Of a stretch of 64,000 nucleotides of DNA, positions 1-64,000 are shown piece by piece; position 1 is the stretch's first letter; the number at the start of each line of letters is the position of its first letter. Below the pieces are notes generated by a model, which worked only from the letters and a program-made list of their open reading frames with translations, was not told the DNA's origin and did not search any database. Source of the DNA: Duganella sp. SG902 (GTDB lineage: Bacteria; Pseudomonadota; Gammaproteobacteria; Burkholderiales; Burkholderiaceae_D); assembly GCF_013376005.1 (NCBI RefSeq), contig NZ_JABMJK010000007.1, positions 62,001 to 126,000 of the forward strand, given 5' to 3'. A program made the position numbers and the translations under genes.

Positions 1-2
1 CC

Positions 3-2321
3 ACTGGCTTGGCGCTGGCGTTGCCGGCGTTCGGGGCCTCGCCGCCCGTCTACAAGCGCTCCAGCGCCCCTATCCCTGAGCGCGTGCGCGATCTGCTGAG
101 CCGCATGACCCTCGACGAAAAAGTGGCCCAACTATGCTGCATGTGGATGACCAAGGTCAGTATCGTGGACCGGGAAAACTTCGCGTTTTCACCGGAAAAG
201 GCCGCGAAGGTTATTCCGCATGGCATCGGCCAAATCGCCCGGCCATCGGATCTGGCCGGTAGCGGCCGTTTCCAGACCAAGTCCTTCCGTGAGCCTGAGG
301 ATGCGGTGACGTTCGTCAACGCCGTGCAGCGTTATGCAGTCGAGCAAACCCGGCTGGGCATCCCAGTACTGTTTCACGAGGAAACAGCGCATGGGCTGGC
401 CGTCAAGGGAGCTACCGCATTTCCCATCCCGCCAGCGCTGGGCAGCACCTGGGATCCAGCTCTGGTGGAGCAGTGTTTTGCCGTCGCCGGGCGCCAGGCG
501 CGTCGTCGTGGCGTAACGGTTGGCCTGAGTCCAGTGCTTGACCTGCTGCGCGATCCGCGTTGGGGACGCAGCGAGGAGTTCTTCGGGGAAGACCCGTATC
601 ACGTCGGCGAAATGGGCGCGGCGGCGGTACGAGGCTTGCAGGGAACGGTGCGGCCGATCGGACCGGAAAATGTATTCGCAACGCTCAAGCATTTCGTGCA
701 CGGCATGCCACAGAATGGCCTGAACATCGGCCCGTCCGATATGTCGGAGCGCATGCTGCGCGACACCTATCTGCCGCCGTTCAAGGCGGCGATCGGGGCC
801 AAGGCCGCTATCGTGATGCCGTCGTATAACGAGGTGGGTGGGGTCCCATCGCACGCCAGCACGCAGCTATTGCAGCAGACCGGTCGAAGCCTGCTGGGCT
901 TCCAAGGGGCCTATTTCAGCGACTACGGCGGCGTCGGCGAGATCGCCGAACTGCACGGCATGGCGGCGGATGCCGAGGGCGCCGCCGTGTTGGCGATGCG
1001 CGCGGGCGTGGACGCGGATTTGCCGGAGGGTAGCTCCTACCAGAAGTTGGCCAAGCTTGTGCAGGATGGCCGCGTGCCGCAAGCCCATGTCGATGCCGCG
1101 GTGGCGCGTATTCTTGCGCTCAAGTTCGAGGCCGGCCTGTTCGAGCGTCCGTATGTCGATCCGCAGCGCGCCGCCGAAGTCCTGAACGATCCGCAGGCGG
1201 TGGCGCTGGCGCGTACCGCCGCGCAGAAGGCCGTGGTGCTGCTGAAGAACGATGGTGTCCTGCCGTTGGATGCGGCGGCAGGCATGCGCATCGCGCTGAT
1301 CGGACCGAATTCGGTCAAGCCCATGTTGGGTGGTTATTCGGGATGGCCCAAGGCGGCGATCGGCGTCCTGGAAGGGCTGCGCCAGGCTGGCGCCAACGTC
1401 ACCATCGAGCAGTCCGACGGCGTCTGGATCACGCCACCACTGGCCGAAGGTGTCCGCCCCGAGGCGCCGTTGATACGGCCGGTTCCCGCAGCCGATAACC
1501 GGGCCCGCATCGCCGCGGCGGTCGAGCTTGCGCAGCGCTCGGATCTGGTGGTGCTGGTGGTGGGGGACAATGAGCAGGTGACGCGTGAGGCCGTAGCCGC
1601 GGTGCTGCCTGGTGACCGCAATTCGCTGAACCTTTACGGCGACCAGGACGCGCTGGTCGAGGCCGTGCTCGGTTGCGGCAAGCCGGTCGTGGCGCTGTTG
1701 CTGAACGGACGCCCGCTTGCCGTCAATCGTTTGGCGGAGAAGGCCAACGCGCTGGTCGAGGGATGGTACCTGGGGGAGCAGGGCGGCAATGCGGTCGCTG
1801 ACGTGTTGTTTGGCAAGGTGAACCCCGGCGGCAAACTCGCGGTGAGCTTCCCTCGTTCGACCGGTGAACTGCCGGCGTTCTACAACCGCCACCCCTCCGC
1901 GGACAGGGTGCCGTATGTCGAGGGCAAACGTACGCCGCTGTATCCGTTCGGCCATGGCCTGAGCTACACGAGCTTCGAGCTGTCGGCGCCGCGCCTGTCG
2001 AAAGAGCGGATCGGTCGGGGCGAAGCGTTCACGGTGGAGGTCGATGTGACCAACACAGGCAAGCGTGACGGCGACGAGGTGGTGCAAGTCTATGTGCGCG
2101 ACACGGTCAGTTCGGTCCCGCGTCCCGTGCTGGAACTGAAAGCGTTCCGCCGGGTCACGCTGCCGGCGGGCGGCGGGACCACCGTGCGCTTCGACCTCGG
2201 TCCTGCCGCGCTGGCGTTTTGGGACGCCACCATGAAATGGGGGGTGGAACCGGGAACCTTCGTGATCAGCGCCGGCAACAGCTCTGATCGTCTCAAATCG
2301 GTGAAGTTGGTCGTTGCCTGA
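3..2321 (+). CDS. GH3 beta-glucosidase/beta-xylosidase-like, 5' end cut by window
   Basis: This is a glycoside hydrolase family 3 exo-enzyme, probably periplasmic, that releases a terminal beta-linked sugar. The frame is open to the left edge; the first visible residues (LALALPAFGAS) are the end of a signal peptide, so the true start lies outside the window. Counting from the TTG at position 9, the N-terminal barrel carries LDEKVAQ near residue 35, HEETAHG near 123, RDPRWGRSEE near 181 and KHF near 227. SDYGG near 304 holds the predicted nucleophile Asp. The alpha/beta sandwich follows, and a C-terminal fibronectin-III-like domain starts near residue 665 (EVDVTNTG). It closely resembles the GH3 at 58556-60913 along its whole length, so the two are paralogues. 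The exact substrate cannot be read from sequence. Confidence 0.93.
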   Translation, partial: TGLALALPAFGASPPVYKRSSAPIPERVRDLLSRMTLDEKVAQLCCMWMTKVSIVDRENFAFSPEKAAKVIPHGIGQIARPSDLAGSGRFQTKSFREPEDAVTFVNAVQRYAVEQTRLGIPVLFHEETAHGLAVKGATAFPIPPALGSTWDPALVEQCFAVAGRQARRRGVTVGLSPVLDLLRDPRWGRSEEFFGEDPYHVGEMGAAAVRGLQGTVRPIGPENVFATLKHFVHGMPQNGLNIGPSDMSERMLRDTYLPPFKAAIGAKAAIVMPSYNEVGGVPSHASTQLLQQTGRSLLGFQGAYFSDYGGVGEIAELHGMAADAEGAAVLAMRAGVDADLPEGSSYQKLAKLVQDGRVPQAHVDAAVARILALKFEAGLFERPYVDPQRAAEVLNDPQAVALARTAAQKAVVLLKNDGVLPLDAAAGMRIALIGPNSVKPMLGGYSGWPKAAIGVLEGLRQAGANVTIEQSDGVWITPPLAEGVRPEAPLIRPVPAADNRARIAAAVELAQRSDLVVLVVGDNEQVTREAVAAVLPGDRNSLNLYGDQDALVEAVLGCGKPVVALLLNGRPLAVNRLAEKANALVEGWYLGEQGGNAVADVLFGKVNPGGKLAVSFPRSTGELPAFYNRHPSADRVPYVEGKRTPLYPFGHGLSYTSFELSAPRLSKERIGRGEAFTVEVDVTNTGKRDGDEVVQVYVRDTVSSVPRPVLELKAFRRVTLPAGGGTTVRFDLGPAALAFWDATMKWGVEPGTFVISAGNSSDRLKSVKLVVA

Positions 2322-2346
2322 CACTTTTGCTTGGAGGTTACGCATC

Positions 2347-3504
2347 ATGGGCTCTTTGGTCACCCCTTTTGCGCAAGTCCCGGTGGAGCGCGCGGAGTTG
2401 ATGAACGAGACGATCCATGCGATCTATCAATCCGTGCTTGAACCCGAGCCCTGGCGTGGCAGCATGGCATTGATCTCGGAATATATCGGCTGCACCAGTA
2501 CGACCATCGTGGTCCGCCCCAGTTCTGCGACCGACCTGGGATACCTGGTGTGTCATCCCGCGAACGGAAAAGAATTCGAGACCGCCTATCAGACCAAATG
2601 GTACCTTTCCGACCCTTTCGTCAATTTGCCGCCAGAACGCGTGGTCCTTGTTTCCGACGTCATGCCCCATCGCGCGTGGGAGGACAGCGACTATTTCCAG
2701 CAGTTCCTGCGCTACGGCATGCCTGCTGACGCCGACCACGGCATGGGCGTGGACATTGTCACCAGCGCCGGCACAGTGTCCCGGCTGCGCCTGTACCGTC
2801 ACCCTGAGTTACCGCCGTTTAACCTCGAGGACAAGCGGCGCCTGAGCATCCTGGTACCGCACATCAAGCAGGCGTTGGCGCTGACCGCCCAGGTGACGCG
2901 CAGTGAGGCGGTACGCGAGATCTACGAGGAGGGGCTGGACCGGCTGAACATCGGCGTGCTGGTTCTCGATGAGCGGGCCCAGCTGCTTCGGGCCAACCCG
3001 GTCGCCTGCCACCTGTTGGCAGCCGGCGATGGACTGCGTCTGGCCGGGCGCGAACTGGAGACCTGCACGCCGGTGGAGACGCGGGAGTTGCGGCGGCTGC
3101 TGACCGATGCGTCGGCCAATGCGGGCGCTGTCGCTGCGATGTCCCTGAGCCGTCCGTCAGGCCGCCGCAAGATGGCGGCGGTCGTGCGAAGAATACCGAT
3201 GATCGAGGAATCGGACGGCCGATCCAGGCCGGCGTACGCCATCTTCCTGCGCGATCCCGATGCGCAAGCCAGACCGGCGCAGGAGATTACCCGGCAGTTG
3301 TTCGATTTCACGCCGGCAGAGGCGAATTTCGCCGTCGAATTGGTCAATGGTCTCAGCCTGGACGATGCCGCCGTTAAACTCGGAATCCGCCGCAACACGG
3401 CGCGTGCGCACTTGCGGGCAATATTCCTGAAGGCCGGTGTCACACGCCAGAGTGAACTCGTCAGGGTGTTGTTGAACGCGGTGCTGGGACTGGAAGTTGC
3501 ATAG
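2347..3504 (+). CDS. LuxR-family helix-turn-helix transcriptional regulator
   Basis: A 385-residue DNA-binding regulator. The last 65 residues form a LuxR/NarL-type HTH: FDFTPAEANFAVELVNG, then DDAAVKLGIRRNTARAHL, then the KAGVTRQSELV helix. The N-terminal 300 residues are not a clear acyl-homoserine-lactone domain; residues around 205-310 look PAS-like. I chose the ATG at 2347 because GGAGG (2333-2337) lies 9 bases upstream; the longer reading from a TTG at 2314 would overlap the preceding GH3 stop and has no ribosome site. The gene sits between a GH3 and a GH35-like gene in the same direction, so it is the natural local regulator of the glycan genes. It is the best candidate to bind the repeated dyad centred near -42.5 upstream of several hydrolase genes, which is inference. 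Confidence 0.85.
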   Translation: MGSLVTPFAQVPVERAELMNETIHAIYQSVLEPEPWRGSMALISEYIGCTSTTIVVRPSSATDLGYLVCHPANGKEFETAYQTKWYLSDPFVNLPPERVVLVSDVMPHRAWEDSDYFQQFLRYGMPADADHGMGVDIVTSAGTVSRLRLYRHPELPPFNLEDKRRLSILVPHIKQALALTAQVTRSEAVREIYEEGLDRLNIGVLVLDERAQLLRANPVACHLLAAGDGLRLAGRELETCTPVETRELRRLLTDASANAGAVAAMSLSRPSGRRKMAAVVRRIPMIEESDGRSRPAYAIFLRDPDAQARPAQEITRQLFDFTPAEANFAVELVNGLSLDDAAVKLGIRRNTARAHLRAIFLKAGVTRQSELVRVLLNAVLGLEVA

Positions 3505-3551
3505 TGCTGAAGGACCCCGTTTCATATCGACTCACTCACCAAGGACAAATC

Positions 3552-5231
3552 ATGTTGAAGCAATTCGTGGGCATCGTGGCGCTGGCCACGCTGTGTCTGC
3601 ACGCGGCTGGCGCATCGCTGCCAAGACTGGAGCAACGTGGCAAGTCGACGCAATTGATCGTTGACGACAAGCCCTATCTTATCCTGGGGGGCGAGCTCCA
3701 TAATTCGAGCGCGTCGTCGGCAGACTATATGGCGCCGATCTGGCCGCGCCTGAAGCAGATGAACCTGAATACGGTGCTCAGCACGGTCAGCTGGGACATG
3801 GTCGAGCCGGAAGAAGGCCGTTTCGATTTCAGCTCTCTCGACCGCCAGCTCGAAGCCGCACGCGCACAAGGCATGCGTCTGGCCGTGATCTGGTTTGGCG
3901 CCTACAAGAACGCGCGTTCGACATATGCGCCCGGGTGGGTGCGACGGGACACGGCCCGGTTCCCGCGTGTGGTGGCCAAGCGCAGCAAGCCGGAATTCAT
4001 GAGTTATGAGGGGGCCATGCCCATGGCAGTGCTGACGCCGTTTTCGGCGCAGTTGCAAACCGCCGAACGCCGGGCGTTCACGGCATTCCTGGCCCACTTG
4101 AAAGCCATCGATCCGCAACATACCGTGATCCTGATTCAAGTCGACAACGAGGTCGGCATGCTGGGTGACAGCCGGGATCGCTCAAAGCTTGCACAGGCAG
4201 CCTGGGACGCACAGGTGCCGGCATCGCTGATGAACCACCTCGAGCGCCATCGTGGAACGTTGCGCCCCGAGCTGCTGGCGATCTGGGGGCGCCAGCAGTT
4301 CCGTCGCGGCGGCACGTGGGAACAGGTTTTCGGCAAGGATGTGCAGGCGGAAGAAATCTTCATGGCCTGGGCGTATGCCACCTATCTCGAACGCGTCGCC
4401 CAAGCCGGAAAGAAAGAGCTGGCGCTGCCCATGTATGTGAACGCATGGTTGGGGCCCCAGCCGGGCCAGCCCCAGGCGGGAGACTATCCGAGCGGCGGCC
4501 CGGTGGCGCGCATGATGGATGTGTGGAAGGCGGCGGCGCCCTCAATCGACCTGCTGGCGCCGGACATCTACGTTGACGATGTCAAGGGCACTTTGGCCGA
4601 TTTCGACCGCGCTGACAACCCGATCTTTGTGCCCGAAGCCCGATTCAAGGCCGTGAATGTGTTCCGCGCCATCGGTGTACACAAGGCGCTGGGTTGGTCC
4701 ATCTTTGGCGTCGAGGACCTGTTCCCCGGCAAGCAATTGACGCAGGTGTATGAGGTTCTTGGTTGCATGAGCGACGTCATCCTGCGCGCGCAGGCGCACG
4801 GGGCGATGCACACCGTGCTGCTTGAGCGCGACGATCCGGTACCGGCCTCACTGGCCGGGTATTCGCTGACCGTCCGAGGCATGACCGCGCAGATCAAGAA
4901 GATGATGTTCGATGCTGGCTTGTCGGCCCCGGCGGGAGGCAGCGCCGCAGGTGGCGAGGCGGCGGTACCCGCGCCGGTCAAGAAAGACCCGACCTCATTC
5001 GGTTTCGTGATTGCAGGGGGGGCGGGCGAGTTCTTCCTCGTTGGACAGGATTTCATGGTGGACTTCGCACGCAACGGCAAGCTGGCAGAGATCGATTTCG
5101 TCGAGGAGGGGCGCTTCAGGGATGGGCGCTGGATCCCGGGGCGTCGTCTCAACGGCGATGAACTGGTCATGTTGCTTCCTGCCCAAGGGGTGGGGCTGAT
5201 CCGCGTAAAGCTGCTGGAGACTGAGCGTTAA
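3552..5231 (+). CDS. GH35-like beta-galactosidase with DUF5597-type C-terminal domain
   Basis: Predicted secreted or periplasmic exo-beta-galactosidase-type enzyme of 559 residues. The ATG at 3552 is preceded by AAGGA and opens a Sec signal peptide (MLKQFVGIVALATLCLHAAGA). A TIM barrel follows: LILGGELHNSS near residue 38, SWDMVEPEEGRFDF near 80, and the GH35/clan-A pair VDNEVG (Glu200, acid/base) and FVPEARF (Glu362, nucleophile). The C-terminal 100 residues (GEFFLVGQDFMVDF, then EEGRF-DGRW) match the DUF5597 domain found on this GH35 subgroup. An Ala/Gly/Pro-rich linker precedes it near residue 460. It lies 47 bp after the LuxR gene and is probably co-transcribed. A second member of the same subgroup is at 26512-28194. 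Confidence 0.88.
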   Translation: MLKQFVGIVALATLCLHAAGASLPRLEQRGKSTQLIVDDKPYLILGGELHNSSASSADYMAPIWPRLKQMNLNTVLSTVSWDMVEPEEGRFDFSSLDRQLEAARAQGMRLAVIWFGAYKNARSTYAPGWVRRDTARFPRVVAKRSKPEFMSYEGAMPMAVLTPFSAQLQTAERRAFTAFLAHLKAIDPQHTVILIQVDNEVGMLGDSRDRSKLAQAAWDAQVPASLMNHLERHRGTLRPELLAIWGRQQFRRGGTWEQVFGKDVQAEEIFMAWAYATYLERVAQAGKKELALPMYVNAWLGPQPGQPQAGDYPSGGPVARMMDVWKAAAPSIDLLAPDIYVDDVKGTLADFDRADNPIFVPEARFKAVNVFRAIGVHKALGWSIFGVEDLFPGKQLTQVYEVLGCMSDVILRAQAHGAMHTVLLERDDPVPASLAGYSLTVRGMTAQIKKMMFDAGLSAPAGGSAAGGEAAVPAPVKKDPTSFGFVIAGGAGEFFLVGQDFMVDFARNGKLAEIDFVEEGRFRDGRWIPGRRLNGDELVMLLPAQGVGLIRVKLLETER

Positions 5232-5324
5232 TGCTCCCGCGCCTCCAATTCGTCTAGTCCGCTTTAACGATGACGGCGGCAATCGTACCTCCATAATGCA
5301 TGGACCTGGTTGATGAGGACACCC

Positions 5325-6320
5325 ATGAACACATATGAAGCCACGATTTCGCTGGCCGGCTGGCCGGCGCCCACGACCTCTGCGCAGGAACTGCAGAATC
5401 CGCTGGCGTGTTTCCCGGGCGCGTTAGTGCTGGTCACCTGCGGACATGGCGCCGACGGTGTCGGCCTGCTGGCGCGCAGTTTCGCCATATTGTCGCCGGC
5501 ATCGGCGCTGGTGGCGTGGACCATCGAGCGCCACGCTGCCGGGGCGCTGGTATTGGAGCAGGCCACGCAGTGGGAAGCCCACGCCCTGGCCTATGACCAG
5601 GCCGCACTGGCCGCGCGGCTCGCGGCCGCTTCCGGCGAAAGCCTGGGCGATACGCCCTTATGGGTCGCCGCAAGCGGTATTCGGGTGTTGCGGGGCGGCG
5701 CGGTCACGCTGTCGTGCCAGCGTGTTGCCACGTTTGCTTGCGAGGACAGCCTGATCGTCATCGGTCGTGTCGCCGGCTTTGTCCGCGGCGACCTGCCGCC
5801 GCTGATCCGCCACGACAACGTGGACACAATCGGCATCGATATCGCCGGACGGCCGCTGGGCGTGGAGGCCGCGACCACCGCGACATCGCTGAGCTACCTG
5901 CTCGGTTCGGCGTTTTTCTACCTTTACGGCAAGATGCGCGAGGTTGGAGGGCGGCTCGGGTACAACAATATCGAGATGTTCGTTCTCACCGCCCTGGGTG
6001 AACGCGGCGGGCGCACCCGTCGGGAGATCGAGACGCTGCTGGCCTACAGCGCCCATCCCACCAACTTGCAGGCCATGGACGACCTCGAAGCACGCGGCCT
6101 GATCGAATCGCGCGACGCCAGCAACGGCGTATTGTCTGACGCGAGTTACCATCTTACTTCTGCCGGGCGAGCCGTTTTCGAGCAGGCCAGGCAGGCGGGC
6201 CTGCGTGTCGAGGCGGAGATGGGAAATCTGCTCGGCGTCCCTGAAACGGTGGCGTTGCGCGCGCTGCTGTGCCGGTTCGTCGGGAAAATCGATCGGTATG
6301 CTCCTGCCGCTTGGCTTTAA
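5325..6320 (+). CDS. Flavin reductase domain fused to MarR-type winged helix
   Basis: A 331-residue two-domain protein. Residues about 1-165 resemble the FMN-binding flavin reductase-like fold (FPGALVLVTC, RSFAILSPASALVAW, IVIGRVAGF, PPLIRHD). Residues about 205-320 form a MarR-type winged helix (MFVLTALGERGGRTRREIE, MDDLEARGLIESR, YHLTSAGRAVFEQA). The same order is known in the reductase component C1 of Acinetobacter p-hydroxyphenylacetate hydroxylase, where the MarR-like part is an autoinhibitory effector domain. It could therefore be the NADH:flavin reductase of a two-component monooxygenase, or a redox-responsive regulator. No oxygenase partner is seen nearby; the convergent neighbour is an EmrAB-type pump, a class often controlled by MarR proteins. 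Start 5325 has GAGGA 5 bases upstream. Confidence 0.78.
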   Translation: MNTYEATISLAGWPAPTTSAQELQNPLACFPGALVLVTCGHGADGVGLLARSFAILSPASALVAWTIERHAAGALVLEQATQWEAHALAYDQAALAARLAAASGESLGDTPLWVAASGIRVLRGGAVTLSCQRVATFACEDSLIVIGRVAGFVRGDLPPLIRHDNVDTIGIDIAGRPLGVEAATTATSLSYLLGSAFFYLYGKMREVGGRLGYNNIEMFVLTALGERGGRTRREIETLLAYSAHPTNLQAMDDLEARGLIESRDASNGVLSDASYHLTSAGRAVFEQARQAGLRVEAEMGNLLGVPETVALRALLCRFVGKIDRYAPAAWL

Positions 6321-6762
6321 CAGCGACGGGGCCGACGTAATGTCCTTTACAAAAAGAGATCTGAAAAACCGCTCGGCGTCCTCGCATGCGAGCGGCGTGA
6401 CACTGGCACCGGACCTGCGCCGAAGCGGCGTCTCAGGTCAAGCGCATGGGCGAAAATTCTCCAGCAGGACAATAAGGTCGCACGCGCTGCTGGACATCAG
6501 CCGGTAGTCAACATGGCGGGAACCGGCGCATAGCCTTATCGTCCACCATCACCGTCCGCTGACAGAGCACGGTGACAACCGCCGTGAGGCGGCGATCGAG
6601 CGTATGCATTTCAACGCGGGCGGCGCGCTCCGCCGGGTGCCGCGGACCAAAGACGGCGTGGCACGGCGATCGGTCGCGCCGCATTTCCGCGATCCGCTCG
6701 CTTGGAATCGCATCAGGTGGCAGGAATCGGCCACCTGGACGCGTCGACCGGAGCTGATTTTT
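6321..6762. other. Intergenic region, no supported gene
   Basis: This 440-bp gap lies between two convergent genes. I see no convincing hairpin terminator. On the minus strand the reading frame of the outer-membrane lipoprotein stays open for about 84 codons past its TAG (to 6508), but it has no start with a ribosome site and no recognisable motif, so it is not called. Confidence 0.5.
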
Positions 6763-8172
6763 CTATCGCGACCAGCCCAGGCCCAGTGACTTGTGCAGGG
6801 AGACGAAATCGTTGGTGAGTGCGGCTTCGGCCGACGCGAGTCGCTGTTCGGCGTTGATGCGCGCGCGCTCGGCATCCAGCAGGTCCATGGTGGTGGCGGT
6901 GCCGCCGTGTTGACGTGCGCGGGTGAGGTCGGCGGCGCGGCCCGCTGCTTCCGTGGCTCGCGCCAGCGTCGCCACGGTAACCCGGCGCTGGCGGAAGCGC
7001 GTGAGTGCATCCTCCGTGTCCCGCAGCGCCGCCAGCACGGTCGCACGATAGCGCGCCTCGGCTTCGTCACGCCTGCCTTGTGCCTTTTCAAGACCGCTGG
7101 CGTTGCGGCCAAAGTCGAGGAAGTTCCAGCTCAGTTGCGGCGCCGCGAGGGCAACGAAGTCGTCCAGATGCGTCAGGTCGGACAAGCGCGTTCCACCGAT
7201 GCCGACCAGCCCCATCAGGTTCAGGCGCGGGAGGCGCGCGGCGTCGGCTTGTCCGATTTGTGCCGTGCGCGCAGCCAGCGCGCGTTCTGCGGCGCGGATA
7301 TCGGGGCGATTGCGCAACAGCGTGGCCGGATCGCGCACGGCCACCGCGGCCGGTGGCAGCGGCACGGGCGCCGGCCGGGCCAGTTCCGTATCCAGCGCAC
7401 CCGGAGGCGCGCCCGTCAAGACGGCCAGGGCGTTGCGGTAGCTGTCCAGCTCAGCCACCAGCGGCGGACTGTCGGCGCGCGTCGACTCCAGTTGGCCCTG
7501 TAGCCGTGCCAAGTCGAGCTCGGTTGCTGTACCCGCTGCGCGCCGGTGCCCGGCAAGGTCGAGTAACCGCAGCTGGCGTGCGATGGCTTCCTCGTTCAGC
7601 GCCTGGCGCCGCTGGCAGCTGCGCAGATTGACGTAGACTTGCACCACCTCGGCCGCCAGACTGACCTGCATGTCGGCCAGGTCCGCCTCGGCCGCTTGCG
7701 CCGACGCGGTGGCCGCCTCCACGGCACGGCGCTGGCCGCCAAACAGGTCGATCTCCCAACTGGCATCGAAGCCCAGGTTGTACAGGTCCAGCTGCGACGG
7801 CAATTGTGGGCTGTCTTCGCCACCGGCGCCCGGCGACGGCATTCGTGCGTGGGCGTACAATGCTTTGGCGCCGCCCCGTGGCGACTGGGTCGCCCGCTCC
7901 GCCTGGAGCATGGCGCGCGCCTGCCGAAGGCGTGACCGCGTTCCTGCCAGCCCGGGGTTGGCCGCGAACGCACGCTCCACCAGGCCGGTCAGTACAGAGT
8001 CGTTTAAACCCAGCCACCACGCCGAGGCCTGTGCTGTCGTGCCGGCGTCGTTGGCGCGGACGAACGCCTCCGGCAACGGCATCGCGGGTGGGCCCGCATA
8101 ATCGGGACCGACGGTGGTGCAGCCGGCGGCCAGAGCGCCCGCACATATTGACAACAAAATTCTTTGGTACAT
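6763..8172 (-). CDS. NodT-family outer-membrane efflux lipoprotein
   Basis: Outer-membrane channel of a tripartite efflux pump (OprM/NodT type), 469 residues. It starts with a lipoprotein signal (LLSICAGALAAGC) whose lipobox Cys is near residue 17, followed by VGPDY, typical of NodT lipoproteins. Two OEP repeats follow, with coiled-coil-rich segments (AVEAATASAQAAEADLADMQVSL, then VEL/DLARLQGQLESTR). I chose the internal ATG at 8172 rather than 8232 because it gives the lipoprotein signal, has AGGAG just upstream, and avoids overlap with the preceding transporter. It is the last gene of an emrA-emrB-oprM set; it should connect the inner-membrane MFS pump and the HlyD adaptor to the cell exterior. 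Confidence 0.9.
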   Translation of the reverse strand: MYQRILLSICAGALAAGCTTVGPDYAGPPAMPLPEAFVRANDAGTTAQASAWWLGLNDSVLTGLVERAFAANPGLAGTRSRLRQARAMLQAERATQSPRGGAKALYAHARMPSPGAGGEDSPQLPSQLDLYNLGFDASWEIDLFGGQRRAVEAATASAQAAEADLADMQVSLAAEVVQVYVNLRSCQRRQALNEEAIARQLRLLDLAGHRRAAGTATELDLARLQGQLESTRADSPPLVAELDSYRNALAVLTGAPPGALDTELARPAPVPLPPAAVAVRDPATLLRNRPDIRAAERALAARTAQIGQADAARLPRLNLMGLVGIGGTRLSDLTHLDDFVALAAPQLSWNFLDFGRNASGLEKAQGRRDEAEARYRATVLAALRDTEDALTRFRQRRVTVATLARATEAAGRAADLTRARQHGGTATTMDLLDAERARINAEQRLASAEAALTNDFVSLHKSLGLGWSR

Positions 8173-8182
8173 CCAATACTCC

Positions 8183-9718
8183 TTAATGCGTGGCCAGGGG
8201 GGCGTCCTTGTCCAGTGGCCGCAGGAAAACAACCAGCGGTAGCGTGCACATCACACCCACTGACAGTATCCAGAACAGGTCGATATAGGTCATGGTCAGC
8301 GCCTGCGCCTCGATGGTTCCGGACAGGGCGCGCAGCGCCTGCTCAGTTCCACCCATGACCTGCGCCTGGGCCGCGAGATGGTCGTGCAGGCCGGCGCCGT
8401 TGGCATTCAAGCTTTCCTCCAGCCGGCGGTTGTGCAGCCACATGCGCCTGTCCTGCACAGCGGCAATACCGGCCAGAGCCAGTGATCCGCCCAGGTTGCG
8501 GGCCGCGTTGAACAAACCCGCGGCGTCGCTCGCGTATTCGGAGGAGACCGACTGGATCGCGGCCTGGTTCAGGTACAGCATGGCGAAGATCGTGCCGACG
8601 CCCCGGATCAGTTGCGAGTACAGGAACTCCGGCCCCGCGGCTTGCGCGGTCAGGGACGTGTCCATGTATGCGCTCCCGCCCAGCAGCACCAGGCCGAAAG
8701 CGACCGCGACACGAATGTCGACGTAACGGATCAATAGCGGCACCAGGGGCATCAGCATCAGACTCGGTATCCCGGACCAAACCACCACGCCGCCCGACTG
8801 CTGGGCGTTGTAATTGGCGATATAGGCGAGGAATTGTGGAATGACGTAAGAAGTCCCGTAGATCACCATGCCCACCATGGTTCCCATGATGACCACAGCG
8901 CTGAATTGCCGGTCAAGCAGGATGCGCATGCGAATGACGGGGTGCCGGGCCGTGAATTGTCCCACCATCATCGTCATAAACCCTGCCAGGGATAGCGCCG
9001 TCAGCCAGAGGATGTGACGCGACGCGAACCATTGCTCCCGTTCGCCTTCTTCAAGCACGATCGTCAGACCGCCAAGAAAGGCGGCCAGTCCGACGATGCC
9101 GAGCCAGTCGGCCTGAATCAGCTGGTCCGCCTGCGGCTTGCGGTGCGGCAGGCCGATCCAGAGCAATGCCATCAGCGCGAGGCAGATCGGCACGTTGAGG
9201 AAGAAGGCGTAGTGCCAGCTCAGGTTCTCCGTCAGCCAGCCACCGATCACGGGGCCGATCACCGGACCGAGGATGGCGGTTGCGCCGAACATCGCGGTGC
9301 CTATCGGCTGCTGATCGCGCGGCAGCCGGGTGGCGATGATGGTTTGCGCAGTCGGAATCATGGCGCCGCCGGTCAGGCCCTGGCCAACGCGTCCAATCAC
9401 CATCATGGTCAGCGACGTTGACAGACCGCACAGCACGGAGAAGGCGGTGAACAACGCGGCCACCAGCAACAGGAAGGTGCGTAGCCCCAGCAGGCGCTCA
9501 AGCCAGCCGCACAGCGGAATGATGACGATTTCCGCCACCAGGTAGCCAGTGGCGATCCAGGTTCCTTCGGTGCCGCTGGCGCCGATCTCGCCCTGTATCG
9601 TCGGTAGCGACGAATTGACAATCGAGATGTCCAGGGTTGCCATCAGCGCGCCCAGCGTGCCCGCGGCAACGGCAAGCCAGGCGCCAGCGTCCGCGCGCGC
9701 GGCGGGAATGGTCCTCAC
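8183..9718 (-). CDS. emrB: DHA2-family MFS multidrug efflux transporter (EmrB-like)
   Basis: A 511-residue inner-membrane proton-coupled exporter with about 14 predicted transmembrane segments. Visible signatures are LDISIVNSSLPTIQGEIG near residue 29, GVGQGLTGGAMIPTAQ in the motif C region, and GPVIGPVIGGWLTENLSWHYAFFLNVP near 150, diagnostic of the DHA2/EmrB subfamily. The GTG start overlaps the stop of the adaptor gene by four bases (GTGA), showing translational coupling. The substrate is not readable; EmrB relatives export hydrophobic uncouplers, phenolics and antibiotics. The position downstream of a GH3 gene suggests a glycoside-derived aglycone as one possibility (inference). Confidence 0.93.
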   Translation of the reverse strand: MRTIPAARADAGAWLAVAAGTLGALMATLDISIVNSSLPTIQGEIGASGTEGTWIATGYLVAEIVIIPLCGWLERLLGLRTFLLLVAALFTAFSVLCGLSTSLTMMVIGRVGQGLTGGAMIPTAQTIIATRLPRDQQPIGTAMFGATAILGPVIGPVIGGWLTENLSWHYAFFLNVPICLALMALLWIGLPHRKPQADQLIQADWLGIVGLAAFLGGLTIVLEEGEREQWFASRHILWLTALSLAGFMTMMVGQFTARHPVIRMRILLDRQFSAVVIMGTMVGMVIYGTSYVIPQFLAYIANYNAQQSGGVVVWSGIPSLMLMPLVPLLIRYVDIRVAVAFGLVLLGGSAYMDTSLTAQAAGPEFLYSQLIRGVGTIFAMLYLNQAAIQSVSSEYASDAAGLFNAARNLGGSLALAGIAAVQDRRMWLHNRRLEESLNANGAGLHDHLAAQAQVMGGTEQALRALSGTIEAQALTMTYIDLFWILSVGVMCTLPLVVFLRPLDKDAPLATH

Positions 9719-10812
9719 TGGCGCGCTCCGGCCGTGGCGATCTCTACTTTCGCAGACAGGCCGGCCACCAGCACCTGGCGGGCGTTGGCATCGGCATCGA
9801 GCGCGATGCGCACCGGGACGCGCTGCACGATTTTGGTGAAATTGCCGGTGGCATTTTGCGGTGGCAGCAGCGAAAACTGTGCGCCAGTGCCCGGGGCGAT
9901 ACTGTCGACATGCCCGTGGAAGCGCTGATCGGGCAGGGCGTCGATGGTGATCTCAGCGCTCTGGCCAACGCGCATGCGGCGCATTTGCGTTTCCTTGAAA
10001 TTCGCGACGATGTACAGGTTATCCGATGGCACCAGCGTCATCAGGCGCGTACCTTGCTGAACGAACTGGCCTTGGCGCACGGTTCGGTCGCCGATGCGGC
10101 CGGCGATACCGGCGACCAGCGTGGTCGATTCAAGATTGATGTTGGCCGCCTTGAGCTGCGCCTCGGCGCTGCCCGCCTGCGCCTCGGCCTGGCGTACCTG
10201 TGCGCGCAGCGACGCGATGCGCTTCTCCGCATTGGCCAGCGCCGCCCGGTGGATACCCACCTGCTGCGCACTTTGCTGCGCCTGGTTGCGTCGCGTGGCC
10301 AGTTGTTCGGATGTTTCCGCGCCGATCGCCACCAGCGGTGCGTAGCGGTTCGCCTCGGCGGCGGCAAAGGCGGCGCTGGTTTGCGCGGTCTGCAGTTGGA
10401 TGCGGGCCTGTTCGACTGCCGACACCTGCTCGTCGATCTGGGCGCGCACCGCATCCGCGTTGGCGTGGGCGATGGCGATTTGCGCCTTGTACTGCTCAGC
10501 TTGGGCGCGATAGTCACGCGGATCAATCCGCACCAGCGGCTGACCGGCGCTGACTGGCTGGTTATCCTTGACCAGCACCTCCAGCACGTAGCCGCTGAGT
10601 TTGGGGGCGATGGTGACGCCGTCGGTTTGCAAGTAGGCGTCGTTCGTTTCTTCGTGGTAGCGGCCGACTTGCAAGTGGTAGGCCAGCCAGCCGGCGCCGA
10701 CGAGTGCCGCGACGGCGCCGGCCGCGACCAGGCGGTGGCGGCTGCTGCCGGGCGGTTCCGGCTTAGATGGCGTGCCGGTCGCGGGGGCGGAGATGGGAAT
10801 AGGCTCGTTCAT
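9715..10812 (-). CDS. emrA: HlyD/EmrA-type membrane fusion protein
   Basis: Periplasmic adaptor of the MFS pump, 365 residues. It has one N-terminal membrane anchor (AAGAVAALVGAGWLAYHL near residue 30), a biotinyl-lipoyl half (YLQTDGVTIAPKLSGYVLEVLVKDNQPVSAGQ split around the coil), a long alpha-helical hairpin (residues about 100-215, Gln/Ala rich), then AGRIGDRTVRQGQFVQQGT and the beta-barrel with GQSAEITIDALPDQRFHGHVDSIAPGTGAQFSLLPPQNATGNFTKIVQRVPVRI in pieces typical of EmrA. It is 23 bp downstream of the GH3 stop, which favours one transcript with that hydrolase. Confidence 0.93.
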   Translation of the reverse strand: MNEPIPISAPATGTPSKPEPPGSSRHRLVAAGAVAALVGAGWLAYHLQVGRYHEETNDAYLQTDGVTIAPKLSGYVLEVLVKDNQPVSAGQPLVRIDPRDYRAQAEQYKAQIAIAHANADAVRAQIDEQVSAVEQARIQLQTAQTSAAFAAAEANRYAPLVAIGAETSEQLATRRNQAQQSAQQVGIHRAALANAEKRIASLRAQVRQAEAQAGSAEAQLKAANINLESTTLVAGIAGRIGDRTVRQGQFVQQGTRLMTLVPSDNLYIVANFKETQMRRMRVGQSAEITIDALPDQRFHGHVDSIAPGTGAQFSLLPPQNATGNFTKIVQRVPVRIALDADANARQVLVAGLSAKVEIATAGARQ

Positions 10813-10835
10813 TGAAATCTTTCATGCGTCGGTGG

Positions 10836-13178
10836 TTATTGCTGCTGGAAAGTGGCGCTCAGCGCCGCCTGGGCATCGGTGCCTACCCATACGTCGAAGG
10901 TGCTGGCTTCGTTGACCTGGCTGTGCGTGGCGGAGCTCCAATAGCTGAGTTCCTCAGGCCCCAGCGTGAAACGTACCGTCTTTCTCTCCGCAGGGCGCAG
11001 GGTGACGCGTTCGAAGCCTTTCAGTTCGCGCGCCGGCCGCGAGGCGCTACCATGGCGTTGATGGATGTACAACTGGACCACCTGATCGGCCGTCACCGCC
11101 CCCGTGTTTTCAACGACGACGCTCGCCGCGAGCGATTCGCCGGCGAGCAACGTCGGTTTGCTCAGCCGTAAGTCCGTCACCGCAAACGTTGAATAGCTCA
11201 GGCCGTATCCGAACGGGAACAGCGGGCTGCTGGGTTCATTCCAGTAGCGGCGATCCTGTTCGGATGGGTCCTGGGTCAGGTTGTGGCCATAGTACAGGGG
11301 GATCTGGCCGACATTGCGTGGCCACGTGAAAGGCAGTTTGCCGCCGGGGCTGGCGTCGCCGAACAACAGGTTGGCGGCAGCGGCGCCGCCTTGCGCGCCG
11401 GGATACCAGAGTTCCAGGATCGCCGGCACGTGTGTGTTGGCCCATGCGAGGTCCAGCGGACGGCCGTTCATCAGCAACAGCACCACGGGCTTCCCCAGGG
11501 CGACCACGCGCTCCATCAGCCGCTGCTGTTCGCCTGGCAGCGCCAAGGTGGAACGCGAGGCCGATTCGCCGATCATGTCCTGCTTTTCGCCCAGCGCGAG
11601 TATCACCACATCGGCATTGTTCGCCAGGGCCAGGGCATGGTCGAATTCTCCGGCCGCGCGAGCGGCATCCCAGGTCGGTGCGTCTTTTTCCTTGAAAATC
11701 GATTCAAACGGCGAGGGCGCGTCCCGTTTGAGCTGGACGCCCGCTGCGACAGCGAGGGCAGCGCTGTCGCCTAGTTTTGCACGTAGCCCCTCGGCCACTG
11801 TGACCGTGTCTTTCGGATCGTGGGCGAAGACCCATGGCCCCAGGATATCCTGGCGCGCGTGGGCCATGGGGCCGATGAGGGCGATGCGGCGGTGGATCGA
11901 CCGATCGAGCGGCAGCAGCGCGCCCTCGTTGCGCAGCAGCACCGCCGACCGTTCGGCAGCGATACGGGCTTCCTCCTGGTGCGCGGGCGCTTGCGCGGCG
12001 ATCTCGCGCGCCTTGGCCGGGTCGCTGTAAGGGTGATCGAACAGTCCCAGTTGAATTTTGGTGGCAAGGATCGGGCGAACGGCCGCGTCGATCTCCGGTA
12101 CGCTGATAGCCCCTTTGTCCACCGCCGCGCGCAGGTGCGTATAGGCGTTGACGTAACTGGCCATCTCCATGTTGACACCCGCCTTGAAGGCACGCACGGC
12201 CGCGTCCCGTTTGTCGCTGGCAAAGCCATGGGATACCAGGTCATTCACGGCGTTGTTGTCGCTGACGACGAAACCGCCATAGCCCCACAGGCCGCGCAGC
12301 ACGTCGCGCAGCAACCAGCGATTGCCGGTGGCGGGAACATCGTTCAAGTCCATGTAAGCGCTCATGACCGAGCCCACGCCGGCCTTTACCGCCGCCCGGA
12401 ACGGCGGCAGATAAACATTGTGCAGCTGGGCCTGCGACAGGTTTGCGGCATCGTGATCTCGGCCGCCCTCGCTGGCGCCATAACCGGCGAAGTGCTTGAC
12501 GGTCGCTAGCAGCCGGTCCGGCGTTCCGAGGCGCGGCCCCTGTGTGCCACGCACCTGCGCGGTCGCCATGGCGGCGTTCAGATAGGCATCTTCGCCAGCG
12601 CCTTCCACGATGCGGCCCCAGCGCGGATCGCGCGCGATGTCAACCATGGGCGCGAAGGTCCAGGCGATGCCGTCGGCGCGCGCCTCGCTGGCGGCAATCG
12701 CCGATACGCGTTCGACCATGCCGCGATCCCAGGAGGCGGCCAGCCCGATCGGCACCGGGAAGATGGTTTTGTGACCGTGCACCACATCGCTGCCAAACAG
12801 CAGCGGGATACCCCAGCGTGATCCCTCCACGGCCAGATGTTGCAGGCGGTTGATTTCCACCGGATCTGCCACGAATAACACCGACCCCAGCTTTCCATCG
12901 CGCACCATGCCGTCCAGCTTGGACGATCGCCGGAACTGGAATAACTGATTCAGCTGGCCTAGTTTTTCATCGAGGCTCATCTTGCGCAGAAGGGCATCCG
13001 TGCGCGCCAGCGTGGCGGGCGAGAAGATGGCCGGCGCTGCCGGTTTGCGCGCCGGCGCAGCCGCCGATGCGGACATTGTGATCGTGAGGTATGCACAGGC
13101 CATGACGGCGCAGGTTGCCCGCATCGGCGGGCGGGGGGAGCGGGCGCGGACCTGCGTGAAAACGCGGTGAGTTGACAT
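10836..13178 (-). CDS. GH3 beta-glucosidase (BglX-like), first gene of efflux-linked operon
   Basis: A 780-residue GH3 enzyme of the BglX type. An N-terminal signal region (TCAVMACAYLTITMSASAAA) precedes the barrel: MSLDEKLGQLNQ near residue 69, GSDVVHGHKTIFP near 127, RDPRWGRIVEGAGED near 180, KHFAGYGA near 225, and VVSDNNAV with the nucleophile Asp near 300. The sandwich and the fibronectin-III-like tail (SLAASVVVENTG, ELKGFERVTL) follow. The start at 13178 has only a weak ribosome site; an internal ATG at 13124 is possible and would shorten the leader. The gene lies 23 bp upstream of emrA in the same direction, an unusual pairing of a glucosidase with an exporter. No good promoter facing it was found at the dyad near 13476. 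Confidence 0.92.
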   Translation of the reverse strand: MSTHRVFTQVRARSPRPPMRATCAVMACAYLTITMSASAAAPARKPAAPAIFSPATLARTDALLRKMSLDEKLGQLNQLFQFRRSSKLDGMVRDGKLGSVLFVADPVEINRLQHLAVEGSRWGIPLLFGSDVVHGHKTIFPVPIGLAASWDRGMVERVSAIAASEARADGIAWTFAPMVDIARDPRWGRIVEGAGEDAYLNAAMATAQVRGTQGPRLGTPDRLLATVKHFAGYGASEGGRDHDAANLSQAQLHNVYLPPFRAAVKAGVGSVMSAYMDLNDVPATGNRWLLRDVLRGLWGYGGFVVSDNNAVNDLVSHGFASDKRDAAVRAFKAGVNMEMASYVNAYTHLRAAVDKGAISVPEIDAAVRPILATKIQLGLFDHPYSDPAKAREIAAQAPAHQEEARIAAERSAVLLRNEGALLPLDRSIHRRIALIGPMAHARQDILGPWVFAHDPKDTVTVAEGLRAKLGDSAALAVAAGVQLKRDAPSPFESIFKEKDAPTWDAARAAGEFDHALALANNADVVILALGEKQDMIGESASRSTLALPGEQQRLMERVVALGKPVVLLLMNGRPLDLAWANTHVPAILELWYPGAQGGAAAANLLFGDASPGGKLPFTWPRNVGQIPLYYGHNLTQDPSEQDRRYWNEPSSPLFPFGYGLSYSTFAVTDLRLSKPTLLAGESLAASVVVENTGAVTADQVVQLYIHQRHGSASRPARELKGFERVTLRPAERKTVRFTLGPEELSYWSSATHSQVNEASTFDVWVGTDAQAALSATFQQQ

Positions 13179-13546
13179 GAGAGATCTTTTTGCAGCTGAG
13201 ACGCGCTAGCTTCGCATGGTTGGGGATGGGGCGCATCCTCCACTCAGACTAGCTGCCGCCGGGATGGGGTGCCACCATGTCTGCCGCCACAGGCGGTAAA
13301 CGGCGGCGAGCAGGCGGATGGCCGCGGCGCGCGACCGCTGAAGCCAGATCAGGAAGACCGGCGGGTCAATGGAGGCGGCAAGATTTTCGGGACGGGGCCG
13401 GAAGCATCTCGCGGCGTGAGCGGACCGAGCGACTGGCTCGTCAGTTGCCGCGCGTCGGCGCCGCCACATCGTCCGTTCAGACGGTCCCCTGCCCCGCGTT
13501 GCAGGCCATACTTGGGCTCGAACGTACAATCATGTGGGAAGAAAAA
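13179..13546. other. Divergent intergenic region between GH3 and GH43-like genes
   Basis: This 370-bp stretch separates two divergent genes. It contains regulatory site A near its right end. The frame of the right-hand gene is open back to 13277, but that extension is Arg-rich with no ribosome site and runs across the operator and promoter, so it is non-coding. Nothing else was recognised. Confidence 0.6.
13467..13512 (+). promoter_or_regulatory. Regulatory dyad site A and promoter of the GH43-like gene
   Basis: The 19-mer CATCGTCCGTTCAGACGGT (13467-13485) contains the dyad CGTC-N6-GACG centred at 13476.5. A -10-like CATACT lies at 13507-13512, starting 30.5 bp from the centre, so the dyad would be centred near -42.5 with no good -35 box. 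This is a typical activator geometry. The same 19-mer and the same CATACT at the same distance occur at 58281-58326. GGCGCCG lies 10 bases upstream, as at site B. Confidence 0.7.
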
Positions 13547-15253
13547 ATGTTTGAAACCAAAAAAACCATCTTGGCCGTCAGTCTGGGGCTGGCCATTGCA
13601 TCGGCCCCCTGGCCCCCGGCGCTGGCGCTGGACCGTTTTGCCACGTATGCCAATCCCGTTGACCTGCCGTATCGCTACCAGTTCCGCTCCCTGCGGGAGG
13701 CTGCCGATCCGACCGTGGTGCGGTTCAAGGACCACTACTGGCTGTTTGCCTCGCATTCAAAAGGGTATTGGTGGTCGTATGATCTGCTCACGTGGGAATT
13801 CGTCGAGCCGACCGGCTTCCCTGTCAATCGCTATGCGCCGACCGCCGTGACCATCGCAGGACGGCTGTACATGACGGCAAGCGAGAACACGCCAGATGTC
13901 TGGGGCACGGACGACCCGTTGGCGGGCGCCTGGATCAAGGCAGCCGACATCCGGCCAGGTTACAACGACCCCTGCCTGTTCCTCGATGACGATGGCCGGC
14001 TCTACATGTACGAAGGGCTGAGCGGTACCGATGTCCTGCGGGTGCACGAGCTGGACCCGGTTACATTCCAGCCCTTGCGCAAGTCCGACGTGCCCGCTTC
14101 ACGGGACAAGGCGCATCGTGGCTGGGAAGTCGTCGGCGACCATAACGAGATCGAAAGCGCGCAGAGTTTCATCGAGGGCTCGTGGATGACGAAATACCGG
14201 GGAAAGTACTATCTGCAGTACGCCTCGCCAGGAACGGAATATAAGACCTACGCCGATGGCGTGCTGACCGCCAGCTCTCCGATGGGGCCGTTTACATATC
14301 AGCCCTACAGTCCGTTCTCGTTCAAGCCGACCGGCTTTGCCGCCGGCGCGGGCCACAGCAGCACGTTTCAGGGAAAGGACGGCCAATGGTGGCATATCGG
14401 CACCATGACGATTTCGCAGCGATTCAAGTTCGAACGGCGCCTTGGCCTGTTCCCTGCCGGATTTTCCAAGGACGGCGCGCTGATGACCGATACCTATCTG
14501 GGCGATTATCCGCGCTACGTCGGCGGCAAGCGAGAGTTAACCGGCTGGATGCTGCTGTCGCGGCGCAAGCCCGTGACCGTGTCGTCGGCCCTGGAAGGGT
14601 ATCCGGCGGAGAATGCGGCCGACGAGGACATCCGCACATGGTGGTCGGCGCAGACCGGTGACGCGACGGAATGGCTGCAGATGGACCTCGGCGGGATCAA
14701 GGCCGTCGAGGCGGTGCAACTCAACTTCGCCGATCAGGATAGCGCCGGTCGCGGTATCAGCCGTGACGGGTACCGCTATGTGCTGGAGGGCTCGGTCGAC
14801 GGCAATAGCTGGCGCACGCTGATCGACCAGTCGTCGGGCGGGCGCGACGCGCCGCACGATTACCGCGTGCTGGCGAAGGCGGTGTTGGCGCGCCACATCC
14901 GGGTCAAAAATGTCCATACACCGGACAACGGTAAGTTTTCCTTGTACGACTTGCGGGTGTTCGGCCATGGGCAGGGGGCGCGGCCTGCGGCGGTGGGGGC
15001 GGTGACGGCGGCGCGTCAGCGGGACGACGCGCGGCGCGCCTCGATCTCCTGGAAACCGGCCAGCAATGCCGATTTCTACATCGTGCGGCTCGGCGTACGC
15101 CCTGATCTGATGAACCAGAATTTCCAGGTTTATGATGGGGCATCAATGGTCACTGTTGGCAGCCTGAACAGCGGGAACAAGTATTACGTGGCGGTCGACG
15201 CCGTTAATGAACAAGGCATCACCAAGGGAAAGACGCGCCTGCTGCTGCCTTGA
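13547..15253 (+). CDS. GH43-like secreted glycosidase with discoidin domain
   Basis: A 568-residue exported enzyme. The signal peptide is ILAVSLGLAIASAPWPPALA. A five-bladed beta-propeller of the GH43/117 type follows: REAADPTVVRFKDHYWLFAS near residue 40 with the probable catalytic base Asp, NDPCLFLDDDGRLYMYEG near 140, and a His-containing blade AGHSSTFQGKDGQWWHIGT near 267. Residues about 340-465 form an F5/8 type C (discoidin) carbohydrate-binding domain (ENAADEDIRTWWSA, DLGGIKAVEAVQLNF, ARHIRVKN), and the last 85 residues look fibronectin-III-like (ASISWKPASNADFYIVRLG). ATG 13547 has GGGAAG 5 bases upstream; ATG 13532 is an in-frame alternative. The linkage cut (arabinosyl, xylosyl or galactosyl) is not resolvable here. 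Confidence 0.85.
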   Translation: MFETKKTILAVSLGLAIASAPWPPALALDRFATYANPVDLPYRYQFRSLREAADPTVVRFKDHYWLFASHSKGYWWSYDLLTWEFVEPTGFPVNRYAPTAVTIAGRLYMTASENTPDVWGTDDPLAGAWIKAADIRPGYNDPCLFLDDDGRLYMYEGLSGTDVLRVHELDPVTFQPLRKSDVPASRDKAHRGWEVVGDHNEIESAQSFIEGSWMTKYRGKYYLQYASPGTEYKTYADGVLTASSPMGPFTYQPYSPFSFKPTGFAAGAGHSSTFQGKDGQWWHIGTMTISQRFKFERRLGLFPAGFSKDGALMTDTYLGDYPRYVGGKRELTGWMLLSRRKPVTVSSALEGYPAENAADEDIRTWWSAQTGDATEWLQMDLGGIKAVEAVQLNFADQDSAGRGISRDGYRYVLEGSVDGNSWRTLIDQSSGGRDAPHDYRVLAKAVLARHIRVKNVHTPDNGKFSLYDLRVFGHGQGARPAAVGAVTAARQRDDARRASISWKPASNADFYIVRLGVRPDLMNQNFQVYDGASMVTVGSLNSGNKYYVAVDAVNEQGITKGKTRLLLP

Positions 15254-15260
15254 GCGAAAA

Positions 15261-15283
15261 GCGCCGGCACAAGCTGCCGGCGC
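15261..15283. terminator. Hairpin between convergent GH43-like and GH106 genes
   Basis: A perfect 9-bp stem GCGCCGGCA/TGCCGGCGC with a 5-base loop lies between the two convergent stop codons. On the minus strand it is followed by CTTTTCG, giving a reasonable intrinsic terminator for the GH106 gene; on the plus strand the following CTGTTTA is weaker. It probably serves both directions. Confidence 0.75.
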
Positions 15284-15287
15284 CTGT

Positions 15288-18161
15288 TTATGGTGCGGTC
15301 TTCGGGCGCTTGAGCACCAGCTTAATCGGACCGAGCAAGCCGGCCGGTTGCGGCGCGAGGTTTTTGAGACCGGGCTTCTTCAAATCGATCATGGCGTTGT
15401 TCGGGCTGTTAAATACACCGATCTGCAACTGATTCACTCCTGGACGCAACATGGCCGTGACATCGGCTTCGAATGGTGGTGCGATCAGCGTCAGTTGCGG
15501 TTTGCCGGCGAACGTCACGATCGCCATATCGCGCACGGCGCCGAGGTCGAGCAACACCTTGCTGTCCGCCTTTAGCCACTCGGCGGGCACCATGACATCG
15601 GCGCGGTACGTGCCTTGCCCGGAGAAGTCGGCCAGCCCGTCAATGGCACGCCAGTCACGCAACCGGTCGAGCGTCAAGCTGCGTTGCACGGCTTTGCCGT
15701 GCTGTCCATGCCCGTCGATCGCCAGCGTCCATGGCCCCGCGCTGAGGTCGATCCAGTCGGTCGGCAGCCAGACCGGCGGCGGCGCCAGACGGCGGTCGGT
15801 GAAGACAAGCAATGCGGCGCCACCGGCGGCGATATCAACGCTGACTTCCGTGCGCCCGTCCTTGAACCGGGCATGCAATCCCGCCCGCTCACCGGTCGCG
15901 GGATTCCAGCGTTCTGGGTGGCCTGCTGCGCGGGTGGTGAAACTGACGGTCACGGCATGGTCTTTGGGATTGTGCAGGAAATACGCAGAGCGCCCGTCCA
16001 ATGTCTTCTCGATGAACAGACACGGCGCGCTGGTGAATGCCAGGTTGTCCGGGATCTTGGCCTGGCGCAGCGTGGCGGCCAACGATTCTGGCCTGGCGAG
16101 GCGCGCTCCCGCTTGCAGTGCGGCCTGCACGGACTCCCGGACCAAGCGGTCCTGCGCGGCATGGTCGCGATATCCCGCCGCACGCGTTGGCGGTTGCTCG
16201 GCAAAAAAAATGGGTAAGCCGGCCCGAGCGAATCGCGCCAATTGCATGGCCGATGGCGCAGGCAGGCTGGGACGCGCCGGCAGGATCAGTGCGGCATAGC
16301 GGGCGCCCCCTTGCGTGACCAGCTCGCGGTTGAGCACGTGGCTCTGCGCGATGCTGTCGTCGTTGATGCGGTCATAGTCGTAGCCGTTGTCCAGCAGGTG
16401 TGTGATCAACTCCTCTGTCGGCTGCGGCTCGATACCATGGAAATAGGTGCTATCGCCCAGATATACGGCCAACGGCACGACATTGTCGCTGTTCTGCATG
16501 ATGCCTTGTACTCCGCCGATATAGGTGTTGAGGCAGCCGATCGCGTTCCAGAGTGGATTCCCTTCGTTGATCATGCTGCTGAAACCTGGCAGGAAGGGGC
16601 TCGGCGCGAACGGATACCAGCCGGGCCAGGTTTCGCGGTGCAGCGCGTAGGGGAAGCCGTGCATGACGATCGCGTTGACACCACTGGCAAACAGCAGGTT
16701 GACCCGTGCCTGCCACTGCGCCGGCGTGACCTCGAACGACCGCAAGGGCCAGCACAGGCTTTCGCAGCTCACCCGCTTGCGTCCGTACAGGTTGGCCGCG
16801 GCGCGCGCCAAACGCAGGAAGTGCGTATTGCCCGTGCCTTCCAGATCCTCGGTCTCGGGAATGTCGGCAAGCCCATAGATTTTCAGGAGGTCGCCCGGCG
16901 CGCCATGGGCCTGGACGCGTCCCAGCAATCCGTGGCCGTGATTCCAGTCAACGAAAGGACGGTAGAAATTCTCAATGATCAGTTCCGACAGCGTGAGCCG
17001 GTAGTCGGCGCGGATCCGGTCGCCGGCATGGCCTGCATCGAAATAGGGCAAGGAGACATGCGGATTCCAGGATTCCATCCAGCCCGGCTGCAGCAGGTGC
17101 GGCAGATAGGGCGTCAGGTCATAACCGCGCCGCGCCTGGAACTGGTCCAGCAGATCCTCCGACCAATACAAATCAGGCATTAGCTCCAGGCTGTCAATGA
17201 AGGTGGCGCGCAGGGCCCGTGCCGGCTTGCCGTTCGCGGCCAGTGGCGCGCCAACGCGGCGTGCATGCGCGTCGAATGCGTCGCGTTTGAAATGGTCCAG
17301 CACCAATTGCGGACCTTCCCCGACGCCGGCCAGCACCGGGCTGTCCACCACGAATTGCTTGAACGCGACGATTTGCCACTGGCCGGCGCTGGGCGGTACC
17401 CAGTCCAGTACGCCATCCGGGCCCAACCGATCGGTAACCACAATGCCCTCGGCCAGGTCCGCCTTGCCGGCCGTCTTGACCACGGATGAGCGGAAATTTT
17501 TGTCATTCTCCAGCACCGGCGCCGTGCTCTTGATGGCCACCACCGCGACCAGCTTTTGCCGCGCCGCGATACGGTCGCGCCAATCCGCCGCGCGCGGATC
17601 GTTGGCGCGCGCGTCAAGCGGCGAGATTGCGCCCATCTTGCGCGTATGCGCCGGGAGCTGGAGGCGGATCGGCGCTGTCAGTGGCGCTTGAACGCTGGTG
17701 ACGGCGGGCGTGAGTTCGATCAGCGCCAGCTCCGGTGTGATTGCAAAGCCTCCGCCGGATGGCCACGCCGAGCCGAAGGTCAAATCGATCTGCAAACCCT
17801 GTTGCCGGGCTTGGTCGGTGCACACATCCACGTGGGCGAAGAAGGCCGGATTGGCATAGTCGTTGATCCGCGCCCGTTCCTGCTTGCTCAGATGGGGAAT
17901 GCCGGGGTTGAAGGCTTGGATTTCAGCGCCGCCAAAACCAGCCTGATCCAGGAGCCGGATCTCGCGGCGCAATTCCTCGTCGGCGACGGCGCCGCTAGGC
18001 CACCACCAGCGTACCCATGGCCTGGCCTGAGCGGGGGGGCGCGAAAACAGTTGTTGGAAGGTTTTTCGGGGATTTGCCCCATTGGCGACGCCGGGCGGTA
18101 GCGTCGCCGCGCTAGCCATGGCTGTTATCGATGTAAGAAAATCTCGGCGGGTCAAGGCCAT
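15288..18161 (-). CDS. GH106 alpha-L-rhamnosidase, Tat-exported
   Basis: A 957-residue enzyme predicted to release alpha-L-rhamnose from glycans or plant glycosides. It begins with a twin-arginine signal (LTRRDFLTSITAMASAAT), consistent with folded export. Family marks include RPWVRWWWPSGAVADEELRREI near residue 48, a hallmark of GH106, then GFGGAEIQAFNPG, DSLELMPDLYWSEDLLDQF, ARAAANLYGRKRVSCESLCW and a C-terminal galactose-binding-like beta-sandwich (RADVMVPAEWLKADSKVLLDLGAVRDMAIVTF in pieces). The ATG at 18161 has GGAG upstream and starts the Tat signal; an upstream ATG at 18230 would run through the promoter. It is divergent from the DUF1593 remnant and shares regulatory site B. Confidence 0.9.
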   Translation of the reverse strand: MALTRRDFLTSITAMASAATLPPGVANGANPRKTFQQLFSRPPAQARPWVRWWWPSGAVADEELRREIRLLDQAGFGGAEIQAFNPGIPHLSKQERARINDYANPAFFAHVDVCTDQARQQGLQIDLTFGSAWPSGGGFAITPELALIELTPAVTSVQAPLTAPIRLQLPAHTRKMGAISPLDARANDPRAADWRDRIAARQKLVAVVAIKSTAPVLENDKNFRSSVVKTAGKADLAEGIVVTDRLGPDGVLDWVPPSAGQWQIVAFKQFVVDSPVLAGVGEGPQLVLDHFKRDAFDAHARRVGAPLAANGKPARALRATFIDSLELMPDLYWSEDLLDQFQARRGYDLTPYLPHLLQPGWMESWNPHVSLPYFDAGHAGDRIRADYRLTLSELIIENFYRPFVDWNHGHGLLGRVQAHGAPGDLLKIYGLADIPETEDLEGTGNTHFLRLARAAANLYGRKRVSCESLCWPLRSFEVTPAQWQARVNLLFASGVNAIVMHGFPYALHRETWPGWYPFAPSPFLPGFSSMINEGNPLWNAIGCLNTYIGGVQGIMQNSDNVVPLAVYLGDSTYFHGIEPQPTEELITHLLDNGYDYDRINDDSIAQSHVLNRELVTQGGARYAALILPARPSLPAPSAMQLARFARAGLPIFFAEQPPTRAAGYRDHAAQDRLVRESVQAALQAGARLARPESLAATLRQAKIPDNLAFTSAPCLFIEKTLDGRSAYFLHNPKDHAVTVSFTTRAAGHPERWNPATGERAGLHARFKDGRTEVSVDIAAGGAALLVFTDRRLAPPPVWLPTDWIDLSAGPWTLAIDGHGQHGKAVQRSLTLDRLRDWRAIDGLADFSGQGTYRADVMVPAEWLKADSKVLLDLGAVRDMAIVTFAGKPQLTLIAPPFEADVTAMLRPGVNQLQIGVFNSPNNAMIDLKKPGLKNLAPQPAGLLGPIKLVLKRPKTAP

Positions 18162-18194
18162 TGGGTGTCTCCGGGTGGTGTTTTCCGTCACCAC

Positions 18195-18266
18195 ATTCTG
18201 GTGCCCTTGCGGCGCCGGAGCATCGTCCATTCAGACGGGAGGCCGGCGGCGCAATAAGTTTACATT
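18195..18266. promoter_or_regulatory. Regulatory dyad site B with divergent promoters
   Basis: CATCGTCCATTCAGACGGG (18221-18239) contains CGTC-N6-GACG centred at 18230.5. A -10-like TACATT (18261-18266) faces the plus-strand DUF1593 remnant, and CAGAAT (minus strand, 18200-18195) faces the GH106 gene. Both hexamers start exactly 30.5 bp from the centre, so one dyad would sit near -42.5 for both promoters. The GH106 leader would be about 27 bases long. Confidence 0.68.
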
Positions 18267-18324
18267 ATCGTGTATTTGTTGGAATTTTTGCCGTATAGTG
18301 ACTTTATTCCACACGGGAGACAGT

Positions 18325-18765
18325 ATGCGAAAATTAACAGGCGCGATCTTGCTTGGCGCCGCGCTGATGGACGGTGGCGCACCGGCACATGCCGGGACGA
18401 CGGCGCGGCGCGGCGCGCAGGAAGCGCGACAAAGGCTGTTCGTGCTAACGGACATCGAAGCCGATCCCGACGATACCCAGTCGTTGATCAGGCTGATGTT
18501 ATACGCGAATCAGTTCGACATCGAGGGCATCGTCGCCACCACCTCGGTGCATATGAAGAACGTCGTCCACCCCGATGCGGTGCGCTCAGTCATCCGGCGC
18601 TATGGACAGGTGCGACCGAACCTGCTCAAGCATGAGTCCGGATATTGCTTGCCCGCGAACCTCGTCCAGCCCACGTCCTGTTGCAATATCACTTCCGGCG
18701 GCGTGTTCTGCGCGATGATGTCCCATGGCGTGCTCCCCGGTGCGCCTGCCATTTCCTGCGCGTGA
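18325..18765 (+). pseudogene. 3'-truncated DUF1593 nucleoside-hydrolase-like gene
   Basis: Residues 1-107 or so match the N-terminal third of the DUF1593 protein at 60926-62434: a signal peptide (ILLGAALMDGGAPAHAG), then FVLTDIEADPDDTQSLIRLMLYANQFDIEGIVATTS against [32 protein letters not shown], and GQVRPNLLKHESGY against AKVRPNLMLHAPGW. After about 18645 homology stops and the frame continues as meaningless sequence antisense to the isomerase gene on the other strand. The DPDD-type metal/ribose motif is retained, but most of the catalytic domain is absent. The promoter (site B) and ribosome site (GGGAGA) look intact, so a short inactive peptide could still be made. A deletion joining two convergent genes explains the structure. 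Confidence 0.8.
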
Positions 18766-19232
18766 TTGTGGTAGCCGATACGCATGCCTTGCGCGATCAG
18801 CGCGGCGGACAGGGCGGTCAGCTCTGCGGCCAATTCGTTGCTCAGCGCCGGCGTGGCGCCGCGCCGGTCCATTGAGATGAACAGGTGATGGCAGCCCAGC
18901 GCAGCGTAAAACGCCGTGGTCGCCTCGATGTGCTGCGGCGCCAGTTGTCCGAGCTCGAGGTGGGCGCCGGCGCAGGCAAGGCCGTTGCGATCGAAGAGTG
19001 CCCGCAGGCCGGTGGGATTCTGCCGGTAGGGGCCGAACTGGCCGGCGAATTCGACACCCTGGAATCCCATGTGCGCGATCTTGTTCAGTACCCCGTCGAA
19101 GTCCCTGCGGAGATCGTCCTTGACCGACCATAATTGCAAGCCTATGCGCGTCGCCGCTGACGGGGTTTGGGCCATGGTGCCCGGGGCAAGCAAGGCCAGC
19201 AGCAAGGGCAGGGTGGCGTGCGTCGCTCTCAT
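18600..19232 (-). pseudogene. 3'-truncated sugar phosphate isomerase/epimerase (TIM-barrel)
   Basis: A secreted xylose-isomerase-like TIM-barrel protein (signal peptide LPLLLALLAPGTMA) with IGLQLWSVKDDLRRDFDGVL, MGFQGVEFAG, LELGQLAPQHIEATTAFYAALG and GYHNHAQEM, the usual order of this family. Family members are commonly about 270-300 residues long; here homology ends after QQDVGWTRFAGK near residue 190, and the last 15 or so residues are the reverse complement of the neighbouring DUF1593 gene. The missing part would hold the last barrel strands and metal ligands, so the product is unlikely to be active. GGAG precedes the ATG at 19232. Site C lies upstream. Confidence 0.78.
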
Positions 19233-19270
19233 GTTGTCTCCGTGTCGGTCAGGTCTGGTGGATGCACCGG

Positions 19271-19342
19271 ATTGTGGGGAGGGGGAGAGGGCCGTGCACC
19301 GTCCAAATGGACGATGACCGTCAGCGATAAACGACAGATTAT
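19271..19342. promoter_or_regulatory. Regulatory dyad site C with divergent promoters
   Basis: ACCGTCCAAATGGACGATG (19298-19316; reverse complement CATCGTCCATTTGGACGGT) contains CGTC-N6-GACG centred at 19306.5. GATTAT at 19337-19342 faces the GH3 gene at 19373, and CACAAT (minus strand, 19276-19271) faces the truncated isomerase. Both match four of six -10 positions and both begin 30.5 bp from the centre, as at site B. Confidence 0.68.
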
Positions 19343-19372
19343 GATGGGGGAGATATTATCGAGAGGATATGT

Positions 19373-21586
19373 ATGAAACTGGAAACAAAGGGCGGCGCGC
19401 GGCGCATGCGGCTGGTTGCCGCGGCTTGTCTCGCGGCAATATCTGTCGGCGCAATGGCGATGCGGCCTGCCGTGGCGCAAGACGCGTCGGATGCGTGGGC
19501 CGCGTCGGTCCTGGGCCAGATGACGCAGGACGAGAAGTTTGATCTGGTGCGCGGCAGTAATCCGTTCGCGGCCAGGCCCAAGCTGGGCGCGGAGGTTGCC
19601 AAGGGCGCCGGCTATGTGAAGGGCGTGCCGCGTCTGGGCGTGCCGTTCCTGACCGAGAGCGATGCCAGCGTGGGGGTGGCCAACATGACGGGCGGGCTCA
19701 GGCCGGGCGACGTGGCGACCGCGCTGCCATCGACCGCTTTGCTGGCATCGACCTGGGATGCCCGGCTGGTCGAGCGCGGCAGTGCCATGATCGGCGCGGA
19801 GGCCCGCGACAAAGGATTTAACGTGTTGCTCGCTGGCGGCGTGAATCTCGCGCGTGAGCCGAGGAACGGCCGCAACTTTGAATATTTTGGTGAGGACCCG
19901 CTGTTGGCCGGCACGCTGGCGGGCCACGCCATCCGTGGCGTCCAGTCGAACCACGTGATGTCGACCATCAAGCACTTTGCGCTGAATACGCAGGAGACCG
20001 GGCGCACCATCCTGACGGCCGACATGGAGCAAGGCGCACTGCGCGAGAGCGATCTGCTGGCATTTGAAATCGGCATAGAAATCGGTCAGCCCGGTTCCGT
20101 GATGTGCGCCTACAACAAGATCAATGGCGTGTTCGGCTGCGAAAACGCCTTCCTCCTGAACGACGTCCTGCGCCGCGACTGGGGCTACAAGGGATTTGTC
20201 ATGTCCGACTGGGGCGCGGTGCATGGTCCGTCGATTGCGCAGGGGCTGGATCAGGAATCGGGCACCACCCCGGCCGACGCCGGCTATTTCGGCGCGCAGC
20301 TGCGTGCGGCACTGGCGGCCGGCACGGTCAAGCAAGCGGACCTGGATCAGTCGGTGCGCCGCATCCTGCGTTCCATCCATGCAGTTGGCCTGGCCGACCA
20401 TCCGCCGGCGCAGAAGCCGATCGACTACGAGGCCAACGCACGCGTGGCCCAGGAGGTGGCGGAGGCCGGCATAGTGCTGCTCAAGAACGAGCGCCAGCTG
20501 CTGCCCATCGCCGCCTCGGTCCGCACCATCCTGGTGGTGGGCGGGCACGCCGATGTGGGCGTGCTCGCGGGCGGCGGCGGTTCCTCGCAGGTCAACCCGG
20601 TAGGCGGTGCGGCGTTGAAGCTGCCGGCCGCCTTCGGCAAAAAGCTCTACAGCAATTCGTCGCCGATGGTTGCCCTGCGCAAGGCCATGCCGCAGGCACG
20701 TATTTCGTTTGACGATGGCAGCGATCCGCGCCGCGCCGCCGAGGCTGCCGGCAAGGCTGACCTTGTCGTGGTGTTCGGCGAACAGTTCACGACCGAAACC
20801 ATGGATGTGAAGAACCTGAGTTTGCCGGACAATCAGGATGCGCTGATCGCGGCCGTCGCGAGCGCCAATCCTGCCACCGTGGTGGTGCTGGTGACGGGCG
20901 GCCCGGTGCTCATGCCCTGGCTGGACCAGGTCGGCGCTGTCCTGGAAGCCTGGTATCCCGGTCAGCGCGGCGGCGATGCGATTGCGCGCATCCTGACGGG
21001 ACAGGTCAATCCCTCCGGCCGGCTGGCGATGACCTTCCCGGCCAGCGAATCGCAGCTGCCCAACCCCACGATTCCTGGCTATGAGATGGCGGGCGAGACG
21101 GTGCAGCGCGACCTCTACGGCTTGCCGAAAGACATGAAGCCGTTTTCGGTAACCTATCCGGAAGGGGCGAACGCAGGCTATCGCTGGTTCGACCACACCG
21201 GGGCGAAACCCTTGTTCCCGTTCGGCCATGGGTTGAGCTATACGCGCTTCGTGTACAGGAATCTGCGCGTGGCCGGCGGCATGCGGCCGCGCTTGTCGTT
21301 TGCCATTGCCAATACTGGCCATCGTGCCGGCGCAGACGTCGCCCAGGTGTACGCGCGCGTCAACGGCGTCAAGCGCCTGGTTGGCTGGAGCCGGGTGGAT
21401 CTCAAACCGGGCGAAAGCCGGCTGGTATCGGTCGAGGTCGATCCTCGGATCATGGCCCGCTTTGACGTGGCGGCGAACAACTGGCATCTCGCGGCGGGCA
21501 CTTACGACATCGAGATCGGCGCCAATGTCAATCAGCCTTCCTTGAAGGCGAAATTGCGGCTTGATGAACAACGGATCAAACCCTGA
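19373..21586 (+). CDS. GH3 beta-glucosidase-like enzyme
   Basis: A 737-residue secreted GH3 enzyme. The signal peptide (RLVAAACLAAISVGAMAMRPAVAQ) is followed by MTQDEKFDLVRG near residue 48, a barrel with TESDASVGVANM, GVNLAREPRNGRNFEYFGEDP, KHFALNTQE near 202 and VMSDWGAVHG near 277 containing the nucleophile Asp. The sandwich domain has GGGGSSQVNP, a feature of the thermostable-glucosidase-like GH3 group, and the C-terminal domain ends with DIEIGANVNQPSLKAK. GAGAGGA lies just upstream of the ATG. It is the first gene after site C and is followed after 8 bp by another GH3, so the two form an operon. Confidence 0.92.
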   Translation: MKLETKGGARRMRLVAAACLAAISVGAMAMRPAVAQDASDAWAASVLGQMTQDEKFDLVRGSNPFAARPKLGAEVAKGAGYVKGVPRLGVPFLTESDASVGVANMTGGLRPGDVATALPSTALLASTWDARLVERGSAMIGAEARDKGFNVLLAGGVNLAREPRNGRNFEYFGEDPLLAGTLAGHAIRGVQSNHVMSTIKHFALNTQETGRTILTADMEQGALRESDLLAFEIGIEIGQPGSVMCAYNKINGVFGCENAFLLNDVLRRDWGYKGFVMSDWGAVHGPSIAQGLDQESGTTPADAGYFGAQLRAALAAGTVKQADLDQSVRRILRSIHAVGLADHPPAQKPIDYEANARVAQEVAEAGIVLLKNERQLLPIAASVRTILVVGGHADVGVLAGGGGSSQVNPVGGAALKLPAAFGKKLYSNSSPMVALRKAMPQARISFDDGSDPRRAAEAAGKADLVVVFGEQFTTETMDVKNLSLPDNQDALIAAVASANPATVVVLVTGGPVLMPWLDQVGAVLEAWYPGQRGGDAIARILTGQVNPSGRLAMTFPASESQLPNPTIPGYEMAGETVQRDLYGLPKDMKPFSVTYPEGANAGYRWFDHTGAKPLFPFGHGLSYTRFVYRNLRVAGGMRPRLSFAIANTGHRAGADVAQVYARVNGVKRLVGWSRVDLKPGESRLVSVEVDPRIMARFDVAANNWHLAAGTYDIEIGANVNQPSLKAKLRLDEQRIKP

Positions 21587-21594
21587 CCAGCATT

Positions 21595-23883
21595 ATGGAC
21601 AACTTGAACGCCACCTTCCCCTTCAACCGCTCGCGCCGGGCCTTCCTGGCCGGTTCCCTGGCGGTTACCACCATTGGCTTCAGCCTGCCGGGCATCGCCG
21701 CCACGCGGACCGTTGCCGACCCGTTCATTGAGCGGCTGCTCAAGCGGATGACCATCGAGGAAAAAGCCGGCCAGTTGACGATGAACGGCGCCCAAGGCAT
21801 CGGGCGCCTCGTCAATCCGGATACCGGTCCGGAGCCCGGCCTGCAGACCACGTTGAACGACATTGCGCAAGGCCGCCTCACGGGATTGTTCAATGCCGAC
21901 GACGTCAAGCTGGGACGCGCCATGCAAAAAATTGCGGTCGAGAAGTCGCGCCTGGGCATTCCGCTGATCTTCGCCGCCGACATCATCCATGGCCTGAAAA
22001 CCGCGTTTCCGGTCCCGCTGGGCGAGGCGGCCAGTTTTGATGCCGACCTGTGCGCGCGCACTGCACGCGCGACAGCCATCGAGGCCACGGCGTTCGGCGT
22101 TCAGTGGACGTTTGCGCCGGCGGTCGACATCGCGCGCGATCAGCGCTGGGGCCGCGTTGTTGAGGGCGCCGGTGAGGATCCCTGGCTGGGCAGCCGCCTT
22201 GCGGAGGCGCGCGTGCGCGGCTTCCAGGGCGGCGATCTGCGCGCCGACGACTCGCTGCTGGCCTGTCCCAAGCACTTTGCCGGCTACGGCGCCGTCCAGG
22301 GGGGCATGGACTACAACACGGCCGACATTCCGGAAACCACCTTGCGCGAAGTCCATCTGCCGCCGTTCAAGGCCGCTTTCGACGCGGGCGCGTTATCGAC
22401 CATGGCCAGCTTCAACGACACTGGTGGCGTGCCGTCGACCGGCAACCGCCATCTGCTGACCGGCATCCTGCGCGGCGAATGGGGGTTCCGCGGGCTGGTC
22501 GTGTCGGACTTCAATTCGGAAAAAGAACTGATCGACCATGGCTACGCCGCCGACGAAGCGGACGCTGTTTATAAGGCGGTCATGGCGGGCTGCGATATGT
22601 CGATCCAGGGTGGCCTGTATCTCAAGCATATCCCGGCGCTGGTCAAGTCGGGGCGGCTGAAAATGGCGGTGGTGGATGAGGCGGTGCGGCGCGTTCTGCG
22701 GGTGAAGAAGGCGCTGGGCCTGTTCGAGAATCCGTACCGCTCGCTCGATCCGGCACGCTTGGACACGGATATCCGCCGGCCGGACACCGTAGCGCTGGCG
22801 CGCGAGGCCGGGCGCAAGGCCATTGTCCTGCTGAAAAATGATCGCAGCCTGCTGCCTTTGCCGAAGTCGGGCAAATCGATCGCGCTGATCGGTCCGTTCG
22901 TTACAGACAAGAATAATGCCTTGGGGCCGTGGATGGTGTTTCCGGATATGAAGTCGGCCGTCACCCTGGAGCAGGGCGTGCGCGAGGCGCTGGGCGCCAA
23001 TGCCAACCTGGCGGTGGCGGCGGGCAGCGGGGTTGAGCGCCCGCTCGCCGGCGGGATCGAGGCCGCGGTGGCGGCCGCCCGGGGAGCGGACGTCGTGGTG
23101 CTGTACGTCGGCGAGGCGGCCAATATGTCGGGCGAGGGCGCTTCGCGGGTGGATATCACCATCCCCAAGGCGCAGGTCGACCTGATTGACGCGGTGGCGG
23201 CGGTGGGCAAGCCGATGGTGATACTGCTCAAGCACGGGCGGGCGCTGGAGTTGCCGAATTCGGTCAGGAATGCCCAGGCCGTCGTGTGCACCTGGTTCCT
23301 GGGCTCGGAATCGGGCAACGCGATCGCCGACGTGCTGTTCGGCGATTTCGCGCCCCAGGGACGCTTGCCAGTCAGCTTCCCCCGCCGCGCCGGCCAGCAG
23401 CCGTTCTACTACAACCACCGCGTGACCGGAAGGCCCAGCTTGACCGAGGGGCCGCCGGTCGGCGCGCGTTACCGGGAAGTGTCAACCAGCGCGCTGTATC
23501 CGTTCGGCCATGGCCTTGGCTATTCGACGGTCACCTATGGCGCGACCGAAATCAGCCAGGCCCGCGTGCCAAAAAACGGCACGCTGTCGATCAAGGCGCG
23601 CGTCACCAATACCGGTACGCGCAAACACCATGAAGTCGCCCAGCTGTACCTGCGGATCAAGGTTGCAGACATCGTGCAGCCGCTGCGGGCGTTGAAGGGC
23701 ATCCGGCACCTCGAGCTGGCTGCCGGCGAAAGCGCGGAGGTCGAGTTCGCGCTGACGGCCCGGGATCTCGCGTATGTCCACGCAGATACCGTGACGCGCA
23801 CGGACGCCGGCGTGTTCGAGGTTGTGATCGCGCCGGATGCGGCGGCGGGCCAGCCCGTGCCATTCGTCCTCACGGGCGCATAG
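21595..23883 (+). CDS. bglX: GH3 beta-glucosidase, BglX-like, Tat-exported
   Basis: A 762-residue enzyme with a twin-arginine signal (SRRAFLAGSLAVTTIGFSLPG) near residue 13. BglX-type marks are MTIEEKAGQLTMNG near 52, FAADIIHGLKTAFPVPLGEAASFD near 123, DQRWGRVVEGAGEDPWLGSRLAEARVRGFQG near 180 in pieces, KHFAGYGAVQGGMDYNTAD, and LVVSDFNSEKEL near 303 with the nucleophile Asp. A fibronectin-III-like domain begins near 660. It is only 8 bp after the preceding GH3, with a poor ribosome site, so translation may depend on coupling. The two GH3 proteins belong to different subgroups and may remove different terminal residues from one substrate. Confidence 0.93.
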   Translation: MDNLNATFPFNRSRRAFLAGSLAVTTIGFSLPGIAATRTVADPFIERLLKRMTIEEKAGQLTMNGAQGIGRLVNPDTGPEPGLQTTLNDIAQGRLTGLFNADDVKLGRAMQKIAVEKSRLGIPLIFAADIIHGLKTAFPVPLGEAASFDADLCARTARATAIEATAFGVQWTFAPAVDIARDQRWGRVVEGAGEDPWLGSRLAEARVRGFQGGDLRADDSLLACPKHFAGYGAVQGGMDYNTADIPETTLREVHLPPFKAAFDAGALSTMASFNDTGGVPSTGNRHLLTGILRGEWGFRGLVVSDFNSEKELIDHGYAADEADAVYKAVMAGCDMSIQGGLYLKHIPALVKSGRLKMAVVDEAVRRVLRVKKALGLFENPYRSLDPARLDTDIRRPDTVALAREAGRKAIVLLKNDRSLLPLPKSGKSIALIGPFVTDKNNALGPWMVFPDMKSAVTLEQGVREALGANANLAVAAGSGVERPLAGGIEAAVAAARGADVVVLYVGEAANMSGEGASRVDITIPKAQVDLIDAVAAVGKPMVILLKHGRALELPNSVRNAQAVVCTWFLGSESGNAIADVLFGDFAPQGRLPVSFPRRAGQQPFYYNHRVTGRPSLTEGPPVGARYREVSTSALYPFGHGLGYSTVTYGATEISQARVPKNGTLSIKARVTNTGTRKHHEVAQLYLRIKVADIVQPLRALKGIRHLELAAGESAEVEFALTARDLAYVHADTVTRTDAGVFEVVIAPDAAAGQPVPFVLTGA

Positions 23884-23913
23884 TCTGATCAGCTTGGAGA
23901 CTGTGGTTTTTTG

Positions 23914-23940
23914 GGTTCATTTCGGCGGAGTGAACCGTTT
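23914..23940 (+). terminator. Possible terminator after the GH3 pair
   Basis: GGTTCA (23914-23919) and TGAACC (23931-23936) can form a 6-bp stem with an 11-base loop, followed by GTTT. The stem is modest and the T-run short, so this is a weak intrinsic terminator or partial attenuator just before regulatory site E. Confidence 0.4.
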
Positions 23941-23941
23941 T

Positions 23942-23987
23942 ACCGTCTGAATGGACGATGTCCGCCCCCCCCAAGCAGGTTCAGGAT
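23942..23987 (+). promoter_or_regulatory. Regulatory dyad site E upstream of the TonB-dependent receptor
   Basis: ACCGTCTGAATGGACGATG (23942-23960), the reverse complement of the site B consensus, is centred at 23950.5. At the usual distance the best hexamer is CAGGAT (23982-23987), one base further out than at the other sites and matching only three of six -10 positions. The operator match is excellent, the promoter match weak. Confidence 0.55.
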
Positions 23988-24056
23988 GGTAACGCAGTTG
24001 GCAACATAGAAGAACATCTGCATCAGCACATACACCCGGAATTATTTGGAGACAAG

Positions 24057-26381
24057 ATGAAGAGTAACGATGCTGCAATCAAGCTGACGCTGTGCGCCGC
24101 GGCGCTGGCCCTGGCGTTCCCCGTGATGGCCCAGCAGGCGCCGGGCCAGGACGACGGCAAGATCCAGGAAGTCATTGTGACGGCGAACAAGCGCAAGGAA
24201 AGCATCCAGTCGGTGGCCATGTCGGTGGACGCGGTGAGCGGCGACATGCTGCAAAAGATGAACATTCAACAGTTCCAGGATGTCGAGAAACTGGTGCCTG
24301 GTCTGGTGCTTGACCCTGGCGACGGCCGCGGTCAGACGGTGACCTTGCGCGGGATCAGCTTCAATCCGGATACGGGGACCAGCCCGTCCGTCCAAATTTA
24401 CTGGAACGAGACGCCGATCACGGCCTCGAACGCCTTCCGCGCGATGTTCGATATCGGACGTATCGAGGTGTTGCACGGCCCGCAGGGCACGTTGCGGGGG
24501 CAGACCTCGCCGGCGGGTTCCATCACCATCGGCACCCAGCGTCCCGACACCGGCGCCGTCAGCGGTCGCGTCAGCCAGACCTTCGGCTCCGACGACATGC
24601 GCAATTCACAGGCCGCCGTCAACGTGCCGCTGATACCCGAGGTGCTGGCCGTGCGCGTAGCCGGCATGTATAACTATAGCGCCAACGGCGTGCACAACAT
24701 CACCAATGGCGCCACCGACAGCGATCGCGGCAAAGGCGGCCGCATCTCCGTGCTCTACCAGCCGACCAAGTCGCTGGAGGTGCTGCTGGTGCACCAGGTG
24801 CTGACCTCGAACGTTGTCAACGATCCTATGGTCATCGGCAAACCATTTGAAGGTCAGCCCGGTCCGGTACTCGGCGATGGCGACCGCGCCGCAGTGATCG
24901 AGGGGCCGTACCGTTTCTACAATCATACCAAGTTGACCTCGCTGAACGTCGGGTGGGAATTCAGCGGTCATAAGCTCAGCTACATCGGCGGTTTCCAGCG
25001 CAGCGCCGAAAACACCGACCGCGACACGGATGTCGGCAACATCATTCCCGGCTGGGCTAACCAGCAGTTTGTGAAATTCTCGACCCAACAGCGCACGCAC
25101 GAGGTACGCCTGGAGTCGAGCGGGGCGCGGCGCTGGAATTACATGGTCGGCGCGTATTACTCGTATGTCGACGGTCCGGCCGAATTCACGCAAAAGTTTC
25201 CATATTACTACCCTACACCATTCACACCACCGCTGGAAACAACTCTGAGGGGGACGACGGCTGATGGCAGCTACGGCAAAGGCACTGCGCTGTTCACCGA
25301 CCATACATTGGCATTGACCGATGCCGACCAGCTGGAGCTTGGCGTGCGGCTGCAAAAGAACAAGGGCTATGGCCAGCAGTATCTGGAGGTGTTTGGCCAG
25401 AAACTGCAAGCCTTGCCTGAGGACCGCGCGCGCACGGATAGCAAGGCGTGGACGGGGTCGGCCAGCTATCGCCACAATTTCGACAAGAACATCATGGCCT
25501 ACGTCAGCCTGGGCACCGGCTATCGTCCGGGCGGCACCACCTCCTTCGTCACCACGCCGGGGCTGGCCCCCGACCTGATCACCTACCGGGCCGAGAAATC
25601 ACGGGCGATCGAGCTGGGCGTCAAATCCACCCTGTTCGAGCGCCGTCTGGTGCTGAACGCCGACCTCTTCCAGCAGAATCTGAAGAACTATATTGGCCGG
25701 GTGAATGAGCTGTACGTGCGGGTGGCGGCCAAACCGGGGGAAGCCGCAGGTCCGGACGCCGGCGGTTCCTACCCGGGCGACACCAGCGGCACGATCAACC
25801 TCAACACCAATGGCGATCTGATCAGCCGAGGCATCGAGGCCAACGCCATCTGGCGCATTTTGCCCAACTGGCGCGCCCAGGCCTCGTTCAGCTACGTGGA
25901 TTCCCATTATGACAATGCTGAGCTGTACTGCAACGACTCAAACAATGATGGCGTGCCCGACCACCTGGGTAAAAGCGTGCAACCGGGCCGCCAGGTATCG
26001 GTCTGCCGCAGCAATGGCGCGCTGACCGATGAGTTTGGCACGCGGAACGGCAAGTTCAACATGACGCTGCAGTCGGAGTACACGCACGATATCGGCAATC
26101 TGGAGGGGTTCGTCCGCGGTCTCGTACGCTATAACCCGGCGCGGTACAACGAGCCGAACGACCAGCATATCGCTTCGTTCACGCCGGTCGACCTGTTCCT
26201 CGGGGTGCGGAATCAAAACCAGGATTGGGAAGTCAGCTTGTGGGCGCAAAACCTCTTCAATCGCTCGCCGAAGCAGTTCTTCCAGCCTTCCGTGGCATCA
26301 AACGGGCTCGTTGGTGGTTATGGTATCACCGGCATTCCGCCGGAGCGCAAGGTGGGCATGACGGTACGCTACGATTTCTGA
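24057..26381 (+). CDS. TonB-dependent receptor
   Basis: A 774-residue outer-membrane active transporter for oligosaccharides or glycosides, powered by TonB-ExbBD. The signal peptide ends at AFPVMA. The plug carries IQEVIVTANKRKESIQSVAMSV (as separate strands), QFQDVEKLVPGL, VTLRGISFNPDTG and GRIEVLHGPQGTLRGQTSPAGSI, the standard plug motif with an unusual RGQTSPAG in place of the common GRNATGG. The barrel ends in VRYDF with the terminal Phe needed for Bam recognition. GGAGA lies upstream of ATG 24057; the longer frame from 23958 overlaps site E. No SusD-like partner is present, as expected outside Bacteroidota. It should import products for the surrounding periplasmic hydrolases. Confidence 0.93.
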   Translation: MKSNDAAIKLTLCAAALALAFPVMAQQAPGQDDGKIQEVIVTANKRKESIQSVAMSVDAVSGDMLQKMNIQQFQDVEKLVPGLVLDPGDGRGQTVTLRGISFNPDTGTSPSVQIYWNETPITASNAFRAMFDIGRIEVLHGPQGTLRGQTSPAGSITIGTQRPDTGAVSGRVSQTFGSDDMRNSQAAVNVPLIPEVLAVRVAGMYNYSANGVHNITNGATDSDRGKGGRISVLYQPTKSLEVLLVHQVLTSNVVNDPMVIGKPFEGQPGPVLGDGDRAAVIEGPYRFYNHTKLTSLNVGWEFSGHKLSYIGGFQRSAENTDRDTDVGNIIPGWANQQFVKFSTQQRTHEVRLESSGARRWNYMVGAYYSYVDGPAEFTQKFPYYYPTPFTPPLETTLRGTTADGSYGKGTALFTDHTLALTDADQLELGVRLQKNKGYGQQYLEVFGQKLQALPEDRARTDSKAWTGSASYRHNFDKNIMAYVSLGTGYRPGGTTSFVTTPGLAPDLITYRAEKSRAIELGVKSTLFERRLVLNADLFQQNLKNYIGRVNELYVRVAAKPGEAAGPDAGGSYPGDTSGTINLNTNGDLISRGIEANAIWRILPNWRAQASFSYVDSHYDNAELYCNDSNNDGVPDHLGKSVQPGRQVSVCRSNGALTDEFGTRNGKFNMTLQSEYTHDIGNLEGFVRGLVRYNPARYNEPNDQHIASFTPVDLFLGVRNQNQDWEVSLWAQNLFNRSPKQFFQPSVASNGLVGGYGITGIPPERKVGMTVRYDF

Positions 26382-26407
26382 GCAGCTGGCGTTGGCCAGT
26401 CAAAAAA

Positions 26408-26435
26408 ACCAGGGCCGCGGTCCTGGTTTTTTTTT
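26408..26435. terminator. Strong bidirectional intrinsic terminator
   Basis: An A-tract, the stem ACCAGG/CCTGGT enclosing the self-complementary CCGCGG, and a run of nine T residues follow the TonB-dependent receptor stop. The A-tract on the other side makes it work also for the convergent GH35-like gene. Confidence 0.88.
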
Positions 26436-26511
26436 GGGGTGGTGGGGTGCTGAGCAAGGATGGGCCGAGCCGCCCGCGGCGGCAGCGCCGCAGGCGTGTC
26501 TGGATGAATAA

Positions 26512-28194
26512 CTAGAAAATGTAGGCGCCCAGCTTCACCTTGAGGATCACCGGGCGGTTGGTGAAGTTGAGCCCGTAATCGGTCTGGTCGCCGTTCCAGA
26601 CCCGCGACATGACCCATTTGCCATTGACGTAGCGGCCTTCCTCGACGCGTTCGAAGATCGCAGCGCGATCCTTGACGTTCCGGTTGACGCTGAAGGTCAG
26701 GCGCGCGTTCTGGCCGGTTACCAGGAATTCGTTGGGACCCAGCTTGGCAAGCGCCACGCCGCCACTGGGTACGTCAGAACCCTTCGGCAGGTCATCTTTC
26801 TTGCGCAACCAGTAGGCTTCGCCCATTTCCCATTGGCGGTAGCTGACTTTGGCGCCCCAGGCCGGGCCGAGGTCAATCTCCTGGGGGCTGTGATCGTCCG
26901 GTTCCGACACGCCGTAGACCTCCGATTCAAAGCTCAGCCGCGCCCATTCCCGTGCCATCGGCGCGAACAAGGCGTACACGCGGCTGAACGGCTTGACCGC
27001 CTCCGGTCCCCAGTCCTTGGCGCCGAGCGGGTAGTTGCTGTAACCCGTATAGTCGAAGCCAAATGGATCGAAACCAATGCCACCCTGGCCGAGGACGGTG
27101 AAGATGTAGCGGGCATACACGTCCTTGTTGCCGCTTTCGGCGATGTAAAGTGCATTGTCAGGTCGGCGGTAGTGCTTGAGCTGGGCTTCATAGATGTCCG
27201 ACTCGGCCATATACATGTCCGGCGACAGAAAATCGATGTGGGGCGCCGCCACCTTGTAAATGTCGATGACATTCCAGGTGGGGCCGCCGCTGCCGTAGAA
27301 CAGGCCGGGCACCGATTTCTTTTTCGGATCGGGATCCCGTGGGGCGGCGTTCAGGTAGGTCGGCAGCGGATAGATGGCCTTGCCCGCGGCCGCCACCTGC
27401 TCGATATAGGAGGCGATCGACCAAGCATGGAAGAATTCGTCGGCGTCCGCGCCAAATACCTGCTCCCACGTGCCGGGCTGCTTGTTCAGTCGGTTCAGCA
27501 GCGCCTGCGGGACGGGCTGGGCGAACAGGGCGTTCGCGGCTGGCGAGTAGTCGCGCGCACTGCCGAAGACGCCGGATTCATTTTCCGGCTGCATCAGGAT
27601 GACGGTGTGGCGCTGTCCATCGACTTGCTTCAGGTGGCGCATCAGAGCGGAATATGCGGCGATGTCGGCGTCCAGCGTGGTTTTGGCGTGCGGCGAGAGG
27701 GCGTTCGAAGTCTTGCCATCCTTTTTGATCAGCCGTGGAAAGCGCTGGTTGTCCAGCTTGACCCACGGCGGCGCGTAGTTTGGATTGGTGTTTTTCCAGG
27801 TCCCGAACCATAGCAGACAAAGGCGGATGTTGTGTTGACGCGCCTGAGCGATGAGTTGATCCACCCATTTGAAATCGAATCTGCCTTCCTCCGGCTCGAT
27901 CTGTTCCCATGCGACCGGCATCGCCAGCGTGTTGGCCTTCAGGTCGCGAATGGCTGGCCAGACGCTGGGCAGCACATCAACATAATTACTGGAGTTGTTG
28001 GCCTGACCGCCGAGAATAAGGTAGGGGGCGCCGTCGACCATCAAGGCAAACTTGCCGTTCTTCTGGACGATGTGCGGGATCGGCGGGCGCGCGCTTGCCG
28101 CGGCCGCGCCGGCTTTGGTGGCTGGCGCGGCCGCGAGCGCCGCGGCGATGGCCAAGGCAAGGCAGCGCAAGCGCTGGCGGGAGATATAGGGCAT
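26512..28194 (-). CDS. GH35-like beta-galactosidase with DUF5597-type domain (second copy)
   Basis: A 560-residue paralogue of the enzyme at 3552-5231. The signal peptide (RCLALAIAAALAAAPATKAGA) is followed by LILGGQANNSSNYVDVLPSVWP, AWEQIEPEEGRFDFKWVDQLI, LMQPENESGVFG with the acid/base Glu, and LYIAESGNKDV with the nucleophile Glu. FGFDYTGYSNYPLG near residue 390 belongs to the same subgroup. The C-terminal domain ends with EEGRYVNGKWVMSRVWNGDQTDYGLNF. ATG 28194 was chosen over 28269 because it opens the signal peptide and follows AGGA. It is convergent with the TonB-dependent receptor. No copy of the dyad lies in front of it, so it may be controlled differently from its neighbours. Confidence 0.88.
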   Translation of the reverse strand: MPYISRQRLRCLALAIAAALAAAPATKAGAAAASARPPIPHIVQKNGKFALMVDGAPYLILGGQANNSSNYVDVLPSVWPAIRDLKANTLAMPVAWEQIEPEEGRFDFKWVDQLIAQARQHNIRLCLLWFGTWKNTNPNYAPPWVKLDNQRFPRLIKKDGKTSNALSPHAKTTLDADIAAYSALMRHLKQVDGQRHTVILMQPENESGVFGSARDYSPAANALFAQPVPQALLNRLNKQPGTWEQVFGADADEFFHAWSIASYIEQVAAAGKAIYPLPTYLNAAPRDPDPKKKSVPGLFYGSGGPTWNVIDIYKVAAPHIDFLSPDMYMAESDIYEAQLKHYRRPDNALYIAESGNKDVYARYIFTVLGQGGIGFDPFGFDYTGYSNYPLGAKDWGPEAVKPFSRVYALFAPMAREWARLSFESEVYGVSEPDDHSPQEIDLGPAWGAKVSYRQWEMGEAYWLRKKDDLPKGSDVPSGGVALAKLGPNEFLVTGQNARLTFSVNRNVKDRAAIFERVEEGRYVNGKWVMSRVWNGDQTDYGLNFTNRPVILKVKLGAYIF

Positions 28195-28216
28195 GTTATT
28201 CCTGATTGTAAGTGGA

Positions 28217-28266
28217 GGCGCACGTATCGATGCGTGCGCCCTTATCAATTGAGAGGTCGGCCGACC
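28217..28266. repeat. Hairpin and palindromes in the GH35-like gene leader
   Basis: GGCGCACG (28217-28224) and CGTGCGCC (28233-28240) form a perfect 8-bp stem around an 8-base loop. TCAATTGA (28245-28252) and GGTCGGCCGACC (28255-28266) are further perfect palindromes. All lie just upstream of ATG 28194 on the minus strand. They could be operator sites or an RNA hairpin in the leader; neither is proven. Confidence 0.45.
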
Positions 28267-28461
28267 CACTGTGCAACCGCCTCCATCATAAATTAAATTT
28301 ACTATTGCGTATACTTATTGTCGCGCCGCCGCAGCGAGCGCGCCGCGGTTACGGCCGCTGCGGGTGTTCGAGTTTGAACAGCCACTGTGCGTGGACGCGC
28401 ATTCTCCCGCCGAATTATGCTTTCTATAATCAGTGCACTCAATTCAACACAGGAGTGCGTC

Positions 28462-29052
28462 TTGCCCACCACCGTTCCCAAACTGCTCGTCTTCTCCGCC
28501 TCGCTGCGCGACGGTTCGTACAATCAACAACTTGCCGCGCTGGCGGCCCGCCGCCTGCAAGCGATGGGCGCCATGGTGACTGAACTTAATCTGGCCGACT
28601 ATCCGCTGCCGCTGTACAACGGCAATCTGGAGGCGGGCGGCGTCCTGCCGGCCGAAGCGCTGGCCCTGCACGCACAATTGCGTCAGCATGACGGGGTATT
28701 GATTGCCAGCCCCGAATACAATGCCAGCGTGCCGCCGTTGCTGGTCAATGCCCTCGACTGGGTGTCGCGGGTTGGCAGCGACGGCGGTATGGCCGCAGCG
28801 TTTGGCCGGCCGGTATTCGCGCTGGCGGCCGCCTCGCCAGGCGGCTTTGGCGGTTATCGCGGCCTGGTCGCGTTGCGCCAGTTACTGGAGCTGGGATTGT
28901 TTGCACGTGTGCTGCCCGGCATGGTCAGCGTGCCTGTCGCGCACGAGGCTTTCGACCAGGCAGGCGAGTTGGTCAATTCCAAAACCAGCGAATTGCTGCG
29001 GCAGGTGCTTGCGGGGCTGATTGCGGCGACTAGCCAGGGGCGCCCCGCATGA
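28462..29052 (+). CDS. NADPH-dependent FMN reductase
   Basis: A 196-residue cytoplasmic flavodoxin-fold oxidoreductase of the ChrR/YieF type, which passes electrons from NAD(P)H through FMN to quinones, chromate or azo compounds. LLVFSASLRDGSYNQQLA is the FMN phosphate loop, SPEYNASVPPLLVNALDWVSR is the family signature, and AASPGGFGGYRGL is the second FMN contact. The start is taken as TTG 28462 with AGGAG six bases upstream; there is no suitable ATG between the ribosome site and the first conserved strand. The stop overlaps the patatin gene start by four bases (ATGA), so it heads an operon of four genes. Confidence 0.88.
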   Translation: MPTTVPKLLVFSASLRDGSYNQQLAALAARRLQAMGAMVTELNLADYPLPLYNGNLEAGGVLPAEALALHAQLRQHDGVLIASPEYNASVPPLLVNALDWVSRVGSDGGMAAAFGRPVFALAAASPGGFGGYRGLVALRQLLELGLFARVLPGMVSVPVAHEAFDQAGELVNSKTSELLRQVLAGLIAATSQGRPA

Positions 29053-30176
29053 GCCGGGCCGACCCAGCTGCGCTGGACGGCGAATGCGTGTTGGTGTTGC
29101 AAGGCGGCGGCGCGCTCGGCTCTTACCAGGCCGGGGTGTTTGAAGCGCTGGCGGCAGCCCGTATCGAGCCGAACTGGCTTGCCGGCATCTCGATTGGCGC
29201 CATCAATTCGGCCCTGATCGCGGGCAATCCACCGGGGAAGAGGGTGGAGCGCTTGCGCGAATTCTGGGAGCAAGTCAGTTCTGCCGTGCCGGAGTTACCG
29301 TTCGGCGTCAGCGGTCCCTGGCGCGCCAAGCTCAACGAGGCCAGCGCGCTTCAGGTGATGTTGTTTGGCGTCCCCGGCTTTTTCGTGCCGCGCCTGCAGC
29401 CGGCGCAGCTGCAGCCTAGGGGCTCCCCGGGGGCGATCAGCCACTACGACACCGCGCCGTTAAAGGCCACGCTGGAACGGCTGGTGGATTTCGACCGCAT
29501 CAACCATGGCGCGACCCGGTTGTCGGTGGGGGTGGTCAATGTCCGTACCGGTAACTTCAGCTATTTTGACTCGAACAAACACACCATTGACGCGCGCCAC
29601 ATCATGGCCAGCGGCGCATTGCCGCCCGGTTTCCCGCCGGTGGAAATAGATGGTGAGCATTATTGGGATGGCGGCCTGGTTTCCAACACGCCCTTGCAGT
29701 ATGTGCTGGACCAGCCTGGCGGCGGCCACCGGACCGTATTCCAGGTGGACTTGTTTCCAGCATTGGGGGATTTGCCGGACTCGATAGGGCGCGTTGCCGA
29801 ACGTGAGAAGGACATCCGCTACTCCAGCCGCACCCGGATGAACACCGATGTCGAACTACAGTGGCGGGCCACTGCGGAAAGTGTGCAGCGCCTGCTGGCC
29901 AAGCTGCCCGCCGATCTGCGCGACGATCCCGATGCGCGCCAACTGGCGCAACTGCGGCCGACGTGTTCCGGCCTGGATATCGTGCACCTGATCTATCGCA
30001 CCAAGGCGCATGAGCATGACTCCAAGGATTACGAGTTTTCGCGCTGGACCATGCGTGAACACTGGGAGGCCGGGCGCGGTGAGGTGCAGAAGACGCTGGC
30101 TGATCCGCGCTGGCTGCAACGCGGCCCGGGAAGCGGCAGTGTGCGCGTGATTGACGCGGCACGGGGTACAGCATAG
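29049..30176 (+). CDS. Patatin-like phospholipase
   Basis: A 375-residue cytoplasmic or membrane-associated lipid acyl hydrolase. The oxyanion loop LQGGGALGSYQAGV is near residue 16, the nucleophile elbow GISIGAINSA near 48 holds Ser, and the catalytic Asp lies in WDGGLVSNTP near 209. The C-terminal region (LRPTCSGLDIVHLIYRTKAHEHDSKDYEFS) is the DUF3734 extension seen in betaproteobacterial members. It overlaps the FMN reductase and precedes acetoacetate decarboxylase by 13 bp. The pairing with ketone-body genes suggests a role in polyhydroxybutyrate or lipid turnover, which is inference. Confidence 0.9.
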   Translation: MSRADPAALDGECVLVLQGGGALGSYQAGVFEALAAARIEPNWLAGISIGAINSALIAGNPPGKRVERLREFWEQVSSAVPELPFGVSGPWRAKLNEASALQVMLFGVPGFFVPRLQPAQLQPRGSPGAISHYDTAPLKATLERLVDFDRINHGATRLSVGVVNVRTGNFSYFDSNKHTIDARHIMASGALPPGFPPVEIDGEHYWDGGLVSNTPLQYVLDQPGGGHRTVFQVDLFPALGDLPDSIGRVAEREKDIRYSSRTRMNTDVELQWRATAESVQRLLAKLPADLRDDPDARQLAQLRPTCSGLDIVHLIYRTKAHEHDSKDYEFSRWTMREHWEAGRGEVQKTLADPRWLQRGPGSGSVRVIDAARGTA

Positions 30177-30189
30177 GAAAGGATGAACC

Positions 30190-30930
30190 ATGAACATAGA
30201 CGAGATCATGACCAGGGCGTTTGCCATGCCCATCACCAGCCCGGCTTTTCCACCGGGACCGTACCGGTTTGTCGACCGTGAATTCCTGATCGTGACTTAC
30301 CGTACCGATCCGGACGCGCTGCGCGCGGTGGTGCCCGAGCCGCTGGAAATTGACGAACCCATCGTCAAGTATGAATTCATCCGCATGCCGGATTCCACTG
30401 GCTTCGGCGACTATACCGAGTCGGGGCAGGTGATTCCGGTGCGCTACCAAGGCCGCAAGGGCGGATTTGTGCATTCCATGTACCTGGACGACGAGGGCCC
30501 GATTGCCGCCGGGCGTGAGCTGTGGGGCTTCCCCAAGAAGCTGGCCTGTCCGCAACTGCGGGTCGAGAAAGACACCTTGCTGGGCACTCTGGATTATGGC
30601 CCGATGCGCATTGCCACCGCGACCATGGGCTTCAAGTACGAGGCGCTGGATCATGCGCGGGTGCACGCCGCGCTCACCGAGCCCAACTACCTGCTGAAGA
30701 TCATTCCGCATGTGGATGGCAAGCCGCGGATCTGCGAGCTGGTGCAGTATTTTCTGAAGGACGTCACCGTGAAGGGCGCCTGGACTGGCCCGGCGGCACT
30801 GGAGCTGGCACACCACGCGCTGGCGCCGGTCGCGCGATTGCCGGTGCTGGAGGTCCTTTCCGGCACGCACTTGCTGACCGACCTGACGCTGGACCTGGGC
30901 ACGGTAGTCCATGACTACCTGGCACGCTGA
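30190..30930 (+). CDS. adc: Acetoacetate decarboxylase
   Basis: A 246-residue cytoplasmic enzyme converting acetoacetate to acetone and CO2. [15 protein letters not shown] near residue 104 contains the conserved Lys pair, one of which forms the Schiff base in characterised enzymes. Other family features are [22 protein letters not shown] in the first strand and [19 protein letters not shown] near 78. The length is normal. AGGA lies upstream of the ATG. It sits between patatin and 3-hydroxybutyrate dehydrogenase, so acetoacetate produced by the latter could be decarboxylated here. Confidence 0.95.
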
Positions 30931-30958
30931 CTTATTCATTCCAACTGTGGAGAGTTTT

Positions 30959-31738
30959 ATGAAACTGCTAGACAAAGTGTGTGTCGTGACTGGCGCGGCC
31001 AGTGGTATCGGCAAGGAAATCGCCTTGCGCTTTGCGCAGGAGGGCGGCAAGGTGGTCATCGCCGACCTGAGCAAGGAGGCCGCGCAGCGCACGGTGGATG
31101 ATATCCATCGCGACGGCGGCCAGGCCATGGCGGTGGGCATGGACGTGTCGGACGAACTGCTGGTGCGGGGCGCGATCGCCGAGGTGGTGGCGGCCTGGGG
31201 CAAGATCGATGTACTGGTCAGCAATGCCGGCATTCAGATCGTGCAGCCGCTGGAGAGCTATCGGTTTGCCGACTGGAAGAAGATGCTGGCAATCCACCTG
31301 GACGGCGCCTTCCTGACCACCCAGGCATGCTGGCCGCACATGAAAGCCGCCGGCGGCGGCAGCATTATCTACATGGGCTCGGTCCATTCCAAGGAGGCGT
31401 CGGTGTTGAAGTCGGCCTACGTGACCGCCAAGCACGGCTTGATCGGTCTGTCCAAGGTGGCAGCCAAGGAAGGCGGCCCCCAGGGTATCCGCGCCAACGT
31501 CATCTGCCCCGGTTTCGTCCGCACACCGCTGGTCGACAAGCAAATTCCCGAGCAAGCCAGGGAGCTGCGCATCAGCGAGGAGGAGGTGGTGCGTAACGTG
31601 ATGTTGAAGGAGACTGTCGACGGCGAATTCACCACTGTGGAGGACGTGGCCGAAGTCGCGCTCATGCTGGCCAGCTTCCGTTCAAATGCGCTGACGGGAC
31701 AATCCATTGTGGTAAGCCACGGCTGGGCCATGCAATAA
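30959..31738 (+). CDS. bdhA: 3-hydroxybutyrate dehydrogenase (SDR family)
   Basis: A 259-residue short-chain dehydrogenase interconverting 3-hydroxybutyrate and acetoacetate with [17 protein letters not shown] is the Rossmann glycine motif, NAG follows strand 4 (VSNAGIQIV), the catalytic Ser is in [13 protein letters not shown] and Tyr/Lys in [33 protein letters not shown] and the terminal [11 protein letters not shown] fit BdhA. ATG 30959 follows GGAGAG. It ends the operon and gives the cluster a coherent ketone-body theme. Confidence 0.92.
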
Positions 31739-31995
31739 GTAAACGCCAGGGCTGTCCTCCATGAAAACGGTTATCAGTGCTGCCGCATTGCCTGCGCGCG
31801 GCATGTTGCGGGACGATCCCGTGCTGGCGGTGGCAGGGTGCAGCTACCTGCCGCTGCCGGTCCCGGCCGGTTGTTGCGCCTGGCGAAGGCGGTCGCCTCG
31901 AACGGGGGGCGGGAACGGCTAGGATGGCGGCCTTGGTGTCGAGCTTTGCCGATGCGCCGAATATCCCGGCGGACGATCCGAGAACGAAGGAAAAT

Positions 31996-32415
31996 ATGAT
32001 TCAAACACAGAAAAAACACGATAACACCGCATACGGGCTGTTGCTGCTCCGCGTCGCGCTGGGCGGGCTGTTCCTTGCGCACGCGGCGCTGAAAATATTC
32101 GTCTTCACCGTGCCTGGCTTTGTCGGCTATTTCGCCTCGCTGGGCTTGCCCGCGGTGATGGCTTACGCCACGATTGCCGCCGAGGTCGCGGGCGGCCTGG
32201 CGCTGATCCTTGGTGTGTTTGCACCCTGGGCCGCTGCCTTGCTGGCGGTGGAAGTGCTGGGCACTATTGTCATGGTCCATGGCAGGAACGGCTGGTTATT
32301 CACCAATCAGGGTGGTGGCTGGGAGTTCCCCGCGCTGTGGTGCGTCGCGCTGATCGCGGTGGCGGTCATGGGCGATGGGCCGGGCGCGCTGTGGCCAGCC
32401 CGGCGGGTAAAATAG
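31996..32415 (+). CDS. DoxX family membrane protein
   Basis: A 139-residue inner-membrane protein with four predicted helices: LLLLRVALGGLFLAHAALKIF, GYFASLGLPAVMAYATIAAEVAGGLALIL in two parts, WAAALLAVEVLGTIV and ALWCVALIAVAV. LRVALGGLFLAHAALKI and the ENGW-like GRNGWLFTNQGGGWEFP are DoxX family signatures. ATG 31996 has GAAGGA five bases upstream. The biochemical role is unsettled; relatives have been tied to redox stress and thiosulfate oxidation. It is separated from its neighbours by over 230 bp on both sides and appears monocistronic. Confidence 0.85.
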   Translation: MIQTQKKHDNTAYGLLLLRVALGGLFLAHAALKIFVFTVPGFVGYFASLGLPAVMAYATIAAEVAGGLALILGVFAPWAAALLAVEVLGTIVMVHGRNGWLFTNQGGGWEFPALWCVALIAVAVMGDGPGALWPARRVK

Positions 32416-32647
32416 CGGCTGTGGCATTGCCAGGCCGAACCTGAGGGCGGCGTCGTGGCCGAAGGTCCTGGGTGGGCGATCATCGGCGGCATGCCCCCCT
32501 TCAGGCGCGATCCGCTGCCGGCTGGTGTCTGTCCCGCGCACTGTTTGCAGCTGTCAGCCTTGGTCCGGTTGAGCGTCTTCAATATCAGGCTGCCGCGTTC
32601 TTGCGGCGGACGGCCTGGCTTCCTGCGTTTCACGGAAAAGTCCACCG

Positions 32648-33391
32648 ATGCCCCTCGCCCAACGTCTCCCGGTTCTGATTGCGTCAGCAGTCCTGGGGCT
32701 GGTCAGCATGGTCGCTTGCGCGATCCTGCTGTTAGACCATGTCTATACCAAGGCGCATCAGAGCTACGCCCATACGGTGCCGGGTGTGCTGAAATCGGAT
32801 AACGCATTCCGCCAGGCCGTCCTGCTTCCCGCGTTCCTGTGGGAATATCTGGCCGTAAGCGATCCGGTGGAAAAAAGCAAGCTTGCGAGCAGGATAGCGG
32901 TGGCACATGCTCAGGTAATTGCCGCGCTCGATCAATATGAAAACGAAGACGTGGCCGGCGCCCAGGACCAGGCATCGCTGCAAACGGTTCGCTCCGCCTA
33001 TGCCCGCTATGACGTCGTGCGTAAAAAAGTCCTGGTGCTCGCAGACGCGGGCCGGCCGGATGCGGCCCGCGACTTTTTGGTGGCTAAGCGGCTCGTCTTC
33101 GTTGAGCTTGTGAATGCCTTCGATAAGCAACGCTGGTATCGCGTGGATACGGCCAGGCGAAATGCCGACAAGGAGGCCGCGGCAATAAGGCGCGGCAAGC
33201 GGCAGTCCGCTCTCATGTGCCTGGCGATAATCGTGGCGATCATGGCATCCGGGTTGATGTTGGCGCGTAAAATCGGACATGCCCTTGATGAGACGGCCTT
33301 GATCGAGCCAACGGCAACCTCGCCTGCCGCCCTTGAACAGAGCAATCAGGCGTCCGAATATGCGGCAGGCGCGCCAGGGCGATCTTCATAA
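32648..33391 (+). CDS. Chemoreceptor-like sensor fragment without signalling domain
   Basis: A 247-residue protein with two membrane helices (VLIASAVLGLVSMVACAILLL near residue 9 and LMCLAIIVAIMASGLMLA near 190) flanking a helical periplasmic domain like the four-helix-bundle ligand domain of methyl-accepting chemotaxis proteins (DNAFRQAVLLPAFLWEYLAV, YARYDVVRKKVLVLADAGRPDAARDFL). A complete chemoreceptor would continue with HAMP and a signalling domain; here only about 40 low-complexity residues follow the second helix. It is either a remnant of a receptor or a stand-alone sensor. Ribosome site is weak. It lies alone upstream of a LysR gene. Confidence 0.6.
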   Translation: MPLAQRLPVLIASAVLGLVSMVACAILLLDHVYTKAHQSYAHTVPGVLKSDNAFRQAVLLPAFLWEYLAVSDPVEKSKLASRIAVAHAQVIAALDQYENEDVAGAQDQASLQTVRSAYARYDVVRKKVLVLADAGRPDAARDFLVAKRLVFVELVNAFDKQRWYRVDTARRNADKEAAAIRRGKRQSALMCLAIIVAIMASGLMLARKIGHALDETALIEPTATSPAALEQSNQASEYAAGAPGRSS

Positions 33392-33419
33392 AAAAAGTAG
33401 TTATGGCTATCGTTTTTGC

Positions 33420-33425
33420 TATACT
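33420..33425 (+). promoter_or_regulatory. Possible -10 box for the LysR gene
   Basis: TATACT lies in an AT-rich patch just after the chemoreceptor-fragment stop and 60 bases before the LysR start. No strong -35 was found at 16-18 bp, so it may need an activator. Confidence 0.35.
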
Positions 33426-33484
33426 AGGGGCAATTGGCGTCGAGTCGGCGCGCCGTATGTGATTTCATGGATTGGCCTGCTGTT

Positions 33485-34369
33485 ATGGATAAGGTAGATT
33501 GGAACGACCTGCGCTATGTGGCGGCGGTGATACGCGGCGGTTCCGCGCTGGGGGCGGGGCGTATCCTGAATGTCTCGCACACAACGGTCCTGCGTCGTAT
33601 TCAAGCGATCGAGCAGTGCGTCGGGGCGCCGCTCTTCGAGCGCTTGTCAACCGGTTATGTACCCACGGACATTGGCAGAACCCTGTGTGAAGTAGCGCTG
33701 TCCACCGAAAAGGCGCTGGTGGACACCGGTCGCCTGATCGATTCCAGCATCAACGGATTGGCCGGGGTGGTGCGCTTCACCACCACCGATACGCTGGCGT
33801 ACTTCCTGATGCCGCCGATCCTGGCTGAATTCAACCAGCGCTACCCTTTGATCAAGGTGGACATGATAGTCACCAACAACTTGCTGGATCTGGACAAGCG
33901 TGACGCGGATGTCAGCTTGCGCCCGTCGCCCTCTCCGCCGGAGACATGGGTCGGGCGTAAATTAGTCCGGGTTAACTTTGGTGTCTACGCGTCGGCGCAT
34001 TATCTCGCTGGCCGGAGCGAGTGGCCATGGCAGGAGCTGGACTGTCTATTGCCGAGTGGCCCGCTGTCGACCGCTGCCGCGGCCCAGTGGCTGCGCAGGG
34101 AAGTCGGGGAGCGGGGTGCGGCCTTCAGTATTGATTCCTTTGTCGGGCTGAGCAGTCTCGCGGCCAAGGGCCTGGGGATCACGGTGTTGCCGCGCATGGT
34201 GGGCGATGCCTCGGCTGATCTGGTTCGAATTGCCAATGCCCCCGACGATGCCTCCGTCGATCTGTGGTTGCTCACCCATGCAAACCTGCGCCAGGCGTCG
34301 CGCATCCGTGTGTTCATGGACTATCTGGCGGAGGCAATCCGTGGCTTGCGCCTTTCCGGCGCGGCATAG
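33485..34369 (+). CDS. LysR-family transcriptional regulator
   Basis: A 294-residue DNA-binding regulator. WNDLRYVAAVIRGGSALGAGRILNVSHTTVLRRIQAIEQCVGAPLFERL is the N-terminal winged HTH (read here as contiguous LysR helices), and the effector domain of two Rossmann-like lobes follows (GVVRFTTTDTLAYFLMPPILAEFNQRYP, KGLGITVLPRMVGD). The start could be 33467 or 33485; both lack a clear ribosome site and 33485 gives the usual short leader before the HTH. It precedes the DODA-type dioxygenase gene by about 200 bp in the same direction and could regulate it, though LysR targets are more often divergent. Confidence 0.9.
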   Translation: MDKVDWNDLRYVAAVIRGGSALGAGRILNVSHTTVLRRIQAIEQCVGAPLFERLSTGYVPTDIGRTLCEVALSTEKALVDTGRLIDSSINGLAGVVRFTTTDTLAYFLMPPILAEFNQRYPLIKVDMIVTNNLLDLDKRDADVSLRPSPSPPETWVGRKLVRVNFGVYASAHYLAGRSEWPWQELDCLLPSGPLSTAAAAQWLRREVGERGAAFSIDSFVGLSSLAAKGLGITVLPRMVGDASADLVRIANAPDDASVDLWLLTHANLRQASRIRVFMDYLAEAIRGLRLSGAA

Positions 34370-34567
34370 ACGCTCGCCGACCATGTGTTTCGCCCCATCA
34401 CAGGCCATGCAGCCGCGGCGCGTTGTCCAATCCTGGACAATCATTGTGCGGCCGAGGGCATTCCCTTGGTTGTTTGCGGTTTCTATAATCGCCGCCACGC
34501 CGCCTAACTTGGCAGCGCCGCAGCGCTTCCAGCTCCGGCCCTGGCACATCGAGAACGAAGGAGTCGC

Positions 34568-35425
34568 ATGAACGCATCCGCCGCGCGAGCATCGCGCATG
34601 CCCACATACTACCTGTCGCACGGCGGTGGTCCTTGGCCGTATATGACGGGAGCCTTCCGCAGCAACTTTGACGTCATGGCCGCGGCACTGAGCGCGGTGC
34701 CGTCGCAATTGCCTTGCTTGCCAGTGGCGCTTTTGGTGATCTCCGGCCATTGGGAGGCCGGCGCATTCACGCTCTCGTCGGCCGAACGTCCGGGGATGGT
34801 GTATGACTTTGAAGGCTTTCCCGAATACACCTATCACGCGCTCTATCCCGCGCCCGGCGCGCCGCAACTGGCCGGGCAAATCCAGGCGATGCTCAACGCT
34901 GCAGGCTGGGATGCCGAACTGGATGACCGTCGCGGCTTTGATCATGGGACCTTCAGCGTGGCTGCCCCCATGTATCCGGCGGCGGAGGTGCCGGTGGTTC
35001 AGTTGGCGCTCAAGCGCAGCCTGGACGCCGGCGAGCATTTTGCCATCGGCAGGGCATTGGCGCCGCTGCGCGACGCCGGCGTGCTGATTATCGGCAGTGG
35101 TGAGAGTTATCATAATCTCGCGCTTTGGGGGCGCCTCGGGGCGGCCCCTTCGGCCGCGTTTGACGCCTGGCTGAGGCAAACCTTGCTGACCCGGCGTGGC
35201 GACGCGCGTGCCGGGGCACTACTGGACTGGGAGCGCGCGCCCGCGGCGCGTACCGCGCATCCGCGCGCCGACCATTTGATGCCACTGATGGTTGCTGCGG
35301 GAGCGGCATATGACGATCCCGCCACCTGCATCTACAGCGAGTTGTTCACCGGGCACATTTCACACGCCAGTTACCGCTTCGGTGCGGACCTTACCCCGAC
35401 AGGATATGACCTGCTGGGCCGATAG
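34568..35425 (+). CDS. DODA-type class III extradiol ring-opening dioxygenase
   Basis: A 285-residue member of the LigB/DODA superfamily, which opens catechol-type rings using non-haem iron or zinc. Metal ligands are likely in YLSHGGGPW near residue 15, ISGHWEAG near 59 and FDHGTFSVAAPMYP near 124; the second-shell YHNLALWG near 178 and GHISHASYRFG near the C-terminus also match the family. GAAGGAG precedes ATG 34568; ATG 34601 is an internal alternative. Many homologues (YgiD type) are annotated 4,5-DOPA dioxygenase, but the natural substrate is usually unknown. It could act on phenolic aglycones released by the glycosidases in the region, which is speculation. Confidence 0.88.
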   Translation: MNASAARASRMPTYYLSHGGGPWPYMTGAFRSNFDVMAAALSAVPSQLPCLPVALLVISGHWEAGAFTLSSAERPGMVYDFEGFPEYTYHALYPAPGAPQLAGQIQAMLNAAGWDAELDDRRGFDHGTFSVAAPMYPAAEVPVVQLALKRSLDAGEHFAIGRALAPLRDAGVLIIGSGESYHNLALWGRLGAAPSAAFDAWLRQTLLTRRGDARAGALLDWERAPAARTAHPRADHLMPLMVAAGAAYDDPATCIYSELFTGHISHASYRFGADLTPTGYDLLGR

Positions 35426-36259
35426 TGCCGGGGGCGGATGGCGGATGGCGGATTGCGTATGTCCACGGTTACGTATGCGAGGGCCGGACGCCGGCGCCGG
35501 TGATCGCTTGCGCGGATTGCGGGCTGCCGCATCGGCACTTGGCGTTGCGAGGGTGGGCGGCCGCCTACTGTGTACGCCGCCGTGCGGTGCTACCACGCGG
35601 GCCTCGCTGATGTTGCATGCGCCATGGCGTTGACATGTGCGGTCGCGCTGACTTTTTTGCTTGCACAGAGCGGTTCCATCATCGTCATGACGGCCGGCGC
35701 ATGGCGTTTGCTGGATGGTGGCCGTGATCGCGCTGGGAGGGGCTGTGCGAGCCCACCGAGCATTTCTACAGCCTCAGCAGCGGCAGCGGCCTCTGCGCGC
35801 CGGCGGCCGTCGGCGAGCCACTTGACATTGACATGGCCGCGGTAAGCCCGCCTCAGCATGTCGCGCGCAGCCACCTGATGGTCGGCATAGCGGGACAGTG
35901 CGCCGCTGGAAGTCGAAACCCGTGATGGCCGGAATGCCAATGCTACGCATCCCCGCGAGTGTGCAGCGCTCTGAGTCCGGGGCCGGCATGCCCTGAGGGA
36001 TGCAGCCTCGCGGATGCCTCCGCCGGGACCCGCTGGCGTGACCAACGGTCGCAGTATTGTTCAGGAGCCGCTTGAGGCAGGAGTTGCAGCGCTGGTCAGC
36101 GGACACCCGGTGCCATCCATCGTCTTGCCAGCAATATCGTGGCGGTGATCCGGCGGGGCGGGGCCGATCGCATCGGTGCCAACGTGTCAACGTCCCGGCC
36201 GTAGCAAGCGTGAGGCCGCGCCGGGTAATCCGTCAAACCAAAATAGGAGGGTGCAAGAA
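35426..36259. other. 830-bp region without a supported gene
   Basis: Six-frame reading shows only low-complexity Arg/Ala/Pro-rich frames. A triplicated GCGGATG lies near 35435-35453. Minus-strand frames between about 35780 and 36000 contain short protein-like stretches (for example RDMLRRAYRGHVNVKWLADGR) that change frame, which could be a decayed gene, but I cannot assign a family. Confidence 0.45.
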
Positions 36260-37723
36260 ATGGTAAGCCAGGTAAGCCAGGCTGTCGCGACATCGCTGCT
36301 TGCGCTTGCGGCAATTCCGCTCAAGTGCCTGCGCCTGGCGCTGTGGGCGCGGGCGGCGTGGACGCTGCTGATACTCGCCGCGCTCACCTGGCTGCTGGCC
36401 GGGCAGGTCGGCTCGCCGCTGCATCCGCAATTCGCACAGCAATCGACAGCTGTGAGGATCTGGCAGCAGGTCCTCGTCGCCGGCTGGTGGCTGATCGGGG
36501 CGCGCAGCCTGGCCGGGATGGCGAGGTTGGCAGCCATGCTGAAGAGTCCGTCACGGGAGTCGCAGCTGGTCTCGGACCTGATGGCGGGGCTGATTTATGC
36601 CGCCAGCGTGCTGGCGATCGTGGACCTGGTGTTCGCTGTCCCCGTTGGGGGATTGCTGGCGACTTCTGGGATTATCGCTATTGTGCTGGGCCTGGCCCTG
36701 CAAAGTACGCTGGGGGATGTGTTTTCCGGCATCGCCGTTGGCATCGAGCGCCCCTACTGCGTGGGCGACTTGATTTCGGTGGAAGGCGGGATTGAAGGCC
36801 GGGTGACATTGGTTACCTGGCGCTCGACCCACGTGGCGACCGGCAAGGACAACATGGCAATCATACCGAACAGCATTATCGCCAAGGCGCGGCTGGTCAA
36901 TCACAGCCTGCCCACGACACTGCGGCGCGACGCGGTGGAGCTGGCGTTGGACGCCAGCGTCCCGCCGGAGCACGCGATCGCCACGCTGACGGCGGCAGCG
37001 CGTTCGGCCAACCTGTTGCTGGCCACGCCCTTACCGGAAGCTTGCTGCCTGGGCTTGCGCGGCGACGGCAATGACTACCAGGTGCGTTTCTCGGTGGCGT
37101 CGAGCGCGCGACTGTCGGCCGCGCGCAGCGAGCTGCTCACGGAAATCCACCGCCATTTGCGTCACAGCGGCATTTCGTTGGCGGTGGCCGGGCTGGCCAC
37201 CGTGGCGCAAGTGGCGGTGCCGGGGGCGCGCGACTTGCTGGCGCAATCGGATTTATTTGGCTTGCTGGACAGCGGGCAGCGGGAACTGCTGGCCCAGCAT
37301 TTGCAAACGGTGGTGTTGCAGGCCGGTGAGGTACTGATCCACGAGGGCAGCGAGGCTGAAGCGCTATTCATCGTTGCCGCGGGCGCCGCCGAGGTGACCA
37401 CGGACGTGGCAGGCGCCAGGCAAGTGCTGCACCGAATGCGGCCGGGTGAAAGCATCGGCGCCATCGCCCTGATTACTGCCACGCCGTATGCGGCCACCAC
37501 CACCGCGGTCACGGCGTTGCGGGTCTATCGGCTGGACCGGCAGGCGATCGCCGCGGCCATTACAGCCGCCCCCGGCCTTGCCGAGGGGCTTGAGGCCTTG
37601 GCCAGACGCGGCCAGGCGGCGATGGCGGCGGACGCCGTCAGCCGCAGCGACCAACGTGAGCTGCCCCCGGAATTGTTACTTTCCAAGCTGCGGGGATTTG
37701 TGCAAGTGCTGCTCAGCCGATGA
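36260..37723 (+). CDS. MscS mechanosensitive channel with C-terminal cyclic-nucleotide-binding domain
   Basis: A 487-residue inner-membrane protein. Helices near residues 32-48, 68-90 and 105-125 lead to the MscS pore and beta domain: TSGIIAIVLGLALQSTLGDVFSGIAVGIERPYCVGDLISV is the TM3 and upper vestibule signature, followed by VTLVTWRSTHVAT and IIPNSIIAKARLVNHS. Residues about 355-470 form a CAP-type cNMP-binding beta-roll (GEVLIHEGSEAEALFIVAAGAAEV, MRPGESIGAIALIT). The phosphate-binding cassette GESIGAIALITATPYAATTTA has no Arg at the canonical RxA position, so the ligand may not be cAMP. TAGGAGG lies 9 bases before ATG 36260. The following diguanylate cyclase gene begins 29 bp later and suggests a shared transcript with a nucleotide-signalling theme. 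Confidence 0.88.
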   Translation: MVSQVSQAVATSLLALAAIPLKCLRLALWARAAWTLLILAALTWLLAGQVGSPLHPQFAQQSTAVRIWQQVLVAGWWLIGARSLAGMARLAAMLKSPSRESQLVSDLMAGLIYAASVLAIVDLVFAVPVGGLLATSGIIAIVLGLALQSTLGDVFSGIAVGIERPYCVGDLISVEGGIEGRVTLVTWRSTHVATGKDNMAIIPNSIIAKARLVNHSLPTTLRRDAVELALDASVPPEHAIATLTAAARSANLLLATPLPEACCLGLRGDGNDYQVRFSVASSARLSAARSELLTEIHRHLRHSGISLAVAGLATVAQVAVPGARDLLAQSDLFGLLDSGQRELLAQHLQTVVLQAGEVLIHEGSEAEALFIVAAGAAEVTTDVAGARQVLHRMRPGESIGAIALITATPYAATTTAVTALRVYRLDRQAIAAAITAAPGLAEGLEALARRGQAAMAADAVSRSDQRELPPELLLSKLRGFVQVLLSR

Positions 37724-37752
37724 GAGCGGCCTACCACGCAAGGGAGAATAAC

Positions 37753-39689
37753 ATGCTACGGAAAGTCTCGATGAGATCACTGGATCTGACTCCGCCACTG
37801 GTCCGGCGCTCGCTGACCGCGCGCGCGCTGCACATGGCCCTGCTGCGCATCGGTTTGGTCTCGTTGTGTGCCGGCGCGACCTCGTACTATTTCAACCGGT
37901 CATCGATAGAAAAGGCGGCTACCCAGCAGTTGCTGCTGTCCACGGAGCAGACCTTGCAACGCGAGTCGCTGCCGTTCCGTGAAATTCACACGCTGGAGCG
38001 GAATTTTCTGGAAGAATACCAGAGCGTCCTGGCCCGTCCGGGCATGAGGGCAGCCCTGGTACGTGACTTCGACCAGATCTTCTATCGCCACCCGGACGGT
38101 TCCTATACCCAGCGCCCGACACTGTTTGAAGGCGAACCGCTGGCCGACGGCCGTCGCTTTGCCGGCATGTCCGCGACCTACGCGCCGGACGTTCCGCCCA
38201 CTGACGACATCAAGGCGCGGTTGCGCTGTCCTATCTGCTGTCGTACAAGTATGGCTCCAGCACGCGCGGCCGCCTGTTCAATTTCTACGGGGTGCTGCGG
38301 GAAAAAGGCTTCCCCATCTACCAGAATGCCGATATTGCCAAGATCTTCACCTACGCGGGCCCCGAGGCGCTCAAGCTTGAGACGTACGAGTTCTATGCAC
38401 GCGGGTTTGCCGCGCCCGACAACCGAACCGTGTTTACGCATATTTACTGGGATGCTTCCAACAACGCCTGGATGACGACCATCGCCACGCCCGACCAGGT
38501 CGACGCTTCCGGGAAACACCAACTCCTCGCGTGTGTCGATGTGCTGCTTGATGAACTCATGGAACGTACCGCCAAACCCCTCATGCAGGGAGCATATAGC
38601 ACCATCTCCATGGCGGACAGCGAGGGTACTTTGCTTTACCATCCGCGTCATCTCGCCCAAATCAAAAGCAGCGAGGGCAAGGCATCGATCCGTTCGCTCA
38701 AGATCGATCAGGACTATCCCTTGCTGGCGGTGATACCCTCGCTGTCCGCCGGGAAAGCGGTGGTGGTGCGGGAGCGCGACGAGATTGTTGCGGTGGGCAT
38801 GATCCCGGGAACGCCGTGGGTGCTTGCCGTCCACTATCCGCAGGATCTGATGCGTTCGGCAATTCTGGATAACCTGCTGATCGTCATCGCGCTTGGCGTG
38901 CTGACCCTGCTGGTGGAAATCTTCATCCTGCGCGCCATTCTGCAAAAACAGGTCGCGGCTCCGTTGGCCCGGCTGATGCAGGCTACGCGCCGACTTGGCG
39001 TCCGCAACGAGCGCCTCGAGCGTGAATCGCTGCCGATCCGGCTCAACGACGAGATCGGCGAGCTGGCGCGCGATTTCGCCAGCATGGCGGATCGCGTCCA
39101 CAATGCGCACCAGCAGCTGGAAACCAAGGTACGGGACCGCACCGCTGCGCTGGAAGCGGCCAATCGCCAGTTGCAATTGCTCAGCACCACCGATGGCCTG
39201 ACCGGCATCGCCAACCGTCGCCGCTTCGATGAGGTGCTGGCCTCCGCCTGGAGCGCGTCCCAGCGCGCGGGAACCCTGTTGTCGGTGGCGCTGATCGATG
39301 TCGACTGGTTCAAGAGGTATAACGATCACCATGGCCATCAGGCTGGCGATGATTGCCTGCGCAGCGTGGCGCGGACATTGGCGGCACAGGCGCTGCGGGC
39401 GGATGACCTGGTGGCGCGCTACGGCGGCGAGGAGTTTGCGCTGATCGCCAGCACCCACCGGCACGCCGACGGCGCGCTGCACCACGCTCGGACGCTATGC
39501 TCAGCGGTGGAGAAATTGGCGCTGTCGCACGAGATGTCGCCATTCGGCCGGGTGACGGTCAGCGTCGGCGTGGCCTGCGTGATCCCGACCGAGGGCCGGA
39601 CGGTGGGGGATATGCTGGAGGACGCCGACCGGGCGCTCTACCGTGCCAAGCAGCAGGGGCGCAATCAGGCGGTGATCGCTGGCGGCTGA
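37753..39689 (+). pseudogene. Diguanylate cyclase (Cache-HAMP-GGDEF), broken by a one-base deletion
   Basis: The intact gene would encode about 645 residues: a membrane helix near residue 30, a periplasmic Cache-like sensor, a second helix (LLIVIALGVLTLLVEIFIL), HAMP, a coiled coil and GGDEF (DGLTGIANRRRFDE, RYGGEEFALI) that makes c-di-GMP. The first part ends in frame at DDIKAR (codon 38218-38220); the homologous reading resumes as ALSYLLSYKYGSSTRGRLFNF from 38223 in the next frame, so one base is missing at 38221-38222 where a TTN codon is expected. Each half is otherwise well conserved. It may be a true recent frameshift, a phase-variable site or a sequencing error. An internal start at 38292 could give a shortened protein keeping HAMP and GGDEF. 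GGGAG precedes ATG 37753. Confidence 0.82.
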
Positions 39690-40493
39690 GCGTGCCCCAA
39701 CGAGGGCACCGCGCCGCCAGCCCTCCATAAGAAAACACCGCGACAAGTGCCGGTGCGGCGTCCAGGGTTTCGGTGTGGACAGCGCATCACACCAGGGATG
39801 CGCCGCCGGTTGCGGCGGCGCCTGCTTCTCCCTGGCTGTGGCGCTTGCGCTGCCACAACCTTGCGGTCGAATGATCGATGCCAACAGAAGATGGCCACGG
39901 CGAGCAGATTCAAGGCGGCCGGGGCAACAGCGGTCGTAATGCGGATGCCCAGCAAGGCGCGCTGTCCGGTTGAGCGATAAAGCCATAGGTGGTCTCGACC
40001 AGGCCGGTGCGGGGTGTCGGGCGTGCCATACGCGAACGTCACGCCGTCACGCGCCATCACGCTTGAGTTACAGGGCAGTCTGTAAGCGACAATCGGCGGG
40101 GGCTTCCCGCCGCTACCCGTTCTAAATCAGCTGATGGAACTCAATCCTGCATGTTCGTCGACTATCCGGATGCCGTCAGGATGCGCTGACCGACGATGCC
40201 TGCTGGCACGTCGTCGGCGATACGGCGTGCCCGGTTGTTGCGCGACGCAGGGCTAACTGACCGGGCTGTGGCCCGGCTCGGTGGGTATGGGTTTGCCATG
40301 GTGTTGGATTGCGCCGCCGACCAGGTACCGAAGGCGGCACAGCCTCTCCGTGGGTGCATTTGCGTTTCGCACATCCTCAGCTCATCGCCTAACGCCGGGA
40401 AACCCGGCGCATGATTCGTGGGACATGGCGCCGCCCGCTTCCATCCGGTCGGCGCGGACCCTGGCGCTGTAGCGTTTGGTCGGCATGGCGGCA
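39690..40493. other. 800-bp region without an intact gene
   Basis: This gap separates the diguanylate cyclase from the RND pump gene. Apart from a possible transporter remnant at 39861-40008, the frames are Arg/Pro-rich and unassignable. No terminator with a T-run was seen after either neighbour. Confidence 0.45.
39861..40008 (-). pseudogene. Possible remnant of a GPH-type sugar transporter C-terminus
   Basis: Minus-strand reading gives TGLVETTYGFIAQPDS, then after a one-base shift ALLGIRITTAVAPAALNLLAVAIF and CWHRSFDRK. The order resembles the last two helices of MelB/GPH sugar symporters, where a GIR motif precedes a final PAAL helix. It is short, frameshifted and lacks the rest of the gene. 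Confidence 0.28.
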
Positions 40494-43400
40494 TCAGGAA
40501 CAATCCGCCGGCCGCCGCGAGAACAGCAGGTCGTACAGGACGGGAATCAGGCCCAGCGTCACCAAAGTGCCGACCGCCAGGCCGCCGATCATGGTGATGG
40601 CCATGCTGGTCCATAGCGGCCCGGCAAACAGCATCAACGGTATCAGGCCGACGATGCAGGTCAGCTTGGTCATCACTATCGGGCGCAGCCGCAGCACCGC
40701 CGCCGAAATCACCGCGTCGCGCTGCGAGCTGGCGGTGGCCAGCTCGATTTCGATGCGCTCCAGCAGCAGCACCGCGTTGTTGACGATAATTCCGGCCAGG
40801 GCCAACAAGCCGAAGGTCGGCATGAAACCGAAGGGGCGCATGGTGACCAGCAGGGCCGCGACCGCGCCGATCAGCACGAAGGGAACGCTGCCGATCACGA
40901 TGGCCAGCTTGCGGAAGGAATTGAACTGCCAGATGAACAGCAGCAGAATCGCCGCCAGTGCGTGCGGGAGATACTGGAACAGCGCGGCATTGGTCAGCTC
41001 GGTGTCTTCAATCTCGCCGCCAAGTTCGATCCGGTAACCCGGCGGCAGCGCCAGGGCCGCCACCTGCGGCGCCAGGCGCGCCACCAACTGATCGGCGGTC
41101 AGGGCCGGGTTGCGTCCACTGACCGTGATGGTGCGCACCAGATTGCGGCGGACGATGACGCCCGGCTCGCTGTCGCGCCGGACGGTCGCCACCGCCGCCA
41201 GCGGCAGCGGCGTGCCGCCGTCGGCCCGGTACAACAAGGTGTCCTCCACCGCGCTGGCTGGTGCGCGCTGGGCGGCGTCGCCGCGCAGCACGATGGGAAT
41301 GTTGTTGCCATCGTCGCGGATGTAGGACAGCGCCTGCCCGCTATAGCGCATTTGCAGGGACTGGGCGATGTCCGCGCTGGTGAGGCCGGCATGACGGGCC
41401 TTGATCTGGTCGACCTGCACCACATAGCGCGGGATCCGGCTCTGCCAGTCGTCGCTCACATCCTCGGTGCCCGCCACGGCGCGCAATTGTGTCGCGATGG
41501 CGGCTGCGGTGCGGCGCAGCACTTGTTCGTCCGGTCCGCTTACCCGGTAGACCGCCACGCCGGCCTCGGCCGTCCCCAGGGAAAAGCGCTTGGGTTGCGC
41601 CTGCAGCGCGGGCCAGGTGGCGCGCATGTAGGCGCTGGTGCGCGTGATCACGGCGTCGATATCGCTGCCCGGACGCAGCGAGACCGTGAAGTAGGCGATG
41701 TTGGCGCCGGGCAGGGCGGGGTTCAACCCCAGCACGATGCGTGGCCCGCCATCGGCGACATAGCCGATGCTGTCGACAATCTCGGGATTGACTTGGCCGT
41801 TGGCGAACCAGAGGCTTACCGACTCGACGGCGTTGAGGGTGGCGCGCACATCGCTGCCGGGCTGCAGCACGACCGGCATCTGGAACTGCAGCCGGTCCGA
41901 CTTGGGCAGAAAGTCGTAGGGCATGCGCAGCAGCGCAGCCGTGGCGCCGGCCAGCAGCAGCAGCATGGCGCCGATGTACAGCAGTTTGTGATCGAGCAGC
42001 CAGCCGATGATGGCGCGGTAGCGGCGGTAAAAGCGGCTATCGTAGTGCGCCTCGCCGCCGGCCGCGTGCGGCTTGACAAAATACTGGCAGAGCAGGGGCG
42101 TGACAGTGACACTGAACAGCCATGAGCCCAGCAGCGTGGTGGCCAGGACGATCGCCAGTGAACGCAGGTATTCATTGGTGCTGGTCTGGCCGAAGAAGAA
42201 CGGCGAGAACGCCAGCAAGATGACCACGGACGATGTCAGCAAGGGCGTGGCCAGCGTGCGGCCCGCCGCCTCGCAGGCGGCGTCGCGCGGCTCGCCCCCG
42301 GCCAGGCGGCGCTCGATGTCTTCGGCGATCACGATGCCATTGTCCACCAGCAGGCCCAGGGCGAGAATGATGGCCGCGATCGATACGCTCTGCAACTCCA
42401 CGCCCATGGCGCGCATGGCGATCAATGCCCCGAGGATGGTGAGCGGCACGATGGCGCCGACGATGAGCCCGGTGCGCCAGCCGAGGAACAACATGACCAC
42501 GGCCATCACGATCACCACGGTTTCACCCATGACGTGGTGCATGCGCCCCATTTCGCGTTGCACCACGTCGGCCTGGAAGGTGACGACGTGCTGCGCGAAG
42601 CCGGCAGGCAGCATTTGCGCCGTCTGGTCCAGCTTGGCGCGCAGGGCTTTGCCGTACTGCTCGACGCTGTAGCCGGGCAGCATGGAGACGGCCACCACGA
42701 CGGCCGGCTGGCCCTGATAGATGGCCGCGCTCTGGGGCGGATCGGCGGGCATGACCCTGATCTCGGCCAGCTGCGACAGTGGCACTTGCCGAGCGCCGCC
42801 GCCCGCGCCGGGCACGGTCACGAGGAAGTTGGCCAGATCGCCGGCGTTGCGGAGCTCGCCGCTGGTGGCGACACTCATCGCCAGCCCGGAGGCGGACAGC
42901 AAGCCGCCCGGTTCGACGATGTTCTGGGTGCGCAGCTGCGCCGCCACGGCGGCCGGCGTGAGGCCCGCGCCAGTCAGCCTGTCGCGGTCGAAGGCGAGAT
43001 ATACCCGCTCTTCCTGCAGGCCGTGAAACGTCACTTTTTGCGTGCCGGGCACGCTGTAGAGCTGTTCGCGCAGCTGGCGCAGCGGCGCGCGCATCGCGCT
43101 CATGCTGAAGCCGCGCGCGGTGACGGCGACCGAGGCCACGGCGACGCTACCGAAATCGTCGTCGATAAACGGCCCCATGGTTCCAGCCGGCAGCGTAATA
43201 CCGGCCTCCGCGGCTTTGGCGCGCGCGCGCTGCCATAGGGCTGGCAGGTCGCGGATATTGTCGTAGGCGGTCAGCTGGATGATGGCGCTGCCCGGGCGCA
43301 CGGTGGTGGCGATGGTCTTGATGCCGGCCAGCTCACGCAAGCTCTCCTCGAGCGGGCGAGCGATCAAGGCCTCGACCTGTTCGCTGGGCAGGCCGGGATA

Positions 43401-43550
43401 GGCGGCGCTGACCAGGGCATCGCGTACCGTGACGGACGGCTCCTCCTGCGACGGGAAGTTGAGGAAGGTGAGTACGCCTGCGGCCAACACCAGCACGGCG
43501 GCAAACAGGGTCAGCCGGCTGGCGCCCAGGGCGGCACGGGTGAGCTTCAC
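40494..43550 (-). CDS. RND-family efflux transporter, inner-membrane permease
   Basis: A 1018-residue proton-driven pump of the AcrB superfamily. The order is helix 1 (LTLFAAVLVLAAGVLTFLNFP), a porter domain with SAAYPGLPSEQVEALIARPLEESL, helices 2-6 with GLLVDNGIVIAEDIERRL near residue 400 containing the proton-relay Asp, a second porter domain, and final helices (LLALAGIIVNNAVLLLERIEIELA). The GTG start overlaps the adaptor stop by four bases (GTGA). The VDN form replaces the Asp-Asp pair of AcrB, as in many related pumps. It is the last gene of an operon controlled, by position, by the divergent two-component system. Confidence 0.94.
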   Translation of the reverse strand: MKLTRAALGASRLTLFAAVLVLAAGVLTFLNFPSQEEPSVTVRDALVSAAYPGLPSEQVEALIARPLEESLRELAGIKTIATTVRPGSAIIQLTAYDNIRDLPALWQRARAKAAEAGITLPAGTMGPFIDDDFGSVAVASVAVTARGFSMSAMRAPLRQLREQLYSVPGTQKVTFHGLQEERVYLAFDRDRLTGAGLTPAAVAAQLRTQNIVEPGGLLSASGLAMSVATSGELRNAGDLANFLVTVPGAGGGARQVPLSQLAEIRVMPADPPQSAAIYQGQPAVVVAVSMLPGYSVEQYGKALRAKLDQTAQMLPAGFAQHVVTFQADVVQREMGRMHHVMGETVVIVMAVVMLFLGWRTGLIVGAIVPLTILGALIAMRAMGVELQSVSIAAIILALGLLVDNGIVIAEDIERRLAGGEPRDAACEAAGRTLATPLLTSSVVILLAFSPFFFGQTSTNEYLRSLAIVLATTLLGSWLFSVTVTPLLCQYFVKPHAAGGEAHYDSRFYRRYRAIIGWLLDHKLLYIGAMLLLLAGATAALLRMPYDFLPKSDRLQFQMPVVLQPGSDVRATLNAVESVSLWFANGQVNPEIVDSIGYVADGGPRIVLGLNPALPGANIAYFTVSLRPGSDIDAVITRTSAYMRATWPALQAQPKRFSLGTAEAGVAVYRVSGPDEQVLRRTAAAIATQLRAVAGTEDVSDDWQSRIPRYVVQVDQIKARHAGLTSADIAQSLQMRYSGQALSYIRDDGNNIPIVLRGDAAQRAPASAVEDTLLYRADGGTPLPLAAVATVRRDSEPGVIVRRNLVRTITVSGRNPALTADQLVARLAPQVAALALPPGYRIELGGEIEDTELTNAALFQYLPHALAAILLLFIWQFNSFRKLAIVIGSVPFVLIGAVAALLVTMRPFGFMPTFGLLALAGIIVNNAVLLLERIEIELATASSQRDAVISAAVLRLRPIVMTKLTCIVGLIPLMLFAGPLWTSMAITMIGGLAVGTLVTLGLIPVLYDLLFSRRPADCS

Positions 43551-44650
43551 GGCGCACCTCCGTCCGCCAGGTGGGAGGTGGCCGCCAGCGGAACGACTTT
43601 CTGGCCATCGTTCAGAAAGGCGGCGCCGGAAGCGACCACCTGTTCGCCCGGCCGCACGCCGGCGCGCAGCGCCACGCGCTCGCCCTGGATGGCGCCCAGG
43701 CGCACGGTGCGCCGCCGCACCAGGCCGCCGTCGGCCTGGTAGATAAACAATTGTGCGGTGTCGCCCGGTTGGTGCTGCACCATGGCCGACAGCGGCACCG
43801 ATAAGCCCTCGTCGCCCGTGGAGGGGAGGCTCAGCTGAAGGCTTTGATCGCTGCGCAGGGCGGACGACGCGGACGGCAGATCGAACAGCACGGTGATCAG
43901 CGCGCCGTGCTCCAGACGCGGGGACAGCCCGCGCACGCGCAAGGTCAGCTGGTTGCCGTCGCTGTCGCTGGCGGTCAGCTGGTCGCCAGGTCGCAGGCCG
44001 CCGGCCAGCTGGGATGGCAAGGCCGCTGTCGCTTGCGCGTGGCCTTCGCCTTCGACCTGCAACAGGGTTTGTCCCGGCCCCACCTCCGCCTCGGGTTGCG
44101 CCTGCCGGGCCACGACGCGGCCGGCGAACGGGGCGCGCAGCGCGGTTCGTCGCAGCGCGCGCGCCGCCTGTGCGCTTTCAGCGCGGGCCGCCTGCAGTTG
44201 CGCCTGGGCCGCGTCGCGCGCGCTGCGCGCGCTGGTCAGCGTGGCTTGCGATGCCGCGCCGTCGTCAAACAGGGCCTGCTGTTGGCGCAACAGGTTCTCG
44301 CGTTCGCCCAGCTGAGCCGCGGCGGCGGCAAGGTTCGCCTCGGCCTGCTGCAGCCGCAGGCGCGCCGGCTCGGCATCAAGACGGGCCAGTACCTGCCCTT
44401 TGCGCACCTGGTCGCCGACATCGGCGCTCAATTCGACGATGCGGCCGCCGCTGTCGAAGGACAGCTCGGCGCGCTGTCGCTGGCGCACGGTGGCGATGAA
44501 GCGCGCACCGTTGCCGGCGCCCTGGCCGATGGTTTCCAGTTTGACTGCGCGCGTGACCGGTGGCGCATCGACATGCGGCTGGCACGCAGACAGCAGGATC
44601 GCGGCAATGGCCAGTGCGGCGGCCTGCGGGGATGGGAGGCGGATTTTCAT
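43547..44650 (-). CDS. RND efflux membrane fusion protein (lipoprotein)
   Basis: A 367-residue periplasmic adaptor. ATG 44650 opens a lipoprotein signal (LAIAAILLSACQPH); the upstream frame to 44743 lies inside the MipA gene and is rejected. The lipoyl half ELSADVGDQVRKGQVLARLD near residue 70, a Gln/Ala-rich helical hairpin (residues about 100-160), AGRVVARQAQPEAEVGPGQTLLQV, and the C-terminal domain (PGEQVVASGAAFLNDGQKV) follow the MFP order. It is 10 bp downstream of mipA and overlaps the permease gene. Confidence 0.92.
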   Translation of the reverse strand: MKIRLPSPQAAALAIAAILLSACQPHVDAPPVTRAVKLETIGQGAGNGARFIATVRQRQRAELSFDSGGRIVELSADVGDQVRKGQVLARLDAEPARLRLQQAEANLAAAAAQLGERENLLRQQQALFDDGAASQATLTSARSARDAAQAQLQAARAESAQAARALRRTALRAPFAGRVVARQAQPEAEVGPGQTLLQVEGEGHAQATAALPSQLAGGLRPGDQLTASDSDGNQLTLRVRGLSPRLEHGALITVLFDLPSASSALRSDQSLQLSLPSTGDEGLSVPLSAMVQHQPGDTAQLFIYQADGGLVRRRTVRLGAIQGERVALRAGVRPGEQVVASGAAFLNDGQKVVPLAATSHLADGGAP

Positions 44651-44660
44651 AAGAGATCTG

Positions 44661-45494
44661 TCAATAGCTGTAAGTAATGGCGGCGGTGGCGCCGGCCGAC
44701 GTGCGGCGCGCCACGACTGGACTGTCGCTGACGTCGCCGACATAGCGGGTGATTGTCAGTTGGAGCGTGCTGGACCAGTGGGCGTCCAGGTGATGTTCCC
44801 AGCTCAGGCCGGCCGAGCGCACGTACATGCCGCTGCCCGGATGGGCGACGGCAAAGCGCGTTTGCGCAGCCTGCGCCGGCGTCACGCCGAAATAGGCCTG
44901 GTTATAGCGGCCATCTCCCCACCAGGCGTCGATATCGACGGCGATAATGTCTGCCGCCGACCGCAGCGGGACGAGTTCCACCCCGGTGCGGTAGCGGTTC
45001 CTGCGCGCGTCGTCGCGCAGGGCCAGCTCCATCTCGGCGCTGGCCGTCAGCCACGGCTGCAGCTGTTGCGCGATCAGGGTGCGCGCGGTCGGCGAGCCGG
45101 GCACGTCGCCCATGCCGGCCAGACGGCTGGAGCCGGGGCGCCAGCCGCTGTTCCGCTCCAGTCTGCCCCGATCGTAGGAAAACGATTGCGAAATATAGAA
45201 CCCCGTGCTGGACTGGTATTGCAGGCCGGCGCCGCGCGTGGTGTCGGCAAACAGTACGCCGCGCTGGATGGACAATACGGGAATGGGGCGCAGCACGCTG
45301 CCGGTGTCGGCGCCAGGATAGCGCGTCGCCGCGCTGAGGGCGACGCCCACCGTCACCTCAGTTTTGCTGCCCAACAGGCTGTCAATGGCCGCCCGCGGCG
45401 GTTGGTCGGTGTTGGCGTCGCCGGCATGGGCCGGCAACGCCGGTATGCCGATGAGGATGGCCAGCAGGGCGCGGGCCGGGGAACTGCGTGTCAT
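44661..45494 (-). CDS. MipA/OmpV family outer-membrane protein
   Basis: A 277-residue beta-barrel protein with a signal peptide (ARALLAILIGIPALPAHA). Family features are VGVALSAATRYPGADTGSVLRPIPVLSIQRGVLFADTTRGAGLQY in pieces, WWGDGRYNQAYFGVTPAQAAQT near residue 188, a strong MipA signature, and a terminal aromatic residue (TYSY). GGAG precedes ATG 45494. MipA relatives bind scaffolds of murein enzymes or act in antibiotic resistance. The gene lies between the outer-membrane channel and the adaptor of the RND pump, which suggests functional linkage with the pump. Confidence 0.9.
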   Translation of the reverse strand: MTRSSPARALLAILIGIPALPAHAGDANTDQPPRAAIDSLLGSKTEVTVGVALSAATRYPGADTGSVLRPIPVLSIQRGVLFADTTRGAGLQYQSSTGFYISQSFSYDRGRLERNSGWRPGSSRLAGMGDVPGSPTARTLIAQQLQPWLTASAEMELALRDDARRNRYRTGVELVPLRSAADIIAVDIDAWWGDGRYNQAYFGVTPAQAAQTRFAVAHPGSGMYVRSAGLSWEHHLDAHWSSTLQLTITRYVGDVSDSPVVARRTSAGATAAITYSY

Positions 45495-45510
45495 GGTAAA
45501 GCTCCTGGTA

Positions 45511-46962
45511 TCAGTCGGATGAAATCGGGGTGCCGTAGAAGGCGTGGAACAGGGCGACGCGGGTGAGCGCCAGGTGCTGCTGGGCTTCGGTGAGTTCAAC
45601 CGCTAGCTGGGTGGCCTCGATGCGCTCGCTGAGCAGTTGGGGGCGGTCCTGCAAGCCTTGCTCGCTGCGCGCCCGCGTGCGCGCCATGCGTCGTGCCGCA
45701 TCCTTGCTTTGCGCGCGCAGTTGCAGTTCAGCGGCACGCCATGCCGTGTGCGCGCCGAGCGCGTCCGCGACCTGCCGGAACGCCGCCTCGATGGCCTGCT
45801 CATATTGCACCACGCCGGCTTGCCTGCGGGTCCAGGCCAAGTCCAGATTGGCGCGCCGCTGCCCATAGTCAAAGATTGGCAAGGTCAGGCGGGGCGTGAA
45901 CGACCAGAAGCCGCGCCCGCCGGTGAACAAGCTGTGCAGGGCGTCGCTGGCGCCGCCGATCGCGGTGCTCAGCTGAATCGAGGGGAAGAAGGCGGCGCGC
46001 GCGGCGCCGATGTCCGCATGGGCCGCCCGTAGTTCCGCCTCGGCCTGCCGGATCTCGGGACGCTGCAGCAGTATGCTGGAGCTGAGCTCACGCCATGCCG
46101 GCGGCAGGCTGGCAGCACCGGCCATTGGCGCCAGCGCGCCGCCCACGGGAGCCAGATCGTAGCCGGCCAGGATCTGCAGCGCGCGGTGTGCCGCGCGCAT
46201 GCGTTCGGCGGCTTGCAACGATGCCGCCGCCGCGCGCCCGGCTTGCGCCCGACTGCGGTCCAGGTCGTCGTGCGAGAGCAGGCCGATCGCCGCCTGTTGC
46301 TGGGCGATGGTCAGCAGCGCGGCGCTGTCGGCATTGATGGCCTGATACTCATCGTAAAGCTGGGTGGCGCTGACTTCCAGCACATACGCGCGCAGCGCCT
46401 CGGCGATCAGTGCGCCACGCGCGGCCTCGCGGCCGGCGTCGCTGGCCAGGAAGCGCTGGCGCGCCGCTTCCGACTGCGATTCCAGTTTGCCGAAGAAATC
46501 CAGCTCGTAGTTGTCGATGCCCAGCCCGGCGTTGGCCACGCTTTGCTGGTAGCGCTCCTGCAGTCCTGGATTGTTGAAATGCAGGCGCTGGTTTTGCAAC
46601 TGCGCGCCGATGGTGGGGAGTCGTGCCGCGCTGACGATGGCATATGCGGCGCGGGCCTGTTCCACCTGAAGCAGCGCCAGCTGGTAGTCGCTGTTGTGCC
46701 TGAGGACGCGCTGGATCAGCGACGGCAGGTCGGCGCCCGGCGCGAAGTCCAGCAGGAAGCGCCGCTCCGCGTGGCTCAATTCCGCCGTGGCTGGCGCCAC
46801 AGGCGCCTGGGTGGCGTCCGCGCCCAGAGTGGATGGGATGGCGTATGCCGGTTGCCGCCACGCGGGCGCCAGCGCACAGCCGCTGGTCAGGGCGCCCCAT
46901 AGGAGGGCGAGTAGTGCTGCGGTACGGCGGCTGCGCGCGCAGCGTGTAAAATCAAGGGCCAT
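45511..46962 (-). CDS. NodT-family RND efflux outer-membrane lipoprotein
   Basis: A 483-residue TolC-like channel. The lipoprotein signal (AALLALLWGALTSGCALAPAW) has the lipobox Cys near residue 29. Two OEP repeats are visible: LIQRVLRHNSDYQLALLQVEQARAAYAIV near 82 and QRPEIRQAEAELRAAHADIGAARAAFFPSIQL near 300, with the Phe-Pro turn typical of the family. It is the first gene of the operon OMF-mipA-MFP-RND and is divergent from the response regulator gene by 101 bp. It is a different lineage from the OprM-like gene at 6763-8172. Confidence 0.92.
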   Translation of the reverse strand: MALDFTRCARSRRTAALLALLWGALTSGCALAPAWRQPAYAIPSTLGADATQAPVAPATAELSHAERRFLLDFAPGADLPSLIQRVLRHNSDYQLALLQVEQARAAYAIVSAARLPTIGAQLQNQRLHFNNPGLQERYQQSVANAGLGIDNYELDFFGKLESQSEAARQRFLASDAGREAARGALIAEALRAYVLEVSATQLYDEYQAINADSAALLTIAQQQAAIGLLSHDDLDRSRAQAGRAAAASLQAAERMRAAHRALQILAGYDLAPVGGALAPMAGAASLPPAWRELSSSILLQRPEIRQAEAELRAAHADIGAARAAFFPSIQLSTAIGGASDALHSLFTGGRGFWSFTPRLTLPIFDYGQRRANLDLAWTRRQAGVVQYEQAIEAAFRQVADALGAHTAWRAAELQLRAQSKDAARRMARTRARSEQGLQDRPQLLSERIEATQLAVELTEAQQHLALTRVALFHAFYGTPISSD

Positions 46963-47063
46963 GCTGTCCGGTCCGGTTGTTGGGTCGGTCCGTAGTGTCG
47001 CATCCGAAGATCAAGACTTATTTCGGGAATTGTTTGGATTTGATTAAGAGGTGGAAAGTAGCG

Positions 47064-47753
47064 ATGAGCCAGGCCAAAGTATTGGTCGTCGAGGACGACA
47101 TCGATAGCGCGAGCGTACTCGACGCGTATCTGCGCAAGGATGGCTTTGCCGTGTGCATGGCCCATGACGGCGCCCATGCGATTCAGCTGCATGCGCAGTG
47201 GCAGCCCGACCTGGTGCTGCTGGACGTGATGCTGCCGCTGGTCAGCGGCACTGATGTGCTGTCGACCATACGCCGGGCCAGCGACACGCCAGTGATCATG
47301 GTGACGGCCATCGCTGACGAGCCCAATAAGCTGGGCGCGCTGAAGTACGGCGCCGATGACTATATCGTCAAGCCCTACAGCCCCAAGGAGGTGGTGGCGC
47401 GCGTGCATGCGGTGTTGCGGCGGGCGCGCCTGGTGCCGGCGGCCGACGGCAAGCTGCGGCACCAGCGCCTGACGGTCGATACGCACGCGGTCCAGGCCAG
47501 CGTGACCGATGAGGTCGGCCAGTCTGTGGTCCTGAACCTGACTCCCGCCGAGTTCAGCTTGCTCGCCACCTTGCTGCGTACCCCGTTCAAGGCATTTACC
47601 CGTAGTGAACTCATGGAAAGCTGCATGCCTGAAAGTGGCGCGCTGGCACGCGCCGTGGACGTACATATCCACAACCTGCGCCGCAAGCTGGAACAACACG
47701 GCATCGACGGCGTCCTGCTGACCGTGCGCTCGGTCGGCTACCGTTTCCAGTAG
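47064..47753 (+). CDS. OmpR-family response regulator
   Basis: A 229-residue regulator. The receiver domain has the acidic pair VVEDD, the phosphoacceptor Asp in DLVLLDVMLP near residue 54, the Thr switch in VIMVTA and the Lys in IVKPYSPKEVVAR. The C-terminal winged helix (LTPAEFSLLATLLRTPFKAFTRSEL, then RAVDVHIHNLRRKLEQHGIDGVLLTVRSVGYRF) is of OmpR type, close to BaeR. ATG 47064 follows AGAGG. The divergent position beside the RND operon and the short gap to the kinase gene suggest it activates pump expression. Confidence 0.94.
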   Translation: MSQAKVLVVEDDIDSASVLDAYLRKDGFAVCMAHDGAHAIQLHAQWQPDLVLLDVMLPLVSGTDVLSTIRRASDTPVIMVTAIADEPNKLGALKYGADDYIVKPYSPKEVVARVHAVLRRARLVPAADGKLRHQRLTVDTHAVQASVTDEVGQSVVLNLTPAEFSLLATLLRTPFKAFTRSELMESCMPESGALARAVDVHIHNLRRKLEQHGIDGVLLTVRSVGYRFQ

Positions 47754-47755
47754 CC

Positions 47756-48958
47756 ATGAACCAGACGGCACGCGACAAGCAACGGGCGACCCCCTTGTGG
47801 CTCTGGGTAGGGCTGCGCATGAGTGCCTTGGCGGTCGGCACGGTGATCACGGTCGCCCTGGGCATGTGGCTGTACTTCAACTTGGTCGATTCCATGAGCG
47901 TGCGGCACATGCCCGCCGCGGTGCGCGCGGAACTGGCGACGCTGCGCGCCAGCTCCCACCCTGACCAGGCACGGCTGTGGCAGATCGCGCAGCAATACTA
48001 TGACATCAGACGTTTCCAGCCCGGTCTGGAGAACCCTGACTGGCTGATGTTGTTCATACTGGTGGTGACCGCGGTGCCCGTCATCATCGGGCTGGGCCTG
48101 TGGGCCTCGCGGCCATTGTCAAGCCAGTTCACCGCGGTGGCACAGGCGGCGCGCCGCGTCAGCGATGGCGAGTTTGCCGCGCGCGTGCAGGTGGTGCCCC
48201 ACGCCCCGGACGAGCTGGCGGAACTGGCCATGGATTTCAACGACATGACTACCCGCTTGCAGCAATTTGAACAGGAGGTGCGCGATTCCAGCGCGATGCT
48301 GGCGCACGAGCTGCGCACGCCACTGAATGCCGCCATGGGGCGCCTCCAGGGCATGCTGGACGAGGTGTTTCCTTTGGAACGCGAACAAGTGCGCTCGGTA
48401 CACCGGCAACTGGAGCAGCTCAACCGTCTGGTGAGCGATTTGCATCTGTTCTCGCTGGCGCGGGCGGGCCAGCTGGCGCTGGAGCCGGACGCGTTCGCCT
48501 TGCGCGAGCTGATCGCGGAACGGCTGGAATGGGTCGGACCGCAGCTCGCACAGGCCGGTATCGAGCCAGTGTGGCCGAGCACCACGCGGGTGCGCCTGTA
48601 TGCCGACCGCGACCGCGTGGGGCAGGTGCTGTCCATCCTGATCCACAATGTGCTGCGTTACGCCAGCAGCGGCGGCAGCCTGGAGATCACGGTGTCGGAG
48701 CAGGCGGGGGAGGTCTCGATCACGGTCGGCGACCGCGGGCCCGGCGTCGCCCCCGAGCAATTATCCCAGATGCGTGAGCGTTTCTGGCGCGCGGATCACT
48801 CCCGTGCCCGGCATTCGGGCGGGAGCGGACTGGGACTGGCGATCGCGCTGGCCATCAGTCAGAGCCATGGCGGCGATCTGGTCTGCCGCAACCGCCGCGG
48901 CGGCGGAATGGCGGTGGAGATGCGGTTGCCGGCATCGGCCGCCGCGGCGCCGCGGTGA
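47756..48958 (+). CDS. Sensor histidine kinase (HAMP-HisKA-HATPase)
   Basis: A 400-residue inner-membrane kinase. Two helices (MSALAVGTVITVALGMWLYFNL near residue 22 and LMLFILVVTAVPVIIGLGLW near 96) bracket a short periplasmic loop of about 50 residues. HAMP follows, then the dimerisation helix with the phosphorylated His in AHELRTPLNAAMGRL near 181, the N box INVLRYAS (Asn), the G1 box VGDRGPGVAP and the G2 box GGSGLGLAIA. It is two bases after the response regulator stop. The small sensory loop suggests membrane- or envelope-stress sensing, as in BaeS. Confidence 0.94.
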   Translation: MNQTARDKQRATPLWLWVGLRMSALAVGTVITVALGMWLYFNLVDSMSVRHMPAAVRAELATLRASSHPDQARLWQIAQQYYDIRRFQPGLENPDWLMLFILVVTAVPVIIGLGLWASRPLSSQFTAVAQAARRVSDGEFAARVQVVPHAPDELAELAMDFNDMTTRLQQFEQEVRDSSAMLAHELRTPLNAAMGRLQGMLDEVFPLEREQVRSVHRQLEQLNRLVSDLHLFSLARAGQLALEPDAFALRELIAERLEWVGPQLAQAGIEPVWPSTTRVRLYADRDRVGQVLSILIHNVLRYASSGGSLEITVSEQAGEVSITVGDRGPGVAPEQLSQMRERFWRADHSRARHSGGSGLGLAIALAISQSHGGDLVCRNRRGGGMAVEMRLPASAAAAPR

Positions 48959-49083
48959 CGCTGATGACATGCCCGAGCTGATCCGCTGTGCGAGAGCGGC
49001 GTTGTCCCGGAACAGGTATTCGCCCAACCTGCCGCTGTCCCTATCTGCCGGTGCGCGGCGCGATCGCGGCCTCCAGCGACTGG

Positions 49084-50256
49084 TCACGGTTTAGCCTGAC
49101 GCAGGTGCCAACCAGCCCCTGAGCGCAGCCCTGGCAGCGCCAGGCACAGCGCAAGCACGGCAAAACCGGCGCTGACGAATGGCACGGCGCCGGCCTGGTC
49201 GCCGTCGATGATGCACGAGGCGAGCATCGGGCCAAACGCCGACCCCACCAGCTGGGCAGCCGGGACCAGAGTGGCGATCCGCCCCCTGGGATCGGCCACC
49301 AGCGCCTGCGCGACCTGGAACGGCATCAGGAACAGCCAACAGTAGCCAAAGGCCGCACTCAGAATCGCGAACAGGGTGACGCTGCCCCATGGCAGGAAGT
49401 GCATGGCCGTGGCCAGCAGCGCCAGCGCCACAGCGCCGCCGGCCAGTGTTGCGGCCGCGTGCACCCGGTGCACCGTCATCACGGCCGTCACGCCCCCCAA
49501 CACTTGAAAGCCCAAGCTCAGCGATACCACGGTTTGTGCCTCGGCGGCCTTGAGTCCGTTGGACAGGCCCAGCGGCTCGAGGTAGGCCCACAGGGCGCCG
49601 ATTGCCGCCATCATGGCAAAGGTGATGGCGAGCGGCGCCAGCGCCGCTCCCTGCCAGCGCAGCGGGGCGGTATTGCTGACTGTAAGCGGCGCCAGGCTGG
49701 ACGGCAAGCCTGGCATCAGCGGCAGCGCCGCCAGCGCCATGGCAGCCAGCGCGAGAAAGCCGCCCTGCCAGCCCCACCGCGGAATCACCAGCAGTGCCAG
49801 TACCGCGGCGGCGCCGGCCTGGGTCAGCGTTTGCGTCACCACAAAGCTGGCGGCCAGGCGATCCGGTTTGGAACCGCGCACGATCATGCCGGTGGCGACC
49901 CAGACCAGGATGCCCTCGGCCACGCCCGCCAGCGCGCGCACGGTCAGCAGCGGCGCATCGCCGCTGACCCGGCACGTGGCCGCGTCCAGCAAGGCGGCGG
50001 CGATCGCGGCCAGCATGGCGATGCGGCGGTAGTGACGCAGCGGCGCCATGCTGTCACTCAGCGCCACGCCGATGCCGAGCGCCATGATCTCGCCCATGGC
50101 AATCATGCCGACGCCTTCCATGGTGGCGGCCTGTTGCGCCACCAGCTCACCGAGCAGGATGGGTTGCAGGCCAAGCACGAGCAATGCAACGGAGCCCGCC
50201 AACAAGGCGCTGGCCATCTGGTCCCAGCCGGGCGTAGAAGCGGAAAGGGTTGGCAA
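49084..50256 (-). CDS. MFS transporter, last gene of the TetR-linked operon
   Basis: A 390-residue 12-helix major facilitator with many Ala/Leu-rich segments; recognisable features are GIGVALSDSMAPLRHYRRIAM near residue 57 (loop 2-3 with basic residues), RALAGVAEGILVWVATGM near 106 and the second-half repeat VAQALVADPRGRIATLVP. The start is TTG 50256 with GAGGAG seven bases upstream. It follows the degenerate aldolase gene by 26 bp and probably imports the substrate of the catabolic operon or exports an intermediate. The direction of transport cannot be told from the sequence. Confidence 0.82.
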   Translation of the reverse strand: MPTLSASTPGWDQMASALLAGSVALLVLGLQPILLGELVAQQAATMEGVGMIAMGEIMALGIGVALSDSMAPLRHYRRIAMLAAIAAALLDAATCRVSGDAPLLTVRALAGVAEGILVWVATGMIVRGSKPDRLAASFVVTQTLTQAGAAAVLALLVIPRWGWQGGFLALAAMALAALPLMPGLPSSLAPLTVSNTAPLRWQGAALAPLAITFAMMAAIGALWAYLEPLGLSNGLKAAEAQTVVSLSLGFQVLGGVTAVMTVHRVHAAATLAGGAVALALLATAMHFLPWGSVTLFAILSAAFGYCWLFLMPFQVAQALVADPRGRIATLVPAAQLVGSAFGPMLASCIIDGDQAGAVPFVSAGFAVLALCLALPGLRSGAGWHLRQAKP

Positions 50257-50282
50257 CGTCAGTCTCCTCGATAAGGATGGCG

Positions 50283-50921
50283 CTAGTAGGCTTTACTCTC
50301 TTCCGGTAGCGCGCCGCGCTGGAACGCCAGCGCGGCCCGCCGTTCATCCTTGATCAGGCGGCCGTTGGCTATGTGGCGCACCAGCCAGGGAAGCGGGTTG
50401 ACGCGGCCGCCGCTTGCGGCGGCCAGCACATAGGCCTTGGCGCATTTTTCCAGCAACTCCGCGTTCAAGGCCAGGCGGGTGGCGGTGACGCCGATGCACA
50501 GCGGCAATCCTTGCCACAGTACCACGTTGCCGCCGCGCCTGAGGGCGCCGGCAAGTAGCTCGGGGCGCGAGATGGGCGCGGACATCGGGCCGATGTGGCG
50601 GGCCTGTTCATCGAACACCTGCGGCAGCACGCCGCCGAAGTCGCCGAGGCAGGCGCTGAACGGGCCGCCGCCCCACAGCACGGCGCCGGCGTCGCCGCGC
50701 GCCGCGTGCGCCGCCGCGTGGATACGCGCCGGGCGCGTCTGCTCGGGCTGGCGCCAGTCCAGCAGGTGGGGCTCGGGCAGCGTGGTCGCGCCGAACCACA
50801 TGCTGGTCCCGGATGGGCAGCGCAGCGAGAGGGTGGCCTCCGGCTGGTCCGCCAATCCCTTGGCCGTCAGCCGCGCGCGCGTTTGCAACCACAGTTGCTT
50901 GATCTCTTCCTGGGATACCAT
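50283..50921 (-). CDS. Class II aldolase/adducin-fold protein lacking metal ligands
   Basis: A 212-residue protein with the outline of the class II aldolase family: a helical N-terminus (SQEEIKQLWLQTRARL), substrate region LSLRCPSGTSMWFG, and RIHAAAHAARGDAGAVLWGGGPFSA where active aldolases have the sequence ...AVVHTHSPY. The two metal-binding His of HTH are replaced by Trp and Gly, and the later NHG is replaced by WQG (VVLWQGLPLCIGVTA). It therefore cannot bind zinc in the usual way and is probably non-catalytic, regulatory or a subunit partner of the intact aldolase two genes upstream. ATG 50921 is chosen over 50966, leaving four bases after the preceding stop. The family assignment is by fold outline, moderately sure. 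Confidence 0.65.
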   Translation of the reverse strand: MVSQEEIKQLWLQTRARLTAKGLADQPEATLSLRCPSGTSMWFGATTLPEPHLLDWRQPEQTRPARIHAAAHAARGDAGAVLWGGGPFSACLGDFGGVLPQVFDEQARHIGPMSAPISRPELLAGALRRGGNVVLWQGLPLCIGVTATRLALNAELLEKCAKAYVLAAASGGRVNPLPWLVRHIANGRLIKDERRAALAFQRGALPEESKAY

Positions 50922-50925
50922 GGCG

Positions 50926-52389
50926 TCACACCAGCTTGAAAACGTCGTCGAAGCGGTTGAGCGCATCGTCGATCACGGCGTCGGTGTCCGCTAGGCTGGT
51001 GTAAATGCGGCTGCCGGCCAGCGTGATCAGGCCATGGGCGGAGTAGGCCGCGCCCATTTCTTCCATCATATGCTTGCGGGCCTTGGCCTCGTCCTTCACG
51101 CGCCACAGCTTGTACAGGTTGCCGGTGTCGAGCAGCAGCACACCGGAGGTTTGCAGGTGCACGATGGAGCCCATGTTGTAGGCCACGTAGGGCAGGCCGC
51201 GGCGCTCGATGATTTGCTCCAGGCCCTTGCGCAGCCGGTCGCCGGCGCGTCCAGCCTTGCCTGCGGCATCGGTGTCGATGACCTCCTTCAGGGCGTGGTA
51301 GCCCGCCACACAGGACAGCGGATTGGCCGACAGGGTGCCGCCCACGAAGGCGCGCTTGGCGGTGCTGCCGATGCCGCCCGCCAGCAGCAGCATCACGTCG
51401 CGCCGGCCGCCGATGGCGCCGGCCATGGGATAGCCGCCCGCCAGGCATTTGCCCAGCACGGTAATATCCGGCATGACGTTGAAGTAGGCCTGGGCGCCGC
51501 CCGGGCCGACCCGGAATCCGGTGACGACCTCGTCGAAGATCAGCAGAGCGCCGAATTCATCGCACAGCGCGCGGACTTGCTGGTTGTATTGCAGATGCAC
51601 CGGCCGGGTGCCGCTTTCGGGGCCGAGCGGTTCCAGCAGCACCGCGGCGGTGCCGCCGCGCAGGCGGTTCAGTTGCAGTTTGCGCCGCAGGGCGTCGAGG
51701 TCGTTGGGCGGGCATTCCTGGGTATAGGCCGTGGAGCCGCGCGGAATGCCGGTCGCTTCCATGCGGCCGGTGCCGGGCAGGCGCATGCCATACACCAGCT
51801 GGTCGCTCCAGCCATGGTAGGCGCCGCCGATCTTAATGATCCACTTGCGCTTGGTGTAGGCGCGGGCCAGGCGCACCGCGCCCATCACCGCCTCGGTGCC
51901 GGAGCCCAGCAGACGCAGCATCTCCACCCCGGGCATGGTCTGGCACACCAGCTGCGCCAGCTTGACCTCGTATTCATGCAGCAGGCCGGTGACCGGACCG
52001 CAGCTATCCAACACCTCGTTGACTTTGGCGCGCACGGCCGCATGGTTCGAACCGAGCAGGGTGGGGCCGCCGGCCTGCAGGAAGTCGATGTAGCGGTTGT
52101 CGTCGACGTCGGTCAGATAGGCACCCTCCGCCTGCCTCATCGCCAGCGGGAAGGGATGGTTGAACGCCAGGTTGTGCTGCACGCCGCCGGGAATGACGTG
52201 GCGCGCCGCTTCCGCAAGGCGTTTGGAGCCGGCGCAGCGCTCATCGAAATAGCGCATCACCTTGGCCATGCTCTCCTTGCGCAGTGGCCGCATGGGCTGG
52301 CGTACCAGCTCGGCGAAGCGGCGGTACAGGGAGTCGACATCGGGCCAGGCCGAGATGGCCGTCGATGGGGAAAGGTCTTTGACGTTCAT
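50926..52389 (-). CDS. Class III PLP aminotransferase, glutamate-1-semialdehyde-aminomutase-like
   Basis: A 487-residue PLP enzyme. Family marks are IPGGVQHNLAFNHPFPL near residue 67, GSGTEAVMGAVRLARAYTKRKWIIKIGGAYHGWSD around 161 (phosphate-binding and substrate loops), LLIFDEVVTGFR near 277 with the PLP Asp, and VLGKCLAGGYPMAGAIGG near 304 with the Schiff-base Lys. The N-terminal extension of about 55 residues is longer than in HemL. It starts with ATGA overlap to the class II aldolase gene, so it is translationally coupled to a carbohydrate pathway and not to haem synthesis. The substrate is probably an amino sugar, aldehyde or amino acid semialdehyde; not known. Confidence 0.88.
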   Translation of the reverse strand: MNVKDLSPSTAISAWPDVDSLYRRFAELVRQPMRPLRKESMAKVMRYFDERCAGSKRLAEAARHVIPGGVQHNLAFNHPFPLAMRQAEGAYLTDVDDNRYIDFLQAGGPTLLGSNHAAVRAKVNEVLDSCGPVTGLLHEYEVKLAQLVCQTMPGVEMLRLLGSGTEAVMGAVRLARAYTKRKWIIKIGGAYHGWSDQLVYGMRLPGTGRMEATGIPRGSTAYTQECPPNDLDALRRKLQLNRLRGGTAAVLLEPLGPESGTRPVHLQYNQQVRALCDEFGALLIFDEVVTGFRVGPGGAQAYFNVMPDITVLGKCLAGGYPMAGAIGGRRDVMLLLAGGIGSTAKRAFVGGTLSANPLSCVAGYHALKEVIDTDAAGKAGRAGDRLRKGLEQIIERRGLPYVAYNMGSIVHLQTSGVLLLDTGNLYKLWRVKDEAKARKHMMEEMGAAYSAHGLITLAGSRIYTSLADTDAVIDDALNRFDDVFKLV

Positions 52390-53030
52390 GAGTTCTCCAT
52401 TGCCGCCAGCAGGCGGCGGAAGGCGTTTGAGCGGGCTGGGTGGATGTTGGCTTCCTGGGTGATGCGTTCGATTAAGCGTTGTTCGGCCAGGCGTTCAAGC
52501 GCCTCCACCGCGCGCACCGTCTGGCTGATGGTCGGACCGCAGCACAGCACCCCGTGATTGCGCATCAGGTAGGCATTGACGTCGCGCCGCAACGCACGGC
52601 GCACCAGGCGGGTGAGCAAGCCACTGCCGGACGGCATGTAGCCGACCACTGGAATACGCGGGCCCAGGATGTGGCGCTCCTGCTCATCGCGCGCGTCGAG
52701 CGGCTGGTTGAGCAGGGCGTAGGCGCTGGCGATCGGCTGGTGGGTGTGGATGCTGCAACGGACGTCAGGCCGCACGCGCAGCACGCTGGCGTGCAGTCCG
52801 GTTTCGACCGAGGGCGCGCGCTCGCCCTCGATCTGTCGCAGGTCCGACAGGCGAACCACGCAGACATCGGCGGCGCGCATGCTGAAGTAATCGGTGGCGG
52901 ACGGGGTAACGGCGAACAGCTCCCTGTCGATGCGCAAGGCGATGTTGCCACCCGTTCCAGCCAGATAGCCGCGCCGCGACAGGTCGAGACAGATCTCGAC
53001 AATGCGCTCCCGCTCTTCATGGGCAAACAT
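52386..53030 (-). CDS. Class II aldolase/adducin family enzyme
   Basis: A 214-residue zinc-dependent aldolase of the fuculose/ribulose-phosphate type. GYLAGTGGNIALRID near residue 20 binds the phosphate, VETGLHASVLRVRPDVRCSIHTHQPIASA near 74 has the base Glu and two His zinc ligands, and MRNHGVLCCG near 155 has the third His. Length is normal for this family. It overlaps the kinase stop by 14 bases and the aminotransferase start by four. In analogous sugar pathways the kinase phosphorylates a ketose and the aldolase cleaves it to a C3 unit and an aldehyde. Confidence 0.92.
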   Translation of the reverse strand: MFAHEERERIVEICLDLSRRGYLAGTGGNIALRIDRELFAVTPSATDYFSMRAADVCVVRLSDLRQIEGERAPSVETGLHASVLRVRPDVRCSIHTHQPIASAYALLNQPLDARDEQERHILGPRIPVVGYMPSGSGLLTRLVRRALRRDVNAYLMRNHGVLCCGPTISQTVRAVEALERLAEQRLIERITQEANIHPARSNAFRRLLAAMENS

Positions 53031-54651
53031 GGGGGACTCCTTCGGTGGGTGGGTTCAGGCGTCGGTAGATCGGCGCCAGTGTTTGGCGTAATTCCTTGAA
53101 CGTCGCGTAGCGGTCGTCGTACACCGTGCGCAGCGCGGTGGCGGGCTCGTAGACGCGGCGTTCGCGCTGTAGTCGGTGCAGGTCGTTAAAGCGCAGCTCG
53201 CCCATGCCGATGGCGGCAATGAAGGCGGCGCCGATGGCATTGGACTGGATCGGGTTTTCCATCTGGCGCACCGGCTGGCCGGTGACATCGGCAATGATCT
53301 GGCACCACAGGTCCGACTGCGCACCACCGCCCACGGCGGCCACCGGCCCCGGCGAACGGTCCAGCATGCGGCCAAAGGGCTCCATCATCCAGCGGGTGTT
53401 GAGGGCGACACCTTCCATGAACGCACGAATGATGTCTTCGCGCGAATGGGCCAGCGAGAGATTGATCAGGCCGGCGCGCAAGCTGGGGTCATCGACCGGC
53501 GTGCGCTCGCCAAACAGCCAAGGCATGTAAATCAGGCCGCGAGCCCCGGCCGGCACGCGGGAGGCAATGGTGTTGAGGATGTTGTAGACGTCCGGCCGCT
53601 GTTCGTCGCTGAGCAGTTCGTCGGGGTGGAACAAGATGCGGTCGCGCAGGAAGGAGAGATTGGCGCCGGCGGTCGATTGCAGCGCCAGGGCGAGATAACG
53701 GCCGTCGACGGCACAGGGTACCGAGGCGATCTTGCGCCGCACATCAGTTTTCTGGTGCGGCACGTGCGCGCCGAGCCAGGAGGAGGTGCCGAGGTACAGG
53801 TGGGAGGCGTAGTCGGCCACCGCCGCGCCTACCGCGACGGCGGAAGTGTCGGTCGCGCCGGCCACCACCATGGTGCCCGGATGCAGGCCGAGCGCCTCGG
53901 CCACGTCGCGGCGTAAAGGCCCCAGCAGTTCGGTGGAGGCGACAATATCCGGCAGCTTGTCGCGCGCGATTCCCAGCATGGCGATCAGACGGTCGTCGTA
54001 GCGGATGCGCAGCGGATCGCGGTTGTTGGTGACCCAGGCGGTCAGGATCGAATCGCGGGTGGCGCAGACGCGGCCGCTCAGACGCAGGTTCATGTAATCG
54101 AGCACGTTGAGGAACTTGGCGGTGCGCTCATAGCGCGCCGGATCCATGTCGCGGATGAAGGCGATATGGCCGGCGCTGTCCTTCCCGGACAGGGCGGGGG
54201 CGCCACCGGTCAGGCGCAGCCAGCGCCACAGCTTGAGCGGGCTGTAGCCCTCGATGTTGAGCCAGTTGCCCCGCGCGCGGCGGGTGATGGGGCCGGCGCC
54301 GCGCATGTCCAGCCAAAGCATGGCGCGGCCCAGCGCATTGCCGTCGCGGTCGACGCAGACCGTGCCTTCCGTTTGCGTGGAGCAGCAGACGGCCACGATC
54401 CGCCGCCGTACGCAGGGGTCTGCATGGCACAGCCGCCCGGCGGTGGTGAGCAAGGCTTGCCACCAGTCTTCTGGTTCCTGTTCCGCAGCTACGCCGTCCA
54501 CGTGCAGGTGCACCGGCTCGAAGGCCCACGCGAGCACGGCGCCCTCCAGGGTGATCAGGGCACACTTGCAACCCGAGGTGCCAAGATCGACGGACAGGAC
54601 CAGCGGCGCGCTGGCGCGGTCGCTTGACGGTGGTTGGACTGAATAAGACAT
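53017..54651 (-). CDS. FGGY-family carbohydrate kinase
   Basis: A 544-residue sugar kinase. The N-terminal ATPase lobe begins LSVDLGTSGCKCALITLEG near residue 19; MLWLDMRGAGPITRRARGN near 113 is the substrate region; GATDTSAVAVGAAVADYASHLYLGTSSW near 265 and VAAVGGGAQSDLWCQIIADVTGQPV near 437 are FGGY signatures in the C-terminal lobe. It is nearest xylulokinase-like members in appearance. It is the first gene of the operon and starts 135 bp from the divergent TetR gene. A TTGTTG -35 (minus, 54737-54732), 18-bp spacer and TATATG -10 (54713-54708) lie in front of it. Confidence 0.92.
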   Translation of the reverse strand: MSYSVQPPSSDRASAPLVLSVDLGTSGCKCALITLEGAVLAWAFEPVHLHVDGVAAEQEPEDWWQALLTTAGRLCHADPCVRRRIVAVCCSTQTEGTVCVDRDGNALGRAMLWLDMRGAGPITRRARGNWLNIEGYSPLKLWRWLRLTGGAPALSGKDSAGHIAFIRDMDPARYERTAKFLNVLDYMNLRLSGRVCATRDSILTAWVTNNRDPLRIRYDDRLIAMLGIARDKLPDIVASTELLGPLRRDVAEALGLHPGTMVVAGATDTSAVAVGAAVADYASHLYLGTSSWLGAHVPHQKTDVRRKIASVPCAVDGRYLALALQSTAGANLSFLRDRILFHPDELLSDEQRPDVYNILNTIASRVPAGARGLIYMPWLFGERTPVDDPSLRAGLINLSLAHSREDIIRAFMEGVALNTRWMMEPFGRMLDRSPGPVAAVGGGAQSDLWCQIIADVTGQPVRQMENPIQSNAIGAAFIAAIGMGELRFNDLHRLQRERRVYEPATALRTVYDDRYATFKELRQTLAPIYRRLNPPTEGVPHVCP

Positions 54652-54697
54652 GGTGCTGGCGGTGGCTCCCGGCGGACGATTGTTTCATGAAAGATAG

Positions 54698-54737
54698 TTA
54701 TGACTAGCATATAGCGATGGCTATAATTCCGCAACAA
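54698..54737. promoter_or_regulatory. Divergent promoters and TetR operator candidate
   Basis: The perfect inverted repeat TATAGC-GATG-GCTATA (54710-54725) overlaps the TetR-gene -10 TATAAT (54722-54727) and occupies the spacer and -10 of the kinase promoter (TTGTTG 54737-54732, 18 bp, TATATG 54713-54708). A possible TetR-gene -35 is TTATGA (54698-54703). AACAA-TT-TTGTT (54733-54744) is a second dyad. One repressor on the first dyad could block both promoters. Confidence 0.65.
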
Positions 54738-54786
54738 TTTTGTTCATGCGATAATTGGCCTGACTCTTTCCATTCATACTTCCGCC

Positions 54787-55431
54787 ATGGTCACCAGCAG
54801 CACCTCGAGCAAACCCAGCCTAGCGGCCAAGAAAATCCCGGCCCAGCAGAGAGCTTCCGATACCTATGAACTCATCCTGGAGGCGGCCGCGCGGCTGCTG
54901 GCCGACGTCGGGGTGGAGCGTTTGTCCACCAACATGGTGTGCGAGCATGCAGGGCTGACGCCGCCTGCGTTATACCGCTATTTCCCCAACAAGTACGCGT
55001 TGCTGTGCGAGCTGGGGCAGCGCCTGATGCAGCGCCAGAATGAATTGATTCCACTCTGGATCACGGCGCAGGCGTTGCGCGGCAGCGTGGTCGAACTGGA
55101 GCGCGCGCTGGCCGGACTGTTGTTGGAAACCTACAAAGTCACCAGCGAGACGACCGGGGGCGTATGGATCTTGCGCGCGTTGCGCGCGGTGCCGACCTTG
55201 CAGAAAGTGCGTCTGGATTCGCACGCGCAAGTGGTGGCGGCGCAGAGTGGACTGCTGCGCGCGGCGTTTCCCGATGTGCCGCCGAAATCGCTTGAGCTGG
55301 TCGAGCGTGTTACGGTCGACATGATCTATGCAGGCGTGGAGCTGCTGTTCGACGAGCCACTGAGTCCGCGGGCGGTGGCCGATGTGATCGCCTCCATGAT
55401 CGCCAGCCATCTGACGCGCTTGCGCGGCTAG
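54787..55431 (+). CDS. TetR/AcrR-family transcriptional regulator
   Basis: A 214-residue regulator. The N-terminal HTH reads ELILEAAARLLADVGVERLSTNMVCEHAGLTPPALYRYFPNKYALLCELGQ, shown here as the usual three helices near residues 30-80. The ligand-binding half is all-helical and not similar to a named subgroup. It is divergent from the kinase-aldolase-aminotransferase operon, with a TATAGC-N4-GCTATA dyad between them, so it most probably represses both itself and the operon until the pathway substrate or an intermediate binds. Confidence 0.92.
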   Translation: MVTSSTSSKPSLAAKKIPAQQRASDTYELILEAAARLLADVGVERLSTNMVCEHAGLTPPALYRYFPNKYALLCELGQRLMQRQNELIPLWITAQALRGSVVELERALAGLLLETYKVTSETTGGVWILRALRAVPTLQKVRLDSHAQVVAAQSGLLRAAFPDVPPKSLELVERVTVDMIYAGVELLFDEPLSPRAVADVIASMIASHLTRLRG

Positions 55432-55545
55432 TGCGGGGTGGCCGGCATGGTAGGCTGACGGCAATCCTCACTGCTGGCGGCACCTCGGATCGCAAGGGTA
55501 TCCCGGTCGACCGGCTCTGAGCCAAACTCCGGCGGCCCTTTGCGC

Positions 55546-58107
55546 TCAGGGCAGGCGACTGTCCAGCGTCACCTGCGTACCACTCAGCCCCGGCGCGCTC
55601 GCGGTGAGCACCAGGCGGCCGGCCTGGCCGGGCCGGGTGCGCACGATCGCCAGCGCCTTGCCGTTGAAGACCCGGCGTGTGGGCGACTGGAAGGATTCGA
55701 AGCTGGTCGCGTCGCCGTTGTCGGTGGCGACGATCTCGCCCGGTCCGCTCAGACTGAACGCTACGCGATCGCTGGCGCGCGGTATCGTATGGCCAGCCTT
55801 GTCGGTCACCGTCACGGTCACGAAGGCGAGGTCGGCGCCGTCCGCGCGGAGCGTCGCACGGTCGGCGACAAGTCGAAGCCCGGCCGGTTCGCCCGTCGTT
55901 TGCACGGTGTCCTCGGCCCACGGCTTGCCATTCTTGTAGACCACGGCGTGCAGGATGCCGGGCGCGTAGACGACGTCGTCCCAGCGCAGCCGGTAGTCGC
56001 GCGGACTGCGCTTCTTGCGGCCGAGCGACGTGCCGTTCAGGAACAGTTCCGCCTCATCTCCCGAAGTGTACAAGTGTACCGGCGTAACCAGCCCAAGCCG
56101 CTCTGGCCAGTTCCAGTGCGGCAGCAAATGCGCCATGGGAAACTCGGGGCGCCAGCGCGCCTGGTACAAGTAGAAGCGGTCCTTCTTGAATCCGGCCAAA
56201 TCGACGATGCCGAAGTAGGAGCTGCGCGAGGGGATCTCGATCTTCTTCAGTTCCGCCAGCTCCTTCGCGGCGCGCTGCTGCTGGGCGGGGTCGCTGAAAT
56301 TCAGAAGATTCGTGCTGTCGCTGTTGTAGGGCGTCGGTTCGCCGAGGTAGTCGAAACCGGTCCAGACGAATTCGCCGGCGACGAAGGGATGGTCGTCCTG
56401 GCTGCGGAACTCCGTCTCAGCCAGCGTCGCCCAAGTGGGCGCGGTCAGGTCGTAGCTGCTGACCTGGAAGTCGGCCATGCCCTTTGTCCCATCGTCCCCT
56501 AGCGGGAAGAAATATACGCCGCGCGAGCTGACCGTCGACGCGGTTTCGCTGCCGAATATCGGAATGTGCGGGGCGCGGTCGTGGAAGTTCGCGTATTCAT
56601 GTGGTTTGTAGTTATAGCCGAACAGGTCGACGGCTTCCTGTAGACCGTTGTAGCCCGCTTCGATGTTGTTGTTGGCCATCGTGAGCGGGCGGGTACGGTC
56701 TTCGCTGCGCGCGATGGCGGCCAGCCGCGCGGCGAGCTTCCAACCTTCGCTCTTACCCTGTTCGGGGATCTCGTTGCCAATGCTCCAGCCGAACACACTT
56801 GGATGATTGCGGTCACGCCGGATCATCGCACGCAGGTCCTGTTCATGCCAAGCGGTGAACAATGTGTGGTAGTCGTTTGGCTTCTTGCCGACGGCCCAGG
56901 CGTCGAAGGCTTCGTCGAGCACCAGAAAGCCCATGCGGTCGGTCAGGTCGAGCAGCTCGGGCGCGGGTGGATTATGGCTGGTGCGGATCGCGTTGACGCC
57001 CATTTCTCGGAGGATCTCCAGCTGGCGTTCAAGCGCTCGCGTGTTGATCGCGGTGCCCAGCGCTCCCAGGTCGTGGTGCAGGCAGACGCCTTGGATCTTG
57101 ATGTGCTCGCCGTTCAGCAGCAGGCCGCGCTCCGGATCGAGCGTGATGCTGCGCACACCGAACGGCGTTTCGACCACATCGGCCACGCGGCCGTTCGCGT
57201 TGACGGTGGTGACAGCAACATAGCGCTGCGGGTTGGCGATGCTCCACAGGCGCGGCTGCGGCAGCGTCAATGCGTGGCTGATCATGGCCTGGCGTCCGGC
57301 CACGATCTTGACCGGTGTGGCCGCCTCTCGACGTGCGACAGGCTCGCCGAGGCGGCGGCCATCGGCGCTCAGTGCGTAGATCTCGGTCGTCACCCGCACG
57401 TTCGCTGTCGCGGCATCGTTCTGCAGCGTCGCCTGCAAGTTCACGATGGCGGACGTGGTCGTCACCTTCGGCGTCGTCACGAAGATGCCGTCCTGTGCCA
57501 CATGCAACGGGGCCGTTTTGACCAGCCAGACATTGCGGTAGATGCCGCCGCCCGGATACCAGCGCGATGCGTCGGGCGGATTGTCGAGGCGGATAGCCAG
57601 CACATTCTGCGCGCCTGGGTTCACCCAAGGGGTAAGGTCCACGCGCCAAGAAGCGTAGCCGTATGGCCAACCGCCCACGTAATGGCCGTTTATCCAGACT
57701 GCGGCGTGCGACATGGCGCCGTCGACGTCCAGGTAAATGCGGCGCCCGGCGTCCGCCGCAGGCAGCGTGAAGTGCTTGCGGTACCAGCCGACGCCCCACG
57801 AGGGTAGTTTGCCGGTCTCGCCAGGATAGGATTGCTTGAACGGCCCTTCGATGCCCCAATCGTGCGGCAGGTTGAGGCTGCGCCAACCCGCGTCGTCGAA
57901 TCCGGCTGCCGTGGCGACCGCGTTCCACATGTCCGGGCTGGTGCCGGCGGCCGGCGCCAGGGTACCGGCCGGGTCGCCCTTGTTGAAGCGCCAGTCGGTG
58001 TTGAAGGCAAGACGTTCGCGCGGCGATATGGCGTCGGTGGACCTGGCGTCCTGGAGCGACATCAGGCCGAGGGAGAGGCAGATAAGGAGGTGGGCGTGGC
58101 GTGTCAT
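55546..58107 (-). CDS. GH2 beta-galactosidase with DUF4982-type C-terminus
   Basis: An 853-residue secreted enzyme with a signal peptide (LLICLSLGLMSLQDARS). The sugar-binding domain (LNLPHDWGIEGPF, GVGWYRKHFTLP, YLDVDGAMSHAAVWINGHYVGGWPYGYASWRVDLTPW in pieces), the immunoglobulin-like domain and the TIM barrel (IRTSHNPPAPELLDLTDRMGFLVLDEAFDAW) are in GH2 order. GWSIGNEIPEQG near residue 450 holds the acid/base Glu, and IPIFGSETAS near 510 the nucleophile Glu. The C-terminal PFAM-type DUF4982 and Big-like modules follow. It is convergent with TetR and divergent from the GH3 at 58556; site D in between could serve both. Confidence 0.92.
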   Translation of the reverse strand: MTRHAHLLICLSLGLMSLQDARSTDAISPRERLAFNTDWRFNKGDPAGTLAPAAGTSPDMWNAVATAAGFDDAGWRSLNLPHDWGIEGPFKQSYPGETGKLPSWGVGWYRKHFTLPAADAGRRIYLDVDGAMSHAAVWINGHYVGGWPYGYASWRVDLTPWVNPGAQNVLAIRLDNPPDASRWYPGGGIYRNVWLVKTAPLHVAQDGIFVTTPKVTTTSAIVNLQATLQNDAATANVRVTTEIYALSADGRRLGEPVARREAATPVKIVAGRQAMISHALTLPQPRLWSIANPQRYVAVTTVNANGRVADVVETPFGVRSITLDPERGLLLNGEHIKIQGVCLHHDLGALGTAINTRALERQLEILREMGVNAIRTSHNPPAPELLDLTDRMGFLVLDEAFDAWAVGKKPNDYHTLFTAWHEQDLRAMIRRDRNHPSVFGWSIGNEIPEQGKSEGWKLAARLAAIARSEDRTRPLTMANNNIEAGYNGLQEAVDLFGYNYKPHEYANFHDRAPHIPIFGSETASTVSSRGVYFFPLGDDGTKGMADFQVSSYDLTAPTWATLAETEFRSQDDHPFVAGEFVWTGFDYLGEPTPYNSDSTNLLNFSDPAQQQRAAKELAELKKIEIPSRSSYFGIVDLAGFKKDRFYLYQARWRPEFPMAHLLPHWNWPERLGLVTPVHLYTSGDEAELFLNGTSLGRKKRSPRDYRLRWDDVVYAPGILHAVVYKNGKPWAEDTVQTTGEPAGLRLVADRATLRADGADLAFVTVTVTDKAGHTIPRASDRVAFSLSGPGEIVATDNGDATSFESFQSPTRRVFNGKALAIVRTRPGQAGRLVLTASAPGLSGTQVTLDSRLP

Positions 58108-58555
58108 GGATGTTCCTGGATCAGCGTGTTTGTGTGGTGATGGTGCTGGGCGTGCCTTTGGCGCCGGCCACCCAGGTGTGGTTCCCGGCGATGCTTCGTC
58201 CGCTTGTGGCGGTGCGGGGGCGAGCGGGCAAGTCCCAAGAAAGCTTTTGAGCGTATGGTGCGGGTATCAAGGCTTGGTTACATCGTCCGTTCAGACGGTG
58301 CCAGGACTCTCGTCACACGCCATACTTCCAGTTGTCACGCACTGATGACCTGTGGCGTCATCTCCGCCATGATCGATACATCGTCACCGTTGGACAGGGG
58401 CCATGCTGCCAGTGCAGTCGCTAACCTCGCGCGACGACTGGTCCGGCGTCACTCCGTAACTGACGGTACCTGTACTAATGGTTGTCGATAGCCGACATTG
58501 GACAGCTTCAAGTATCTTCATTGATCTACACGCGTTAAAGAGAAAGAGACTGAAA
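58108..58555. other. Divergent intergenic region with a long leader
   Basis: This 450-bp region separates GH2 and GH3 genes and contains site D. If transcription begins near 58333, the GH3 mRNA has a leader of over 200 bases. I see no riboswitch signature and no short gene with a ribosome site in it. Confidence 0.55.
58255..58326. promoter_or_regulatory. Regulatory dyad site D between GH2 and GH3
   Basis: CATCGTCCGTTCAGACGGT (58281-58299) is identical to site A, centred at 58290.5. CATACT at 58321-58326, again 30.5 bp from the centre, faces the GH3 gene; CACCAT (minus strand, 58260-58255) is a three-of-six match facing GH2. Confidence 0.68.
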
Positions 58556-60913
58556 ATGAAAATGACGAGACGAGCCTTGCTGGCATCGGCAAGCCTTATA
58601 TGTGCGATCCCGGCGCTGGCCAGCCCGGCGCCGCTCTATAAGAGATCGGGGCAGCCGATCCCCGAGCGGGTGCGCGACCTGTTGCAGCGAATGACACTGG
58701 ACGAGAAGGTCGCCCAGCTGTGTTGTTTGTGGATGAATAAGCGCATGCTTGTCGACGTCGGCACGTTTGCCTTTTCACCGGAAAGGGCGGCGAAGGCAAT
58801 CCCTCACGGGATTGGGCAAATCGGACGCCCGTCTGATCTCGCGGGAAGTGCCCGTTATCTGACCAACTCGTTTCGTGAGCCGGAGGATATGGTGAACTTC
58901 ATCAATGCCGTCCAAAAGTATGCGGTGGAAAATACCCGCCTTGGCATTCCGGTCCTTTTTCATGAAGAAACCGCACATGGACTGGCGGTGAAAGGCGCGA
59001 CGTCATTCCCTATCCCGCCGGCGCTTGGTTCGACGTGGGATCCTGAACTTGTCGAAGCATGTTTCACGCTAACGGCACGCCAGGCGCGGCTCCGCGGCGT
59101 CACAGTCGCGCTGAGTCCCGTGCTGGATCTCGTGCGCGATCCGCGCTGGGGCCGTAGCGAGGAGCTGTTCGGCGAGGATCCTCACCATGTTGGCGTGATG
59201 GGGGCGGCGGCGGTCAAGGGACTGCAGGGGCCGGCAAGGCCCATCGCGCCGGACCGCCTGTTCGCGACGCTCAAGCATTTCGTCCATGGCATGCCGCAGA
59301 ACGGCTTGAACATTGGACCATCGGACATGTCGGAGCGCCTGTTGCGTGAAGCCTATCTGCCGCCTTTCATGGCCGCCGTGAAGCAAGCTAACGCGGCGAT
59401 CATCATGCCGTCATACAACGAGGTGGGGGGCGTGCCGTCGCATGCCAACGCCGACCTGTTGCAAAAAACGGGGCGGGGACTCCTGGGCTTCAAAGGGGCG
59501 TACTTCAGCGATTATGGTGGTGTGGCGGAACTGGCGAGTTTGCATGGCATGGCCGAGGACCCAGATGGGGCGACGATTCTCGCTCTGAATGCGGGCGTCG
59601 ATGCCGACCTTCCAGAGGGCAGCAATTATTTGCGTCTGGCCAAACTGGTCAAGGACGGTCGCGTCCCGCTGGCGAACGTTGACGCCGCCGTCGCGCGCGT
59701 CCTGGCAATGAAGTTCGAAGCGGGTTTGTTCGAAAATCCCTACGTCGATCCGGAGCGCGCGGCAGCTGTGCTCGACGATCCTGCGGCGATTCCACTGGCG
59801 CGCAAAGCCGCGCAGAAAGCCATCATCCTTCTCAAGAACGACGGCGTGTTGCCTCTTGACGCGAGCAAGACACTGAGGATTGCGCTGGTCGGTCCCAACT
59901 CGGTCACGCCGTTGTTGGGCGGTTATTCCGGCTGGCCGAAACAGACGGTCGGCGTTATGGAGGGAATGCGTGCCGCCGCCGGTCCGAACGTGACGATCGA
60001 GCAGTCCGATGGCGTGTGGATCAACGTGCCGGTGCCGCACGGCGTACGTCCCGAGGTCCAGACCATACGCAAAATCCCGCAGGCGGAGAATGAGGCCCGG
60101 ATCGCCGCCGCCGTCGAGGTCGCGCGCAGATCCGATGTCGTGGTGCTGGTCGTTGGCGACAACGAGCAGATCACCCGGGAAACGGTCACGATGGTCAACC
60201 CTGGCGACCGTAGTTCCCTGGGCCTGTACGGCGATCAGGATGCGCTCGTGGATGCCATGCTGGCGTGCGGTAAACCGGTGATCGCGGTGCTGCTCAACGG
60301 CCGCCCTCTGGCGACGACCAAGCTTGCCCAAAGCGCGCATGCGTTGATCGAAGGTTGGTACCTGGGCGAGCAGGGCGGACACGCGGTCGCCGACGTGTTG
60401 TTCGGAAAAGTAAATCCCGGCGGTAAGCTGGCGGTATCGATCCCCCGCTCGATGGGGGAACTCCCGGCGTTCTACAACCGTCATCCCTCGGCCGATCATG
60501 TGCCTTATGTCGAGGGCAAGCGCCGGGCGCTGTATCCGTTTGGATATGGACTCAGCTACACCACCTTCGAGTTGTCCGTGCCGCGCCTGTCGAAGACGCG
60601 GATCGGCGCCGACGAACGCTTTGCCGTGGAAGTCGACGTATCCAATACCGGTAAGCGCGAGGGCGACGAAGTCGTGCAGGTGTATATTCGCGATATCGTC
60701 AGCTCGGTGCCGCGCCCGGTCCTGGAGCTGAAGGCCTTCCGTCGCGTCACGCTCGCCCCCAGCGGCACTGCCACGGTACGGTTCGAGCTCGGTCCCGAAG
60801 CGCTGGGATTTTGGGACAAGGCGATGAAATGGTCGGTCGAGCCAGGCGCGTTCATGATCAGTACCGGCAACAGCTCCGACAACCTGAAGTCGGCAAAACT
60901 GCTCGTTGTTTGA
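58556..60913 (+). CDS. GH3 beta-glucosidase/beta-xylosidase-like (paralogue of first gene)
   Basis: A 785-residue GH3 enzyme with a signal peptide (TRRALLASASLICAIPALA) that has a possible Tat-like TRRALL. It shares order and motifs with the enzyme at the left edge: LDEKVAQLCCLWMNK, HEETAHGLAVKGATSFPIPPALGS in pieces, RDPRWGRSEELFGEDPHH, KHFVHGMPQNG, YFSDYGGVAEL with the nucleophile Asp, and the C-terminal EVDVSNTGKREGDEVVQVYI. ATG 58556 follows AGAGA; ATG 58562 is two codons further. It is followed after 12 bp by the DUF1593 gene and then GH78, so the three are likely one transcript from site D. Confidence 0.93.
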   Translation: MKMTRRALLASASLICAIPALASPAPLYKRSGQPIPERVRDLLQRMTLDEKVAQLCCLWMNKRMLVDVGTFAFSPERAAKAIPHGIGQIGRPSDLAGSARYLTNSFREPEDMVNFINAVQKYAVENTRLGIPVLFHEETAHGLAVKGATSFPIPPALGSTWDPELVEACFTLTARQARLRGVTVALSPVLDLVRDPRWGRSEELFGEDPHHVGVMGAAAVKGLQGPARPIAPDRLFATLKHFVHGMPQNGLNIGPSDMSERLLREAYLPPFMAAVKQANAAIIMPSYNEVGGVPSHANADLLQKTGRGLLGFKGAYFSDYGGVAELASLHGMAEDPDGATILALNAGVDADLPEGSNYLRLAKLVKDGRVPLANVDAAVARVLAMKFEAGLFENPYVDPERAAAVLDDPAAIPLARKAAQKAIILLKNDGVLPLDASKTLRIALVGPNSVTPLLGGYSGWPKQTVGVMEGMRAAAGPNVTIEQSDGVWINVPVPHGVRPEVQTIRKIPQAENEARIAAAVEVARRSDVVVLVVGDNEQITRETVTMVNPGDRSSLGLYGDQDALVDAMLACGKPVIAVLLNGRPLATTKLAQSAHALIEGWYLGEQGGHAVADVLFGKVNPGGKLAVSIPRSMGELPAFYNRHPSADHVPYVEGKRRALYPFGYGLSYTTFELSVPRLSKTRIGADERFAVEVDVSNTGKREGDEVVQVYIRDIVSSVPRPVLELKAFRRVTLAPSGTATVRFELGPEALGFWDKAMKWSVEPGAFMISTGNSSDNLKSAKLLVV

Positions 60914-60925
60914 CGATCGCGCGCT

Positions 60926-62434
60926 GTGAAGAATCGATTCCTGACGTGTCGTATACTGGCCGCGGCTTCGTTGGCGGCCGGTGCGTGGGGCGCGGCGCAA
61001 GCGGCCTCGCCGGCCCTGGTCGACGCCTTCGAGGGCAAACCAAGGCTGATCGTGCTCACCGACATCGGCAACGAGCCCGACGATCAGATGTCATTCGTGC
61101 GCCTGTTGGTGTATTCGAATGAGTTCGACATGGAGGGACTGGTCGCGACCACCTCGACATGGTTGCGGAATACCACCAACCCGCATACGCTCAAGGAAAT
61201 CATTGACGCCTATGCGAAGGTGAGACCCAACCTGATGCTGCACGCGCCGGGTTGGCCGGAGGCGGCGCGGCTGCGGGATCTGGTGGTTACCGGACAGCCG
61301 AGATATGGTATGGCGGCTGTCGGCCCGGACAGGATGTCGCCAGGCGCGCAAGCCATCGTGGCTGCCGTCGACCGTCCGGACTCGCGGCCTGTCTGGATCA
61401 GCATATGGGCCGGCGCCAATACGCTCGCGCAAGCGCTGGCGCATGTCCGCGCAACGCGCGTGCCCGAGGCGGTAGACGCCTTCGTCGCCAAGCTCCGTGT
61501 CTACGCGATTTCCGACCAGGACGACGCCGGCCCATGGATACGACGGGAGTTCCCTGGACTCTTTTATATCGTGCAGCCGTCGACGCCCGATTCCGCCGAC
61601 TACTATTATGCGACCTGGACCGGTATCAGCGGTGACGTCTATTACAGGAACGGCGAAGGCGCCGACGGTACGACGGTGACGAATGCCTGGCTCGATACCC
61701 ACATCCGAAGCAAGGGGCCGCTGGGAACCCACTATCCGCGTTTCGCCTTTATCATGGAAGGCGATACACCGGCATTTCTTGGCCTGGTCAACAATGGTCT
61801 CAACAGTCCTGCCCATCCAGGTTGGGGGGGCTGGGGCGGCCGCTACATTTACCGCAAGCCTTATGGCGAGACCCGGTCCATCTGGACGCAGGGCGGCCAT
61901 GTCGGCGGCGGGCCGTCATCGCAAGACGAAGTCGTTGGCGTCGACGGGAAGCCCCACGTGTCCGACCAGGCCACCGTCTGGCGCTGGCGGACGGCCTTTC
62001 AAAACGATTTCTCGGCACGGATGGACTGGACTGTCGAGCCGTTCTCCAAGGCCAACCACAATCCAATCGCGATTGTGAACGGCATTGAAGGCAGCAGGCC
62101 AATCGTGGTCGATGCGGAAGTCGGCAAGCCAGTCATCCTCGATGCCGGCGCGAGCCGAGATCCCGACGGACAGGCGCTGCATTTTCGCTGGATCAGTTAT
62201 CCGGAAGCCGGCTACACGCTTGGTCGGCACATGGCGGGAATTACATTATCCAACGCGGAAGGTCCTACGACTACGATTATCCCGAAGTCGGTTTGTCGGC
62301 CCGGATGGCTCCCGGAAAACATGAAATGCAAGGACGGTGTTGCACACATCGTCCTCGAGGTGACGGATACCGGTACGCTCCCGCTCACGACCTATCGGCG
62401 AGTCATCTTGAATGTCCGTGCCTCGGTCCAATGA
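60926..62434 (+). CDS. DUF1593 nucleoside-hydrolase-like secreted protein
   Basis: A 502-residue exported protein with a signal peptide (ILAAASLAAGAWGAAQAAS). The N-terminal domain resembles nucleoside hydrolases: RLIVLTDIGNEPDDQMSFVRLLVYSNEFDMEGLVATTS near residue 39 has the DxxxxxDD-type metal/ribose motif, and VWISIWAGANTLAQAL near 155 fits the same fold. The C-terminal third (EAGYTLGRHMAGITLSNAEGPTTTIIP) is the Ig-like module usual in DUF1593 proteins. The start is GTG 60926 with a poor ribosome site, 12 bp after GH3. The true substrate of DUF1593 proteins is not established; they are frequent in plant-polysaccharide loci. A truncated paralogue is at 18325. Confidence 0.85.
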   Translation: MKNRFLTCRILAAASLAAGAWGAAQAASPALVDAFEGKPRLIVLTDIGNEPDDQMSFVRLLVYSNEFDMEGLVATTSTWLRNTTNPHTLKEIIDAYAKVRPNLMLHAPGWPEAARLRDLVVTGQPRYGMAAVGPDRMSPGAQAIVAAVDRPDSRPVWISIWAGANTLAQALAHVRATRVPEAVDAFVAKLRVYAISDQDDAGPWIRREFPGLFYIVQPSTPDSADYYYATWTGISGDVYYRNGEGADGTTVTNAWLDTHIRSKGPLGTHYPRFAFIMEGDTPAFLGLVNNGLNSPAHPGWGGWGGRYIYRKPYGETRSIWTQGGHVGGGPSSQDEVVGVDGKPHVSDQATVWRWRTAFQNDFSARMDWTVEPFSKANHNPIAIVNGIEGSRPIVVDAEVGKPVILDAGASRDPDGQALHFRWISYPEAGYTLGRHMAGITLSNAEGPTTTIIPKSVCRPGWLPENMKCKDGVAHIVLEVTDTGTLPLTTYRRVILNVRASVQ

Positions 62435-62535
62435 GGGCGTACAACATGATGGAGGTCGGACTCGTGCCTTTTAACGACAGATCCGGGCTTTCCCCAAACC
62501 CGAAAACCGCGCAACTGACTACTGTGAGGCAAAGC

Positions 62536-64000
62536 ATGACAGTGAACTATATGAATGATGGTGGCGTGGGCAAGGGCGGCTCCGTGGACCCTGGCATGAT
62601 CGGCAAACGGGGCCGGAGAATTTTCGCTCCATTCCCTGTGCTGGTGGACATGGTTCGCGCGATGACCGTCTTGATGGCGCTCTTGTGTACATGGCCGCTG
62701 CACGGTGCACGGGCTGCCGAAGCCGTGTGGATCACACATCCTGACCTGCAGGCTAAGGTCGCCACCGTTCTTCACTTAAGAAACAGCGTTGATCTTGCCG
62801 GCGTGCCTGAGACCCTGTGGATCGACGTGAGCGCCGACCCGCGGTTCATCTTGTATGTGAACGGGCGGCGGGCGGCCGCTGGTCCTGCGACCAGCGACCT
62901 CAAACACTGGCGCTACAAGCGTGTCGATATCGCGCCTTTCCTGCGCCAAGGACACAATGACGTGGGCGTTGTGGTCTGGAACCTGGTCCATTCCTCCGGT
63001 CCGCTTGCGCAAGTCGGCGCGCAAACGGCATTCTATTTGCGGGCCGAGGATTCTGCTTTTGAGATGTTAAACAGCGGACCCCAATGGCAAGGCCGGATTG
63101 ATGCCGGTCACACTTCGATCGCCGCGGTAAAACAACTGTGGCGCCACTTGAAGGATGCTTTCTATGCCGCATCCAACCCGGAGGTGATCACGGCTGCGGA
63201 CGCTGACTGGGGCTGGGAGACCGGCCCGTTGGCCCCGGCCGGTTGGAAAGATTCGGTGCCGGTCATTGAGGCAAACGCGACTGTGCCATGGACCCTGACG
63301 CCCGATCCGCTTCCCTCAATGCGGTACGAAGAAGTCGAGCCTGGTCATGTCGTGCGCACCGATATGTCCGCCACGACGGTCTTCCCGGCGCAACCGGTCA
63401 CCATCCCGGCGAACAGCCACGTCAAGATCCTGCTGGCGCGGCCCGCGATGGTGGCAGCCTATCCATCCTTGACGGTTTCCGGAGGCGCGGACGCCAAAAT
63501 CAAACTGCTGTATGCCGAGGCGCTCTACGACGCGCAGGGCAGGAAAGCCGATCGCGCCGAAGTTGGTACCCGCGTCCCCAGGGGGATCTATGACACGTTC
63601 ATCGCAGACGGGGAGCGCCGTAAGTTCGAGTCGCTCGATTGGCGTGTCTGGCGTTTCCTCGAGCTCGAGGTGGAAACACAGGGGGCGCCCCTCACCCTGG
63701 AGAAGCTCACGGTTTTCGAAACCGGCTACCCGTTCAGACAGGTGGCGAAATTCGTCTCCGATGACGTCCAGTTGAACAGGATATGGAACATTGGCTGGCG
63801 CACCGCCACGATTGACGCGCACGAAACGTATATGGACTCGGCTTATTGGGAGCGGCTCCAGTATGTTGGCGACACCCGCTTGCAGGCGCTGATTTCGTAC
63901 GCGGTGACGGGCGATGACAGGCTGGCTGTGAACGCCATCGATGCCATTGGTTGGTCCAACGTAGACGGGCTTACCGAGGGCGCTTATCCTAGCCGCACTT
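62536..64000 (+). CDS. GH78 alpha-L-rhamnosidase, 3' end cut by window
   Basis: About 488 codons are visible. The reading starts at ATG 62536 with GAGG seven bases upstream; the signal region is unusually long (MTVLMALLCTWPLHGARA at about residue 43), so a start at 62596 or 62650 is also possible. The N-terminal beta-sandwich (WIDVSADPRFILYVNGRR, WRYKRVDIAPFLRQGHNDVGVVVWNL) and the following domain (IKLLYAEALYDAQGRKADR, DTFIADGERRKFESLDWRVWRFLELEV in pieces) match bacterial alpha-L-rhamnosidase. The (alpha/alpha)6 barrel opens near NRIWNIGWRTATIDAHETYMDSAYWERLQYVGDTRLQ, with the start of the catalytic region just visible. It follows the DUF1593 gene by 100 bp. Confidence 0.88.
   Translation, partial: MTVNYMNDGGVGKGGSVDPGMIGKRGRRIFAPFPVLVDMVRAMTVLMALLCTWPLHGARAAEAVWITHPDLQAKVATVLHLRNSVDLAGVPETLWIDVSADPRFILYVNGRRAAAGPATSDLKHWRYKRVDIAPFLRQGHNDVGVVVWNLVHSSGPLAQVGAQTAFYLRAEDSAFEMLNSGPQWQGRIDAGHTSIAAVKQLWRHLKDAFYAASNPEVITAADADWGWETGPLAPAGWKDSVPVIEANATVPWTLTPDPLPSMRYEEVEPGHVVRTDMSATTVFPAQPVTIPANSHVKILLARPAMVAAYPSLTVSGGADAKIKLLYAEALYDAQGRKADRAEVGTRVPRGIYDTFIADGERRKFESLDWRVWRFLELEVETQGAPLTLEKLTVFETGYPFRQVAKFVSDDVQLNRIWNIGWRTATIDAHETYMDSAYWERLQYVGDTRLQALISYAVTGDDRLAVNAIDAIGWSNVDGLTEGAYPSRT

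Follow-up and report, generated by a model that had tools for sequence, protein, structure and literature searches.

In a glycoside cluster of Duganella sp. SG902, the same inverted repeat recurs in front of glycosidase genes, raising the question of which protein recognizes it and to what effect. The DNA analysed here (the window) comprises 64,000 nucleotides, positions 62,001 to 126,000 of contig NZ_JABMJK010000007.1. An earlier description of it, made from the letters of the window (the sequence-only reading), had proposed that a 19-bp dyad marks a scattered glycoside regulon and lies where LuxR-type class II activators bind.

Dyads and promoters of the glycoside cluster

The genome was searched with patterns (exact, with mismatches, and centre-free), standing in for a weight-matrix scan. 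The window contains five exact matches to CATCGTCCRTTYRGACGG (0 mismatches), which are operators A to E (Table 1); each includes CGTC-N6-GACG, confirming the shared pattern proposed previously. The shared core is 18 bp long and not 19, although A and D do have a 19-mer and the hexamer CATACT in common, and the start of E was corrected from 23942 to 23943. Up to three mismatches to CATCGTCCRTTYRGACGG are found at six places in the window versus 0.34 expected from shuffles, and CGTC-N6-GACG occurs 10 times versus 2.48 expected, five of these ten being operators A to E. In the whole genome (6,806,794 bases), the only exact matches are operators A to E, all in the cluster region, and not the random genome-wide occurrence that the sequence-only reading had considered as its counter-case.

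A sixth site, TATCGTCCGTTCGGACGA, has two mismatches to CATCGTCCRTTYRGACGG and is located 3.4 kb to the left of the window (C7:58606-58623, i.e., window -3394 to -3377), before the gene of a PF06580 histidine kinase followed by that of a LytTR response regulator; in the forward direction CATACT is found 30.5 bp from its centre, as at A and D. When three mismatches are allowed genome-wide, 60 matches are obtained versus 29 with the reversed CATCGTCCRTTYRGACGG pattern, so that these weak matches are largely noise. The centre-free pattern ATCGTCCNNNNRGACG identifies 9 distinct places in this genome, 6 of which are the known sites, and 1 in the reversed control. Outside the cluster it yields 3 places here, 6 in a congener (G034), and 7 in a species of another genus (G391), with 1, 1, and 0 in the respective reversed controls; those of G034 and G391 are taken for chance. 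Since the six sites are confined to about 62 kb, the same region that holds the candidate regulator gene described below, the regulon is local and the term "scattered" no longer applies. Its proposed membership stands for the glycoside genes named earlier and is extended by the histidine kinase/LytTR pair just outside the window. The dyad was also searched for in the operon containing the regulator gene, where none was found. About 26 kb between the two glycosidase groups (about 28.4-54.7 kb) are site-free and hold genes for patatin, acetoacetate decarboxylase, LigB, efflux, two-component, FGGY kinase, aldolase, and other proteins.

The enzyme types of the cluster, whose genes were called with a home-made caller, are GH3, GH43, GH106, GH2, GH78-type, and GH35/42-like. 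Between 18325 and 19232, a truncated Sde182/DUF1593 gene (+ strand, roughly the initial third of the domain) adjoins the TIM-barrel gene (- strand, 210 aa), an arrangement that looks like a deletion scar; in G391 the counterpart of the short TIM-barrel gene is part of a 662-aa gene, and G034 also has a short TIM region. The gene at 5325-6320, kept in G034 and G391, encodes a flavin-reductase protein in which a C-terminal stretch resembles a winged helix; it may be another regulator or the partner of an oxygenase.

Table 1. Features of the window and its left flank (positions in window coordinates; distances from the dyad centre to the start of the hexamer).
Feature	Position	Strand	Remark
LytTR response regulator	-2269 to -1529		left of window
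TetR-family protein	-905 to -213		just left of window, upstream of first GH3 gene
Candidate regulator, 385 aa	2347-3504	+	LuxR-ligand-domain/GAF-like fold (predicted), PAS, divergent LuxR (GerE-type) helix-turn-helix
Operator A	13467-13484	+	before GH43-like gene
-10-like CATACT of A	13507-13512	+	30.5 bp
GH43-like gene with F5/8 type C domain	13548-15253	+	likely start at signal peptide
GH106 alpha-L-rhamnosidase	15288-18161	-	likely start at TAT signal
-10-like CAGAAT of B	18195-18200	-	30.5 bp
Operator B	18221-18238	+	between GH106 (-) and truncated Sde182/DUF1593 gene (+)
-10-like TACATT of B	18261-18266	+	30.5 bp
Xylose isomerase-like TIM-barrel gene	18600-19232	-	probably shortened
-10-like CACAAT of C	19271-19276	-	30.5 bp; kept in three species
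Operator C	19299-19316	-	between TIM-barrel gene (-) and GH3 gene (+)
-10-like GATTAT of C	19337-19342	+	30.5 bp
Two GH3 genes	19373-21586 and 21595-23883	+	
Operator E	23943-23960	-	before TonB receptor gene (+); position kept in G034 and G391
TonB-dependent receptor	24057-26381	+	likely start at signal peptide
GH2 gene	55546-58107	-	
Operator D	58281-58298	+	between GH2 (-) and GH3 (+)
-10-like CATACT of D	58321-58326	+	30.5 bp
GH3 gene	58478-60913	+	
Sde182/DUF1593, full-length	60926-62434	+	
Alpha-L-rhamnosidase, GH78 type	62446-64998	+	extends beyond window end

A hexamer was considered -10-like if its second letter is A, its sixth is T, and four or more of its six letters agree with TATAAT. 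Such a hexamer starts 30.5 bp from the dyad centre in 7 of the 12 readings of the six sites; by chance, against an intergenic background, the probability is about 5e-11 for this one distance and 2e-9 for 46 distances. Our recount agrees with the earlier one for A, for B and C in both directions, and for D on the plus strand. No convincing -10 is present at 30.5 bp from operator E (TCAGGA is found there, and CAGGAT at 31.5 bp), while D reversed has CACCAT at 30.5 bp, which matches 3 of 6 letters and is off the rule.

G034 retains the stretch of genes that starts with the kinase and ends at 28.2 kb, with 72-93% identity, and five sites occur there at the corresponding places. In G391, sites persist in the intergenic region of the TIM-barrel and GH3 genes, ahead of the TonB receptor gene, and at the kinase and GH106 genes. 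This occurrence at orthologous promoters of two other species supports the shared operator claimed before. In the three species together, a -10-like hexamer is found at 30.5 bp in 11 of 30 readings and at any other distance in at most 3. The promoter of the TIM-barrel gene has CACAAT at 30.5 bp in all three species despite differing spacers, and the G034 kinase promoter has CATACT at 31.5 bp. On C37 of G391, at about 180.4-181.5 kb (L115), both the histidine kinase (67%) and its preceding dyad are retained; relatives of the LytTR protein are found on G391 C45 (72%) and in G402, G405, G408, and G410 (71-72%). A contig binned as Xanthobacteraceae (L135) carries a cluster piece near-identical to that of Massilia sp. 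Root335, and in both the regulator is 79% identical to that of the window; the contig is probably misbinned.

The LuxR-type candidate and its relatives

The protein encoded at 2347-3504 matches PF00196 at residues 329-374 with 16.9 bits, below the Pfam cut-off of 23.5, and its PAS match is weak. PF00196 was seen in five of the six family members scanned, with a best score of 22.3 bits against the same cut-off, and the NCBIfam LuxR models give weak matches to the 2347-3504 protein (E 2.6e-4 and 9e-3). A structure model and fold comparison suggest that a LuxR-type ligand-binding fold is present at the N-terminus, although this predicted fold would fit GAF domains nearly equally well. Among family members the helix-turn-helix is 68-80% identical to that of the candidate, while identity of the N-terminal half goes down to 27-50%. 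Full-length homology to LuxR-type proteins in steroid-degradation clusters is present: the Comamonas testosteroni loci L185, L191, and L192 encode proteins with 36-37% identity from residue 5 or 9 to 382. The neighbours of these genes are homologous to genes of the KshA-bearing cluster of G037, and the loci carry the dyad. These C. testosteroni members are presumed to be TeiR/TesR. The own genome also contains partial relatives of this protein, none of them read from L131 or L132.

The association of regulator and dyad was examined in the best 80 of 202 loci of relatives (seven-member alignment, one genome per species), which include Pseudomonas, Thauera, Aromatoleum, Azoarcus, Comamonas, Collimonas, and Massilia. 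Since the loci were chosen by the regulator, its presence in all 80 is by construction, and the loci are related, not independent; independent evidence comes from the regions picked by the motif and from the reversed controls. Inverted tetramers with spacers of 4-12 were ranked de novo in intergenic DNA (L148 being counted in two groups). The top pair is CGTC-N6-GACG in the Oxalobacteraceae group (8 stretches versus 0 reversed) and, in the largest group, GTCC-N4-GGAC (43 versus 9 reversed), which is the same dyad; in the Pseudomonas group L138-L144 the dyad is absent from the 14 tetramer pairs listed. With one fixed core and flank rule, the 80 loci give 159 merged sites versus 22 in the reversed sequence, of which 156 are intergenic and 3 genic by our own gene calls. 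This rule, looser than the strict pattern mentioned below, finds at least one site in 70 of the 80 loci, compared to 17 reversed, and none in the other 10.

The -10 was no part of the rule that defined the 159 sites. Of 313 distinct readings from the 80 loci, 59 have a -10-like hexamer starting at 30.5 bp and 40 have one starting at 31.5 bp, versus 0-8 readings for each of the other distances between 14.5 and 59.5 bp; none of 41 control readings has one at 30.5 or 31.5 bp. The best -35 matches at the family sites reach 1-4 of 6 letters, mostly 2-3. After reduction for kinship at 75% regulator identity, 27 clusters are left, 23 with a site and 17 with a -10 at 30.5 or 31.5 bp. Relatives in steroid-degrading and other bacteria seem, judging from sequence, to share both the site and its distance from the promoter.

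When regions of other genomes were picked by the dyad instead, a family member was found on the same contig in 6 of 8. These eight regions, from six genomes with exact or clustered matches, were examined out of a survey allowing at most one mismatch, in which 115 of 392 family genomes have a match; many of the single matches look like chance. A control set of 17 loci (141,760 bases), which is not clean because it includes L127, itself picked by motif match, and cluster-flanking stretches, has 3 sites and 0 reversed. The pattern WTMGTCCNNNNRGACGAT gives 47 matches (44 places) versus 2 reversed in 12 whole genomes from the 80 loci, and 12 versus 0 in six further ones. The single site on G405:C3 and most matches with 2-3 mismatches were taken as chance. 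A catabolic cluster on G100 C15 (L117-L119, L247) has several dyads, and its contig also encodes a protein related to the C. testosteroni regulator (56% identity).

Residue 354 belongs to the recognition helix. All 73 regulators outside L138-L144 carry A there and all 7 of this group carry T, although the latter are closer overall to the 2347-3504 protein (46-51% identity) than most members. The strict pattern gives no site beside the regulator in these seven loci; the looser rule gives two at L138 and one in its reversed control. Four of the seven genomes have no WTMGTCCNNNNRGACGAT match and one family member each, while the other three have 4, 2, and 3 matches with three, three, and two family members, respectively. 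One extra member read per genome in these three has A at 354 (NTARAHLR or NTSRAHLR; L233 and L234 were left out) and lies near sites, within 0.2 kb on G427:C16 and within 1.4 kb on G426:C24 and G425:C25; two sites on G427:C13 and one on G425:C11 have no such member nearby. This result is a correlation within one clade.

Weighing the possible regulators

Judging from the comparisons above, we are quite confident that a LuxR-type activator uses the dyad as its operator. Most likely this activator is the 2347-3504 protein, from a TeiR/TesR-like family here serving glycosidases. A dimer of this protein would bind [A/T]T[C/A]GTCC-N4-[G/A]GACGA, here CATCGTCCRTTYRGACGG, with the dyad centre preceding the -10 by 30.5-31.5 bp, counted to the first base of the hexamer, i.e., near -42.5 or -43.5. 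The promoters have class II features, namely an operator centred near -42, a -10, and a poor -35. The bound regulator would sit over the position of the missing -35, and without this element transcription by RNA polymerase would require the activator in its bound state. A class II site near -42.5 is typical of LuxR-type proteins; the sequence of the window dyad differs from that of the lux box. Both the position near -42.5, with predicted start sites, and the LuxR-type guess of the sequence-only reading gain support, the former from the same -10 spacing around the regulator's relatives and the latter from a LuxR-type protein inside the cluster and the first rank of the same dyad de novo around its relatives. 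We infer that binding leads to activation, by which the regulator would switch on the TonB receptor, the GH3 genes, GH43, GH106, and the TIM-barrel gene, as well as GH2/GH3/DUF1593/GH78 and the histidine kinase/LytTR pair.

Other proteins of the cluster were considered. Homologues in the 80 loci are found in 2 for the kinase, 1 for the LytTR protein, and 3 each for a 130-aa protein, the TetR-family protein, and the flavin reductase; being present in 1-3 of 80 loci, none of them explains the family-wide dyad, and the flavin reductase with its winged helix was dropped as a regulator. TetR proteins bind palindromes, and the TetR gene is part of the cluster, with counterparts in G034 (83%) and G391 (70%). 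However, its three dyad-rich loci are all of the window's own cluster type, a homologue occurs in 1 of the 294 family genomes sampled (a set not shown to include G034 and G391), and a repressor over the -35 region would have no -35 to block, which makes a TetR operator highly improbable. The LytTR response regulator might bind the dyad and control its own operon, directly preceded by the sixth site, together with the cluster. We give this very little weight: LytTR sites are usually direct repeats, whereas the dyad is inverted, and in G391 all 10 LytTR matches lie off the cluster contig, which nevertheless retains the sites.

Alternatively, the same LuxR-type protein could bind the dyad and repress, being released by an inducer. 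The site does overlap the -35 position, but no -35 is recognizable, and the strict distance from the -10 is more in keeping with class II activation than with repression. C. testosteroni is reported to have a LuxR-type repressor (PMC6678751, PMC8700777), yet TeiR is described as positive (PMC8399759, PMC8700777); overall, repression is unlikely. As for chance or REP-like copies with no regulatory role, a REP-like look-alike exists in G214, where the scattered repeats CGTCGTCCATTCGGACCG (at least six listed places; L103, L108) were set aside, but the dyads considered here are confined to promoters, have a constant distance to the -10, and are kept at orthologous places, leaving this possibility next to no credence.

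Steroid regulators and a possible inducer

TeiR/TesR of C. testosteroni is described as a positive LuxR-type regulator of steroid degradation, and TeiR as a membrane-bound protein that has kinase activity (PMC8700777, PMC6678751, PMC8399759); in P. stutzeri Chol1, deletion of one TeiR-like gene delayed cholate use (PMC8399759). The activator proposed here would resemble TeiR/TesR through its full-length C. testosteroni relatives, presumed TeiR/TesR, beside KshA-cluster homologues at dyad-bearing loci, and differs in its targets, glycosidases and a TonB receptor. Its modelled N-terminal fold and domain plan are also similar to those of EL222 and VqmA (LuxR solos with PAS and GerE) and of LasR and VqsR (acyl-homoserine-lactone LuxR).

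In Sphingobium sp. RC1, GH3, GH78, and GH106 enzymes act on steroidal saponins, and GH2/GH3/GH78 sets act on potato glycoalkaloids, as cited in the same paper, whose main text lacks the word LuxR (PMC10653915). GH3, GH78, and GH106 are also in the window's cluster, a likeness of genes; GH39, in contrast to that strain, is not among the proteins scanned here. It is conceivable, although we consider it doubtful, that a regulator family of steroid catabolism has been recruited with its operator to glycoside use, sensing the steroid or triterpenoid aglycone of plant saponins and inducing, by way of one conserved class II operator, the TonB receptor and glycosidases that strip the sugars; the operator would then be a general TeiR-like binding code and residue 354 its specificity residue. 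The saponin-aglycone inducer is speculative and drawn by analogy, an attractive guess because GH3/GH78/GH106 enzymes act on saponins elsewhere and TeiR-like relatives serve steroid degradation.

A search for KshA (PF19298) gives 26.5 bits in the own genome and 24.9 and 23.0 in G034, just over the cut-off, compared to 264.5 in G037 and 272.1 in G177, and no match in G391 or G402. Steroid ring degradation in the own genome thus finds little support in the sequence; if saponins are used, perhaps the sugars alone are eaten, given the weak KshA-type match.

TeiR was reportedly named in 2004, and an operator for it or its relatives was not found in the accessible portions of the open-licence literature. 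The dyad and its spacing rule would allow regulon prediction from sequence in Pseudomonas, Thauera, Aromatoleum, Comamonas, Massilia, and Duganella. For direct tests they supply a single protein and a single site together with a natural variant (T354), and a plant-glycoside cluster gains a named candidate regulator together with a list of its putative targets.
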